Shown: in pieces, positions 1 to 64,000 of the stretch
How positions within the stretch are numbered: position 1 is the stretch's first letter
How the letters are laid out: every line of letters starts with the position of its first letter
Assembly: GCA_035610835.1 (NCBI GenBank)
Contig: CM069447.1
Coordinates: 40,351,437 to 40,415,436 of the forward strand
Length of the DNA stretch: 64,000 nt
Origin: Ophiura sarsii
Lineage: Eukaryota; Echinodermata; Ophiuroidea; Amphilepidida; Ophiuridae
Direction: 5' to 3'
Position numbers and translations under genes: made by a program
Notes under the pieces: generated by a model
The model's input: only the letters and a program-made list of their open reading frames with translations
Databases searched by the model: none
Told to the model about the DNA's origin: nothing

Positions 1-58
1 ATTGACAAATGGATATCATTTGAAACACGATTGACAAATGGATATCATGTGAAACACA
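1..58. repeat. Tandem repeat, two copies of 29 bp
   Basis: attgacaaatggatatcat opens the window and repeats once 29 bases later, with one substitution. More copies may lie to the left of the window. Confidence 0.75.
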
Positions 59-1204
59 ATGTCTTTACATATAGTATAAGTTGATGAATGCTCCTCTCTG
101 AATCCTGCTTAATTTCTTTTGCCATTCATTAAATTTCTCAATAATTATATACATACAATAGAGCATCATCAATATTTAGGTACCTGTTGTTTTAAATTAT
201 ATACTATTTACAACAATAACAATTATACACGACAAGAGTGTTTCCATGGAGCTTAATATAAACAGAAAAACTATCTATGCCGATCCAATAATCTTTACTT
301 TATGATTTATATTTACAAGAACATTGTATAATATCTATGATGATTACAACCCAATCAAGTATGTCACAATAGAGAGCCCTTTAGGCGACAAAAACAATTA
401 CAATACACCTTCTACGGGTGCAAATATTTTGCCTTTTTAAAACAAATTGCTTTGAAGTGCTTTGATTTATTTTTTGAAATTGTATTTACAAAATTGATTG
501 TTTTTGAATAATTAGAAAATTGTTGAACATTCTCAAAAATGTTTGAGAATACTTTGGATACCCCCTCACCTCACCCTTCGCCCACCCCACCCAAAAAACC
601 ACACCTACACAAACAAAAACATCAACATATCCTTTATGAGAGGTTCGTTCGCCCGTAGAACATGGTTTTATGGTAGTCTTATGAACCTATTGGGAATTGC
701 ACCGCGATAAAGAACAAAATAAAGGTAGCTTGGAGGGCTGCAAATATTGGGCAATTAAAAAAACACGGACACAATTTCCGGCTACGTTATAACTTCATTA
801 TGGGCAATACTCAATTCAATTGACTCAATAAGTATACAAAATATATTTGCCGAAAGAACGTAGACCAGATTAGTAATGCATCGTTGTAGCTTTTGCCATC
901 ACATGTATTGATTTACTTCATTGTCGCAATTATTACAAGCATCGTTCATATTGACAAACACGATTTCTTAACCCAACATGATGTAAATGAAGCACAATGC
1001 AGCAGTGGCTAATTTTATTTTAAGAGCACAGATGTGGGACACGGTGGTCATGATATGTTAGCGTTGATTTATTAGCAAACCAAACACTTTTAATGTACAT
1101 AACTCGACAATTTGTATTTTCTTTTTTGAGACAAATTAATTATCATTAATCTGTAACTTTGTATAGGAATGTGATATAACATTGACATTGATACCAAACT
1201 GCAT

Positions 1205-1372
1205 TATCCTGATATAAATAACTCAATTTTCATATGTTCCTCATTGTCCCTTAATTAAAACATTATCATGATATAAATAACTCAATGTTCATATGTCCCT
1301 CATTGTCCCTTAATTAAAACATTATCTTGATATAAATAACTCAATTTTCATATGTCCCTCATTGTGTCTCAT
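1205..1372. repeat. Tandem repeat, three copies of 59 bp
   Basis: The block starting atataaataactcaa occurs at 1212, 1271 and 1330 and continues with catatgtccctcattgtc. Only a few substitutions separate the copies. AT-rich, non-coding. Confidence 0.8.
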
Positions 1373-2139
1373 TTACTTGCATTTAGTTTACATATAGAAT
1401 GAGTTGAAGAATCCTGCTAAATCTCTAATATGTATTTAACACATTTATATATTTTAGAATATCATCAATATTTAGATATTGCTTGCTTTGAATACTCTCC
1501 GATTCACCACAGCAACACATGGCACACGTGTTACCACTGAGCTTCATATTTCGGAAGTATGTCCTTTTTGTATTCAAAAGAGTCCCAACCTTTGTTTTCA
1601 TTCATCTTTTAGTTGGCCATTGATTAATGAAAACGTTGCAAATGTTACTGACTGTTAAAACGGTATCTCACAGTTTCTTTGACCATTGGCTTTAAAGCTT
1701 CACAATTTAATATATACATTTCCACTGACAATAAAAGAAGTCAAGAAACAATGAAACTAATGAGGACAAAATGTCTGGAGTTAGTAATAAAAGTTCTAAC
1801 CTGGAGCAATATGCGAACAGTCGTTCTTTCTTTTCTTCTTCTTTCATTTCTATCTTCCCATCTTCCAATCTTCCCGCGTTCCCGTCTTTCCGTCTTCTTT
1901 CCTCCTTTCCTTCTCTTCTTCTTTTCTTCCTTACTTCTTTGTGTACTGAATGCATCTACTACGTGCAAGGTCTCGCATTAGGTTAATATGCACGTAAGTA
2001 ACCATGCGCCAGTTTATCGCGCAAAAATACGCACTGTCTGCAGTTAAATGTGCATAAACTGTAGCAGTTTTGTATGACGATTCGTGACATACTTCTTAGC
2101 AAGCGTCTACAACGTAATATCATTTTAGATATTTAGAAT

Positions 2140-2690
2140 GACGGCAATATCAAGGACGTTTTGGAATAAGATTGTGCATTTTCAGCAACTAAGGGCAAGA
2201 GAAAATTACGCATTTATTTTTGTCGCTTCTTAAGGTAGTTTCCCCCTGTGAGATAGGACGTCATGATTTAGCCATATCATTCGTATCTGCAAATGTGTTT
2301 TTATTATTTAAAAAAAATGATTATGACTATGTTATCCTTCTCCGTCTGTATTCCTCAGCGTTCCTTTCCATAACCACACATTCACATTGTCAAGATTAAC
2401 GCATATCTGCAAAATAAAAAAATACGATTTAAGGCTAAATATGTCTCACATTGAAGTTATGAAACACGGGGTCAATATTCATTTATGAGACTATAATGCC
2501 ATGGTCCGTCATGTAAATTCAAGGGTTGGGAGACAATCGTCTATGATTATAGGTCTTCTGACCCCCGAAATACAATCACAACTTTTGGATTGATTCCCGA
2601 AGAAGAAAGATATTTGGATGTTTAATAGGTTCCTCTTTTTTAATTTTCAGCCGTCGTTCCAAAATCCGCCGTGTAAAATATACATGTAGC
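2140..2690. repeat. Dispersed repeat, first copy
   Basis: This stretch matches 13245-13830 in the same orientation, for example ttttcagcaactaaggg and atggtccgtcatgtaaattc, and ends with the shared agccgtcgttcc. About 80-90 percent by eye with small indels. No coding potential and no clear termini, so the family is unknown. Confidence 0.65.
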
Positions 2691-3662
2691 TAATATAGCT
2701 AAAGTAATTTAAAGGCTTTCGCATCAATTTTCCTTTAATGAAAAACTTTCACTTTTTATAAAACGGATTTGAATTAATTTACTGAATTATCAATAATTGT
2801 CATTTAGGTGTGCTGTTAAATCTCAAATTGTCATGTATTTCACTTTTCTTATTTTTTTTTCAATTAGTACATGAAATGAAATTTTCAATTTCAAATTTCC
2901 AAAAGCCTATTTAAACAGATTCAAATCAATTAATATGAACATCGAAAACCTGCAAAGGAAAAGTCAGTCCGCAGGGGTTTCATTGAAATGTCCACGAGCC
3001 GCGTATCCCGTGTACTGTTCACGCAAATGGCGCACGCACCAACCAATGGGCTTACAGATTCTATTGCATCAGTTCGTGACACGTTACTCGCTATGTTTTT
3101 GGCGCATGTGGTGGCTTGGTAATACGTATTATTTACGCATTGAGGGCGGGGGTAACTTAAGCTCAATCAAGCAACCATTTTGCCGGGTTGGTGTTGTCGG
3201 GAAAGGGAGCGAAGCAATGAAGTACACAGTTACGATTTTATCTCATCTTCTTATTTCATTGGTTGAATAATACAAACTTGGGAACACCGTTATCCCGATT
3301 GAAATTCGGACTGAACAAGAAATGTCCATATAAATGGGGTGACAGGTGATGTCAGACCGACCATTTGGTCGACAGTTGCCATTGTTCTTTGCCCGGCGGT
3401 ATGCGCGCGCACCCTGCTTTTTTTTAGGACTCGTGCTTTTAAAACTCGCGCCAACGCATTATAAAGGGCAATTAGGCATAGTGAATAGTGTTGTGGTCAT
3501 ATGCTGTTCGCTCAAGCATGTAACGACAGTCCAATCCCTTCGACCCAGAAAACTTCTGAATGTTCTAGACTGAAAGAAAAGGTGAAGGAGGGGATACAAA
3601 AAGAGAATAATTGGTTTGGTTATCATCAAAAAATGGTTCCCATTTCATCAAACCTAACTTAC

Positions 3663-3799
3663 TTGCTTATATTGGGTGTCAACAGTTGCAAGGTATCCGC
3701 CTTTATCCTGGCAATCATTTCGGGCATTCACCCAGGACAGTAAATCTGTTCCATTGTAATAACATTTGTATCCAAAGCCAACCCATCCATCGTCACATT
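3663..3799 (-). CDS. Copy A exon 4: first half of a C-type lectin domain
   Basis: A 137-bp exon starts in phase 1 after ...caataag and ends in phase 0 at CAA followed by gtaagt. Joined to the linker exon it reads ECDDGWVGFGYKCYY, then NARNDCQDKGGYLATVD. This is the start of a long-form C-type lectin domain: the N-terminal hairpin with two cysteines, the aromatic/GW signature, and the first core cysteine followed by GGYLA. Phase and frame agree with the upstream exon, which supports one gene. The second half, with the WIGL and calcium/sugar-binding (EPN or QPD) region, was not found between 1 and 3662, so sugar specificity cannot be predicted; the remaining exons probably lie beyond the left edge. 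An alternative is that this exon is a leftover of a broken gene. Confidence 0.72.
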
Positions 3800-4269
3800 C
3801 TTATTGCATTTAAAAAACAGGATCAATATAATAAACCATAAACATGTTAAATTAATTCAGGGATGCACATATACCTATATATAAGTTGCAATCAGTTGTG
3901 TATAGAGAACGATGCGGTCTCCGTGTTGAATTCCTATGACATCGTCGTGCGAATGCAACAACACCGTATCGACATGTTGCTATATTTGCAAGAGAAACAT
4001 TTTTATGTTTTACATACTTCAGTAATTATTGTGTAATTTTGGGTAACCATAAAAAAAAAAAAACGCTGATAGAACTAGATGTAAAAGAAAAAACATTTTT
4101 TAATTATGTTAAGCAAAATGAATAGTTTTCTTTGTCGATGACTAAAATTTAGTTCTTTTTTGTCAAAGCATTCCTAATTTATCATCACGAGACGATGCGT
4201 CACTCTCGATCATCCAGGGTGTACAAAACATACGATAATGTCAGAAAGATTATAATATTATGGAAACAA

Positions 4270-4645
4270 ATTAATATGAATTTAAATTTTCGATCTCAAC
4301 ACAAGAAATAATTACCTGGAATGTTCAAGTGTGTCTACACCTTTCATCAGCAGACTAATGACTCGACTTGGCCTTTTGGAGGGTTGAGAGAGGGGTCAAT
4401 GAGGCAATTTACATCAGAGCCAACCAACCATCACTCAATAAAGACGGGGGCAGGTACAAATTACCAAGAGTCTATGACCCGATTCTGACGTCACACCTCC
4501 AAAAGGTCAAGTCGAGTCATTAGTCTGCTGATGAAAGGTGTAGAAACACCTGCAAATTCCATGTAATTATTTCTTGTGTTGAGATCAAAAGTTTAACTTC
4601 ATATTATTTATCACCAACACATATGAACTTTCATTCTAATGAAAA
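4270..4645 (+). mobile_element. Minimal Penelope-derived element with inverted ends
   Basis: About 105-base inverted ends (4292-4380 and 4495-4590) match those of the Penelope-like element at 29.7-30.9 kb. Between them lie only about 45 codons, in plus orientation, for the protein's last segment, AIYIRANQPSLNKDGG through HLQKVKSSH and a stop. The right end carries the additional 60-base tail (ttaacttcatattatttatc). It is an extreme 5' truncation, located in intron 3 of copy A. Confidence 0.75.
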
Positions 4646-5656
4646 CAAATTATTTATCAAATGTCTGAGAAAAATGTAATATTTAGATTGGGACGGAGTT
4701 TATGATATTGAGTGATTCAGACAACTAGATAATGTGCCAGCTATTAGCAACGTTCAAAATAATGTTCACATACAAACTGTCTTGGGTTTAATATCGCCAA
4801 TTTGCACGATACCTGCTAGTTTATCACAATTGAAAACCAAAAGATGGTTAGTCTGAATGTTTTCAGTTATTGACCAAGTTCAAGATAACCAATAACATTG
4901 CTTTTTATATTCTATATTTTAATATAAATGGTGGGAGGATACCAAGGACACCTGCTTTCGGACCGTACAAATCCAAAAGTTGCTCATAATGCTGTATCCG
5001 ACATATCTTAGTGTAAATGCTAACTAAGCAGTGGTTGATTTAAAAGAAAATCAAAATGAAAGGCACGTCGCCCGACAAAATCTCTGCCGTGGCAAAACTT
5101 ATTCTGTGTTGTTAGTCAAACAATATTTAATTTCTAAACTTGAAATTCTACTATGTTTTGTTTATATCTCACATAATATATCATGTCCAAATCAGAAAGA
5201 AATAGATAATATTCTATTAATTTATTTTAATACAAATGGAGGCGCAAACGTGCACGTGTTTTGCATGTGATTAACATCGGACTGGTAAGAATACCAGACT
5301 TTGCATCCATGGTTTTTGGAAGGCGGACTTACTTGGCTTTATTTTTTTTTTTGGGGTCGGTAGGTCAATTGTTAGCTTTTTGAAATGCCAAATCACACTG
5401 GAATGATTCATATTTTACATTTTTTCGTTTTCAAAGTCCAAAACAGGACCTTAGATGACTATAATTGACCCCAAATAAAGATGGTTCATTTATGCATATT
5501 AGCTATTATAATGACGGGTTTTGGATGGATCTCAATAGCTTTATTGTACAGATGTACCCTTTTTCTTACCAGATCACCAGAGTATGTAACCCTTTTTTTT
5601 CTGACTTGAATTTTCGAATATATTTCTAATTTTAAACATTATTCTATTGTAACACT

Positions 5657-6567
5657 TACACTGAAAACTTAAACTAGTCAGGCACAGGCTGGACTAACTT
5701 TAAACTAGCCAAGCAGGCTAGTCAAGCCTGCTGGATAGGTTATGGCTGACTTAAGGTTAGTCCGGCTCAGCCTGACTAGCTTGATTTGTTCTGCTTATGT
5801 TAGTCAAGCTGGAGCATTGCTGGACTAGCTATACTAGCTTGATGTGAGTCCGTCCTAAGCTGGACTAGTTTATGCTAGTCGCATTGCTGGACTAGCTTAA
5901 CGTTAGTCAATGCACTGAGATGCAATTTAATGTTCTTATATCAGCTTTAATGTTTTTATTTTAATACAGGTTGACTTATCACTAACCCCACTCAATTGTT
6001 TAAATCTTCTTCATGCTGACTATACACTCTTTAAATATAAGGGTGAGAACAAAAATACTCTAACACAGGACTGAAATTGTTTTCACTCTAAAAGAGTGGA
6101 AGATTATTCTATAGAGAGTGATTTATCCAATTCTCATGTCACTCTCTCACCGAGTGATGAAATTTAAACAAGAATAAATTAATTATTCACTCCGATTCAT
6201 AGATTGATATTCTCTGTTTATCGGAAATAAACACCTCTGATATCATATTCTGCTCACATTACATACAACCATTGCTACGAGGTAATGGTCAAAGAATAAA
6301 ACCTAGTTGAGCGACTTACGTAAAGCTACTCCAGCAATGCTGGACTAGGCTAAAGCTAGTCAAGATTGGCACCATCTGGACTAACTTAAAGCTAGTCGAG
6401 ATATTAGCCTAAACTAGTCCCGCTTAGGACGGACTAATATCAAGCTAGTCGAGCGACTAACGTAAAGCTAATCCATCAATGCTGGACTAGGCTAAAGCTA
6501 GTCAATATGGGCACCATCTAGACTAGCTTTAAGCTAGTCAGGCTGACCAGTTTAGGTTTTCAGTGTA
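5657..6567. mobile_element. Foldback element with GACTAGC-type subrepeats
   Basis: The ends tacactgaaaac and gttttcagtgta are perfect inverted repeats. The two arms (5657-5915 and 6300-6567) are filled with many copies of a short motif, gactagctt or aagctagtc, in opposite orientations, so the arms pair imperfectly along about 260 bases. The 390-base centre is AT-rich with no coding sequence. This is a non-autonomous foldback transposon in intron 3 of copy A; the mobilising transposase family is not clear. Confidence 0.7.
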
Positions 6568-7489
6568 TCTTGTCATATTAAATGATAATTTACTGAATTT
6601 AGGTATTTTTCTGTTAAAGCATTCCAAAATGTATGTCGCTGTTGTTTAGAATAAATGAAAATATGTCATAATTATTTGAGAAACCAAGATAGAGGTTACT
6701 TGGACTTGGTAAGGGGTAACACGAGGGGTCATATATGGGGTCAATCGAGGTCATTTGGGTGACAAATTTGAACTCCGAAAATGTAAGTTAGGTATTTTTC
6801 ATATGTTAAACCAAGTTAGAGATTATATATGGATATGGTATGAGGGTCACGCGAGGGGTCATGTAGGGGTCAATTGAGGACATTTTTGTGACAAATGTGT
6901 AACTTGTAATTTTTGTTTCTGAGTTTTTTTATTTTTACTGTCGGTCGGGCTAATTGAAAAGAGAATGAGTATGTAGCCACCCGCGTAAATACAAATCTGC
7001 ATATGCACAAACTTGGATGGATGAGTTCTTGGACCACTTTACATAATCGCTTATCTCTCCGATTTTATAACGCGCACTTATATCCACCCTACAGGGTGTT
7101 CCAGGCGCGATTGCTAGTATTTCTAAGCTGCAATTAGGAATTCGTCACAATAATTTTGCTTCACCTATGCTATCATAGCAGCACTAATAGCATATTATAT
7201 TGTAATATCGCCCTTTTCAACAGCTACCCAATCTCACTTGGGTCAATGTGGCAATTGAGACTAAGTATCTGGCCCAATGATGACCATGATAACACTTTGT
7301 ACACGGCGGTTCTATAACTCACAACCTTTTGAGTATGAGTCCCACGCTGTTCCGCTGGACCACACGTGATCATGACTGTACATAGTTGTATTCCAGTATC
7401 GAGCGATACTCGTATACCAGTAGCTGGGACCTAAAGGACACCTTTTCCTTATCACATACCATAGCAGATTGGGGTTCCCAGCCGTATAC

Positions 7490-7541
7490 CTGTAGGGCAA
7501 GTATGTTCACACTGGTATCCGTCACAGTAACCATCATCACA
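7490..7541 (-). CDS. Copy A exon 3: four-cysteine linker micro-exon
   Basis: This 52-bp micro-exon encodes 17 residues, CDDGYCDGYQCEHTCPT, plus one base. It starts after the acceptor ttggtttcag (phase 0) and ends in phase 1 before gtatac. Four cysteines are spaced 4, 4 and 3 residues apart, so it could form a tiny disulfide-tied spacer between the PAN domain and the lectin module. The same exon, with one or two changes, occurs in copies B (29576) and C (50337), which strongly supports it being real. I do not recognise it as any named domain; it resembles a fragment of an EGF-type module. Confidence 0.75.
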
Positions 7542-8852
7542 CTGAAACCAACAGAAGCACATTAGTCAACAAATCAACATTTAATCTTGTAATAAAACAC
7601 AATATATTAAGCGACAGTATAAATCGGTTTTATTGCTGTACAACTTGCAGCTTGATGTTAACAAAACGCTGTAAAAAAATGAGGGGTATGGTTTAAATGA
7701 TAGACTTTGCTAATTCCAAACACAAAAGTGCCATATGACGCCAGTAAATCTATGTTTTATCGGTTATTTAAAGGGCCCGTTACTTTTTTAGATTATTACG
7801 TACGTGGATGTTGATACGTATAGTGATTCAAATATTACTTTGCGGCCTATCGTAAAAGTCTCACGTATATGTCAATTATAATACGTATACGTACTGCATT
7901 GAAAACCAGAATGATATGTGTTTGGTTTCTATTCAGTGAAACTCATGATCATGTTTTATAACAAAGGATGATATGTTGGTTGACGATTTCTGTTATTAAT
8001 ACTTTACACGCGGCTTTTGTTTTACCAAATACAAACAGAGCTCCCAGAAACCTTTTTCAACTGTCAATGTCTTTCGGAAGGATTACTAAACCAATTCTAG
8101 GCATGTTTATACTTATTTTGATTTCTCATGGTGATTCTAAATAATGGTAAATAAAGTCAATTTTGAACTTTTTGAATGTAAGGGAGAGGGGGGGGGGGGG
8201 GGGGGCGTGTACACCATCGAGGCAGGTTCGCCCACCACGTGATTCACATCATTGCGGCCACTGGTTGAATTTGACACGCCATGGGTGGTCTTCAATGTTA
8301 TTTTGAATAAATATGAAACAAATAAGTAAGAAGCCATCTTTGGCTTTTTAGATGAATTTGGGTAATTTCGATGAGATCTACATCTCAAAACGATATAAAA
8401 TCCATTAATTTCACATGAAATACTGCAAATTAAGCTCTATAATTTTAGATGGTAGTTAGTACGTATATAAGCATGACGGATATAGGAAAAGCCCAACCTA
8501 TGAACAAATTTTGAGCTCCCGCCATGAAGGATCTCTTAGTGCCTCTTTAAAGTTGACGTCTCTAGGCTATTTCAAATGCAAATGAGGCAAACATTCCCCG
8601 CTCTCCCATATTCTGCAGACGACAGCCGCGTAGAAAGTGTTAAAACATAGGCCTATCATTAACATGATTAATACAACGAAAACACAAAGTACAAAATAAA
8701 AACACATTTTACGTAATGGTATGTTGCTATAAAAGAACTAATCCACACACAGCATTCCTTCGTTAGAAATCATATCATGAGTTTCAATGAATAGCAAAAC
8801 ATATAACTCTGGTCATCAATCAGTGCTAGTTTGGTAGTGCTGTTTTAGATAC
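7542..8852 (-). other. Copy A intron 2
   Basis: Mostly sequence shared with copies B and C. A G tract at about 8188-8206 and its flank are specific to copy A. No exon seen. Confidence 0.6.
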
Positions 8853-9124
8853 CTCATGTCCGTTTTCTTCATGTTGATCATAGTAGCTCCAACCAGAATT
8901 CTTTATGTAATCTTCCGGGTAGTCTGCCTTGGTTGCATCGTTGATCAAACATACCCGATCCACGTTGTGCCAGTTGAAAGAGACGCACTCAAGCACTCTA
9001 TTGCAATACGTTGCACACCCTAAATAATTACGAGCATCAATACCACTCTCCAAGATGTGATTTTGCAGCATGAATCCCGCGGCGTGTTGTCTGTATGCCG
9101 CCTGAGTGCACTCTTGTCGCGATA
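8853..9124 (-). CDS. Copy A exon 2: PAN/apple-like domain
   Basis: This exon of 272 bp encodes about 90 residues and is entered in phase 1 (acceptor ...ttgatag) and left in phase 0 at GAG followed by gtatct. The residues contain the pattern LGCATYCNRVLECVSFNW and a later DRVCLIND, which is the cysteine, aromatic and asparagine pattern of PAN/apple domains (protein or carbohydrate binding in secreted and surface proteins). Five cysteines are visible, an odd number, so one may pair with the linker exon that follows. The domain is uninterrupted here, unlike in copy B. The reading frame runs on past the donor to a stop, but the donor is shared by all copies. Assignment to the PAN superfamily is by motif only; the ligand is unknown. 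Confidence 0.8.
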
Positions 9125-10550
9125 CTATCAATATGATACAAGAAAAAACGATATGAATATACATGCTTTGCGCAATATATACCTCGAAAGTCAAATCGAT
9201 ATTGTAATTACATTTATCTAAAGAGCAGCAGTGCCCTCAAAATTAAAAGTATTCGAATGATATGGTTAAAATACTACCCATACCCTTTCTACATGTTTGC
9301 TGTCCTACGCAAGCGAATATATTACGAAGCAGGCAACTTTATCCATAACCAGCCAGGTTATATTTTTGTGTGGAAACTGGGGGAGTATGATTTGTTAAAC
9401 TAAATAATCGCCGCGAAACCCACGGGATCGACCCCGGGCCCTCCGATCGTCGCGCCAAGTCCATAATCACTCGGCTAACCCAGTCAATAGTTAGGTCACC
9501 CAAGCCCTATATGAAAGCTATGAAGATTGTTAAACGGGGTCAGTCGTCACAAACATTCGCAAACACAATAGTCAAACGACCTTGCTATTGTCATGCTATT
9601 GTCAACACCCCCTACACAGAGGTCTGCAGTGCAAATCTGTACGATTTTCGCCATGTAATGTCTATGGCAGATTTCATTCCGTGTTATAAAGCTATGAGGT
9701 TTCCGTGGTCTTCGCTATCTCCAAGCAGATAGAGCAATACGTACATGGACTTTTTTGTAGACGAGGGTTCATTTCATGATTTGGTGAGGTTTAGAATGAG
9801 TTAGGATTCCTGTAATTTTGAAGACCACGGATTTCCAAAACGTGAATTTTCCGACATTGTACGACATAAATTTGGGCACCAAACGTTTTTAAAACTATAC
9901 ATTTTACCATTCTGCAGATGTTATTGACCCTCCTCTAAAATTCTACATGATTTTTAACACGTTTCTTAGTTTTTGAGATGCCCAAAATAGACCATTTTCC
10001 GAAGCTATTTCTAGCAAATATTGCAGTCACTAAGACTCCATTGTTTTATTGCGTATAACAAAATATGACATGCAGCGTGACCTCCCTACTGGCTGAACCT
10101 GCCAACGCTCAGCCGGGCAGCGATTTCGTACACACATATCAGCTTGGTTGATGACGTCATCGAATCGAATGCTGTAGCATGCGCGTGGACATTGCTTTTG
10201 CCGTAGTGAATCGTAGGTTTAAGGAAGGTTAGTGTTAATATCTATTGTAGTTAAGATATGTATATACATGTATAATAATGAATAACAATTATAGACTAGG
10301 TCAAATTGGCGTCAACGAAAGTAACAAATACCTTAAATACACGGTATTGAACGTTTGGATTTTTAATCATGTTTTTTATGCTAACATTTATTTGAATATC
10401 GAGCTATGTATCTGTTATGGTTAAGTAAAACCGTGGTACATGCACAATATTTCCGTAGTAATGTAATGGAGTCGATCAAATTTGCTTATCGAAATGGTTT
10501 TCAAGCCCTGCACAACAAAACAACAACAATAGCAACAACAATTATCTCAC
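9125..10550 (-). other. Copy A intron 1
   Basis: Holds a tRNA-derived repeat (9400-9486) and about 600 bases (9490-10080) with no match in the other copies. The part next to exon 1 is conserved. Confidence 0.6.
9400..9486 (-). repeat. tRNA-derived SINE-like sequence, copy A intron 1
   Basis: On the minus strand, ttagccgagtgattatgg resembles a pol III A box and ggggtcgatccc a B box, about 35 bases apart. The same sequence is at 52400-52466 in copy C. It is a tRNA-derived repeat and not a gene: acceptor stem pairing is poor and there is no clear anticodon arm. It predates the split of copies A and C. Confidence 0.5.
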
Positions 10551-10605
10551 CTTTGTACTGAGCAATGTGTACACTTGCTACAATTAGCACCAGACGAAGA
10601 GCCAT
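10551..10605 (-). CDS. Copy A exon 1: signal peptide
   Basis: This is the first coding exon of the PAN-lectin gene copy A. It encodes 18 residues beginning MALRLVLIVA, a short charged start followed by a hydrophobic stretch, as expected of a signal peptide for secretion. The exon ends in phase 1 (one base of the next codon) at a clear donor, AAAG followed by gtgaga. The start is chosen because the same ATG, reading frame and donor recur in copies B (33956) and C (54314), and because no upstream ATG in frame is shared. Just inside intron 1 lies an AAC/GTT-rich microsatellite that all three copies share. The protein would pass through the secretory pathway; the function is inferred from the downstream domains. 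Confidence 0.8.
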
Positions 10606-10706
10606 TCCGAAGAGAGAATGTGGCGAGTATTTGTAAACCAAATTTGATGCGTAGCATAGGAAAATAATAAACCAATATGGATAGTTTAATAATGCACAAT
10701 CGTGTG

Positions 10707-10714
10707 AAAATATA
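10707..10714 (-). promoter_or_regulatory. Putative TATA box of copy A
   Basis: On the minus strand the sequence TATATTTT lies about 105 bases upstream of the copy A start codon. The surrounding block (gtctgtatattttcacacg) is nearly identical in copies B and C at about the same distance, while flanking DNA has diverged, so it is a fair candidate for the core promoter. Conservation could also be simple shared ancestry of the duplicated block. Confidence 0.45.
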
Positions 10715-10740
10715 CAGACTATAACATCATGAGACACTGT

Positions 10741-11400
10741 ACTTTTAAGGGTTCGTCCTTGGGAAAGCTAATAAGAAACCCACTCTTGATAAAAATATTT
10801 CAAAATAGGTTAATTTTGCATTCACTTTCTGGTTTTCATAAAACCACACTTCCTGTGTGCCAATGTTCTGATCACGCACAAATTATGACTACGACTTGAT
10901 GTTGTGTATGCAACGACCGTAATTTGCACCCTATTTCTTCGAAGCAATTCATAACAATTGGAAACTTCCTAAATCCATTAGCATAGATACAGATGCAAGT
11001 AAAATGCTCTGACCAAAATATATTTATAAACATAAAAGGATTGCACTAATTAACCCTAACAAGCCCTTTCTAAAGAAAAACAATTTTTTCCTCCTCTCAA
11101 CACGTATAAACCAATAAATATTTACACCAAAAACAAATCATATTATATAAAATGCTAAAAGAATTTACATACAAGAAAAAGAAATCATATAAATGAAACA
11201 CACATACAATTATTAAATATATTTTCATATGCAATTATGCTTAACAAACTAAATGTGTTCCTTATGAGAAAGGCACAGTTTGTGATGAATTGATTATTTA
11301 TGTTCGCATACATTATTTACAACACCACACCATTAACCAAGGGGCGGCATTGTTATTTATTGCCCAATATCACCATAGTGATTTAATAACAATCCACGTT
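10741..11400 (-). repeat. 5'-flank duplicon of copy A
   Basis: Reference copy of the upstream duplicon, uninterrupted from the promoter block to about 11400. It contains the empty site of the LINE insertion seen in copy C (gcaattcataacaattgg near 10945-10962). No coding sequence is visible. It would hold any distal promoter elements of copy A. Confidence 0.7.
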
Positions 11401-11524
11401 TAAATCATAAATACTGGAGAGTATTTATGGTTGGTTAGATACATAAGGGGCTGTAATTTTCTTCGGTAGGGGATGGGGGAGGGGGTGGGTTTAGTTGGTT
11501 GGTACGTTTTTTCTGTCATGACTG

Positions 11525-12245
11525 ACAGCTCGTGACTTTGGTGATGACACGCCACTTCCGTCGGTCAGCAGCCAATGGATAAATGACTGAAGTAAGATGC
11601 CCAACCAGAGTTTTTATTCTGTCGAACCATCTTGACCTTGGCCGGCCTCATCCGCGTGCACCCTCAATCTTGCCCTGCATGATCACCTTCTCTTGACAGT
11701 TTCCTTGGCGTCTGACAATGTGACCGAAATAAGAGAGAGTTTGGGAATTGATCAGCCCAAATAGTCTTCACACCATCCTCCTGAAGCACACTCACATTGG
11801 TTCTCTTCATGACCCAGGTGATCCTTAACATCCGGCGTCAACACCACATTTCAAATGCATTACTTTTGTTACAGATTGCAGTTGTCAGTGTCCAGGATTC
11901 ACAGCCGTAGGTTGAAATAGGGAAAACGAGTGCTTTGACCAGGCGTACCTTGGTTGATATAGTGATGCCTCTGTCAGCCCATATTTTTGAGAGCTGTGTC
12001 ATTGCAGATCTATCTAGCCATAGCCAAACGATGCCTGATTTCTGTATAACATCCTCTTTCTTGAGTGATGAGAGATCCGAGGAAATTGAACTGTTGGATC
12101 TGATCCACATTTTGACCGTCAACTATATAGAAGAGGGGTAATGTTTCCATCATCACCGATGACCATGAACTTTGTTTTGGCAAAATTGAGACATAGGCCC
12201 AATCTCTCACTTTCATTCTTGACCTTCTTCAGCAAGATCTACACA
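11525..12245 (-). pseudogene. LINE relic, C-terminal part (different subfamily)
   Basis: Overlapping broken frames on the minus strand (12216 down to about 11550) read NVDQIQQFNFLGSLIT, then TEIRHRLAMAR, KIWADRGITISTKVRLVKAL, YGCESWTLT and further down LTSVIYPLAADRRKW. This is the region after the polymerase in RTE/jockey-like elements, from a subfamily distinct from the one at 58 kb. At least two frameshifts and a 5' truncation show it is dead. Confidence 0.72.
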
Positions 12246-12284
12246 ATCTTCACGAACTTATATATTTGAGCAAAACTAATCTTC

Positions 12285-12400
12285 TGCGTATACCTTTTTC
12301 CTTTTCCTTGTCACTCTATGAAAAACACTCTCTGGCTTGCGACGCTGTGGTGTATGTACCGATAGAAGGCTCACTCACTGACCGCTGGATATGACCTTTT
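12285..12400. repeat. LINE 3'-terminal scrap
   Basis: ttttccttttccttgtcactctatga followed by a tcactcactgaccgct segment resembles 38636-38695, the 3' end of the LINE relic there. It lies upstream of the relic at 11525-12245 and belongs to a separate insertion. Confidence 0.45.
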
Positions 12401-12739
12401 GACCTTCGTATAATGTTACACTATCACTCATTAAGCATTCATCCCAAAACCGGGATGAATGCGTAATGAGCAAATTGTTCGTGTGGGGTTTTGCGGGGAG
12501 TCAAAATTGACCAATGGCAGACACGATCAATACGAAGCATATGAATATTTATATACCGTCTTCTTCGATAATTCAAAATGGTGATTGTCATGGTGACATT
12601 AAAATGTGAATCATCTTGGTAATAATGCAGTTAAGATACTCTGGAGGTAGGCGTTTACATTCTTGAATGAAAATGTGCGGAGTAAAAATATACTTCATAT
12701 CCCAATACACAGAGACTAAATCGCTTTTTGTATCTAAAG

Positions 12740-12815
12740 GTATTCAGCAAGATTCGAACCGACGCGGGGAGTATTCAATAGATTTATAGTCTATAGCCTA
12801 AGACACTCGGCCATA
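12740..12815 (-). repeat. tRNA-like sequence
   Basis: Minus strand tggccgagtgtcttaggc (A box) then, after a stem-loop atagactataaatctat, a long variable region and cggttcgaatc (B box). The layout is that of a class II (Ser/Leu-type) tRNA, yet the loop would give an ATA anticodon, so a tRNA-derived repeat or pseudogene is more likely than a working tRNA. Confidence 0.45.
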
Positions 12816-13244
12816 CTACTCATTGAAGCGACCGTCGTGTTCAATGAATAATGAACTAGTGGTGATCTATCGAGTTATTCGACCAAAAATGAGTCATTTT
12901 GGGAAATTTGGTGGACGTATATTTTATTTGAAATATACATAACACACACACTAAAAGCTGACAATCAAATGTATATTGTCTAAACCTGTCAGAGCGGTTG
13001 GAACCTTTGCCCCATATACAGTAAGATGAACTAGAGGTTATAACCGACTATAATTGCGAGAGGACGCCATCTTTAACACAAATCTATCAGAGTCTGAAAG
13101 GTTGCCTGATATCGAATAGCTACGGTATGCACCTTAAAATATTGCCCATTTTCAGCTTAAAGCATTTTGAGAATACTTTACACGTTGGTAATTCGGTAAC
13201 CTATTGAAATCTCAGACATAGGTCCATTTTTCGGCAACTCACGG

Positions 13245-13830
13245 CACACGGTAATATCAAGAACGTTTTGGAGTAAGATTATGCTTTTTCAGCAACTAAG
13301 GGAAACTTTAAAGTAATTTTAGAGAACATTACGCATTTGGGAAATGTTAGTCATTTCTGTCTCTACTTAATTAAGGTAGTTTCTCCTATGAGGTATGACG
13401 TAATAATTTAGCCATATCGTTCATATTGCTATTCTAAAATGTGTTTTTATTATTATTTTTAAAATGTTTATGACCATGTTATCCGTCTCCATCTGTATTC
13501 CTCCGCGTTCTCTGCCATAACCACACATTCACATTGTCGAGAATAACGTATATCTGCAAAATAAAAACATACCATTTTTTTCATGTTGAAGCTATGTAAC
13601 ATATTCATATATTTATGAGATTATATTGCCATGGTCCGTCATGTAAATTCAAGTGTTGGGAAACAATCGTCTATAGTTTAATAGGTCTTCTGACCCCCGA
13701 AATACAATCAAAACTTTTGGATTGATTCCCGAAGAAGTAAGATGCATTGAAGGTTCTGACTAATAGGTTCCTCTTATTTAATTTTCAGCCGTCGTTCCCA
13801 AATCGGCCGTGTGAAATATAGCTTAAGACA
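13245..13830. repeat. Dispersed repeat, second copy
   Basis: Partner of 2140-2690, same orientation, sharing acccccgaaatacaatca and the surrounding blocks. It carries an additional 25 bases near 13310. It lies directly before one arm of a large inverted repeat (13958). Confidence 0.65.
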
Positions 13831-13957
13831 GTTAAAGGCTTTTCCTTTAATAAAAGACATGTAAAGGCTTTAACTTTTATGAAACGGCTTTAAAAGCAAT
13901 AGAGATTAGGACCATTTAGTAGACCGGGAACCTGTTACTGTTGAGAGTAATGTCACA

Positions 13958-14340
13958 TACACTGCCGCCCATAAGTATTTCCCCCTCTGAAAGCTTGCAA
14001 GTTATCACTGTGTTGTCGACAAAGTATTAAACCATCAGACCCAATTACCATTTCATTGTGTTCATTGTACATTTTATACCAATAAATTCATGTTTCCTAT
14101 TCAGATTCATGATTTAAAAGCATTATAATTCATGATTTTATCGAGCAAGTCAAATTCAGTAAAATCGCCGTAGTAAATCACCTCATGAATATCAATTAGC
14201 TCATTAACGGCAGTGTAACGCTATGGGAATTTTCAACTGAGACCAACTGGTGATGGAAAACTCCATGTGCAGAAATGTATAAATGATAATTGGCATGCGC
14301 AGTTTATTGGAATACCTTCAAAATGAACCATTCAAGCTAA
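13958..14340 (+). repeat. Dispersed repeat with TACACTGCCG ends, copy 1
   Basis: A 260-base core with ends tacactgccg and cggcagtgta (13958-14217) plus about 120 bases of flank shared with copies at 17745-18134 (inverted) and 50704-51040 (same orientation). It contains ttgtgttcattgtacatttt. Non-coding and MITE-like, though the shared flank shows the real unit is longer than the inverted ends. Confidence 0.65.
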
Positions 14341-16824
14341 AACAAGTTATTTTTCTGACGTCGAACTATGTTTTTGGCAGAAATTCATCTTTTTTAAACC
14401 AAATCATATCGGGCCGTAATAACGCAAATTCGGCAAGTTAAAAAAGCACCGGGGACCCATTGACTGTAAATAAGTACTGTTAGAGGATGGACACAATAAT
14501 ATCAGGCCCCTGCCACTCTATTGTTCGAATCGCCGAAAGCATCGACGTACATGAATATACAATGAATAATCATATCAATGAATATACGTCATTTGTGAGG
14601 TCGAAAATGAAAAGTACCAGACCATAGTGGACACGAACGGACGTAATCTTTGAATCTCCGTTGATTTCAATGTTATGTCGGAGTGTTTTACCTAATTTCA
14701 TACTGACACGACCTGAGTGATAATCAAACGGTCCCCGAACGATGCCCTGGCGCTGTTGAAGTCAGAAATATCATCGTTCCCTACAGTCCGAGCGTTCCCA
14801 CATCGAATTTCACCTAGAATATTCGTCACACGAACCTATGTCCGCCATCTTCTGAATATCGAAAAATGCCCTCTGGAGAGTCAAGGGGACAACATTTTTT
14901 TCTACGCATGCGTCCGATCGCTTTGGATTTGTCCACTAAAATTTTGGACAAATGCCTAATGAGTATGTGCTGCATGGCAAGTGACACAACTTCTTGTAAT
15001 GCGCTAATCAACCGTAGATCTAACCCCCGGGCTCCGGCCAGTTTGGGGGTGGAAAAGCCCAATCAGGAAAAGTTCACGGAAAAGATTCAGGCGTTGACGG
15101 TTTTTCAATGGTATATCACAGATAGGCAAAGTGGGTATATCCAGTGACAGTTGTATATCCCCTTGGTATATAATATTTAATTTTGACTAAAGCAGCCGAC
15201 AATGCATTGATTGATGATACCATCCAGAAGTGGTTTGATGTGATAATAATGCCGCCATGAGGATCGAGCCGTGTAGCGAGGGGCCACGCCGAACTATGAT
15301 CGAGAGTGACCAATAACGCGCCGCAATGCGGACCACTGGCGCGCGGCGGGCAGGCACATCCAACATGCGCGAATCAGTGGCGTAGCCAGCTTTAAACAGG
15401 GCCATAGGGAGGGGGAGGGGTGGACTTATCAGACAGTAAAAAGTCCGAGTTGTATACCGACGAAAGGCATGATGTACAGTCAATAAAACCAAGGAGTTAA
15501 CTATGGTGGTAGTGCCCACATGTTGTGGCGAATATAGGGCCTACACTTACTTGCAACATGCAGAGTGACGTGGAATCCGGGGGCCGACTATACGACCGTA
15601 TTAACAGAGCGACAGTAGAATCCGGTGTTTAATTCTTTTTTAATTGAGTGTATTGTTAATAGTCCCGGTTCTGAGCACTTCTCTAGCCCGCCCGGCCGCG
15701 ATCTTTATTACCGTAAACAACATTTGATACCTGACGGAGTAAAGTGCATAGCACATGAACATTGTACAGCAATACATTTATACAGTGAGTGAGTATGGTT
15801 AATAAATTCGCCGCCCGGCCTGTGGGCCTAAATGAGACACCGTGCACTTTGCGCCGTGCATATGCTATAACCATCTAATGATTGGAAGCGGTAGCAGCAT
15901 AAAGTATTATGAGAAAATGTGTACATCTCCTAAGATTCTGGAGATTCGGAGTCTACCATCGGACCGGGCTTTCAGTTGACCTACGCATAGGAGCATCGTC
16001 GAAGTGAGAATGTCCCCTGTAACCTTTTTCAAGATCTTTGGCATTGAAATTAAAATTTTGGTTCATTATAGAGGGAATCCACTTTACTCATACGTGCCCG
16101 TAATCACCCTTCAAAGGTACAAGACTTAATCGCGTCTATCAATAGTTGTCTGATTGCCTTACCACATATATTTCGACATGAATATTGCGTCTCCCAATTC
16201 GTTTATTAAAGCTAGCTAAATTTGGTCCAAGAACTAACTTTCTTGAAATGAAGTTGTACCCACTACCAAAGATTTTCTAGAAATTCATCGGTTGTACAGG
16301 TTAAAAAAAATGGAAATCATGGTAGATTTAACATTGGTATAAACGGTCTCCTTTCTCATGTTGTACGATTGGCTATGGCCTGTTTTGGAAATGTGTTTGC
16401 TCTGTGTATATCCAAATAGCTTACAGTTGTATATTAGCCTAGCTATAACAAGCTATAAAAATGACATCTCTGAATGTATTTTAAACAAAGTGTGCAAAGG
16501 AGAAATGGTTGGGCACACTGGTAAAATGGTTTTACAACAAGTGTTGCTATCATTATCAAAGTGAACTCAACTTCAATCACTTATCATCGAGCAATAATAT
16601 ATTGTTTTACGCATTTAAATGTGTTTAGATTATAAAGTTAAATAAATCCAGAGATAAATGATAGATAGAAAAATAGATTAAAAAAAGAATAGAAAAAAAC
16701 TATAAAAGCATTGGCGGCCTTTATAAATTATAAAAATTGACATAAAAATGATGTTACATACATCCACAATCAAGTTTAATTTGTTTTTTTAAAAAACAAA
16801 AAAATAGAAAACAACAACGAACAC

Positions 16825-16890
16825 ACGGAGATTCGAACCCGTGATTGCCGATTGCAAACGATATGGCCAACGTATGCACGCCACAGAGAT
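16825..16890 (-). repeat. tRNA-like sequence
   Basis: Minus strand tggcgtgcatacgttggcc (weak A box) and cgggttcgaatctccg (good B box and T arm). The anticodon arm is not clean; a GCA triplet sits in the expected region. Probably a tRNA pseudogene or SINE head. Confidence 0.4.
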
Positions 16891-17744
16891 CGACGAGTGT
16901 AATTGTGTCAGTTTTATCATTTAACCATTGATTCTTTTATTTATAACGAACGGATTTTTATCGTGCCATTTTGGACATTTTAAACCATATTTATATGTTA
17001 CTCTCGCACAAAATGTGTTTGTAATATGATTATACTCCTTATTTTGGAAAGAATGGTAAAAACGTTGACATTTCGAACACAATAAATGGCATCTTGTATA
17101 CTGTTTATACGGTCGCTCGACTGAACGTTGTGTGACCTGTTGCATTGCATTATTCATGTTACGATCTGTTTATGTATGCTTTTGTTATACTTCTCAATCG
17201 CTCATCGCCAACTCTGTACAAGAAACTTCATGCGCTGTCCCAACGCTGTCATTAGAGAACAATAGAAAAGTCCCTTCGACTCTCCAGAGGGCGTTATCTG
17301 CGACCTTTGACTGGGTTCACGGGGTTAATCATATTAATGAGCAAATATGCAAATGAGCTAAGTGTCGCCTCCTATTATATAGCCTTCTTGATAATATCCT
17401 ATTCATCTGATTTGAATAGGATAGTCTAGCTCCCTATTGTTTGGGATTGAGAAGAGAGGTGGCATAGTACAAAAAGGATTTATTATGTCTTGGTATGTTG
17501 TTTATTGAGCGGTCCTTTGTGACGATGAATAGTGGGAAACTCTACTGCTTTGAATCATTCTATTGATAACGTGGTTTGTTATGTCACTGGAGTAAATAGG
17601 TCAATGAACTACGTGCATGCAATCTTTGGAATTTTGCTGGTTCTCCATGTTATTTCAGCCCGAATGTATTGAAAATAATTTAGATGTCCCTTAAAAAAAG
17701 ATGAATATCTGCTAAAAAATATAAACCGTCGTTACAAAACATTG

Positions 17745-18134
17745 TTTTAAAGCTGGAACGGTTCCTTCTGAAGGTATTCCAATAAACTGCGCATACCAAT
17801 TATCATTTATACATTTCTGCACATGAAGTTTTCCATCACCAGTCGATCTCAGTTGAAAATTCCCATAGCGTTACACTGCCGATAATGAGCTAATTGATAT
17901 TCATGAGGTGATTTACTACGGCGATTTTACATTGGAATTTTGACTTGCTCGATAGAATCATGAATTATAATGCTTTTAAATCATGAATCTGAATAGGAAA
18001 CATGAATTTATTGGTATAAAATGTACAATGAACACAATGAAATGGTAATTGGGTCTGATGGTTTAATACTTTGTCGACAACACAGTGATAACTTGCAAGC
18101 TTCCAGAGGGGGAAATACTTATGGGCGGCAGTGT
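17745..18134 (-). repeat. Dispersed repeat with TACACTGCCG ends, copy 2 (inverted)
   Basis: Reverse-complement copy of 13958-14340; core 17872-18134, flank 17745-17871. With copy 1 it makes an inverted pair of about 380 bases 3.4 kb apart, just downstream of the F-type lectin stop codon. Confidence 0.65.
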
Positions 18135-18346
18135 ATATACAGGGGATCAGCAACTTCCTTGGGCTATTTTTTAAACCCGTGCCAACCAAGACCACTTGAA
18201 TTGAATCTGACCACAACAGAGGTAGGGGGACCGGACACACTGTATATAAATCAATCAAGCTCACAGAATTTCCGTATTGAGAGAATATAACGAATCCCGC
18301 TTCCGGCAGCCTGGTGCTATGCATTGGTTTCCAGTTTCCAATACGA

Positions 18347-18352
18347 TTTATT
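18347..18352 (-). terminator. Possible polyadenylation signal of copy B
   Basis: AATAAA on the minus strand, 233 bases beyond the stop codon of the F-type lectin exon. It lies in the loop of an inverted repeat (18291-18320 with 18408-18437), so it may belong to a mobile element that now supplies the signal. AT-rich DNA gives chance matches often. Confidence 0.3.
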
Positions 18353-18584
18353 CCGTTAAAATATACCACCGGGCTCTAAATTGTCGGTTCCTTTCATCTA
18401 TCCTTATAGCACCAGGCTGCTGGAAACGAGATTCGAATATAACTCCATATATTTTCATAACGTATGTACCAAATACGGAAATTTGTGAAATCTATAATAC
18501 CTTATCTGTCCCTTAGAAATTCTACTAACAGTATTTAAAAAATGACCTACAAAAAACACCTGATATATGTATATCTCACCATAC

Positions 18585-18802
18585 TTAACCATCATTACAA
18601 ATGCCACCAAAAGCCTGAACTTCACACAGCGTCAAAGATCCAGTGCCTGGTAATTCTACGCTAAGATATCGACCATACATATTGCATGTTAATTCTATAA
18701 CGTTATCTTCGTTGATCGCACTTATTGATATACGCCCGCATTCTTCGTTGTCTCTATCTTCGTCAGACCCCACACGGACGATAGCTCCGTTAAGCCTCTC
18801 CT
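18585..18802 (-). CDS. F-type lectin domain, exon 3 of 3 with stop (copy B)
   Basis: A 218-bp last exon beginning in phase 1 after ...cctgatag and ending with TAA at 18585-18587. It reads ERLNGAIVRVG, then GRYLSVELPGTGSLTLCEVQAFGG and a short tail ICNDG. This completes the lectin fold (GRY.S..LPG....LCEV.VFG is the hallmark C-terminal strand set). The three exons together give about 143 residues, the usual length for one F-type domain. No further exon is needed, so copy B is the only gene in the window with a visible end. With the shared front, the product would be signal, PAN, linker, F-type lectin, about 270 residues, if the PAN frameshift were absent. Confidence 0.85.
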
Positions 18803-18929
18803 CTATCAGGTGAGATAAAAGGATGTAATGGTAAATCAAACTTGCATTCAATAGCTCCAGATCTAGTCATTGTCATTATAGGATAATATGATGATGGACG
18901 ACGACATTTCGAATCAATATGTTTTAGCT

Positions 18930-19270
18930 CACTTAAAGGGGCATTAAGAGATGTGGTAGAGGCAGCGCCCTCAATTACAAAAATGTATGATACAAACTGG
19001 GATTTGTATATTTTTACAATTGTATTACATGTATGAACTTACACTTATAAGGATTAAGAAAAACCAGCCCTCTTTGAACAACAAAACGTCGATTCAAAAA
19101 ATGCTGATCGAGCCCGATCAGCATTTTACATGGTTAAGGGTGGTATTCCAACATATATAAAACATTGTTTTAATCAAGTGTTGCTGTTTTTTTTTAGTAG
19201 AAACAACAATAATGGCAATTTTTTATGTTCATCTTGAATTCTGAAGTAAATATAGTTAAAATTTTTAAAA
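18930..19270 (+). repeat. Dispersed repeat with central palindrome, copy 1
   Basis: About 340 bases starting cttaaaggggcattaagaga. A perfect palindrome-like hairpin, aaaatgctgatcg and cgatcagcatttt, lies in the middle. The second copy is at 56085-56430. Non-coding. Confidence 0.6.
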
Positions 19271-19439
19271 AATCAACATGACAAATGAAGGGATAAATAA
19301 AAATGTTACAAACAAAAAATTAATCAAATAAATTGTTTTCATTATAAACCTTTGAGAAATTAGAGTCGGAAAAAGAAAAATGACCACACATATCCTGTTC
19401 TGATTTACCTAGATGCAAAATGAAATATGAAAAACAAAG

Positions 19440-20205
19440 TTCAAATGAACTTTTCGTTTTTCTTGATTGAAAATGGGTTGAGAAAAACGCCTGATTGTAT
19501 TAAAGTCCCAAAACAATTTTTATAGTGTTTGTTATTTTGTTCTTGAAGAAAAACGAATGCAGTAATCTTTTTTTGTTTTTCTTGTTTTGAAAATAAAGTT
19601 AGAAAAACTAACTCTTATCATTTAGGTTTTTCTCTTGCTTACTTACCATACAAGTGTTAAAGAAACGAAAAACGAACGTAGTTGACTTATATCGTTTTTC
19701 TTGTTTGCAAATGAAGTTATAAAAACGAATGTTTCAAACTTACATTTTTCTACTGGTTTTTTTTTTGTATTTGTGTTAGTAAAACGAATCATTAACATAC
19801 ATGGCAATTTTAATTTTTCTTGTTTCAAAATGTATTAAGAAAAGCGAATGTTTGAAACAAGATCAAATCAGATTTTTCTATTGCCTTTTGGTTACAATTC
19901 TGGTTGATGAACGAAAAACGAATACACTTGTTTACTTCGTTTTTCTTATATGAAAACGGATTAAGAAAAACGAATACTTTTAAATTAAATGTTTTCTTCT
20001 GATTGATTTTCACACTTTATTTAGAGAAAGAAAAACGAATGTGGTTGATCTTTTTAGTTTTTCTTAGTCGAAAATAGTAGAATAAAAACGAACGTTAAAA
20101 ATTCTAGTTTTTCTCTTGTTTATTTTTTCTACTGTGACAGTCAAACGGAAAATGATCCTATTTGTGTTTTTTTGCTTACCATGCTTACCGTGTTGAAAAC
20201 GAAAT
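19440..20205. repeat. 120-bp minisatellite
   Basis: A landmark of the type gtttttcttg recurs at about 19455, 19574, 19693, 19812, 19937 and 20055, giving a period of 119-120 bases and about six diverged copies. Each copy also holds aagaaaaacgaat-like blocks, so the two halves of the unit are partly inverted. It lies in an intron of the F-type lectin part of copy B. No coding potential. Confidence 0.7.
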
Positions 20206-20644
20206 AACGAAAAACGATTGTCCGGTTATATACACGGACCCATTAGCATATTAGTTGGAACGAGTCGTGTGCTTTCTGTTAAAATAGACATGCTTTGTAC
20301 ATAGTGCGATTGTTAAATTCATTTTTCCTGGTCAATAAAGAATTCGACATATGTCTGTTCTTCTGTTTCTTTTAAAGGTATGTGATATTGTTTTCAATTG
20401 ATTACACTTATTTGTTTTCTCTGATGAGGGTTGACTTATCAGGAAAGACTTTCCTCGACTTATAAATCTATATTGACCGTATTTTCCGTAAAAAAACATA
20501 GGCCTATAACTTTACCAAGTTTACTAAATCATAAAGGGAATCTACTTTCAATTTTGGGAATCATAAAATATTCCCTAGTATTCCCGTGGGTATTAATAAT
20601 GGACTCGCCAGGAAAGTTTAGTTTTACTCTTCAAACCCTGATTT

Positions 20645-20790
20645 GAAGTAATTCGGAATCGTATCGTTCTGTAACTCAGAAAATATTTATGATTTTCTGA
20701 CCAGAAATGTAAATCTGCAAGAAAAACAGCTTTAAAAAAAATCAAGGCAATGAGGGCGACCTCTTGAAAAGATCGCACAATATGCCTTTA
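20645..20790 (+). repeat. Single arm of the foldback family
   Basis: Shares ggaatcgtatcg, atctgcaagaaaa and aaaagatcgcacaatatgcc with the right arm at 61405-61564, in one orientation only. Confidence 0.55.
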
Positions 20791-21000
20791 ATAAAAAAAA
20801 TACACATTAGCAAAGTTGCACGCTTCGTTCACATACAAAAATACCGGTAAAATGGACGCCATAATATTAATAAAATATGAAGCGATTCAAGATGGGTTCA
20901 ACAGGTCAATACTAACCGGCTTAGTTTCGTACTTAAGTGTTAAAAATAACGGGATAAACTTAACAAAAACAAATTAATTCAATCTAAAACGTATACTTAC

Positions 21001-21090
21001 TGCAGCAATCTTGTCTGTTGTATAAGACCACTCTACCAACACAAACTTCATTACCAATATCAACTTCCCACCATGCTCCTTGGTCGTTGG
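21001..21090 (-). CDS. F-type lectin domain, exon 2 of 3 (copy B)
   Basis: A 90-bp exon, phase 1 in (acceptor ...ccgatag) and phase 1 out (TGCA followed by gtaagt). It reads NDQGAWWEVDIGNEVCVG, then RVVLYNRQDCC. This is the middle of the F-type lectin fold, with the WWEVDLG-type strand and the two adjacent cysteines that form the unusual vicinal disulfide. Counting across the splice joins, the His of CTHT is followed by 26 residues, then R-x-D, then four residues and R, which is the fucose-binding signature HX26RXDX4(R/K) of this family. The binding site is therefore intact and L-fucose recognition is likely. Confidence 0.85.
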
Positions 21091-21423
21091 CTATCGGATA
21101 ACAATAACCAAGTTGGTAATCATTAATAATGACTAAAATATGTAATATTTATAAAACGCTATATATTCTTGAAATTCTGACTATCGACACACAAGCCCAA
21201 TTTCCCTTGATGTTTTATGACAAAAACCAACGGAGCAATTCAAATGGATAGTATCTTTACGCTAAAAATGAAAATAGCACACTATCAAATAGATTTCGAA
21301 AATGCATTACGTGTAAACTGAAAAATCATATTCGATACGGTAACGAGATTAATCATCAAGATCAATGTCATGAATGTGGCTTGTTAATATCAAAACAAGT
21401 CAAACGTTTTTAAGGAAACTTAC

Positions 21424-21549
21424 TTGTATGGGTACATGACTGACCACTGTAATTAGGGTTTGTCGTCCCATCAATAGCCCTGTCGGGTATTCCGTAATGA
21501 CTAGTACTACTTTGTGTTACTCTTTTTCCGACCAACCCAATTTCCGCAG
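21424..21549 (-). CDS. F-type lectin domain, exon 1 of 3 (copy B)
   Basis: A 126-bp exon, phase 1 in and phase 1 out, reading AEIGLVGKRVTQSST, then DRAIDGTTNPNYSGQSCTHT. This is the first third of the F-type lectin (eel agglutinin/tachylectin-4) fold: GKxxTQSS, then the RAIDG turn, and the CTHT segment holding the fucose-binding His. The acceptor tattatag follows a run of ATT repeats. An in-frame ATG at 21601 would instead give MVVTSIISIINIFIIIIA, which looks like a signal peptide, so the lectin might also be made from its own start. The phase match to the linker exon 8 kb upstream supports the longer gene; the alternative cannot be excluded. Confidence 0.78.
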
Positions 21550-24174
21550 CTATAATAATAATAAAAATATTAATAATACTAATGATGCTCGTAACAACCA
21601 TAAGGCGAAAAATAACATGAGATTAACTATAACAATAACATTCATTAACATCAATTAGAAAATTACGCTAATTTATTCAAATATTCACAGAAGTTGCATA
21701 ATTTGTACTATGGGCTGTCTTTAGTCACTTGCTAGAGACAGTCCGTAATACAACTCGAATGTAATGCTACGTTCTAGCAAACTGGAATACTGCTATTTTT
21801 GTTGCCCCCCTGACAGAATTTGTTTGTGCCCCCACCCCCCTTTGTGCCCCCGCCCCTCTCTTTGGATATAGTGCTTATATGTGAGGTAACCATTTAAAAA
21901 TGACCATTTTCGCCTTGTTTTTAAAAATAAATGACAATTTGTTTGGAAAAACTGCTTAAAACCCTGCTGATTGGCCAATATTTGTTGACTACAGTGCTTT
22001 TTGGACTGCTACATTTTGTGTCCGTGCGAATATTTTTTGACCGTGCGAAAATTTGTGACTTCACCCCCCCCCCCCCCCCCCCCCCCCCCCCCACGAGGTG
22101 ACTGACTTGGAAATTTTTGGGGGCAACCTTTTACGAACATTTTAGAAATCTTGCCCCCCCTGAAAAAAAAACCTAGCTACACCACTGACATGAGGGTCAC
22201 GTAAGGGTCAATTGAGGACATCGAGGTGACGAATTTGTAATTTCTAAACATTTTTTTCTTCTTTCATTAAAGCGACTGGTTTTTTTTCTTCGATTTTCAC
22301 GGTCGATCGGGAAAGTTGTTGAAAAGTAATTGAAAATGGAATGAGTATGTAACCACCCGCGTAAATACAAATCTGTATATGGTCAAATCCAACGAAAAGC
22401 GTACACGTGATGTTCAGGCCTATAATAAAATATATCTTGACTATTTTATGTTTGTGTATCCGCTCTTGTAATTGTTGTTACTTTCGATCAATCCCCTGAA
22501 TTGATTTTTTTTGGGTTTTTTGCTGTGGTAAATTTTAGCGTTACCTACAAATACATGTTTGTTAGATCTCACTTTCGGGGAAGAATTCGCCCGCGGTAGA
22601 GTAATTTGTGCTGAAAGGAAGCCCTAATAATATGTTAAATACCTAAATTCTTTGTCCCCATTAAAGTTGATTTCTTGATAAAGCTGTTAGAAATTTTAAA
22701 AGCGGAAACAATCATTTTGGTAAACAAATTACATTACCTCCGAATACCTATTTAAAACACTGGTATTTTTAAATAAACACAGATTAGTGAATGGTATCTA
22801 TAGAATAAGCGAAGAATGATACATGTGTTTATTTTTAAGGTAATTTCCCGTATCCGTTGTCAAAAATCTCTCTCTGGCTTTGACCGCATCATAACAAAAG
22901 TAAAACATATATAATGTATGAGTTACTATAAATTTGTAGCTGGTCATGTGTTTTAAGCTCGCCTCCTTTCGCGTTACACACGGATTTTGGCTTTCGCGAC
23001 ATGATTTTAACTTTACACATTTATATTTGCTTGTATACCTCCCTGAGGTAGTAAAAATATACATTTTCTGAAGGGAAATTGCATGAGGAAACCAAATATG
23101 CCATTAAAATTATAGTACGACCAAGAACTAAAATGGTATGATCGGAAATGATTGGAAAATATCAGAGTTTTTTAATTTTTAATTTGAGATCCATATATTT
23201 TTTATACCTACCCCTATCATTTTTTTTTTTACATATTTGAATTCCTCATGAAATTACCCATTAGATGATATATATTTGTCAAAGTTACTACGTCGGTATG
23301 GTAATTATACCGGCTAGTGAATATCTCCAATTTTTATTTTATATATTTTTAGAATTGTCAGAATTATTGGTTTAAAGATGAACCTTTCTCTGATATAAAC
23401 TGTATTTCAGAATTCCTCTAGTTACAAGCTTTCCAAAAATGTATACTTTTACTATCATAGGTTGAACACTTTTTCTGTTATAGTCATTTTTATAAATCCG
23501 GTAAATTGAGGCTGATTATTCATGTTGACTGTGTAGCGAATAGGAAGAAAGCTGATGATCATTGTCTTATCCATAATTAATTAGTTGTTAATAATAGTTG
23601 ACAAGTCTGTTGAACCACATACTTAAAGACTACTAAATATCCTTTGAAATGGGACCAAAATTGTGTTTTTAACATTAGGGGATGACTAGTTATTGTAAAA
23701 AGAACAAAGCATGGGATTATCCCCATTGAGTTTGTACAGGCGCACCCCTTCCAGCGGCACCCCTTCCAGCACCACCCCTGGTCCCCACACATCAAACAGC
23801 TGTATCTCCCTTTTTGTATTAGCTATACTAATGCCATTTGGCAGGTAGATAGCTTGTTATGAGGGCTTTAAAATGATACCAAATTTGTTGAGATAGCTTT
23901 TGTGGTTTTAAAAATATTTGAGGAAAATGACAGCATAAAGCTAAAAAATGTAACGGCACCACCCTATTGAGAGGCGAGTTCATAACGCGTGACCAGCTAT
24001 GATTCAGAGCTATAATCATGACAAATGACATGAGACTGACATTTATATTAGTGACGTTATGAATGAGAAGGTAGAACTTATTGAATGACCCTCGTATACT
24101 ATCATTAGGTAAGCGGCGCGTGCGAAGTGGAGTGAGCGACGCGTTTTGCGGCGTGGATGGGGTCTGAGGTGTAT

Positions 24175-24745
24175 ACATTTGTAATGGTCCAGAAAAATAT
24201 TCCTGGGCGTGAATTTTGTTAAACGTTTCAGTATTGAAGCTTAACATGCTGCTTTTTACGCATGAATAATTATTAAACAGTGAAACTAATTAGCGTGGAG
24301 CGCGCAAACTATGTCTACGTTAACACCAAAAAGGTCCAGAAAACGTTTCTGAAGCCATTGTTCAACTTAACTAACAAACTATTAAAAATAATTCTCGCAT
24401 ATATGCATATATAAAGAAAGGTTTAGAAGAACGTTCCTGAAGCCATCTTGTTAAGCTTGAATGATAAAACATTGAAATAAAGTTGCGCGTATAGCGCAAT
24501 AATTTGTTATTTTAACACTAAAATGGTCCTGAAAACGTTCCTGAAGCCACCTTGTTAAGCTTGATTCTTGAACAATAAAACATTTCGCGTGTAGCGTGTT
24601 TGTTTGTTTGGTTTCAAAATTGTTTGGTTTCAAATTAAATTGTTTGGTTTCAAATTAAGCCATGTTTTTATAACTTGAATAATGAAAATAATAAAACGTC
24701 TAGTTTTTTTCACTAAAATGGTCCAGAAAACGTTCCTGACCCATT
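24175..24745. repeat. Irregular tandem repeat, about 110-bp period
   Basis: ggtccagaaaacgttcctgaagcca or close variants recur at about 24180, 24332, 24425, 24525 and 24718, often followed by ttgttaagcttgaat. Four to five decayed units in the long intron of copy B. Confidence 0.6.
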
Positions 24746-25727
24746 AAAGGGGAAGTAGGGATTGAGAGGTTTTATATTATGGATTTTGGTGTTTGTTTGG
24801 TTTCAAATCACAGCCCAGGGAATTAGCTTTCTTTTGTTTTAAAAATGAACAAAATCGGATATTCCTCTGCAAAGTTATGATAAATTGTGCATGTCCAAGT
24901 CCGTCGTAAAGTCGAAAATTTCGTATATTAAGGGGGCTGTCAAGTGTCATTTCGTATTTTCCAGGAATTACACTTTTCTTCATTTTTCAAAACCTCAGAG
25001 TGTTATCTATCAGTACATGCAAAGAAATGTTCAACATTGAAATTCCAAAATCCTATTGAGAAGGAGTTAAATCCCTTATTGTGATCATTGACAAAGTAGA
25101 ATGAAAGGGGGGGGGGGGTATAGGGCCAGGGAGAGCAGGGATGGACAGCCTCTCCTGGCATGTATAATATCCATTATAAGCTCATTTATTTCAGTTTGCG
25201 TTTGGGTGTCAGGCACCGGTGTTAGGCCTAGGGTTTGGTGACATATGCCATAATATCAGACAAAATAAGTTAACCAGAAGTATAAGGCCAAACAAGTCAT
25301 GTTTCTTGACATCCTCCTAGTTAAATTGAATAATATAAAATTCGGGAACATATACCAAATGAAATTCGGACTGAACAAAGAACAAAGGTCTTCCCATTTC
25401 GATCGCTAAAATTCATATTCAATAAAACGTCCGAATGTTCTAGACTGAAAGCAAAGGTGAAAAGGATGGGATTATGGTGGGAGAGGATGCTCTGTATTGC
25501 TGCTGCCCCTCGGACACCACCACCCCCCCCCCCCCCCCCTACAAAAAATAGGGTAACATCGGTTTGGTTATCACGAAGTTATGAGATGTAAACAAAAGGG
25601 CTGATATTAAATGTGTGGTTGCACCTTTGATATCCTTGTACTTTTGTGTCCTCTCAATGAAAAAAAGTTTCAATCTAGGTAGGTGACAAGGCAATTCATA
25701 GGGATAGCACATAAATAATAAAACCAT

Positions 25728-25752
25728 GTATATATATATATATATATATATC
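25728..25752. repeat. (TA)n microsatellite
   Basis: About 12 TA repeats, followed by a ctgcag site. Non-coding. Confidence 0.85.
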
Positions 25753-26236
25753 TGCAGTAATGGAAATACCCACATGACTGTATAGGCCTACTAGAGCTTA
25801 TTGTTAATAATGACCGTGTTTTCACCGTTATCATTGTTATCTTCAGTAGATAGCAAACTACTTTTAAAAGAGATCCAACCGAAATGCTTAATAGAGCTAT
25901 TACATGTCACTAAACAATCACTATTTAATAACTATCTTCGGTAGATAGCAAACCAATTTTAAAGGGATCCAAGTCAATTCTAATGGGAAATACTCATCAT
26001 TCAACTACTGTGAAATGTGATCCATTACCCGCCAGTGGCGTATCTGATGAGATCACTTGCCAGAGGGGGAAATGGTATCTTCCTGTTAGACTTTAACTTT
26101 ACCAGGCTGAGGATTGCCGCCGCCGAGTCCGACATTTGAAAACGGGGAGGGGGGGGGGGGGGGGGGGGGGGGGGGTTGGCTCGTGACGTGGTATCCTCAA
26201 AATCCACCACATCCGACTCAACCCACTGTATTTACA

Positions 26237-26449
26237 GAAAATAAAACCTTTTAGCCCGATAGTTAAAGCTGTTCTATACCCGGTCAAATCCGACGAGGGA
26301 GGGGGACACTCTACTCTGCTTGTACGCTACTGTTACCCGTTCGAAAATAAAACCTTTTAGCCCGGTAGTTAAAGCTGTTCTATACCCGGTCAAATCCGAC
26401 GAGGGAGGGGGACACTCTACTCTGCTGGTACGCTACTGTTACCCGTTCG
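26237..26449. repeat. Tandem duplication, two copies of 106 bp
   Basis: gaaaataaaacc through gttacccgttc is present twice, at 26237-26342 and 26343-26448, with two substitutions. Very recent. A 25-base G tract lies just before it. Confidence 0.8.
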
Positions 26450-28869
26450 CTTAATAACAGTTTACCCATATAGACAATTCCTAGTCATTTTACTGCTAAT
26501 TTTATTTCCCTGCTTCATTAAACATTGTGTTTAATGTTAGACCTAGACATATATTTCACTTTCTTTTTCAGTTGCTCTGGCATAACGAGAGTCAAGTTCA
26601 GGTGGCATGTTTTGGCCTTTTACTATGATGAAATCACAATTCGTGACGTGACTCATATTAATCAGAAGCTTACCCGATTCTGTCTCTTTATATCTGAAGT
26701 AGAAGAAGAGAAAACATGTAGGCCTACCAAACGACAGGTCATAATTAAATCTTCATCCCCATTTCTCGCTTTCTCTCTAATGTTTCCAATTTTTCTATCT
26801 CCTTTACTAAGTCCTTTATCTAGGATAGGTGTTGATTTTTACACCCAGACTACTCACTAACTGCGCCACGGTGCATTTTTAAATGATCACATTGATAAAG
26901 ACTCGAGGCTACACTGAGCCTATAATGATAAACTCTGATGATTAGCCGCAGATGTTGCACACAGAAATGAATACACGAGCGTCTAATCTTGGTCAACCGG
27001 TTCAACGCGCACGCGTCACCATTTATTTTGCCAACTCAAAACATTCAAAGCGCGTCCGCGCTCATTGTCGATTAACGCACGCGATTTCATGCGTTACGCT
27101 TCCCGGATTGTAAACGCACTTCGAATGCGCATGAAAAGGTATGGCTTCTTTTTTACACTCGGCATCACGATAAAGGTGTTTTTTAACACACGTTTGAGGT
27201 TATTTTGATACCAAGAAAAGAACGGTTTGTAATGAAACTTTGCACGAAGTTGGGGGTTCATATGCTTCCCACAATATCTAAAGAACAGGATATGAAATAC
27301 GTGTATTTCCCCGTAAACCATGATCAAACGGCGGTATTGTCACTTTTCACCTTCATCGCTTGATTTCGTTATGTTCATTTTTTAGTAAAAATACGATTTA
27401 CAGACACGATAACTCAATACAAACTGCATCTGATGGACAGCAAGTAAGTTTAATGCAACAAGCATGATCGTTGCCAGGTTCCATTTTTTGGGGGTTTTTT
27501 TGGCCTATTTCCGATTTCTCGGATCATTTTGTGGAAATTCACGTTTGTTGTATTTAAAAATCCCGTTTTGTTGCCTTATTTGGTCAATAAATAAAACAGT
27601 TTTTCAGTTATCCAAAACAAAAACAAAATGGAACCCGGGTAATTTTCTTAAGAATACAAAAATCGTAAAAGGACACATTTTCAGAAAATATTTTTTTGGT
27701 TACCTTGTCCAAATTGAAGACTGGTCAAGATTCTCGTTTTTATGATTTTCTCCAAAATGGTCCTTTTTAGAGCAATTTCATGTTCATGGTTAGATTTATT
27801 GAACCCTTTCCTTCAAGAAAATGTATACTTTTATATGTAACATATGAATAATGACGTAGCTACGGCAATTTTACGGAAGCTATTACTGACACTTGACAGC
27901 CCCCTTAACGCATGTATTTAATTCTTATGTATTCTATTGTTTCATTTCTGGTCAAAAATGTCATATTTTATTTGATTACTCCAATAATTAATTCATTTAG
28001 TGTTCTAAGATGCTTTAAATAAGTGAAAACATTTTAAAATCAAATTTAGTTAATTTGATACAAAAAATGACGATTAATTACCTATAAAAAGTATTAAATA
28101 TTCGTATTTACTAATGACCCGACCTTTAACTAACGATATCTCCGTGACTAATTTCGACCATTTTGCGACCGTGCGCGCAGGATATCTGGAAAACTAAAAC
28201 GAAATTCTGGTGAACACAAAATCAAATACTTATCCTAGTAAATAGTGTCCAATTGCTTAGATCCTAGTTCATCCTATAGCCTTATCGATCAGCTTTCATT
28301 TGCTTTTTGTCCCAATACTCTACGATAGATAGTTTGTGAGATATCTTGCCCGCAAGGTGTCATCGTAGTAAAAAAAGATGAACCAAGGCAACGGCTCACA
28401 TGAACGACCAAGTAGCGATATTTTTTTTAACCTACAACACTTTTAAGGTGTAAGTGCATACCCAATTAACATTAACAGTACCTTTAATATTGGAGAAAAA
28501 TTAGTTTTAGTAAAATGTGCTCTCAACCCCTATTTCCCCCTTAAACATTGAAACTAATTTCGCGCAAAAAAGGCTTCTTTTGAGGGGGCATCGTCCCCAC
28601 CGTGAAAGTTATGGTGGCGTGCCCTTCTCCCCTCCCGGCTTGTACTGTCTATGCTCGTTAACTCTTTTGTTAGTGGGGGGGGGGGGGGGGGGGGGGGCTG
28701 CTGGGGCCCATGGTTACTCCACTGGTGGTGGGGGGAATGCCGTTTGCGGGGATTCAGAGGGCCGAGCTGTTGGGTTTTAACTTGCCTGAGTTGCTTGAAC
28801 TCTCCTTGCTATCAATATTTACATTTATTATAAAACACTGGCATGGTTCAGATACGTAGAGATAAAGTG

Positions 28870-29015
28870 AGAGACTCTTTTAAAAGCTCCCTCCCTTTCT
28901 CTCCCTTCCCCCTCCCCTCCTCCTGTCCTCCCCTCCTCCTTCCCTCCTTTCCACCTCTCCCCTCCCCTCCTCTCCTCCCCTCTCCGCCCTTTTCTCCTTC
29001 TCTTTTATTTGTTAC
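28870..29015. repeat. Polypyrimidine tract
   Basis: About 145 bases almost wholly C and T (tctcccttccccctcccctc and similar). On either strand it yields low-complexity frames that are not genes. A similar but shorter CT-rich tract lies at 1820-1945. Confidence 0.8.
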
Positions 29016-29575
29016 CCTCTGGGGACCCGGGGGATTGAGCCTCCCCCCCCCAATTGGGCACGCGCCTGGAACCAAATACGGTTTTCCTCAAATTTAGTAT
29101 TAAAATTCAAACTAATTTGACTTTATTCTGTAGTTGTTCTATTCAGACACTTAATTACGAAGCGATTTTAACGCGCACTGATATCCACCTTCATGATGTT
29201 TCAAGCGCGATTGTCATTATTTCTACGCTGCCATTAGGAATTCGTCGCAATAATTTCGCTTCATCTATATACATTATGTGCCTGCTAAGTATCTCATCAG
29301 CACTTATCAGCTGCTTAATCTCGCTTGGGTCAATGAGGCAATGTTGAGACTAAGTATATTGGCCAATGATAACACGTTGGTTAAGGCGGTTGTAGAACTC
29401 ACAACCTCATCATTATAAATCCTGCGCTTTTCCGCTGGAACACACGTGATCACGACTGTACGACTGTACACAGTTGTATTCCAGTATCGAACGATACTGG
29501 TATATCACTGGGACCTAAAGGACACTTTTTTTCCTTATCTCATACCATAGCAGATTGGTGTTCCCAGCCGTATAC

Positions 29576-29627
29576 CTGAAGGGCAAGTATGTTCACACTG
29601 GTATCCGACACAGTAGCCATCATCACA
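29576..29627 (-). CDS. Copy B exon 3: four-cysteine linker micro-exon
   Basis: A 52-bp exon, phase 0 in and phase 1 out, encoding CDDGYCVGYQCEHTCPS. It has the same acceptor and donor as in copies A and C, with one notable change (Val for Asp at residue 7). All four cysteines are kept. A Penelope-like element sits just upstream on the minus strand (29692-30856), inside intron 2. The phase-1 exit fits the F-type lectin exon at 21549 in the next module. Confidence 0.7.
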
Positions 29628-29691
29628 CTGAAACCAACAGAAACACGTTAGTCAACAAATCAACATTAAATCTTGTAACAAAACACAATAT

Positions 29692-30856
29692 TAGAATGAA
29701 AGTTCATCTGTGTTGGTGATAAATAATATGAAGTTAAACTTTCGATCTCAACACAAGAATTAATTACCTGGAATTTTCAGGTGTTACTACATCTTTCATC
29801 AGCAGACTAATGACTCGACTTGACCTTTTGGAGGTGTGACGTCAGAATCGGGTCATAGACTCTTAGTAATTTGTACCTGCCCCCGTCTTTGTTGAGTGAT
29901 GGTTGGTTGGCTCTGATGTAAATAGCCTCCTTGACCCCTCTCTCAAACCAACGAGGATCCCTATCCAGGATCTTGACTTTGTCCAAGTCAGCGCTGTGTC
30001 CTGGTGACTCAATATGGATGTGTTGGGATACCTCGGACGAGGTGGAACTAGGACGCCTGTGCTCTAGAAACCGTGTCTTTAATGAGCGTTCGGTTTCTCC
30101 GATGTATGACTCGGAGCAAAGACCCCGGGTAGTCTGACCCTGACAAGGGATCATGTACACTGGGCCTACAGTGTCCTTCTTCTCAGTTTTGTCTTTTGGA
30201 GATACCAGAAGTTGGCGTAGTGTGCGCGTGGGTTTGAAATATGCGCGTATCCCGTAGTTTCCGAAAATCCTACGGAGAGCCTCTGATGTGCCCTTGATAT
30301 AATGCAACACTACGTGTCCTTTTGTCTGTTTCTCACTGTCTTTAGTTTTCGGTTTGACCTTACCCTTAGGTTTGTGGACACGGTCAAATGCCCACTTCTG
30401 GTACCCACACTTGGACAATGCTTTATCAACGTGCTGCTTCTCTGTTGTGATGTCAACCTGGTCAGTGATGACAGTATCAGCCCTGTGGTGTAGCGTTTGA
30501 ATAACGCCCAATTTGTGCTGGACAGGGTGATTTGACGAGAAGTTCAAATATTGATCTGTGTGGGTTGGTTTCCGGTAAATCCTTACGTCAAGGTTACCGT
30601 CTGGTTTAATTACTGTCAGTGTGTCTAGGAAGGCTAATGTCCTGTTGTCTTCACCTTCTGTAGTGAATTTGATGTCCGGATCAATGGTGTTGAGGTGATC
30701 AGTGAACTCTTGAGCATGTTTGGTCTTTATTTTAATGTGCGTGTCGCCTCCAAAAGGTCAAGTCGAGTCATTAGTCTGCTGATGAAAGGTGTAGTAACAC
30801 CTGAAAATTCCAGGTAATTAATTCTTGTGTTGAGATCAAAAGTTTAACTTCATATT
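29692..30856 (-). mobile_element. Penelope-like element, 5'-truncated, with inverted ends
   Basis: The segment carries an inverted terminal sequence of about 105 bases at both ends (29743-29845 and 30745-30840, rich in ctttcatcagcagactaat), with one side running about 60 bases longer. It is flanked by the direct repeat aaaacacaatat (29680-29691 and 30857-30868), a 12-bp target duplication. Copies A (near 7590) and C (near 50440) show the empty site. The inverted piece is a copy of the element's own 3' end, as often seen in Penelope-like retroelements. It sits in intron 2 of copy B. Confidence 0.82.
29807..30755 (-). CDS. Penelope-like protein, C-terminal reverse transcriptase and GIY-YIG part
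   Basis: An open frame of about 315 codons enters from the truncation near 30755 and stops at 29807. The first 80 residues (AFLDTLTVIKPDGNLDVRIY, then RKPTHTDQYLNF) are the thumb end of the Penelope reverse transcriptase. They are followed by the linker KCGYQKWAF and by the GIY-YIG endonuclease: VYMIPCQG, then SYIGETERSLKTRFLEHRR and SQHIHIESPGH, with the catalytic Tyr, Arg and His region visible and a Glu/Asn-containing end (KEAIYIRANQPSLNKDGG). The endonuclease nicks DNA for integration. The polymerase catalytic residues are missing, so this copy is dead, though the frame is unbroken. The usual Met at 30547 is only an internal codon; there is no native start. Confidence 0.82.
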
Positions 30857-31888
30857 AAAACACAATATATTAAGCAACAGTAGAAATTGCTTTACAACTT
30901 GCATCTTGATATTGAGAATACGCTGTAATGAGGAATATGGTTTGAATTATAGGACTGGAGTGATCTCGTAAACCATTCGATGCCTCATTGCATTTAATAT
31001 ACTAATTGTATGTAATTACACGCATTTGTGTCAGAAAAACATTATTATTTTTCTACATTACAAACAGACAAAGCTTATCATCACAGACTCCAATTCGCAA
31101 ATTCCAAACACAAGCAGTGCCATATGACACCAGTAAATCTATGTTTGTATCGGTTGTTTAAAGGACCCGTTACTTTTCTACGGATGCTTATACGTATAGT
31201 AAATCAAAACATTACTTTGGTGCCTACATGTATATCGTAAAAGGCTAACCTATATGACACTTATATGTACAAGTAATACGTACTGCATTGAAAAACAGAA
31301 TGATATGTGTTTGGTTTCTATTCAGTGAAACTCATGATTATGTTATATGACAAAGGATGACATGTTTGGTTTCTATTCAATGAAATTCATGATTATGTTT
31401 GATAACAAAGGATGATATGTTGGCTGATGATTTCTGTAATTAACACTTTCCACACGGCTTTTGTTTTACCAAATACAAGTTTTCAGAATTTGTTCCCGAC
31501 TTTTAAAGTCTATCTCAAGGATTACTAAACCAATACTAGGCATGTGTACACTTATCTTAAAGCATTTCTCATGGTGATTCCAAATATGGTAGTTAAATTC
31601 AATAATTTTGACCATTTTGAAACATTTTGACATTTTTTTAATGTCGTCTGCAGATGCCTGCCGCATGAAAAGTAGTAAAATATAGGCCTACCATTGGCCA
31701 GAATACAGAGAAAAAACATATCAGTACACACATTTACGCAATGATATGTTTTGTATGAAAGGACTAATCCAAAAACAGCATTCCTGTTTTTAGAAGACAT
31801 ATATCATGATTTTCAATGAATAGCAAATAATATATAATGTAACTCTGGTCATCAATCAGTGCTAGTTTGGCAGTGCTGTTTTAGATAC

Positions 31889-32159
31889 CTCATGTCCGTT
31901 TTCTTCATGTTGATCATAGTAGCTCAACCAGATTTTATTATGTAATCTAACGGGTAGTTTGCCTTGGTTGCATCGTTGATCACACAAACCCGATCCACGT
32001 TGTGCCAGTTGAAAGAGATGCACTCCAGCACTCTATTGCAATACGTTGCACATCCTAAGTAATTACGAGCATTAACACCACTCTCCAAGATGTGATTTTG
32101 CAGCATAAACCCTGCGGCGTGTTGTCTGTATGCCGCCTGAGTGCACTCTTGTCCTGATA
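31889..32159 (-). pseudogene. Copy B exon 2: PAN domain exon with a one-base deletion
   Basis: This is the copy B counterpart of the PAN exon. It has the same acceptor (…gtag, phase 1 start) and donor (GAG followed by gtatct) but is 271 bp instead of 272. The frame reads normally through LGCATYCNRVLECISFNW and DRVCVIND to about residue 75, then a missing base near 31926 turns the conserved GGTTGGAGC (Gly-Trp-Ser) into GGTTGAGC, giving TGA. Copies A and C both keep the Trp. Either copy B no longer makes a full protein, or this is a sequence error in an otherwise intact exon, or the exon is skipped (phases 1 and 0 do not permit a clean skip from exon 1 to exon 3). All other PAN residues look conserved, suggesting recent loss. 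Confidence 0.75.
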
Positions 32160-33901
32160 CTACAGTGCAACAGAGCATAAATTACCAAATATTGAATTAT
32201 TAATATAGTGCCTTCAGAGTGTTGTACAACCATGAACATTTCAATCCTAAGAATGTGTATCATAATGATATATAATCGAAATGGCTTGGTGTTAAAGTTC
32301 TCTGTGTCTTTGTATGATTATCAGCATTGTTACATTTCTTATTAAACCTGATTTCGGATTGGTCAATACTTGACTATCCATACACGCTTATCCAACCAGC
32401 TACTGGCTACTTGCTTTTAATGGCCTGTATATACAGGCTTGCATGTCAGCACACGGTCACCTACTGTACAGTAACATACACCATTATGCTTAAAACTCTT
32501 CACTGCACACTGCTGAATGGCATTTCTTGTAGCACGGATTTCAAAACATTGGTCCCTTAGCGTGAGAAAGTATGTTAAAAACTAAAAGTATATTGAATTA
32601 TCTGCTCGGACCATTGTTTTGAGCACATCTTTACCTTTAATTTGATACCTTGCAAGTCTGGTATGGATACATATTAATACTTAATAATTTCCACGAGTTT
32701 GGTCATTTATTAAGCTTAATTAAGACAGATTTGGGTTTTTTTTTTTTTTTTTTCTCAGACAGAATTGTTGATAATGATGGGAATTTCATATACTGTGAAT
32801 TTGTTGTTAATGGCATGTATAGTTTTTCCTTGAAATTACAAAAAGCAAAATGTTAATGTATTTCTTATAATATGCTAATTATAGGCAAATAAGGTCAAAC
32901 TATTTTTTTTCTCTATGACATTGAATCACCAAGCTGTCTGCTATACTATGATAACGTCTTACACATGTTACTTTTTGAATTAGAGCATAATTTCAATAAT
33001 ACGCACTTTTGGTAATATATTCTCTGTTGCACTGTAGCAATTTGATACAAGGAAGTATGGTATGAATATACATGCTTTGCGCAACATACCTCGAAAGTCA
33101 ATTCAACCTTAATTACATTTATCTACCTAAGAGCAGCAGTGCCCTTAACATTGAGAGTGCTTGGAATGATATGGTTAAAATACTACCCCATACCCTTACC
33201 ATATATTGTCTTATTTCAATTTTGCTATCATACGCAAGCGAATATTTTATGAAGCAGACCTCTTTTTAAAGTATGTATTGAAGTATGTATTGCAGTTAAC
33301 ACTTTCCACGCGGCCGGCTATTGGTTTTACCATATAAAAAAGATTTCATTTTTTTCTTCTTCAGAAACCTTCCCCAATTTTCAAATTATATTTCAAGGAT
33401 TACTGAACCAATACGAGGCATGTTTGTACTTATTTCAATGGATTTCACATGGTGATTCCAAATATGGTTATGACATTTTACAATTTTGACATTTTTTAAA
33501 CAGTTTGAGACATTTTGGAATGTCGTCTGCACACGCCTGCCGCGTGGAAAGTGTTGAGATATGTATATACATGTTTAAAGACTAGGTTAAACTTGCGTCT
33601 ACGAAATTAACGAATATACCTTAGATAACGGTCTTGAACGTTTACATTTTTAATCATGTTTTTGAATTTTAATTCCGTCATGTTTGCATGTAGCTATGTA
33701 TCAGTTATGGTGGTGCTGTAAAACAGTGGTACATTAAAAAGAGAAATCAATTTCCGTACTAATGTAATGTAATTTTCTAATTGCAAGGGATTTCAAGCCC
33801 TCCACGGCTACTTAAAATTATCAAAACAAGCCCCCAAAACAACAACAAAGCAACAACTGCAATAGCAACAACAGCAACGACATGTGAATTGTATATCTCA
33901 C
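32160..33901 (-). other. Copy B intron 1
   Basis: Holds about 850 bases unique to copy B (32200-33040, with a run of 20 T near 32735) and then sequence shared with copies A and C up to exon 1. No gene seen. Confidence 0.55.
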
Positions 33902-33956
33902 CTTTGTACTGAGCAAGGTGTATACTTGCAACAATCAACACCAGACGAAGAGCCAT
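33902..33956 (-). CDS. Copy B exon 1: signal peptide
   Basis: First coding exon of copy B, 55 bp, encoding MALRLVLIVASIHLAQYK and ending in phase 1 at AAAG followed by gtgaga. It matches copy A exon 1 at almost every base, with I for V and L for I in the second half, conservative changes that keep the hydrophobic core. The same start, length and donor argue that selection or recent duplication kept it. It should direct the product of copy B to the secretory pathway if the downstream exon were intact, but the PAN exon is broken (see 31889). Confidence 0.75.
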
Positions 33957-34043
33957 TCCGAAGAGAGAATGTGGCGAAATTTGATGCGTAGCATAGTAAA
34001 AGTATGCTTGACTATGGATAGTTTAATTATGCACAATCGTGTG

Positions 34044-34051
34044 AAAATATA
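34044..34051 (-). promoter_or_regulatory. Putative TATA box of copy B
   Basis: Same TATATTTT block as upstream of copies A and C, about 90 bases before the copy B start codon. The distance is shorter because copy B lacks a few bases in the leader. The promoter block appears undamaged although the PAN exon is broken. Confidence 0.42.
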
Positions 34052-34479
34052 CAGACTATAACATAATGAGACACTGTATTATTTTCGTCCTTGAGAAAGC
34101 TAGTAAGAGACCCATTCTTGATACACCTATTTCAAAATAGGTAAATCCCCCCCCCCACCTATCTCTCATATCTCACATTGATATGGGTATACGTACATGT
34201 GCCTGCCTTTTGGGGTGCTTTTTCGCAAAAATTGGTATAGCGATGGGGTGTTTTTATCACAGGCTAAAGCGCCCAATTTGCATAAATTGGGTGTATTTTG
34301 AGGCATTTTTTGTAAAAAGCACCCGATTTGTGTAAAATTGGGTGCTTTTCTAACAAAATTGGTATATTGAGGGGTGGGAAATTTGCCAGAAAATAGGTAT
34401 AGAGAAAGTTAAATTTTCGAAGTCCCGCAGGCACATCCACCTACGATTTTGGCAAAAGTACCCCCCCCCCCCCCCCCCG

Positions 34480-34612
34480 GGAATTTTGCATTCACTTTCT
34501 GGTTTTCATAAAACCACACTTCCTGTGTGTCATTGTTTTTATCACGCACGCATTATGAATACGACTTGATTTTGTGTATGCAAATGACAACTACGGTAAT
34601 GCATTCACATTC
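34480..34612 (-). repeat. 5'-flank duplicon of copy B (short remnant)
   Basis: About 130 bases matching the copy A flank (cattcactttctggttttcataaaaccacacttcc and following), ending where copy B sequence diverges near 34615. A segment of about 330 bases with a C tract (34150-34480) separates it from the promoter block, so copy B lost most of the flank and gained an insertion. Confidence 0.65.
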
Positions 34613-34614
34613 TA

Positions 34615-36484
34615 CACTCGTTTGTCATTATATGGTCGTAAAAATACATTGGTTTAATCATGTACATCAATAATTGTTGGTATCATGAAAAATAGCAAGT
34701 TTTGGATAAATCGTATTTTACAGTGTGTTCCAATTAAATACGTAATGTTTGTGTAAACATGAGATCACGCAATATTATACAAGCAAAGGTTGCCTGGATG
34801 TTTTAAACTATCTTACAAATCATTGCCTTTGTGTACTAGCTCGTGATTGATTGATTATTTGTGTTCTTGATTATGTGAATATCACCTTCTACCGAATGAC
34901 TCGTATTATAGTGTGTTTATTTCAAAATTGACATGTGAGAAATTAGATGTACTTTATGCTTGACTTATTTTGGTTTATATTCCGCAAGATTTCTGCACCC
35001 AATAATTGTTTACCAAATCTGCATTACTTTTATTGTATTGCTAGTATTATTGCTGTTTAGCATACCAGAGTGTTATATATTAAGAGTCATGATTAGTTGA
35101 TTCCAAAGAATATAAAAATATCTTACTTGTTTATTTTGTGAAACTTGCAGTCAACAAAAATAACTGCAAACTCACGATTGGTACCGTGTTCAATTAGTGC
35201 GTGAATTTTAACATTTGTTGTGTGAAGGCATTTAACGCAATATTTTCCTGTGCGCTAACATTTTACCTGTCTCCTGATAATTATGTGTTTCATTTTGCTA
35301 TTCTGATCGTAATATTGTGTCGTTTTTGCATTTGCCAAAAAATACGCGCAGAAAGAATGCGAGGTGCGCTCATTGTTTTGGTGCAGTTATATTTATACGA
35401 CATATTTATGAGTTTTATTGTACGGTAAGAAAGAGTTTGACCTAAATAGGTATTGTGTGCGCGAGATTATTCAATAACGGTATTATATTTTTGGTCATAA
35501 CTTTTGGCACCCACTCAGTATTGATAAACTGTGTCCGTGTGAGGTATTTCATTGTGAACAGGTACTGCGCATAAAGCGGAGTAGCCATTTATTATTGATT
35601 GTGTCTGTGGATTTTGGTTAAAAAGACTAAAGCAAAGCCAAAGCACACCACGATTTGCAGGGATTTAAGAGAGAAGTTTTGATGCACTGGCACGATTTAC
35701 TGACTATAGTTTTGTATGTTATCCTTAGAATCAGAATCAGGAAGGGATCAGGCCGAGATCAGTTTACGATTTAGAAATCTATGCCTATTTTAGAAATGGA
35801 GTGCAATGCAATGCCTTTCTGCTTTATACATTTCGCTAGGCCTTGTCAAAATGTACCTGCTTGGTGAGAAAATCCTAGGCATTTGTCAACAAAGAACTGA
35901 CGGAAAATATGATATTCCAATCATCTACATGTTTTTTTGATAAAGAATCAACCAATCTTTCGCCATCATTCTCGATCATTCATTTGTTTCGAAAGAGCTT
36001 TGTAGCCTCTCCCCTATGTGTGAGCATTCACAATATTCACACACAAAGGTCCTCACTGAGTTCTTTGGTCTTCTTCACCATGCTGACAAAAAGCCTGAGT
36101 GTTGTCCTATAACATCCTTCACTGTACATTCAATATGACACATTTGTAATGCATTCACATTGTATGCACACATCATGAAATAATTGCATGAAAATATCAC
36201 ACAATACAAGAACGTTTGGAATGTCTACAACATGTGTATTATCACAAAAAATGGCCTCAATCCTGAGATTTGGTATGGGGTATGAATAATTTTGGACAGG
36301 CATAAAAACACAATTCTTGTTCAATTTTTGTTATGCAAAAAAAGTTGAGCCCAAATATATTGAGTTGTACTTGCAAACTAACTGTGCGAAAGTTGTACTA
36401 CTCCAGCTGGTATAGATATGAGACAAATGCAAAAAAAAACTTATATTTTTCAAAGGGTACGAATAATTGTGGGTTTAGCTGAAT
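34615..36484. other. Spacer upstream of copy B
   Basis: AT-rich, with no supported gene. 35890-36480 has the phrases ggtatgaataattttgg and gggtacgaataattgtggg, a style of sequence often found near DNA-transposon ends, but I could not define an element. Confidence 0.4.
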
Positions 36485-37660
36485 ATTCACCCTTGAGGAT
36501 GTTCCAGGCGCGATTGTCATTATTTCTACGCTGCCATTAGGAATTCGTCACAATAATGTGACTTCACTTATGTGGCTGCTGACTATCATAATAAGCACTA
36601 ATATTGTAAAATCACCCTTTTCAACAGCTACCCAATATAGCTTGGGTCAATGAGACAACGTATCTTGGCCAATGATAACATGTTTGTTACGGCGGTTCTA
36701 GCACTCACAACTTCATGATTTTAAGTCCCGCGCTGTTCTGCTGGATCATACGTGATCACGACTGACTGTGCACAGTTGTATTCCAGTGGGATTAAATCGA
36801 GACTATTCTTTGGTAATGTCCGAAGGCTGACAGCAAAACTGTTAACTTTATTTGTTTGAAGTGGCTCTTTTTATTTCATTCTTTTCTTCCTTCTTTCCTA
36901 ACTTTCATTTCATTCAACCAGCATGCTTATATAGTCTTTTTAAGCCTGGCCCGAGCATTTTGCAATAGCCTGGTCGCTTAATTTTGCTTGAGACTGGTCC
37001 CTTCAAACAGACAAAGAAACAAACAAAAGTAAAAAAAAGTATTGAAAGAGACCTCTTTATACAAATATTTCAAAATAGGTTAATTTTGCATTCAGTTTCT
37101 GGTTTTCATAAAACTTCCTGTGTGCCAATGTTCTGATCACGCACGTGTTATGAATACGACTTGATTTTGTGTAATGTGCACACTATATCTGCAAAGCAAT
37201 TCATAACAATATTGACACTTCCTAAATCCACTAGCATAGATACAGATGTAATGAATTTATCTGACCAAAATATATTTATAAACATAAATGGATTGCACTA
37301 ATTATCCCGAACAAGACTCCTCTCAACACATATAAACACAAATAATTATTTATAGCAAAATAAATCAATATTATTTATTATAATGCTAAACACAATTGAG
37401 TTACATTATAAAAAAGATACATTAACAATTTACACACAAGAAGTCATATAAATGAAACATAAATTATTAAATATAATTTCATATATGTAATAATGCTGAA
37501 CTTGTTGGATGTGAGCCAAGTAAGAAAGGGTACAAACCCTTTTTGTAATGAATTGATTATTTATGTCCGCATACATATATTTACATGTGCATTGTTATTT
37601 ATTGCCCAATGTCACCATAGTCATTTAATAACCGCGATCCACGATTTAGATAGACATGAC
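36485..37660 (-). pseudogene. Relic fourth unit, internally deleted
   Basis: 36485-36795 matches the intron just downstream of the linker exon in copies A (7090-7400), B (29190-29490) and C (49860-50130), in the same orientation. 37065-37660 matches the 5'-flank duplicon. Everything between, meaning linker exon, PAN exon and signal exon, is missing and replaced by about 270 bases of unrelated sequence. This is best explained as a fourth tandem unit that lost all its coding exons by one internal deletion. It cannot make a protein. Confidence 0.7.
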
Positions 37661-37689
37661 GTAAAATGCATACAGTACAGCTCACATTA

Positions 37690-37800
37690 GAATGGACATT
37701 GCAATGACACTAACATTGCAATGACATTGCACTGACATTGTAATGACATTGCACTGACATTGCACTGACATTACAATGAAATTGCAATGACATTAAACAC
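37690..37800. repeat. Short tandem repeat (ACATTGCAATG-type, about 12 bp)
   Basis: Some nine degenerate copies of acattgcaatg or acattgcactg in a row. It lies immediately beyond the relic unit's flank. Confidence 0.75.
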
Positions 37801-38130
37801 TGCCTTGCGATGTAACCCGATTAGTGCAGTAATTGCAATGTTTGAGACTGGTCCCTTCAAACAGACAAAGAAACAAACAAACTGATGTGCGTTGACATTG
37901 TCCATTCAAACTGTACTGTAAGAGGGATGTCATCGTCTTCGGTAGGGGAGTGGGAAAGGGTCCCAAATATCCCGGTGAGGTCATAATTCTTTTTACATAG
38001 AAAATAGGGGGTCATGAAATTGTAGTAATTGTAATAGTTCAAAACAAAATTCTACAGCTGAAATTTGTTGCGCGTTCCGACTCCGAATCAACTGATATTC
38101 CTCATAAGAATAATATTTGTGTGTGTAAGA

Positions 38131-38168
38131 GGGGGGGGGGGGGGGGGGGGGGGGAGGGGGGGGGGGGG
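38131..38168. repeat. G tract
   Basis: Nearly 40 bases of G with one or two A. On the minus strand it would encode a run of prolines, a chance effect and not a gene. Confidence 0.8.
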
Positions 38169-38635
38169 TCATAAAAAGAATCAACATTTGAGTAGGGGAT
38201 CGTAAATATATTCGCATTGGGGCCATACAAAATTGAAGACGATAAAAGACATATTTGGGATCCCCCTACCAAAATGACAACCTCTAACCGCCCCCTTAAA
38301 TGAAATACTTGCATAAAGGCTTGTTTATACTGAGCATTATTTACCGTGCAACTCTGCCAGATAACCTTTAGATCCACCGCAGTGCAAAGCAAATCATCGC
38401 AGGTCACGCTGGGTCACTATTCAGTGTAACATCCTGTTGTCCTAATATTATTTAAAGACACACTCCGTCATTTGGTATAGGGAAGCCCCATAGTTGTATG
38501 TTGTTCTCCAACATTGGGTGTCTGTGCTGTTTGTGTTTTTTTCCCTACATAGCCACTCATTGCCAGAAGGAAAGAATCAAATGTTCTTCCGTTTTGCAAA
38601 TAAATAAGTTTATTAATATTAATGTCTTCTCCGTA

Positions 38636-39131
38636 TAACTTTTTTCCTTTTCCTTGTCACTCTATGAACAACTCTCACTCACTGTGACCGCTCGCCATCC
38701 TCTGACCTGTTTTAGCACATCGATGTAAGTTAGGGCAGGTCTTCCAGGTTTTCTTCTCCCATGCCTTGTTATCCAGTGAACCAGCTTTGACACACATTCT
38801 TGACTCCTAGAGTAGTGGCCTGAGAATCTTGTCCTTCTAACCCTTATCTTTTGGGTGATTTTGGGGAGGTCTCCATACAGCTCTGTGTTAGTTGTATGTT
38901 GCTTCGTGAATGTTGAGGACAACCCTCAGCATACGAGTATAACAGCCGACAAGTTGCTTTGCCTCACAGCCATGTAGTAACACAGATTCAACAGTTGCGG
39001 CGAACAGGCGAAGTTTGAATTTTCTTGGTAGGGTGGATTTCCAGATCTTGTTCAGCTTCCCACATGCTCTCCAAGCTGCTGCTTTACATTTCTTGATATC
39101 TGTTTTAGTGCTTGACATCCAGGCACCTAGG
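38636..39131 (-). pseudogene. RTE-like LINE relic, C-terminal part
   Basis: Two frames (38662-38922 and 38888-39166) together match the last 170 residues of the LINE at 57.97-60.43 kb: LGAWMSSTKTDIKKCKAAAW, then KIWKSTLPRKFKLRLF, GCYTRMLR and GHYSRSQECVSK. A frameshift near 38900 separates them. It shares 3' sequence with a scrap at 12285-12400. The polymerase part continues at 40998. Confidence 0.75.
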
Positions 39132-40997
39132 TAGGGGAGGTTGGGGCAACTGGACCGGTTAAGCATATTTCATGATATAAAAGCTTAAAGCTCGTGTAAA
39201 TATTTATGGAATTGCTATGAAAATATCACCCATGTAACTGTTTACATATAACATATAATCAATGTTTAAAAATATCCAAACAAAAGGCCAATTACCACTA
39301 ACTAAAAACTTTACTTGGCACGGTCCAGTTACCCCATCGTTGGGGCAACTGGTCCTATATGTTCCAACGGTTAGAATACACAGAAATCATTGATTGACAA
39401 CACGGTAACTAAGCAGTATTTTCTTTACAAACTCATTTCCATATTATTTAACGTGTAAAAATGATACAGGTCTCATGAAACCCATGTTTTATACAGTTTT
39501 CGTGGTTAACGTGTAAAAAGCAGTAATACTAATGGTGTACAAAGCAAGCGCAATTTTCGACTGCACGTTTATTATAGATAAAACGGTATGAACCTAGTTT
39601 ATGGTTACATGGTTGTGATATTCAGACGCCCCATACATTTGTCTATATATACCCTTTTCTTTAATGATTTTATTTACTTCATATAATCATCATTTAGTAC
39701 TTATAATAAACCATCTTGATATTTAGCCAGCTTTTCATGTTACAGGGGAAGTTAATCAATATGACAATGATGACCCAACGGTTGATATACACAAAAAGCG
39801 GTGGATAAAATACATAAATCATGATATTTCGTCATAGCAAATACCTTTACAGACACCATTCAAAATATAATAAAGATGTAATTCATAATACCGAGGTTTT
39901 AAACCATTCTAAAGCAATTTCACGTCATATTGTAACCCTTCAATATCAGAAATAGTGGTATTAGACCCGAAATGCCCCAAAATGTCTAAGAACTTGAAAG
40001 AATGTGAATTATTTCATATTCTATTTACATTTCAATACCGAGTCATGTTTTATTGACACTAAAAACTCATTTTCAAAATGAATTTTACAATTTTGATTAA
40101 GTTTTTGCAGGCGGTCCAGTTGCCCCACACCCCTTCGGACCACTTACCCCAACAAATGACGTAGCACTTTGTCGAGATGAAACGTTATTAAAACACGCCT
40201 GTGGCGTAATACATTTTACGCCAAAATGTTTTAAAACATACCACCATTTGTCATAATAATCAATAACTCCAATACATTTCAGAAAAAAAAGGCAAAACTG
40301 CATTTATGTTTTTAGCCATTACACAGATTTCTGTAGCTAGTGAGTATCTTTGAATTCGCAAATATTACGGCGTTCGGGTCCTACAAGTAGACGAGTGTCT
40401 TTAGATAAGTAAGAAATGGTGTACTTTGTTATTTGCAAATTCATGAACTAATAACTCTACCAAATGAATACCCGTGATAATGATTTAAGTTGAAGCATTC
40501 TTTAAATGATAATATTGATCGGAAATCCAAACCACCAATGTCCCGAATTAGCAATATGCGCCATTTTACGGTCATTTCAACCACAACCTATGGTTTTAAT
40601 CATATTTCGGAAAGTCCCTAAGCACACTACAATATAGCACCCATCAAATGCAATATGCACCTAGTATCTTAAGACGACTGTACTGCATGTATATATTTAC
40701 TGTTGCATATCTGTCAATCATATAAAGTACATTAAACATGATCTAAACCCATCTTCATATATCGCCCATACTATCTGTGAATTTTCAATCAGTCACTCAA
40801 GGAGTTAGCTTCAAAGATATGGAGAAAAATCACATGTGTAAATACCCTAAAGTTCCAAATGTTTTGGATTGTAGAAGGTAAAGATATATGTCAAGTATCA
40901 ACAAAAGTCGTATTGTTCAAAAGAAAGCAGTATGCCCATACAAAATCCTTCATTTCGGACTACTTGCCATACGGTCCAGTTGCCCGATATTCCCCTA
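39132..40997. mobile_element. 1.87-kb TA-flanked inverted-repeat element nested in a LINE relic
   Basis: The left end (39132-39156) and right end (40973-40997) are imperfect 25-base inverted repeats sharing ggcaactggacc. They interrupt a LINE fragment whose two halves (38640-39131 and 40998-41395) rejoin in the order of the intact element at 58.5 kb; the intact copy has ggta at the junction, so the target was TA. The motif ggtccagttgccccac or its complement occurs again inside (about 39306, 39341 and 40108). No transposase is visible, so the element is non-autonomous. Confidence 0.72.
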
Positions 40998-41395
40998 CTT
41001 CCGTTTACTTCATCTAGTTTGGTTTCATCATTTGTTCTGATTTCCAGAACTTGTTTGGTTGTATGCCATTAACTTTGTCTTCTTTGCATTCATAGTCAAG
41101 CCAACTTTAGCAATATCGTCTGCAAAGTCAAAATCTGTCACTGCTACACGTCCAACCCTTCTGCTTTTTCGCTTTTCTAGATGGAATCCAAGCTCTTCAT
41201 CCTTTCCTGGTATAGCAATTCTCAGGGCGAAGTCTAGTACAATAACAAATAGATATGGGGCAAGGGTGTCACCCTGAGGTACACCAGCTAAGATTTCGAA
41301 CAGATCTGTTTCCATCTGGAGAAATCACTTTAGCCATGGTTCTCCAACAGCATCGACGATCTGTCCTGGTATGCCATAAGTACAGATGACGTCAA
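40998..41395 (-). pseudogene. RTE-like LINE relic, polymerase core part
   Basis: Frame 41028-41315 reads GVPQGDTLAPYLFVIVLD, then TDFDFADDIAKVGLTMNAKKTK, which is polymerase motifs B and C of the same LINE type. After FADDIA about 25 residues present in the intact copy are missing, a small in-frame deletion. It is cut off at 41395. Together with 38636-39131 it is one dead element split by an inverted-repeat transposon. Confidence 0.75.
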
Positions 41396-43314
41396 TTATA
41401 AAATGTCATGTATCGTGACTAGTTGGAATATAAAACAAGCCCGTGTTTACGTTTACGTTTTATATTATACAGGAAGAGTATGCACTTTTATTTGCAACAC
41501 GCTGTCGGAAAGGTAGAGATGTACGACTTTTAGGCTATGTTTTATCACACACATACATTAGAAGTATAAGTTGTGACCCATGCCCTCTATCGCCCATTCT
41601 GGATGTGTCCAAGAAATTGGATTGACCCTAATGTTATATAACTACTTACCAACAACATAACAACAAGTGTCAGTCAGAGTTCACCTCTTTGTTAATGAGT
41701 TGCGCACAGAGTTATTGATTCTGTAAGATTCTGTAAATACTAAACTTAGATAGCGCCTATACATGCTTATAGAAGGTTGTTTGGCTGCATTCAAACCAAG
41801 TATGTCCCTGTTAATCCCCTCATTATGTCGCAAGAGTGTTGCCATAAATGTCTCCTAAAGCACAGCGATATATGCCTCCTAGATCACAACTCAGGACAAT
41901 AAATTAGCCCGAAACATTGAAAACAAACTGTTTGCAGGCGGGTAGCACCCATTTTTTTGGCCGCCAGGGCATAGAAATAGCCTAATTAAAAATAAGTAGT
42001 TTTTCGCTAATTGTCATGAAGTCGCACACCTTCGCACATAATGTTGAACTTGAACGACGGTACAATACTTTTAGCTACAGTTTGCGGCATATATGTTGAC
42101 CGTATGACACCGCACGGCTGAACAATAAATACATTGTAATCGTCTTCGAAAATAAACTCTTGAGGGCAACCATGATGCTATAAAACTAAACTGGATCTCC
42201 ACATCCCTATTAACGCCGACATTTAATAGGTTTAAAAAAGAACGTGGTTAAATAGTGAATACGGGAAGGATTTACTCTACATATAACCACTGCAATGAAC
42301 TGTGGATAATATTGTGACGAACGCGAAAAGGAAATACCATTGTGCGATCGATTTCGGGTTGTGCCCGTTAGTGGACAAAGGGACCATTAACACCAAGGAC
42401 ATAGTTAGTTGAATTTATTCATCCACAACATTTGTTTAGCACAATCAGGGCATTGACCATATACAATTATGTCATTGTGCCCTATGTTACTTTAGTAAGG
42501 TCACGTCACGTACCAATGTTCATACACAGAGTGAACAAAGTTTGTGGAGGACAAATAAAACGAACCCGCGAATTCAACAGACTTATGCATAACGTGTAAA
42601 TCAATAGGCGACTGGTCTCTATAATAGAATTTAAATAACAATCATGTTAAAGATCGGCAATGTGATTAGTGCTTTAATCATGGATCATTGATATCTCTTC
42701 TGTATCTACTATTCCTATGGTACATGCCATATTATAATGTAGTAAAGAAAGAATGCATGGAAAAGTACATGTATCTATAAGATTACTATGAGACTGTACA
42801 TTGCTGTACATCCCTTACTAAAGGTCAGATCTAAAGGTATACCTTTTTTACTTTTTTAACACATTATGGCTGGTAAATACCACATATTTGATATCAATGG
42901 AAAGCTTGAAACACATTTTATCAGCTACAATTACTTATTCTGTGATTAAAACTACTCTCTTTGAGAAATGCCATCTGCAAGTACGAAGTTTCACGTATTT
43001 CGCATGACATCGGTGTTCCCCACCTTACTGACTGGCCTTTTAAAAGGTATGCTATCCCCAAAGTATGCCAGCCGGTAGCCTTAGTCCCACTCTGCAAAGT
43101 GTTATGCATTTTATGGATGAAATGTCCGGCATTTTTTCATAAAAAAGCCACCAAGAAATTGTATATTTTCCCATAGCGTTACACTCAAATTACCCGGATG
43201 TGGCAATCGACGGCAACATTATTACCATTTCTCGACTATTGAGGGCAGTGCGTATAAGTATAGTAAACACATAAGAACGTAATCTATGTGCACACGATGT
43301 CAGACATGCAACTT
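41396..43314. other. Spacer: nothing recognised
   Basis: About 1.9 kb of AT-rich sequence between two LINE relics. Short frames only, no domain, no clear repeat structure. Confidence 0.45.
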
Positions 43315-44480
43315 TTTTTCTAAAGACGATAGAATGCATTAGCTGGTAATCCATAAAGAAAAGCATTGTTGTTATCAAGACGAGAGGTTATAAACGAATA
43401 AATTATTTGTTCTGTAGCATTATGACTAAGATATTTGTGGATTCTGCTGATATTACGCAGTTGAAATGCTGAGCAACGAATGACATTGGAGATGTGTGGT
43501 GATATAGTCATGGAAGAGTCGAAAAAATGCAACCAGATTCCGAGCTTTGGAGACTGAGGCAATTGTGGAGTTACGTACGTGTTCAATGTTCATCTTAGAC
43601 AATTGGTGGTGGGATCCAAACAGTAGAAATTAAGTTTTTTCATTGAGCTTTAAGACATTTTATTTCATCCATGTACGAATTTCCTTGATGCATAGTTCAA
43701 GAGTAGCTATGGCAGAGTCCGCATTTTGTTGAGATGAAGAATCACATGACAAATAAAGCTGATAGGGTAATTTGTGGCGAAGAATGATGTCACGGACAGG
43801 GTTTACTATTGCAGTCTAAGCACAGATCCTTGTGGAACAGAGTAACCAGTGGGTGAGATGTAGCAGCATCAATGCGAACATATTGGGGTCTATTGGAAAG
43901 GTAGGATTTGAACCAGTCCAAGGCTGCCAGAATGCCAAGATAATCATGAACACGAGATATGAGAGTGTTATGGTCAACAGTGTCAAATGCAGCACTTAGA
44001 TCAAGGAGAATTAAGCCTGTAATTTGTCCATTATTGAGAACTGTGAGAATGTCATTATTAACCCGACCCGAAGAAGAGCGGTTTCTGTTCCATGATATTG
44101 CAGATATATATGGATCCGATAAGGAATTGGTATTGATATGATCAGATATTCTTTTTGACACAATACTTTCAATCGTCTTTCCGAGAAATTGTAAATTTGA
44201 AATTGGTCTGTAGTTTTTTAAGATGTCCTTATCCAAACTAGGCTTCTTGATGAGAGGACGAACATGTTCTATGCAATTTTCTGAATTTGAAGGAAAGTAC
44301 CAGTTATCAGCAATATGGTAACAATGCTAGTTATATATGGTACAAAAATATCAATATTGTCTTTTATCAGTGATGTTGGCAGAGGATCAAGGTCACATGA
44401 TTTGGATGGTGATTTCATGATGACTTTTTTGATATCGTCATCATTGGTGGGTGCAAATGCAGTTAATTTAGGTATCAAGC
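43315..44480 (-). pseudogene. CR1-like LINE relic
   Basis: Broken frames at 44478-44269, 44236-43790 and 43586-43320 follow the order of a CR1-type reverse transcriptase: DPLPTSLIKDNI, YRPISNLQFLGKTIE, then LILLDLSAAFDTVDH (motif A with its Asp) and VPQGSVL in another frame. The YADD block is deleted between about 43810 and 43750, after which WM and LKLNEKT and the tail HYLSHNATEQ-type region follow. Several frameshifts; not functional. Confidence 0.75.
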
Positions 44481-45431
44481 AGGATAATAACTAATGACGT
44501 TGAAGGTTTTCCGAATGGTTACACTCTTTTCAATAATATTTTTGTACCTATCCCAATCATAATTTTACTGTGCATATTAGTTCCTCATGCAATTACCCAT
44601 CGGAACATAATGGTTGTCAATGGTAACTTGTTGAAATATCCTATATCGAGAAGTAAATGAGCACAAACGTTTACATTTCATATCTATTAGAGTTTGCAAG
44701 CAGATTTATTTGGGTATCCACCCTATAGTGATTAAAACGGCATTTTTAATTCCCCTATTTGAGAGCTCTCCAAAAATGTAAAATTTTGCTATCATCGGTT
44801 GAATACTTTTTTTTGTTATAGCCATGTATGTAAAACCGATTAATTAGGGCAAGTTCACTGTGTAGCGAATAGGGGAAAAGCCAAGGACAATGCAATCGAT
44901 TCATGATTACAGTTGTTACATAATAGTTGTCGCGGTTGTTGAAATATAATCTTATAGAATATAAAATAATCTACAAAATGAGAGCAAAATCATATTTGTA
45001 CCATGATACAGGGATGAGGAGTTATTGTAAATTGAACGAAGAATTGGGAACATTTTCTATATTCCCCGATAGAGATTGTACACAGCGCCGCCGCCACTGC
45101 CGCTGCCGCCACCGCCACCACCACAGCCAAACAGTTATAAAAATACCTGATTTATTCACACAATGTAGCTAGATAAATAGGCTTTCACATGACACCTTTA
45201 GTACCTGGTCTCTCACTATGCTTAGGGATGCAGACCATGACTACTGCACTATTACACCGTAAGCATTGTAAGTACTGATCGATCAAGTGTGAATTAAAGC
45301 ACATTCCCTATAGATGCGCACGCATACTGCCGGGCACTACGTCACCGGTCACACCATCTATACATATATAGGGCAGTAACAACATAGCGTTTGTCTGCCT
45401 CCTGGCGAGTTTGTCTGTAAGTTCAGCCAGC

Positions 45432-45450
45432 GGGGGGGGGGGGGGGGGGG
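45432..45450. repeat. G tract
   Basis: A run of about 19 G. One of about a dozen long G or C runs in the window (others near 8188, 22063, 25523, 26150, 28674, 34461, 38131, 47032, 49166 and 62488). Confidence 0.8.
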
Positions 45451-45657
45451 AAAGCCCTGTTCATCACTTAACAGGTGGCTAGTTTGGGCGGAATACTTCC
45501 CACGAAGTTGATATTTTGTTGGCATTGGTCGTCTTCAAGGGCAGTGCATTTTGATAGCAGTTTAAAAGTGACATTTTTACAGTATTTGTATGAGGATAAA
45601 GGAGCATAGAGACTTGTGGGATTGCCTCGGTAAAATCACCGGCATTTTTTAGCGAGT

Positions 45658-46262
45658 TCCTTACGCCCTCGTTGTCAGAGTCACTCTCCGATGGGAGTAG
45701 CCCGCGGGTTTGAACAGCTTGGTAGTCGGCAAATATAGAGTCGGGGATATGCCGCTAATTAGAACACCTTTGGTTGAGCCATTTTAGGTATCGTGCTTGG
45801 TTGATAATACTTGTTGGGCTGGAGGGGAACAGGCGAGGGCGTGTGTCCAGAGTCACTCTCCGACGGGAGTAGCCCGCGGGTTGGAACAGCTTGGTAGTCG
45901 GCAAATATAGACATTTCCCGTGATACATGTATGCCTATGTGGTTTCAACCATTTTCGGACCACCTCCCCAACACGGACGTTGCAGTCCACGCCGAAGGCA
46001 GAGCCGCGACGCGGCGCGCCCTGGGAAACTCACAAGGATTTTTACGAGTTATTTTTCATGCCTCTTAATTAATTTCATACTGTTACTAATTTGTCACATT
46101 TCTCCGATGGGAGTAGCCCGCGGGTTGGAACAGCTTGGTATTCGGCAAATATAGAGTCGGGGATATTCCGCTAATTAGAACAGCTTTGGTTGAGCCATTT
46201 TAGGTGTCGTGCTTGGTTGATAATACTTGTTGGGCTAGAGGGGAACAGGCGAGGGCGTATAT
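45658..46262. repeat. Threefold repeat of a 170-bp unit
   Basis: ctccgatgggagtagcccgc followed by ggaacagcttggta begins at about 45686, 45857 and 46101. The first and third copies run on to gaacaggcgagggcg; the second is cut short after 65 bases. Non-coding, GC-richer than its surroundings. Confidence 0.7.
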
Positions 46263-46404
46263 TACGTCTAATACTTTTCAAAATGTCCGTCCCAAAAGTG
46301 TTAGGGATAATTAGTATACACTGTTTTTCTAGCAAAGAGTGCAGATAAACTGTCGTGCTAACAGGACAGTCTATTTTCATTTTAAAGTCACTCTAAATCC
46401 ATGA

Positions 46405-46560
46405 TTTTGAAGTAATTAGGAATCGTATCACCCTGTAACTCAGATTGCATTTTATAAGTTATGATCAGAAAATGTAAGTCTGCAAGAAAATCAACTTTCA
46501 AAAATAAATCAAGGTTAGAGGGCATCCTCGGAAAAGATCGCGTAATATGCCTTTAATATT
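46405..46560 (+). repeat. Single arm of the foldback family
   Basis: Shares gaagtaattaggaatcgtatc and gaaaagatcgcgtaatatgcc with 61405-61564. A partner arm was not seen nearby. Confidence 0.55.
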
Positions 46561-49209
46561 ATGCATAGGCAACAGGATGCTGAACTAAAGATCGTCGTCT
46601 GCAAGGACTGGAATCATTAACCGGTGTAGAATCTCATGACTTTGTTTTAAAATATGACAAATTCTATAAGACTAAATATTCTGTATCAATCTATTTGATT
46701 GATCAAAAGTGAACTGGAAACGTTTAAATTGTTTTGTAACACTGTTGTCCTAGTCTGCTATCTACTGAAGATAATATTGTATTATTGGATTAAGAATGCT
46801 TAACAGTCAAATAGTACGTTTCAGCATTTGTACCTTGTTTATTTATATACACCGTGATTACAGCTAGAATTATATAATAATAATAAATATCTTCATATTT
46901 AGAAGTTATAGGCTTCTTTAATACAAGCTTCATGAATATATTGAATTGAATCTATTGCATTTTTGTTTGTTAACTTGATTCAATATCGATATGAAATAAG
47001 GGCTCAGATTTTCATCGCTTGGTAAAAAGGAGGGGGAGGGGGGGGGGGGGGGGGGGGGGGGTGTTCCCGCTCAATTTAAATTGGCTGCCACTATACAGGG
47101 GTCAAACATAAAAATAAATGTTCAATTTAACTAAAAAGCATCATGTTGTCCATGTTTAACAGAACATCGGATATAGCCAAAGTATTCTTAACTTTCTTGT
47201 CTATCCATGTTTCTCCTGGTGCCACACTAGGCTTCTGGACAACAAACCCTCCGAGAGATTATCCTGAAAGATAGAAAAGAAGATGGAATTGTGGTTATTG
47301 GATGAACATCTCCCAGGGCAAGAGAGGTCACAGAGCAGCCATGGTAACTATGTCTTTAGCAATTTTAGACTCATGAACACTATAGCTATATGCTGCAACT
47401 GGCCCAGTGGCCCTCAAATGCTGTTTACTTATATGGACAAAAGTGTCGCTGCTCCATCAGGTATGCAACAGCAACTCAACATAGTAAAAGGTGCCGCAGT
47501 CCCAAAGAGAACTATATATTGCTCTAGTCAAAGACGAAGCCACCTTGATTATTTCTCTCGGACCTGACATTTGACCCCAAGGTCATGGTTGATTTTTCTT
47601 CTTGTCTAATCAAAAGATATCACATGCATCACGTCCGATCAAAATCGGAGCATGTAATACATTTTACATGTGTATAGTGCAATGACCCCTTGTGAACCCA
47701 TATGACATGTCACTTTTGACCGATGAACACCCTATATGTGCATAGATCCAAGGAATCTTTTGACCAATTCTGACAATCACCAGTTATTTCCTCTGAGACA
47801 TTTTAAGTGAAGCATTTTAAGTGAATAGATTGAAGATTTATATTTTGACCATTAGTGACTCCTTCTTGACCTTTGACCTGGTTATGATTATTCACTTTTT
47901 TCTGATCATGTCAAATCAAACAAGATGAAACAAGTTTGGTCCAAATTACATGTATCCAAGGAATCTGTTGACCGATAATGACGGTGAAAAGTCATTTCCT
48001 CTATGACAAGAAGCATTTTAAGTGAACGGATTTAAAATTTACATTTTAACCCCTAGTGACCTTAAATAATTTTGCATTGTAAAAACAAAACTAAAGGGGT
48101 AAAAAAAAGTAATTCCCCCCTAAAATTAGATTACTTTTGTTTACATAACTTCACACACAAAAGAAGGTTCGAAAAGTTGAAACGATTATGAAAGGAGAAA
48201 ACGCTTGGCTACCAAAAATAAGTTTTACATTTTCGAAATCATGTTTACTTTTCCCAAAACAGCCACATTTCCCCAAAATGATGTTTTCAGAAAAAGTGGC
48301 ACTTGGTCCATACCAGTAAATTTAAAAACTCTCTCTCGTTATTTTTTGTACGAAAATTAGACCAAGTTTGTTTGCATAACTCCGCACAGAATTAATCGTT
48401 TTGAGAAATTTAAAAACTTGTCAAAAGAAAAAGTGCTTGGCTTCTCACAGAAAGTTTCTCCTGTTCAACATCATGTTTACTTTCCCCAAAATTGTCTCAT
48501 TTTCCCAAAACGATGTTCTCAGAAACAGTGGTAATTTTCAAAATTAATCGCGGAAGACCCCTTATGTGCAACGAACCAAAGCAAGGAATCTTTTGACAAG
48601 TTTTGACAGTCATCAGTCATGACGCACTTTAAGTGAAAAGAGAAAAAGATAACATTTTGACCCCTAGTAAACCCAAATATGTTTTTATTTTAAAAACCGA
48701 ACTATTATGTATGCGTACTGTCATAAGGAAGTATTATGTGGACCGATTCTGAACATTCTAAGTCATTTCACTAAATTGCAAAGCCACATGCAGTTAACAC
48801 TACATATTTTTTCAAGTTATTTAAAATTAAATTAAAGTACTCTAGTTTTGAATCCATCCGCGAGGCTACTGCCTCTTTCGACACCTAAATGTAATTGCAA
48901 AGTAGCCGGGTAGCCCAAATTTATTGTTGAAGGGACTTTTAATGAACTAAAAACACCATTTTGATTTCCGATTTATATTTCCTGGTTTTATTTCCCTGTT
49001 TTAACATTTAAACGCCACCAGTTAGTGGGTAGTCCAAAAATTAATGGACTTAATCGAGTTCACAATGAAACTGTTTCTTTTTAATATGTTTTGTTGTGCT
49101 CTATTTGTATTACATGAGCTTTTAACAAAACTATACTACTACTACTACTACTTTTACAAAACAGTGCCCCCCCCCCCCCCCCCCCCCCCCCCACCCCCAG
49201 GACACTTAC

Positions 49210-49503
49210 TCCATAGATCAAAGACACTGTTCCTATTACCAGCTCCACATTTCTGCAAAGAATTCCCGGTGCATTCCATATCGCATTCATCACCCGGAGC
49301 TTCGCCGTGTTTGTCATAAAACACTTTGTCCGCACCACACCAACACGCGTTTGAATTTTGCATTGCTACGTAGCGTTTGCCAGTATCTCGACAATGGTTG
49401 AAACAATGGTCGTGTGTCATAGAAGAACTATCAATACGGTCATCTGGGACAGCTCTATCTGTAATTTTGTCGATATAACATCCGAGGTACTGAGGCGGGT
49501 ATT
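49210..49503 (-). CDS. Copy C exon 4: WSC domain
   Basis: A 294-bp exon, phase 1 in (acceptor ...attgtag) and phase 1 out (TGGA followed by gtaagt), encoding 98 residues. It begins EYPPQYLGCYIDK, continues with HDHCFNHCRDTGKRYVAMQ, then ACWCGAD, DECDMECTG and QKCGAGNRNSVFDLW. The eight cysteines and the spacing GCY, CxxxC, CWCG, CxxxC, CGG-like are those of the WSC domain, a putative carbohydrate-binding module first known from yeast wall-stress sensors and also found in animal polycystin-1 and kremen. The phase matches the linker exon 0.8 kb upstream. The exit in phase 1 means at least one more exon, which I could not find; a 27-base C tract lies directly after the donor. It is the third different module attached to the same front. 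Confidence 0.8.
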
Positions 49504-50336
49504 CTACAATAATGAAGACAATTGAATATGGATTGTATTTATATGTCGTGCTATTTCGTGCTAAAAGTTCATCCTCAACACAATATTGTACGCAGAACAG
49601 GCAATATTTTTATTGTGGACAAAATAAAATCTATTTCTTTTTTGCCTATCACATTTTGATGACTAGTGACTGTAAAAAACGGGGAAAAACCAGAACAAAT
49701 AATTGACACCCGGCTGGGCGTGTTGTTAATCTTTGTGCTGCAATGGGGGTTCGAAGTTAGGTACGTGTATGGGATTGGCTGGGTGGTGTCGGTGGGGATG
49801 GTGGTTGTTTTCGGATCGAGATGGGTGTGATGTAACATGAAATTCAATAAAATGCTGGCGCGTTGTCATTATTTTTTACGCTGCCATTAGGTATTCGTCA
49901 CAATAATTTCGCTTCACCTATATGGCTGCTGGCTATCATCATATCAGCACTAATAGCATCTTAAAACAGCTACCCAATCTCACTTGGGTCAATGAGGCAA
50001 TTGAGACTAAGTATGATTACCATGAAACACTTTGTTCACGGCGGTTCTATAACTCACAACCTTTTGATTATGAGTCCCACGCTGTTCCGCTGGACCACAC
50101 GTGATCATGACTGTACATAGTTGTATTCCAGTATCGAACGAAACTCGTATACCAGTAACTGGGACCTAAAGGACACCTTTTCCTTATCACATACCGTAGC
50201 AGATTGGGGTTCCCAGCCGTATACCTGAAGGGCAAGTGTATTCCAGTATCGAACAATACTGGTATACCTGGCCGGACTCAAATGACAACTTTTTCTTATC
50301 ACATACCATCGCAGATTGGGGTCCCCAGCCGTATAC

Positions 50337-50388
50337 CTGAAGGGCAAGTATGTTCACACTGGTATCCGTCACAGTAGCCATCATCACA
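50337..50388 (-). CDS. Copy C exon 3: four-cysteine linker micro-exon
   Basis: A 52-bp exon, phase 0 in and phase 1 out, encoding CDDGYCDGYQCEHTCPS. It is identical to copy A but for the last residue. Just downstream the donor-side sequence cgtatacctgaagggcaag is present a second time (about 50215-50236), showing a small tandem duplication of the exon edge and intron start; only the first copy is joined to a complete exon. Confidence 0.75.
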
Positions 50389-50703
50389 CTGAAACCAAAA
50401 GAAACACATTAGTCAACAAATCAACATTTAATCTTGTAACAAAACACAATACATTAAACAACAGTAGACACCGGTGTTATTTGCTTTACAACTTGCATCT
50501 TGATGTTAGGAATACGCTGTAATGAGAGTGTGGTTTAGATTATAGACCTGGAGTGATCTCGTAAACCATTATTGTATGTAGTTACACGTACGCATTTGTA
50601 TCAGTAAAAACTGTATTATTTGTTTACATCACAAAGCTTATCAATCAAAGACTCCAATTCGCAAATTCCAAACACTGAAAGTGCCACATGACGCCGGTAC
50701 ATC

Positions 50704-51040
50704 TACACTGCCGCGCAAAAGTTATTCTCCCTCTGGAAGCTTGCAAGTTATCACTGTGTTGTCGACAATGTATTAAACTTTCAGACCCAATTACCATTTC
50801 ATTGTGTTCATTGTACATTTTATACCAATAAATTCATGTTTCCTATTCGATTTCATGATTTAAAAGCATTACAATTCATGATTTTACCGAGCAAGTCCAA
50901 ATTTTAATGTAAAATCGCTGTAGTAAATCACCTCATGAATATCAATTACCTCATTATCGGCAGTGTAACGCTATGGGAATTTTTAATTGAGATCAACTGG
51001 TGATGGAAAACTTCATGTGCAGAATTTTATAAATGATAAT
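50704..51040 (+). repeat. Dispersed repeat with TACACTGCCG ends, copy 3
   Basis: Same family and orientation as 13958-14340, located in intron 2 of copy C; absent at the same place in copies A and B, so it moved after the duplications. Confidence 0.65.
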
Positions 51041-51399
51041 TGGCTCTATCTCAATGATTACTGAACCAATACTAGGCATGTTTATACTTATTTTAATGCA
51101 TTTTGCACGGTGATACCAAATATGGCAATTAAATTAAATAATTTGAAACATGTTATTTTGCAGACGCCTGCCGCGAAGAAAGTGTTAAAACAAAGGCCTA
51201 TCATTGGACAGAATAAAAAGAAAACACAAAGTACACAGAAACGTTCACATTTATTTACGCAATGATATCTTGTTATGACAGGACTAATAAAAAAACAGCG
51301 TTCCTTTGTTAGAAAACGTAATATCATGAGTTTCATTATAGCAAAATATATAACTCTGGTCATCAATCAGTGCTAGTTTGGCTGTGCTGTCTTAGATAC

Positions 51400-51674
51400 C
51401 TCATGTCCGTTTTCTTCATGTTGATCATAGTAGCTCCAACCAGTATTCGTTATGTAATCTAACGGGTAGTCTGCCTTGATTGCATTGTTGATCACACAGG
51501 CCCGATCCACATCGTGCCAGTTGAAAGAGACGCACTCCAGCACTCTATTGCAATACGTTGCACATCCTAAATAATTACGAGCACTGTTAATGCCACTCTC
51601 CAAGCCGTGATTTTGCAGCATGAACCCCGGGGCGTGTTGTATGTATGCCGCCTGAGTGCACGCTTGTCCGGATA
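51400..51674 (-). CDS. Copy C exon 2: PAN/apple-like domain
   Basis: A 275-bp exon, phase 1 in (acceptor ...ttgctag) and phase 0 out (GAG followed by gtatct). It is three bases longer than copy A, adding one residue in GINSARN, and so keeps the frame. The core LGCATYCNRVLECVSFNW and DRACVINN is conserved, with Ala for Glu at the start (GQACTQAAY). Compared with copy A the changes are scattered amino-acid replacements with no stops, so this copy looks functional. Role: PAN-type binding module of a secreted protein, ligand unknown. Confidence 0.8.
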
Positions 51675-51774
51675 CTAGCAATATGATACAAGGAAACATG
51701 ATATGAATATACATGCTTTGTACAATATCAACTTCGAAAGTCAATTCGATCTTGTAACTAAATTTATTTACCTA

Positions 51775-52240
51775 TACACTGCAAAAACACCGGTGTTAAA
51801 AATAACACCGTTCGGTGTTCTGAGAGGTCCACACCAATTAGTGTTATTTTAACACTATCTTGGTGTTACATTAACACTTACAGTGTTACATTAACACTTA
51901 CAGTGTTACATTAACACTTACAGTGTTACATTAACACTTACAGTGTTACATTAATACTTACAGTGTTACATTAACACTTACAGTGTTACATTAACACTTA
52001 CAGTGTTACATTAACACTTACAGTGTTACATTAACACTTACAGTGTTACATTAACACTTACAGTGTTACATTAACACTTACAGTGTTATTTTTCACACTT
52101 GCAGTTGTTAAAATGACACTACATGGTGTTGATATAACACCAACAATTTAACACCTGTACACCGGTGTTAATTTTTTTTGGTGTGGACCTCTCACAACAC
52201 CAATGGTGTTATTTTTAACACCGGTTTTTTTTGCAGTGTA
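51775..52240. mobile_element. Inverted-repeat element carrying a 20-bp minisatellite
   Basis: The ends tacactgcaaaaa and the complement ttttttgcagtgta bound an element whose subterminal parts (ccggtgttaaaaataacacc) are also inverted. The core is about 11 tandem copies of a 20-base unit, cagtgttacattaacactta, from 51863 to 52088, with one variant copy. Copies A (near 9223) and B (near 33130) lack it at the equivalent place, so it was inserted into intron 1 of copy C at a TA-containing site. Confidence 0.75.
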
Positions 52241-52399
52241 AGAGCAGCCACAGTGCCCTCAGAATTATTTCATTTTTGCTATCATACGCAGGCGAATATT
52301 TTAAGAATCAGGTATCTTTAACCCTAACCAGCCAAGCTAAGTCTTTGTGTAAAAACCGGGGGAGGGACATAACATATGATTTTTTTACCCAAATAATCA

Positions 52400-52466
52400 C
52401 AGCGAAACCCCAGAGATCGACCCCGGGTCCTCCGATCGCCACGTCCCTAACCACTCAGCTAACCTG
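52400..52466 (-). repeat. tRNA-derived SINE-like sequence, copy C intron 1
   Basis: Counterpart of 9400-9486 with A box ttagctgagtggttaggg and B box ggggtcgatctc. The A box is closer to the tRNA consensus here than in copy A. In copy B the corresponding stretch (about 33250) is missing. Confidence 0.5.
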
Positions 52467-52537
52467 CCAACTTTCGCCCGGGCAGCGATATCGTACATAT
52501 CAGCTTGTTTGATGACGTCATCTAATCAAATGCTGTA

Positions 52538-53805
52538 TTTTTTCAATTCAATTCAATCCTATTTATTCAGCAAAAATGAATACATAATGTGAGAAAGAGG
52601 ATAGGAGCCCGAATAGAAACCCTGACGAGCGGGCTTATAATGGGGACCCTTAACACAGAAAAATGAATGGTAGCATTTTAAAGAACTATAAGAACAAGAG
52701 ATATAAAAAACCTAAACAAGACCATACAGAACATTACACAGACAATACATGACCAAAAGAAATAAACAAATAATTGAACAAGTCAAGAGAAAGAGACGAA
52801 ATACATAAACGGAACAGGATACAAACGTTGCCAAGGAAAAGTAAGTAAGGGAGCACATCAAAACTCGACCTCCCGGCAACCACCGGTTCCGTGCAGTTCT
52901 GTGAGGTTGCAGCCGATTTCTATTGTTCTAAACAATGATATGCGGTCCAACCGGGCGGAACCGCCGGTTGCCGCGCGGTCGAGTTTTGATGTGCTTCTTA
53001 ATTAACTTTGCGTACTTCAAGAGCAGCGTTAAAAATAAGAACAATAACTTAGTTATCCAGCGGATAACTCAGGTTGAACCTTCTGAACCTTCTGAAGATT
53101 TAGTCAGCAGGGCAGGATTAAATCCGCAAATCGCTAACTTGAGGTTGAGATTTTGGTTATCCGCCAACATTTTTGGTTATCCGCAACTTAATCACGCTTC
53201 CAAGTGCACTCACTGGATGAGACTTCCACTATATCCTCGATCACAGCAACACGATTCGGTTTATACAACGAGAGTGAATGATGGGTTAGATTTTCGTAGC
53301 CATCTAAACATGTGGCTTCGTAATCAGATTCACTGTTTACAAGTTAGGAAGTATATATTTGGGAAATTATTGAATTTTGAGCTCAAAACAAAATATTGGT
53401 TATCCGCCGGATGATCGGCAAGGAAAAACTGGTTATCTGCCAGTAAAGTTAGTTATGTTGGATGCCCGGATTACCGCTATTTCGAACACTGTTCAAGAGG
53501 AATGAGGGAGGAAGGAATAAAAATGAAGGATAAAGGAGAGAGAAAGTAAGACGGGTGAAGAAAATTATGTATTTTCAAGAGAAATGGTGTTGTGATATGT
53601 GTGCATGTCATAAGAGATAAGAGAAGATGTAACGTAGCTTGAGCTGCCTTTCAAATGATTGATTGTTTGTGATCTGTGTGAGTGTATGGGGAGATCGTTC
53701 CAAAGCTTTGCACCGTGGTAGAGAATCTGATGTTTTTCAGCGGTGGTATAGTTAGGAAAGGAAGATGACATTTGTGAGCTTGCCTTGTGTGGTGTGCGTC
53801 ATCAA
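52538..53805. other. Insertion in copy C intron 1
   Basis: Copies A and B lack this 1.27-kb stretch. It includes an inverted pair, 52852-52895 with 52960-53003 (cacatcaaaactcgacc and its complement), a 159-codon plus frame at 52935-53414 rich in repeated ggttatccgcc phrases without a domain, and a LINE tail at 53545. Confidence 0.5.
53545..53805 (-). pseudogene. LINE 3'-end scrap
   Basis: The minus-strand frame reads DDAHHTRQAHKCHLPF, then ILYHGAKLWNDLPIH and KGSSSYVTSSL, the typical last segment of CR1/L2-type polyproteins (H-T-R then W-N-x-L-P). Only about 85 residues remain. It is part of a 1.27-kb insertion (52538-53805) in intron 1 of copy C that copies A and B lack. Confidence 0.55.
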
Positions 53806-54262
53806 ACTGTAACATGCGCGTAGACATTGTGTTTTGCCGTATTGAATCGTAGGTCCCAGGAAGGTTAGGGTGAATATTTATTGTAGTTAGATATATATAC
53901 ATGTATAATATTGAATAACATATAAAGACTAGGTCAAACTGGCCTCAACGAAATTAACAAATACCTTATACACACGGTTTTGAACGTTCATTTTAAATAA
54001 TTTATTCCGTCGTGTTTGCCACGTAGCTATGTATCAGTTATGGTGATGTAAATGCCTGGTACATGCACAATAATAAATATAACACTAAACAAAGATCCAT
54101 TTCCGTACTAATGTAATGAAATCGATCACATTTTCTAATTGCAAGGGGTTTTCAAGCCCTGCACGGCTACATCTTTTGAATTATTAAAACAAACCCAAAC
54201 AACAACAACAAAACAACAACAATAGCAGCAACAACAACAACGACATGTTTTGTGTATCTCAC

Positions 54263-54314
54263 CTTTGTACTGGACAATGTGTACAGCAACAATTAACACC
54301 AGACGAAGAGCCAT
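54263..54314 (-). CDS. Copy C exon 1: signal peptide
   Basis: A 52-bp first coding exon encoding MALRLVLIVAVHIVQYK, one codon shorter than in copies A and B, ending in phase 1 at AAAG followed by gtgaga. The hydrophobic core is kept, so it should act as a signal peptide. Loss of exactly three bases, not one or two, is what a selected reading frame would show. The intron that follows starts with the same AAC-rich microsatellite as the other copies. Confidence 0.78.
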
Positions 54315-54416
54315 TCCGAAGAGAGAATATGGCGAATATGTATCAACCAAATTTGATGCGTAACGTAGGAATAATATAAATCAATATTGGATAGTTTAAT
54401 TATTCACAGTCGTGTG

Positions 54417-54424
54417 AAAATATA
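54417..54424 (-). promoter_or_regulatory. Putative TATA box of copy C
   Basis: TATATTTT on the minus strand about 106 bases upstream of the copy C start codon, in the same conserved block as in copies A and B. Only some 50 bases further upstream the copy C flank is cut by an inverted-repeat transposon (54476-55890), so distal promoter elements have been moved several kb away. Confidence 0.42.
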
Positions 54425-54475
54425 CAGACTATGACATCATGAGACGTATTCCTAATTTTGTTATTGAGTTTTTTA

Positions 54476-55890
54476 AATTGAGGACCCTAGATCTAAAAGG
54501 GGGTTAAGTCACATGGAGTGCATTTTGAGAAAAATGGCAAAAACTGGGTTTCATTGTTTTTCCTGATGCAGTGCCCATAATGGATGCATTATTATTTCTT
54601 GCATTACAGAGACTAACTTTAAAATAGTTGTTGTTATGAAAAAAATTGTAAAGTAGTTGTTTTTGCCATTTTCAAATACTGTTAATCTAAGAAGAGGGTT
54701 AAGTCCAAATGGACTTGACCTCCTTCTTAGATTAACACAGTATGTTTAGCATAGTACTATCTTTATTTTCAAGTTTTTAATAATAATAGCTTTAGTACTG
54801 GTTAAAAATAATTAATTAATTCGATTCAGTTATCTTCTGCGCATTTTGACACCTCTTTTGTTGTGCTACGATGTTGTTTGGCGGGTTTATGAGCACTTGA
54901 GTGGTCGAATTTCAAAGTTGCCAAAGCCCCTATTCTCGCAAAGCAAAAGCGTTGTACTGTGACGAATAAGATCAGCATTAATTTTGCCCGGCTTTTATAA
55001 ATGATTTGTTTGTCGCGTGTTGGATAAATCGATTGCAATGAACATCAGCATTATTTGTCAATAATAAAACAAAAGGGTCAGAGATGGGAGGCATATTAAT
55101 TGTCAATAACAAAACAAAAGGGTCAGAGATGGGAGGCATAAATCAAATTGGTGTATTTTGTCTTGGTTTGGTCTGTGTGTGATGCTTGTGTGAGTTCCCT
55201 TCTGGAATTGGGATGAATAGGAGCTTTTGCAGCTTTGAAATTCGACCTTAAAAGAGGTGTCAAAATGCGCAGAAGATAACTGAATCGAATTAATTAATTT
55301 TGTTTTACATACTATTTCAGGTTCCGATAATCTGACCATTTGTAAGTGTTTAGATACTTTATTGGCGCAGTTTACATGTACATGTAGTCTCTTATAAATA
55401 GTGTTAATACTAAAAGGGAGTCAAGTCCAGAATTTATAATGCCTTTAAAATATCCTAGTCACAATGAAAACTTGTCTTGAAACAATAATCTTTCTTTAGA
55501 GATAGCTTACTTACCTATTTGGGACTTTTAATGACTGATTCTTGTGATATTCGCCTGGGTTTAGCAGAGGTTTCGTCTGATGTCTTAATACAGGACGCCA
55601 TCTGGGAATATGTAGTTTCAATGCAAGAAAGTGGTCATGTCCATGTAGTTTCAATGCAAGAAAGTGGTCATGTCCATGTAGTTTCAATGCAAGAAGGTGG
55701 TTATGTCCATGTGTGGACTTGACCCACTCGGGTTGTACCTCCCATGGACTCTTACACATGCTTTACCACATGACTTAACTATAAAATTTGAACAGAGGGT
55801 GCAGAGATCCTCCTTGTAGCAGAAAATGATACTAACTACAATTTCACAAGATTGTGACTTAACCCCCTTTTAGATCTAGGGTCCTCAATT
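54476..55890. mobile_element. 1.4-kb inverted-repeat DNA transposon, non-autonomous
   Basis: The two ends are perfect inverted repeats of 37-38 bases (54476-54513 and 55853-55890, including accctagatctaaaaggggg). Inside there are further inverted pairs (gcgcattttgacacctctttt near 54840 with its complement near 55250), a direct duplication of about 55 bases (55068-55140), a palindromic hairpin at 54680-54745, and three copies of a 31-base unit at 55612-55715. No transposase frame is present. It lies just upstream of the copy C promoter. Confidence 0.75.
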
Positions 55891-56084
55891 GTTCGTCTGC
55901 CAAAGCGATTTCCTCAGCTACGAAAGAAATGTTTTGTCGTTCAAATGGGTGGAATAACTGCAAAGATGTGACCAAGTGTCCAAATTAGTCGTAAAATCAA
56001 TTAGGTTATGTTGCGTTTTTTTAAGACGCAACATTACCTAATTGATTTCACTATAAAAAATGACCGAATCAATGACAAATTGAA

Positions 56085-56430
56085 GTTAAAGGGGCATTAA
56101 GAGATGTGATGGAGGCAGTGCCCTCAATTACAAAAATATATGATAAAAACTGGGATTTGTTTATTTTTACAATTGTATTACATGTATGAACTTACACCTA
56201 TAAGGATTAAGAAAAATATGCCCTCTTTGTACAACAAAACGTTGATTCAAAAAATGCTGATCGGGCCCGATCAGCATTTTACATGGTTAAGGGTGGTATT
56301 CCAACATATTTAAAACATTGTTTTAATCAAGTTTTGCTTGGTTTTTTTTATAGTAAAAACAACAATAATGTCAATTTTTAATGTTCATCTGAAATTCTGC
56401 AATAAATTAATTAAAATTTAAAACATTCAA
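56085..56430 (+). repeat. Dispersed repeat with central palindrome, copy 2
   Basis: Partner of 18930-19270; the hairpin here is completed by gggccc between the arms, making a 30-base near-perfect palindrome at about 56250-56280. Lies in the insertion-rich 5' flank of copy C. Confidence 0.6.
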
Positions 56431-57771
56431 CATGACATTGAGTCCCTTTAATTGATTATAACGTGAACATTATGAGTGGACCACTTTTTAGAGGTAAACA
56501 ATCATATGTTGAATTATAAAAGATTGGATAATGAAGCATAGATTAATAATGAATCTTTTTCAAAAGAAACAACACAATGTGGTTTCATAACTCTCTTCTT
56601 CCTTATTACCCTAAATGATGGTTTATTACTGTCTCTACAATCTAGCGTTTTAGTACGCTTAGAAACTGTGAAACTTGCCCAACCCAATGTTAGACCGCCT
56701 TGGTTGAGCGGAAATATCTTTTGAATCAAAGTTGTAAAAAAATGCTTCTAGTGTACATATCTATGCGTACACTTAAGACAATTATGATATCATAGCTTTA
56801 ATTGTTGTCATACTGACATGGTTATCGTATTTTTTGTTTGTTACAGTCTGTACAGTAGGGGAAAGTGGGATTATCTTAAGCAAACAGCTAATCCCGGCAG
56901 CTAATGAGTGGTCGCCTGTTCATTTATTTGCTATATAATGTTTATTCTATTTATACTTCCTGCCAAAAATATCAGACGGCTGATACATTTTTCTCGGTAC
57001 GTTTTTTGTGTACCTAAAAATTGTGGTATTTTGAATCAAATTTCGACAACTTTTCTTTCGACATTGGTCTTACATTTTGACATTTTAAAGTGGCATGTGG
57101 CTCTAAAATCCAGTAATTCATTAATCTTCAAATGATTATTCAAGCAATGACATTTTAATGTGAATGGACCTGTGATGATTATTCATTACTTCATGAATAA
57201 TTGCGATAGCTGCCTACCTATTGCGTTCCAATAAAATTAATCGTTTTATGAGAATGCGCACGGGAAGCGCAGGTTACTAATAATCGCCCAAAAGTATTGC
57301 GCCAAAGTGTTCGAGTATATTGCTCATTGACCGGCCAATTAAATCAAAGCCTCACGCCCCTAAACTGGATATTCAATGAGGAAACACGATTAAAGCTTAT
57401 TTCTGATTGGTTGAGGGGATGACCCGACTTGGACTATTTCAATAATTGGTGGACAAAATAATAAACTGAACATTAATTAATTATTAGCGCGATAATATCG
57501 GTACAAATCAACGATTTGGATTAATATGCATCTTTCTCAATAATGAATGAGAATGATGACTGCTGTTTACGTGAATTATATTTTAATTCCTCAGATGGTC
57601 GTTCGGAATTGCCCCTACAATTCCTCAGGCCATAACAGCAACCTCTGATTTCAAAACAAATTCACGAAAACTGCTGTTTCGCAGTCACAATTCTCTAATC
57701 AGTTATCTTTCTTTTGTCCTGTATCGTAAACATCAAATTCTAAAATGGTTTGAGAAAGGTCAGGTTCGTTC

Positions 57772-57958
57772 ACGGGAAAGCTAGTAAGAGACCCACTCTT
57801 GATCCAAATAGGGTACTTTTGCAATCACTTTCTGTTTTTTATAAAACCCCACTTCCTGTGTGCCATTTTTTTAATCACGTACGCACTATGAAAACGACTA
57901 TGTTGTGTGTACGACGGTAATTTGCACCCTATTTCTTCGAAGCAATTCATACAAATTG
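57772..57958 (-). repeat. 5'-flank duplicon of copy C, proximal part
   Basis: This block matches the upstream flank of copy A (10750-10965) and pieces upstream of B (34480-34610) and of the relic unit (37065-37215), for example the stretch cacttcctgtgtgcca. The LINE insertion cuts it at 57958 and it resumes at 60431. It shows how far the duplicated unit reaches beyond exon 1. Confidence 0.75.
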
Positions 57959-60430
57959 CTTGCTTACTTGCTTAAGGCGTCCCGAAGGGACGGACTTCTG
58001 TGATGGCCTTCCATACTGGTCTTTCAAGCATGCAGTTTTTCATGTCCTGCCTAGTTAGTCCTGTATCCTCTGATAAAAGCTTGATGTAATTCTTTCGTGG
58101 TGGTCCTCTAGCCTTGTGTCCATGCTTGGGTTGCCACAGGAGAACTTTGGAGACTGCTTCCTCTTCCCTTCTGGCACAGTGGCCGGCAAATTTTAATCTC
58201 CTCCGTCTTAGCCTCTCTGCTATTGGTAGCAGGTTCCCATATAGATCTTTGTTGGTGGTGTGAGATTGCCATGATACATTAAGTGCTTTTCTTAAGAGGC
58301 GAGTGTAGCAACCATCCAGCGCTTTTCTCATTTTAGCTGTTAGTGTCCAAGTCTCGGCTTCATAGGTCAAAACAGATTCAACAGTGGTGGTAAACAGCTT
58401 TATTTTCAGGTTTCTTGGGAGTTTACTGTTCCATATTTTTGTCATGCTGTTACAGGCTTTCCAAGCTTGAGCCTTTCTTATGTTGAAATCTTGTTCACTA
58501 CTAGCAATCCAGGCACCAAGGTATTTGAAGTCTTGGACAATTTCAAGATCATTACCATCCAGTGTTTTAATTGGTGTTGGAGCTTCTTTGTACAGCATTG
58601 CCTTTGTTTTTTTGGCGTTCATCCCAAGACCAACTGTAAGCGCAGCTGCTTCCACCAGATGTAGTAGTTCCTCTGCATCCCGTAGATTGTCAGCAAGGAG
58701 AGCAATGTCGTCTGCGAAGTCGAGGTCTGTAATTGTTTGCGGCCCTATTCTTCTACTTTGCCTGGGAACAAGTGTGAAGCCTAGTTGCTCTTCTTTTCCT
58801 GCAAATGCCTTCCTCAGTACATAGTCTAGGATGATTATGAACAAAAACGGTGCTAGTGTATCACCCTGAAGAACCCCTGCTTGTATTTCGAAGTCCTTAG
58901 TGATGCCATCTGGAGAAGTAACATGTGCTTTGGTTTGTTGGTATGTAAGTCCAATGGCAGCCACTAGCCTCTCTGGTACACCATAGGCTCGTAATATATC
59001 CAACATCTTACCACGATGGACGGTATCAAATGCTTTTTTGAAGTCTATGAAGACCAATGCTGCAATGAGGTTGTTGTTCTTAATTTCCTCTACTATCCTT
59101 CTTAATGCCAGAATTTGAGACACTGTTGATCTACCTGGGCGAAAACCATTTTGATTAATTCGTAGAACCGGGTCTAGGTGAGGTCGAATTCTGTTAAGGA
59201 GCAGCCTGTTGTAAGTTTTTGCTACAATGGACGATAAGCAGATTCCCCTATAGTTCTTTCCTTCTCGTAAATCTCCACTCTTTGGAATTGGGATGAGATT
59301 TAGTATGGACCACTGGTCTGGTTTTCTCCCATTTATAAGCGCATCATTGCAGAAGTTAAGAATTATATCATCCAGGTCACATCTTTTGAGAACTTCCGGT
59401 GGGATCTCGTCTTCACCGGGGCTTTTGCCTTCAGTAATATTCTTCTTGGCAGCGTTGTATTCTTTCTGATCAAAAGCGTCTGTTCGTATGTTAAATTCCT
59501 GAAACAATTGACTTATTTCTTCATCCTCATTTGTTATGACAGGGGGATTTCCGAGTAGTTTCTGGAAGTGGGTATGCCAGGATTCCAATCTTTTTGTCTG
59601 TGTTTCACCTTTGATCTGTCCCTTTTTAGCTGTTTTACGCCCACTGATCTCGTTGACAAGGTCCCAAGATGCTTTATGCTGACAGTTTATGTTGGAGTTT
59701 TCTACTTGCTTGATCTTCCTTCCTAGGATCTCTTCATTTACCATCTGGTATGTGCTGCTTAGGCGGTTCTTCTCAGTTTGCAGCTCCGATCTTGATATAC
59801 ATGATCCCTCAATGAGCTGAGCCTTTTGCAGCTGAGCCTTTTGCAGTTTTTTCCTGGCTTCCTCAATCCTAGGGTCATTCCAAATGGCTTCTTTGGGACG
59901 CTTGGGGGCTTTTGGGATCAATTTCTCTGATGCTTCCCTGTTTGATTGTATGAAACATTCATAGGCCGATGTGGAATTCTCATCACAGCTCTTGTGTAAG
60001 ACACTAAATCTGTTGCGTACCTCTACAGTGTAACGATCTTGTAGCTCAGCATCCTGTACAAGTTGTTTCCAATCATATTTTACTTTCCTTGGTGGTGTTT
60101 TCCCATTTGCTCTGAGACTCAGTCGTACCTTTGCTGTTACAATGCGATGATCTGATCCCACACTAGCAAATGAGTTGAATGCACAAGAGTCGGTTACGCT
60201 ATTCCTCCATTTCCTTCTTACTAGTATGTAGTCCAGTTGAGCTTTAAAACCAGATGGCAAGTTACATGTCCAGAGCCTGGCAGCTTTCTTTCTGAAACAG
60301 ACATTTGTTATAGTGAGATCGTTTTCCATTGCCAAGTTGTGAAGCATTTCTCCATTTCTGTTGGTTCTTTCATGGTAAGAGAACTTGTAGTTGTCCTTGC
60401 CAACCCGGGCATTGAAATCTCCCATTACGA
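57959..60430 (-). mobile_element. RTE-like non-LTR retrotransposon, 5'-truncated, nearly intact
   Basis: This insertion is 2472 bp and is flanked by the 12-bp target duplication tcatacaaattg (57947-57958 and 60431-60442). The equivalent uninterrupted site is present upstream of copy A (about 10950). The 5' end is cut inside the endonuclease domain. The 3' end has almost no untranslated region and closes with a short repeat, taagcaagtaagcaag, as in RTE-clade elements. It splits the 5'-flank duplicon of copy C. A full-length tail and a clean target duplication indicate a young insertion by target-primed reverse transcription. Confidence 0.9.
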
Positions 60431-60434
60431 TCAT
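57972..60434 (-). CDS. LINE polyprotein: endonuclease end plus reverse transcriptase
   Basis: One open frame of 820 codons with no break. Residues 1-100 are the C-terminal part of an AP-type endonuclease (GDFNA at 5-9, QLDYIL at 66-71, SDHR at 94-97). A linker with Lys/Arg-rich stretches follows, then the reverse transcriptase: NYRGI near 400, FDTV near 465, QGDTLAP near 520 and the catalytic FADD at 573-576 (bases 58707-58718). The C-terminal part has the LGAWI, GCYTRLLR and GHCARR segments seen after the polymerase in RTE and jockey-type proteins. The enzyme copies element RNA at a nicked genomic site. The visible first Met falls at the truncation and is not the native start. The element lacks its promoter and half the endonuclease, so it is probably immobile by itself. 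Confidence 0.88.
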   Translation of the reverse strand: MIVMGDFNARVGKDNYKFSYHERTNRNGEMLHNLAMENDLTITNVCFRKKAARLWTCNLPSGFKAQLDYILVRRKWRNSVTDSCAFNSFASVGSDHRIVTAKVRLSLRANGKTPPRKVKYDWKQLVQDAELQDRYTVEVRNRFSVLHKSCDENSTSAYECFIQSNREASEKLIPKAPKRPKEAIWNDPRIEEARKKLQKAQLQKAQLIEGSCISRSELQTEKNRLSSTYQMVNEEILGRKIKQVENSNINCQHKASWDLVNEISGRKTAKKGQIKGETQTKRLESWHTHFQKLLGNPPVITNEDEEISQLFQEFNIRTDAFDQKEYNAAKKNITEGKSPGEDEIPPEVLKRCDLDDIILNFCNDALINGRKPDQWSILNLIPIPKSGDLREGKNYRGICLSSIVAKTYNRLLLNRIRPHLDPVLRINQNGFRPGRSTVSQILALRRIVEEIKNNNLIAALVFIDFKKAFDTVHRGKMLDILRAYGVPERLVAAIGLTYQQTKAHVTSPDGITKDFEIQAGVLQGDTLAPFLFIIILDYVLRKAFAGKEEQLGFTLVPRQSRRIGPQTITDLDFADDIALLADNLRDAEELLHLVEAAALTVGLGMNAKKTKAMLYKEAPTPIKTLDGNDLEIVQDFKYLGAWIASSEQDFNIRKAQAWKACNSMTKIWNSKLPRNLKIKLFTTTVESVLTYEAETWTLTAKMRKALDGCYTRLLRKALNVSWQSHTTNKDLYGNLLPIAERLRRRRLKFAGHCARREEEAVSKVLLWQPKHGHKARGPPRKNYIKLLSEDTGLTRQDMKNCMLERPVWKAITEVRPFGTP

Positions 60435-60880
60435 ACAAATTGAAACTTCCCAAATCCACTAGCATAGATACAGGTGTAATGAAATGCTCTGACCAAAATA
60501 TATTTGTAAACATAAAGGAATTGCACTAATTAACCTTAACAAGACCTTTCTATATAAATATTCCTCCTCTTAACACATTATAAGCAATCATAATTAATTA
60601 CTGCAAAACAAATCAATATTAACTAAAATGCTTAAATAATTGAGTTACCGTATAAAAAAGTCACATTTACATTTTACATCCAAGAAGTCATATAAATGAA
60701 ACATCAATTATTAAATATAATTTCATATGCAATAATGTTGTTTACACTGAATGTGTTCCTGGTGAGAAAGGACACAGTTGGTGATGAATTGATTATGTAT
60801 GTCCGCATACATATATTTACAAGGCCACAACATTAACCAAGGGGCGGCGTTGTTATTTATTGCCCAATATAATCATGATG
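60431..60880 (-). repeat. 5'-flank duplicon of copy C, distal part
   Basis: Continuation of the copy C upstream duplicon beyond the LINE. It aligns by eye with 10960-11375 (copy A) and 37205-37625 (relic), including ctctgaccaaaatatattt and the end block ccaaggggcggc followed by ttgttatttattgcccaat. Past about 60880 similarity to copy A ends. Confidence 0.75.
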
Positions 60881-61185
60881 ACCCAATGGTTAGTATGCAC
60901 AAATGGCTGTGAATACAATACATAAATCATGATATTTCTTCTTTACACATAATTTTACAGACACAATTCAAAATATATGTAGGTCCTCATACCCACTCAC
61001 CATTGTTTCAGTAGCTTTGAATGGTGGTGGGGTTTGTTATATTATGTGGTAATGTTAAAGAAACTAAACAAATGAAACTCCAATGTACGCACTCATCATG
61101 TTGCTTGTCTGAAGAAGTTTACACTATTTTTATTTACAGATTTACAAATATTTACAAAGTATGGTTATTACGAGCTTATTTTTTA

Positions 61186-61564
61186 AAGGTATATTATGTG
61201 ATCTTTTCCAGGGGGTGCCCTCAATCCTCGAAAAAGTTGGAAGCAGATTTTCCTGCAGATTTACCTTTCTGATCATAAATCATGAATATACTCCAAGTTA
61301 CAGAGCGATACGATTCCTAATAACCTCAACATCATAGTTTTAGAGTGAATTTAGAGTAAAATGTGAAAAAATAGATTGTACCGCTCGGTACAATCTATTT
61401 TCAAACCATACTTTTGAAGTTATTTAGGAATCGTATCGATCTGTAACTTAGAAGATCTTTATGATTTATGATCAAAAATGCAAATCTGCAAGAAAATCTG
61501 CTTTCATAATAAAAATCAATGATAGAGGGCGCTACTTGGAAAAGATCACATAATATGCCTTTAA
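61186..61564. mobile_element. Foldback MITE-like element
   Basis: Left arm 61186-61340 and right arm 61405-61564 are reverse complements with scattered changes (tatgtgatcttttcc with ggaaaagatcacata; gatacgattcctaa with ttaggaatcgtatc). The centre is the hairpin agattgtaccg and cggtacaatct. Related single arms occur at 20645-20790 and 46405-46560. Typical of a non-autonomous inverted-repeat element. Confidence 0.7.
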
Positions 61565-61747
61565 GTGCACTGATCTAATGTTATACTCGAGTTGTATCGT
61601 CGTCATCTGGTCCCCGTCATACATGTAGGTACTTGGTCATCATGGTTATCTGCAGCCAGATATGACAGAAATTAATAATTTTCCACAACAGTATCTCCAT
61701 CAAAACATAAGCTGATTGTAATCGCCGGGAATCTATGTCATCCTCAA

Positions 61748-61838
61748 AGAGTTTTAAATAGTTCTGTTATAAAGAAATGTGTCGAAAGATATTAAAATGT
61801 CTTCCGACAAACATTTTTATAACAGAACTATTTAAAAC
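61748..61838. ncRNA. 91-base near-perfect hairpin, miRNA-like or tiny MITE
   Basis: The ends gttttaaatagttctgttataaa and their exact complement are joined by arms that keep pairing with few mismatches to a loop of a few bases near 61792. The stem of about 43 pairs is longer than a usual pre-miRNA stem, which points to a short inverted-repeat element, although such hairpins can be processed to small RNAs. Confidence 0.35.
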
Positions 61839-62487
61839 ACATATACACATCGCTGATGCTTTTAATATAAATTAGGCCTTCAAATGACATTTTGGGAGTT
61901 AAACAAGTAAATTAAACACTAATATGAAATAAAATATTTCACATTTAAATCTGAGAGTAATTTTGAATTTTAGTATATCTTGTCAAACATATTCATTGCA
62001 CGCCTTTCAACAAGTTTCAATTTGAAAAAAAATTAATCCAAACAATATATGCGAGCAATAATGACAAGAACTTCATAAACATAAATTCCGAACAATGCTA
62101 ATTTTTAAAGCATTCAAACTCAAATAACTTGTTTCAGTGTATAATATAATAACACCAAACAAAAAAATTCTTTTAAATTTACGACCAAAGATGTATCCAG
62201 CTGGCCAATTCAATTGTAAAGGTAGGGCTTCTTATTTGCATCATTTAAGAATCACAATAACTAAATATTACTATCTAAATACAGAAATGTTGGCCTATTG
62301 AATAACATGTTAGTCATGTTCATTAGGCTCATTGAATATTAACGTGTAAATATTATTCATTGGGCACATAAAGTGGCAACTTTCCAACAAGATTATGTTT
62401 AAACTTTGCAAGCAAGCCCATCGCATTATCATGTAAATTGACAACGCCTGGTTTTATAAGGAAGTGCAGTGGCGTACCCAGGGGGTC

Positions 62488-62533
62488 GGGGGGGGGGGGG
62501 GGGGGGGAGGGGGGGGGGGGGAGGGGGGGGGGG
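62488..62533. repeat. G tract next to a ggcgtaccca motif
   Basis: About 46 bases of G with two single A. It follows agtggcgtacccaggg, a phrase with relatives near 15374 and 26033, so the tract may be part of a dispersed repeat. Confidence 0.75.
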
Positions 62534-62829
62534 CGTCGATACATTTCTGATTTTAACCATGCGATTTTTTTCCGGCCGGTTTTGAGGCTTACGTCACTCC
62601 TACACATTGACCCTGTAACTTGAATATATAATAAACTTGAATTGTAATTTCTTGGCTTTTTGGTATATGAGATAACGCAAATTGTCTCTGTCTAAACATC
62701 TCAATTGAGACAAAGGAAATACAACTTCGAGATAACCAAAGTTGTAAAAACTATATACAAAGTGCAAACATATCATCCAAAAGAAATAACCTAACACCAG
62801 GTCAATGTAGGCCTATGTCTATACAACCA

Positions 62830-63105
62830 GTACAAATAAAACATTGAAATAGTCTTACCTGTTGATGTAAATTGAGATATTTTGGGTGATGATGCTGTGT
62901 TATAGAGGAATCGTCACCAAGATAACGTTGTGTTCTTGGTGGAAGAAAGTATCATGAGCCAGTAAGCAGTGGTGTGTAGTTACATCCCTAAAACTATTTA
63001 ACATGACAATGACAATTGAAGGGACAGTGCACTGGACCATGAGGGCAGTAATAAAACAAAGTCTTGTTTGGCTTTAACCTATTTTAATGGTTGGGTTACA
63101 CTCTC
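62830..63105 (-). repeat. Possible LTR fragment
   Basis: On the minus strand a purine tract, ctaaggaggggagag, is directly followed by tgtaacccaacc, the layout of a polypurine tract next to a 3' LTR in gypsy-type elements. No gag-pol frame and no second LTR are visible, so this is tentative. Confidence 0.25.
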
Positions 63106-63299
63106 CCCTCCTTAGAGAAAAAAAAATCATCATATTTTGTATGACTGATTTTTGTTATGTTTGACATCAGAGTTCCTCTTTTGTAGGGTGCATAGACTCG
63201 TGACATCTATTCATCGTGGCATTCATTAACGTCATATGTTTATTTTCTCTGGTTAAATGTACATTGTCTATTGTGTTAATATAATTTTGTAATATAATA

Positions 63300-64000
63300 T
63301 TACAGGTATCGTTTAAGTGAGCTTCAAATGTATTTTCAATCCTTTTAAACCGTCGGAAAACAACGGAGGGAGGGCGTTTATGATGCCATATGAAAGTGCA
63401 TTTCCGTTGTCGGGACGGGAGGTGATAAGGGCATGAACGAGAATTGAAGCTGTGTCATCAGACAAGAATTTCCTGGTTGAAGATATATAACGAATTTGAA
63501 AATATGCTGACTGCCATATGATCTTCACTTGTTCAGCTATTTTCATGTTTTCATCAAGGACACTGACAGGTTTCGAGCAGAATGTGCAGACGTGATATTT
63601 ACATTAGCAATCTGTATATGATTGTCTCTCTGATATTAGTGTGCATTCTTGGAGTTGTGAACATGATAAGTTCCATTTTGTCATCGTTTAGTTTTAATTT
63701 GTTTAACGTCATCCAAGACTTGATATCTGCGACACAGTTTTCAATTTTAGAGCGCACATATGACTCATTACCCGGTGATTTTAAATCATATGAAAAATAA
63801 ACTGTGTGTCATCTGCATAAATGTGCACATTAAGTTTACGGTTACGTGCAATGTCTGCGATAGGGCCAGAATATATTGTGAAAAGCAAGGGCCCCAGCAC
63901 AGATCCTTGGGATTTTAGCGGGTGGGACGTGTCCATTTGGAGGTACGTCACCCTCTTGGTCCTGTGCAACATCACCTACAGATAAAATTTAACAATATAA
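63300..64000 (-). pseudogene. CR1-like LINE fragment, runs off the right edge
   Basis: Frame 63975-63781 reads GSVLGPLLFTIYSGPIAD, then LNVHIYADDTQFIFHM, the motif B and C region of a CR1-type polymerase with the catalytic YADD intact. Stops and frameshifts follow, and frame 63546-63313 carries the later TASILVHALITSRPDNGNALSYG segment. The upstream part lies beyond the window. Inactive in the part that can be seen. Confidence 0.75.

Follow-up and report, generated by a model that had tools for sequence, protein, structure and literature searches.

The 64-kb window, by which we mean the whole stretch of Ophiura sarsii DNA analysed, carries three gene fronts on the minus strand, each made of a signal-peptide exon, a PAN exon and a Cys-rich linker exon. 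These fronts evolve as coding sequence under constraint and belong to a copied cassette. The three copies lie ahead of a WSC domain (front C), an F-type lectin domain (front B) and the first half of a C-type lectin domain (front A). Splicing from the fronts onward to the modules in some form appears probable. Whether two or more of the fronts are joined to the module that follows them would seem about evenly balanced, and a strict one-to-one joining of fronts and modules is doubtful. Shared transcripts of fronts and modules, and any recognition role of their products, are inferred from the sequence.

The three fronts were found at the places and with the intron phases (1, 0, 1) given in the original prediction. 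The signal exons of A, B and C all end in phase 1 at the donor GTGAGA; the PAN exons are entered in phase 1 and left in phase 0, and the linker exons are entered in phase 0 and left in phase 1. Pairwise identity of the front exons is 90-95% (three comparisons per exon). A strict scan of both strands of the 64 kb for phase-1 signal-peptide exons returned 3 exons on the minus strand, which are those of fronts A, B and C, and 0 on the plus strand. With the settings relaxed, the minus and plus strands respectively yielded 4 and 0, then 4 and 2 and, in the most permissive run, 6 and 8 candidates. The contrast between strands fades at these settings, so that the scan discriminates at the strict setting only. 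Pfam scans took in fronts A and C, and returned PAN families and no immunoglobulin family for these two. Front A passes the PAN_1 cut-off of 21.4 bits, both as an isolated exon and as a spliced front, and front C lies under it (20.2 bits, narrowly short, and 18.2 bits). The search of solved structures with front A gave 33 rows at chance level (best E 0.28). No relatives of the front were found among 35 candidates, and then none in 1 candidate; as the searched collection may hold few animal proteins, this is no evidence of rarity. Rfam and tRNA scans of the window were empty.

The coding character of the fronts is apparent from their substitutions. Between A and C, changes affect 14 of the 85 synonymous sites and 19 of the 320 nonsynonymous ones (dS 0.186, dN 0.062, dN/dS 0.33). 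Fisher tests, for which fractional site counts were rounded, gave p values of 0.003 for this pair, 0.001 for A and B and 0.015 for C and B. The PAN exon of front B measures 271 bp compared to 272 bp in A, and the loss of one base brings a TGA into frame. Up to this stop the dN/dS of front B remains low (0.27 against A, 0.42 against C). The damage to front B is therefore recent, or else a sequencing or assembly error.

The linker exon had been predicted to be 52 bp long. The donor score at that end is 1.3. Moving the end to 82 bp leaves the phase at 1 and raises the score to 2.3 in B and to 3.8 in both A and C. The 52-bp end was thus rejected on donor score, and the exon is probably 82 bp long. 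Donor scores of at least 3.8 occur at 0.066% of positions, both strands taken together.

Features of the locus. Positions are those of the window; letters A to D denote copies of the front or of its cassette.
Feature	Position	Strand	Remarks
C-type lectin domain, first half	3663..3799	minus	ends in phase 0; PDB phmmer, Pfam Lectin_C
Front cassette, copy A	7060..11405	minus	upstream region, three exons, ~0.4 kb past linker; self-comparison
Front A linker exon	7460..7541	minus	82 bp; donor GTATGT, score 3.8
Front A PAN exon	8853..9124	minus	intact; Pfam PAN_1 26.5 bits, 27.2 as spliced front
Front A signal-peptide exon	10551..10605	minus	ends in phase 1
F-type lectin exon 3	18590..18802	minus	poor donor (-2.3); in-frame TAA two bases on
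F-type lectin exon 2	21001..21090	minus	phases 1-1
F-type lectin exon 1	21424..21549	minus	phases 1-1
Front cassette, copy B	29163..34583	minus	left end truncated, insertions inside; self-comparison
Front B linker exon	29546..29627	minus	
Front B PAN exon	31889..32159	minus	1-bp deletion; in-frame TGA near end
Front B signal-peptide exon	33902..33956	minus	
Cassette copy D	36483..37651	minus	gutted, both ends kept, without exons; matching pieces 37053-37651 and 36483-36787
WSC domain	49210..49503	minus	single exon, phases 1-1; Pfam WSC 6.6e-18; PDB Kremen-1 5e-11
Front cassette, copy C	49857..60881	minus	split by LINE-like insertion; self-comparison
Tandem duplication, 112 bp	50122..50349	minus	repeats 3′ part of linker C, with a second donor
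Front C linker exon	50307..50388	minus	
Front C PAN exon	51400..51674	minus	intact; PAN_1 20.2 bits
Front C signal-peptide exon	54263..54314	minus	

Self-comparison of the window delimits the copied unit. It begins some 0.8 kb ahead of the ATG, extends ~0.4 kb beyond the linker (~4.3 kb overall in A) and is present in at least four copies, all on the minus strand. Its edges were inspected by alignment. The 3′ edge is common to A, B and D within ~20 bases, and C stops 24 to 44 bases earlier; the 5′ edge is common to A, C and D within ~25 bases, this end being missing in B. The downstream stretches of the three units were compared by tblastx, and the only matches seen, at 40 bits or more, are presumed to be repeats. 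At the same threshold no C-terminal exon shared between units was seen. Co-duplication of the modules with the fronts was rejected, because beyond the cassette there are only such matches. Since the copied unit ends so soon after the linker and holds no binding module, what was copied is the front, not the modules. The original prediction of a family that diversifies by swapping its binding end is thus retained in part: the front is shared and constrained and the phases are frame-safe, but the duplicated unit is module-free and the front was copied instead.

The modules themselves are mutually unrelated, as had been proposed; the WSC and F-type lectin domains are solid, but the C-type lectin is represented by its first half only. 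All three are entered in phase 1 in the frames that give the domains, which bears out the suggestion that a join at this boundary would be frame-safe. The WSC exon scores 65.2 bits with Pfam (cut-off 27.8) over positions 1-82 of the 82 of the family, and Kremen-1 is its nearest solved structure. The F-type lectin module aligns along its entire domain with F-type lectins of solved structure, with FBP32 (PDB 3cqo) at E 6.3e-45 and 1k12 at 2.1e-19, and scores 69.5 bits with the Pfam F5/8-type family. The fucose-binding motif of F-type lectins is HX26RXDX4R/K. An exact match to HX26RXDX4R starts at residue 41 of the 143-aa translation. This module gave two exon-sized matches, 63% and 57% identical across roughly half of the domain, in a collection possibly poor in animal sequences. 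Its third exon is probably terminal, given the poor donor at its end and the in-frame TAA. The C-type lectin half reaches 16.8 bits with Pfam Lectin_C, below the cut-off of 22.6, and has a poor acceptor (-2.2). In a PDB phmmer search it matches single C-type lectin-like domains with E values as low as 1.1e-8 (CD69, over one stretch); the top row, at 1e-11, sums several domains of one receptor. A possible exon just ahead of it (3979-3875) adds no domain. Neither an exon scan nor a motif search recognised the second half of the lectin domain in the 3662 bases that remain, and this half may be situated beyond the window.

The linker donor and the alternation of fronts and modules speak for onward splicing, whereas the in-frame stops close behind that donor and the lack of a module in the cassette speak against it. 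Front and module alternate three times on one strand when the gutted copy D is left out, which by our own arithmetic is 1 of the 20 orders of three and three. In the intervals that separate the fronts from their modules, the only rival start seen was a weak candidate at 50023. The phase match gives weak support to the joining, because phase 1 is what extracellular modules normally show (PMC8001218, in the sections consulted). A scan for further exons returned 0 candidates from linker B to the F-type lectin and 1 from linker A to the C-type lectin, and 0 after the C-type lectin half and 1 after the F-type lectin, none of them convincing; a stricter scan gave 0 in all five stretches searched. 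The scan recovers F-type exon 1 and the WSC exon. Its silence is nevertheless weak evidence, since the splice-site scores of the C-type lectin half and of F-type exon 3 fall below its thresholds. The window also holds 64 other Cys-rich open reading frames (30 on the plus and 34 on the minus strand); the richest 30 of the 64 were read by eye, and no further module was recognised among these. Three complete one-to-one genes are not established, because front B is frameshifted, the module of A is half a domain and the WSC donor is without a convincing partner before unit B.

We propose that the 5′ part of a gene for a secreted PAN-domain protein, comprising the upstream region and the signal, PAN and linker exons, was copied as a cassette of ~4.3 kb. 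Three copies lie ahead of unrelated modules entered in phase 1, namely WSC, F-type lectin and C-type lectin. Upon transcription from a front, the linker would be spliced in frame to the next phase-1 acceptor. The resulting secreted proteins would have the PAN front in common and would differ in their binding ends.

The same exons could be assigned to a single larger mosaic gene, running from front C through the WSC domain and, after ~28 kb, to the F-type lectin, whose TAA would end it. The broken front B and the gutted copy D would then be nested dead copies within an intron, and front A with the C-type lectin half would form a separate or neighbouring gene. The phases permit it, as the WSC exon is left and F-type exon 1 entered in phase 1, and the damage in front B and the TAA at the end of the F-type lectin are what it would lead one to expect. 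Past the WSC exon, no convincing exon was found in its interval before unit B (3 candidates, none with a recognisable domain). However, the exon scan behind this last point is of low sensitivity, and reading on from the phase-1 donor of the WSC exon also meets a stop, after a poly-G run. The low dN/dS of front B up to its stop, which makes its damage recent or a sequencing error, also counts against the arrangement, and the gene would require a 28-kb intron. We consider this arrangement somewhat unlikely. That each cassette is a complete small gene, with the block past the linker as its 3′ UTR and with the modules belonging to other genes that have their first exons elsewhere, is distinctly unlikely. 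It would account for the in-frame stop that follows the linker donor within at most 3 codons in all three copies, and for the fact that all four copies of the cassette stop ~0.4 kb beyond the linker, as a duplication of a whole gene would give. On the other hand, a good phase-1 donor stands exactly at the linker end, and no other strict signal exon exists in the window to serve the modules. Neither AATAAA nor ATTAAA occurs in the block behind the linker of any copy (400 bases in A, 383 in B, 338 in C and 305 in D), where weaker variants are present; this fits a non-terminal linker, though by our estimate such absence would often also arise by chance.

It is very improbable that the locus is merely decaying, its fronts and module exons being remnants that duplication has left amid transposable elements, with few if any functional genes. 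The frameshift in B, the gutting of D, the half C-type lectin and the LINE-like and other insertions inside the cassettes point that way. Fronts A and C, however, are intact and significantly constrained, and the WSC and F-type lectin exons are open and encode full domains. The proposed copying of a front ahead of modules may also be carried further. A promoter-bearing PAN front with fixed edges, copied repeatedly ahead of class 1-1 modules, would act as a mobile alternative first half, each landing being frame-safe and yielding a new secreted protein. Such fronts could even be nested alternative promoters of one large WSC-F-type-C-type lectin gene. We regard this extension as unlikely.

The closest parallel found in print appears to be that of the molluscan VIgL genes FREP, CREP and GREP of Biomphalaria, a multigene group in which a front of signal peptide and IgSF precedes fibrinogen, C-type lectin or galectin ends (PMC10875847, in the part consulted). 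If fronts and modules are joined here, the locus would share with these snail genes a common secreted front with alternative lectin-type ends. It differs from them in that its front consists of PAN and a Cys-rich linker and not of IgSF, in that its ends are WSC, F-type and C-type lectin, and in that it is one locus with a module-free copied cassette. Mosaic F-type lectins combine the F-type domain with other extracellular domains, including an example from sea urchin and, in fish, C-type lectin domains; a PAN front was not found among those described in the sections consulted (PMC5712786). In Metazoa, class 1-1 exon shuffling concerns secreted, signal-peptide-bearing proteins whose modules are flanked by phase-1 introns, and the class 1-1 type prevails among the modules of animal extracellular proteins (PMC8001218). 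Unlike in such shuffling, the copied piece here seems to be the 5′ front and not the binding module. The sea urchin SRCR expansions concern receptor genes in which WSC and F5/8 domains are partners (PMC10855680, in part), but no SRCR domain was present in the exons scanned at this locus. No account of this PAN-front combination stood out among the papers listed by our literature searches, which is not proof of its absence. If joined, the locus would be a variant of the known mosaic type, as in VIgL genes and mosaic F-type lectins.

Should fronts and modules prove to be unconnected, the locus would caution against linking exons by order and phase, phase 1 being the default for extracellular modules. 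If they are joined, it would offer a case of domain shuffling in which the copied piece and its edges are still readable, and a parallel to the snail VIgL genes built on another front.

The upstream portion of cassette C, the third copy of the front unit (signal-peptide, PAN and Cys-rich linker exons), is interrupted by an 828-aa open frame. Its strong match to reverse transcriptase, accompanied by weak endonuclease matches, points to a LINE-like insertion. A 316-aa open frame lies between the PAN and linker exons of unit B; it had no match in Pfam and, judged by eye, appears Penelope-like. The PAN-linker intron of unit C holds one copy of a repeat family.

Features of the front units, module exons and repeats
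Feature	Position	Strand
828-aa frame	57972-60458	-
316-aa frame	29807-30757	-
Possible exon	3875-3979	-
Poly-C run	49167-49198	
Repeat family (91-93% identical)	13957-14398, 17691-18138, 50701-51044	
Tandem repeat (20-bp period, 11.3 copies, 99% matches)	51863-52088	
Imperfect inverted repeat	61183-61564	
Its relatives	20623-20798, 46375-46558	
Post-linker block, A	7060-7459	
Post-linker block, C	49857-50194	

Directly behind the donor of the WSC exon lies a poly-C run, read as poly-G on the minus strand. A possible Cys-containing exon (phase 1-1), for which no domain match was found, directly precedes the C-type lectin half.

Between units A and C, the blocks following the linker exon are 92% identical, whereas the intron after PAN reaches 84%. 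Gene conversion is one possible reason for this excess.
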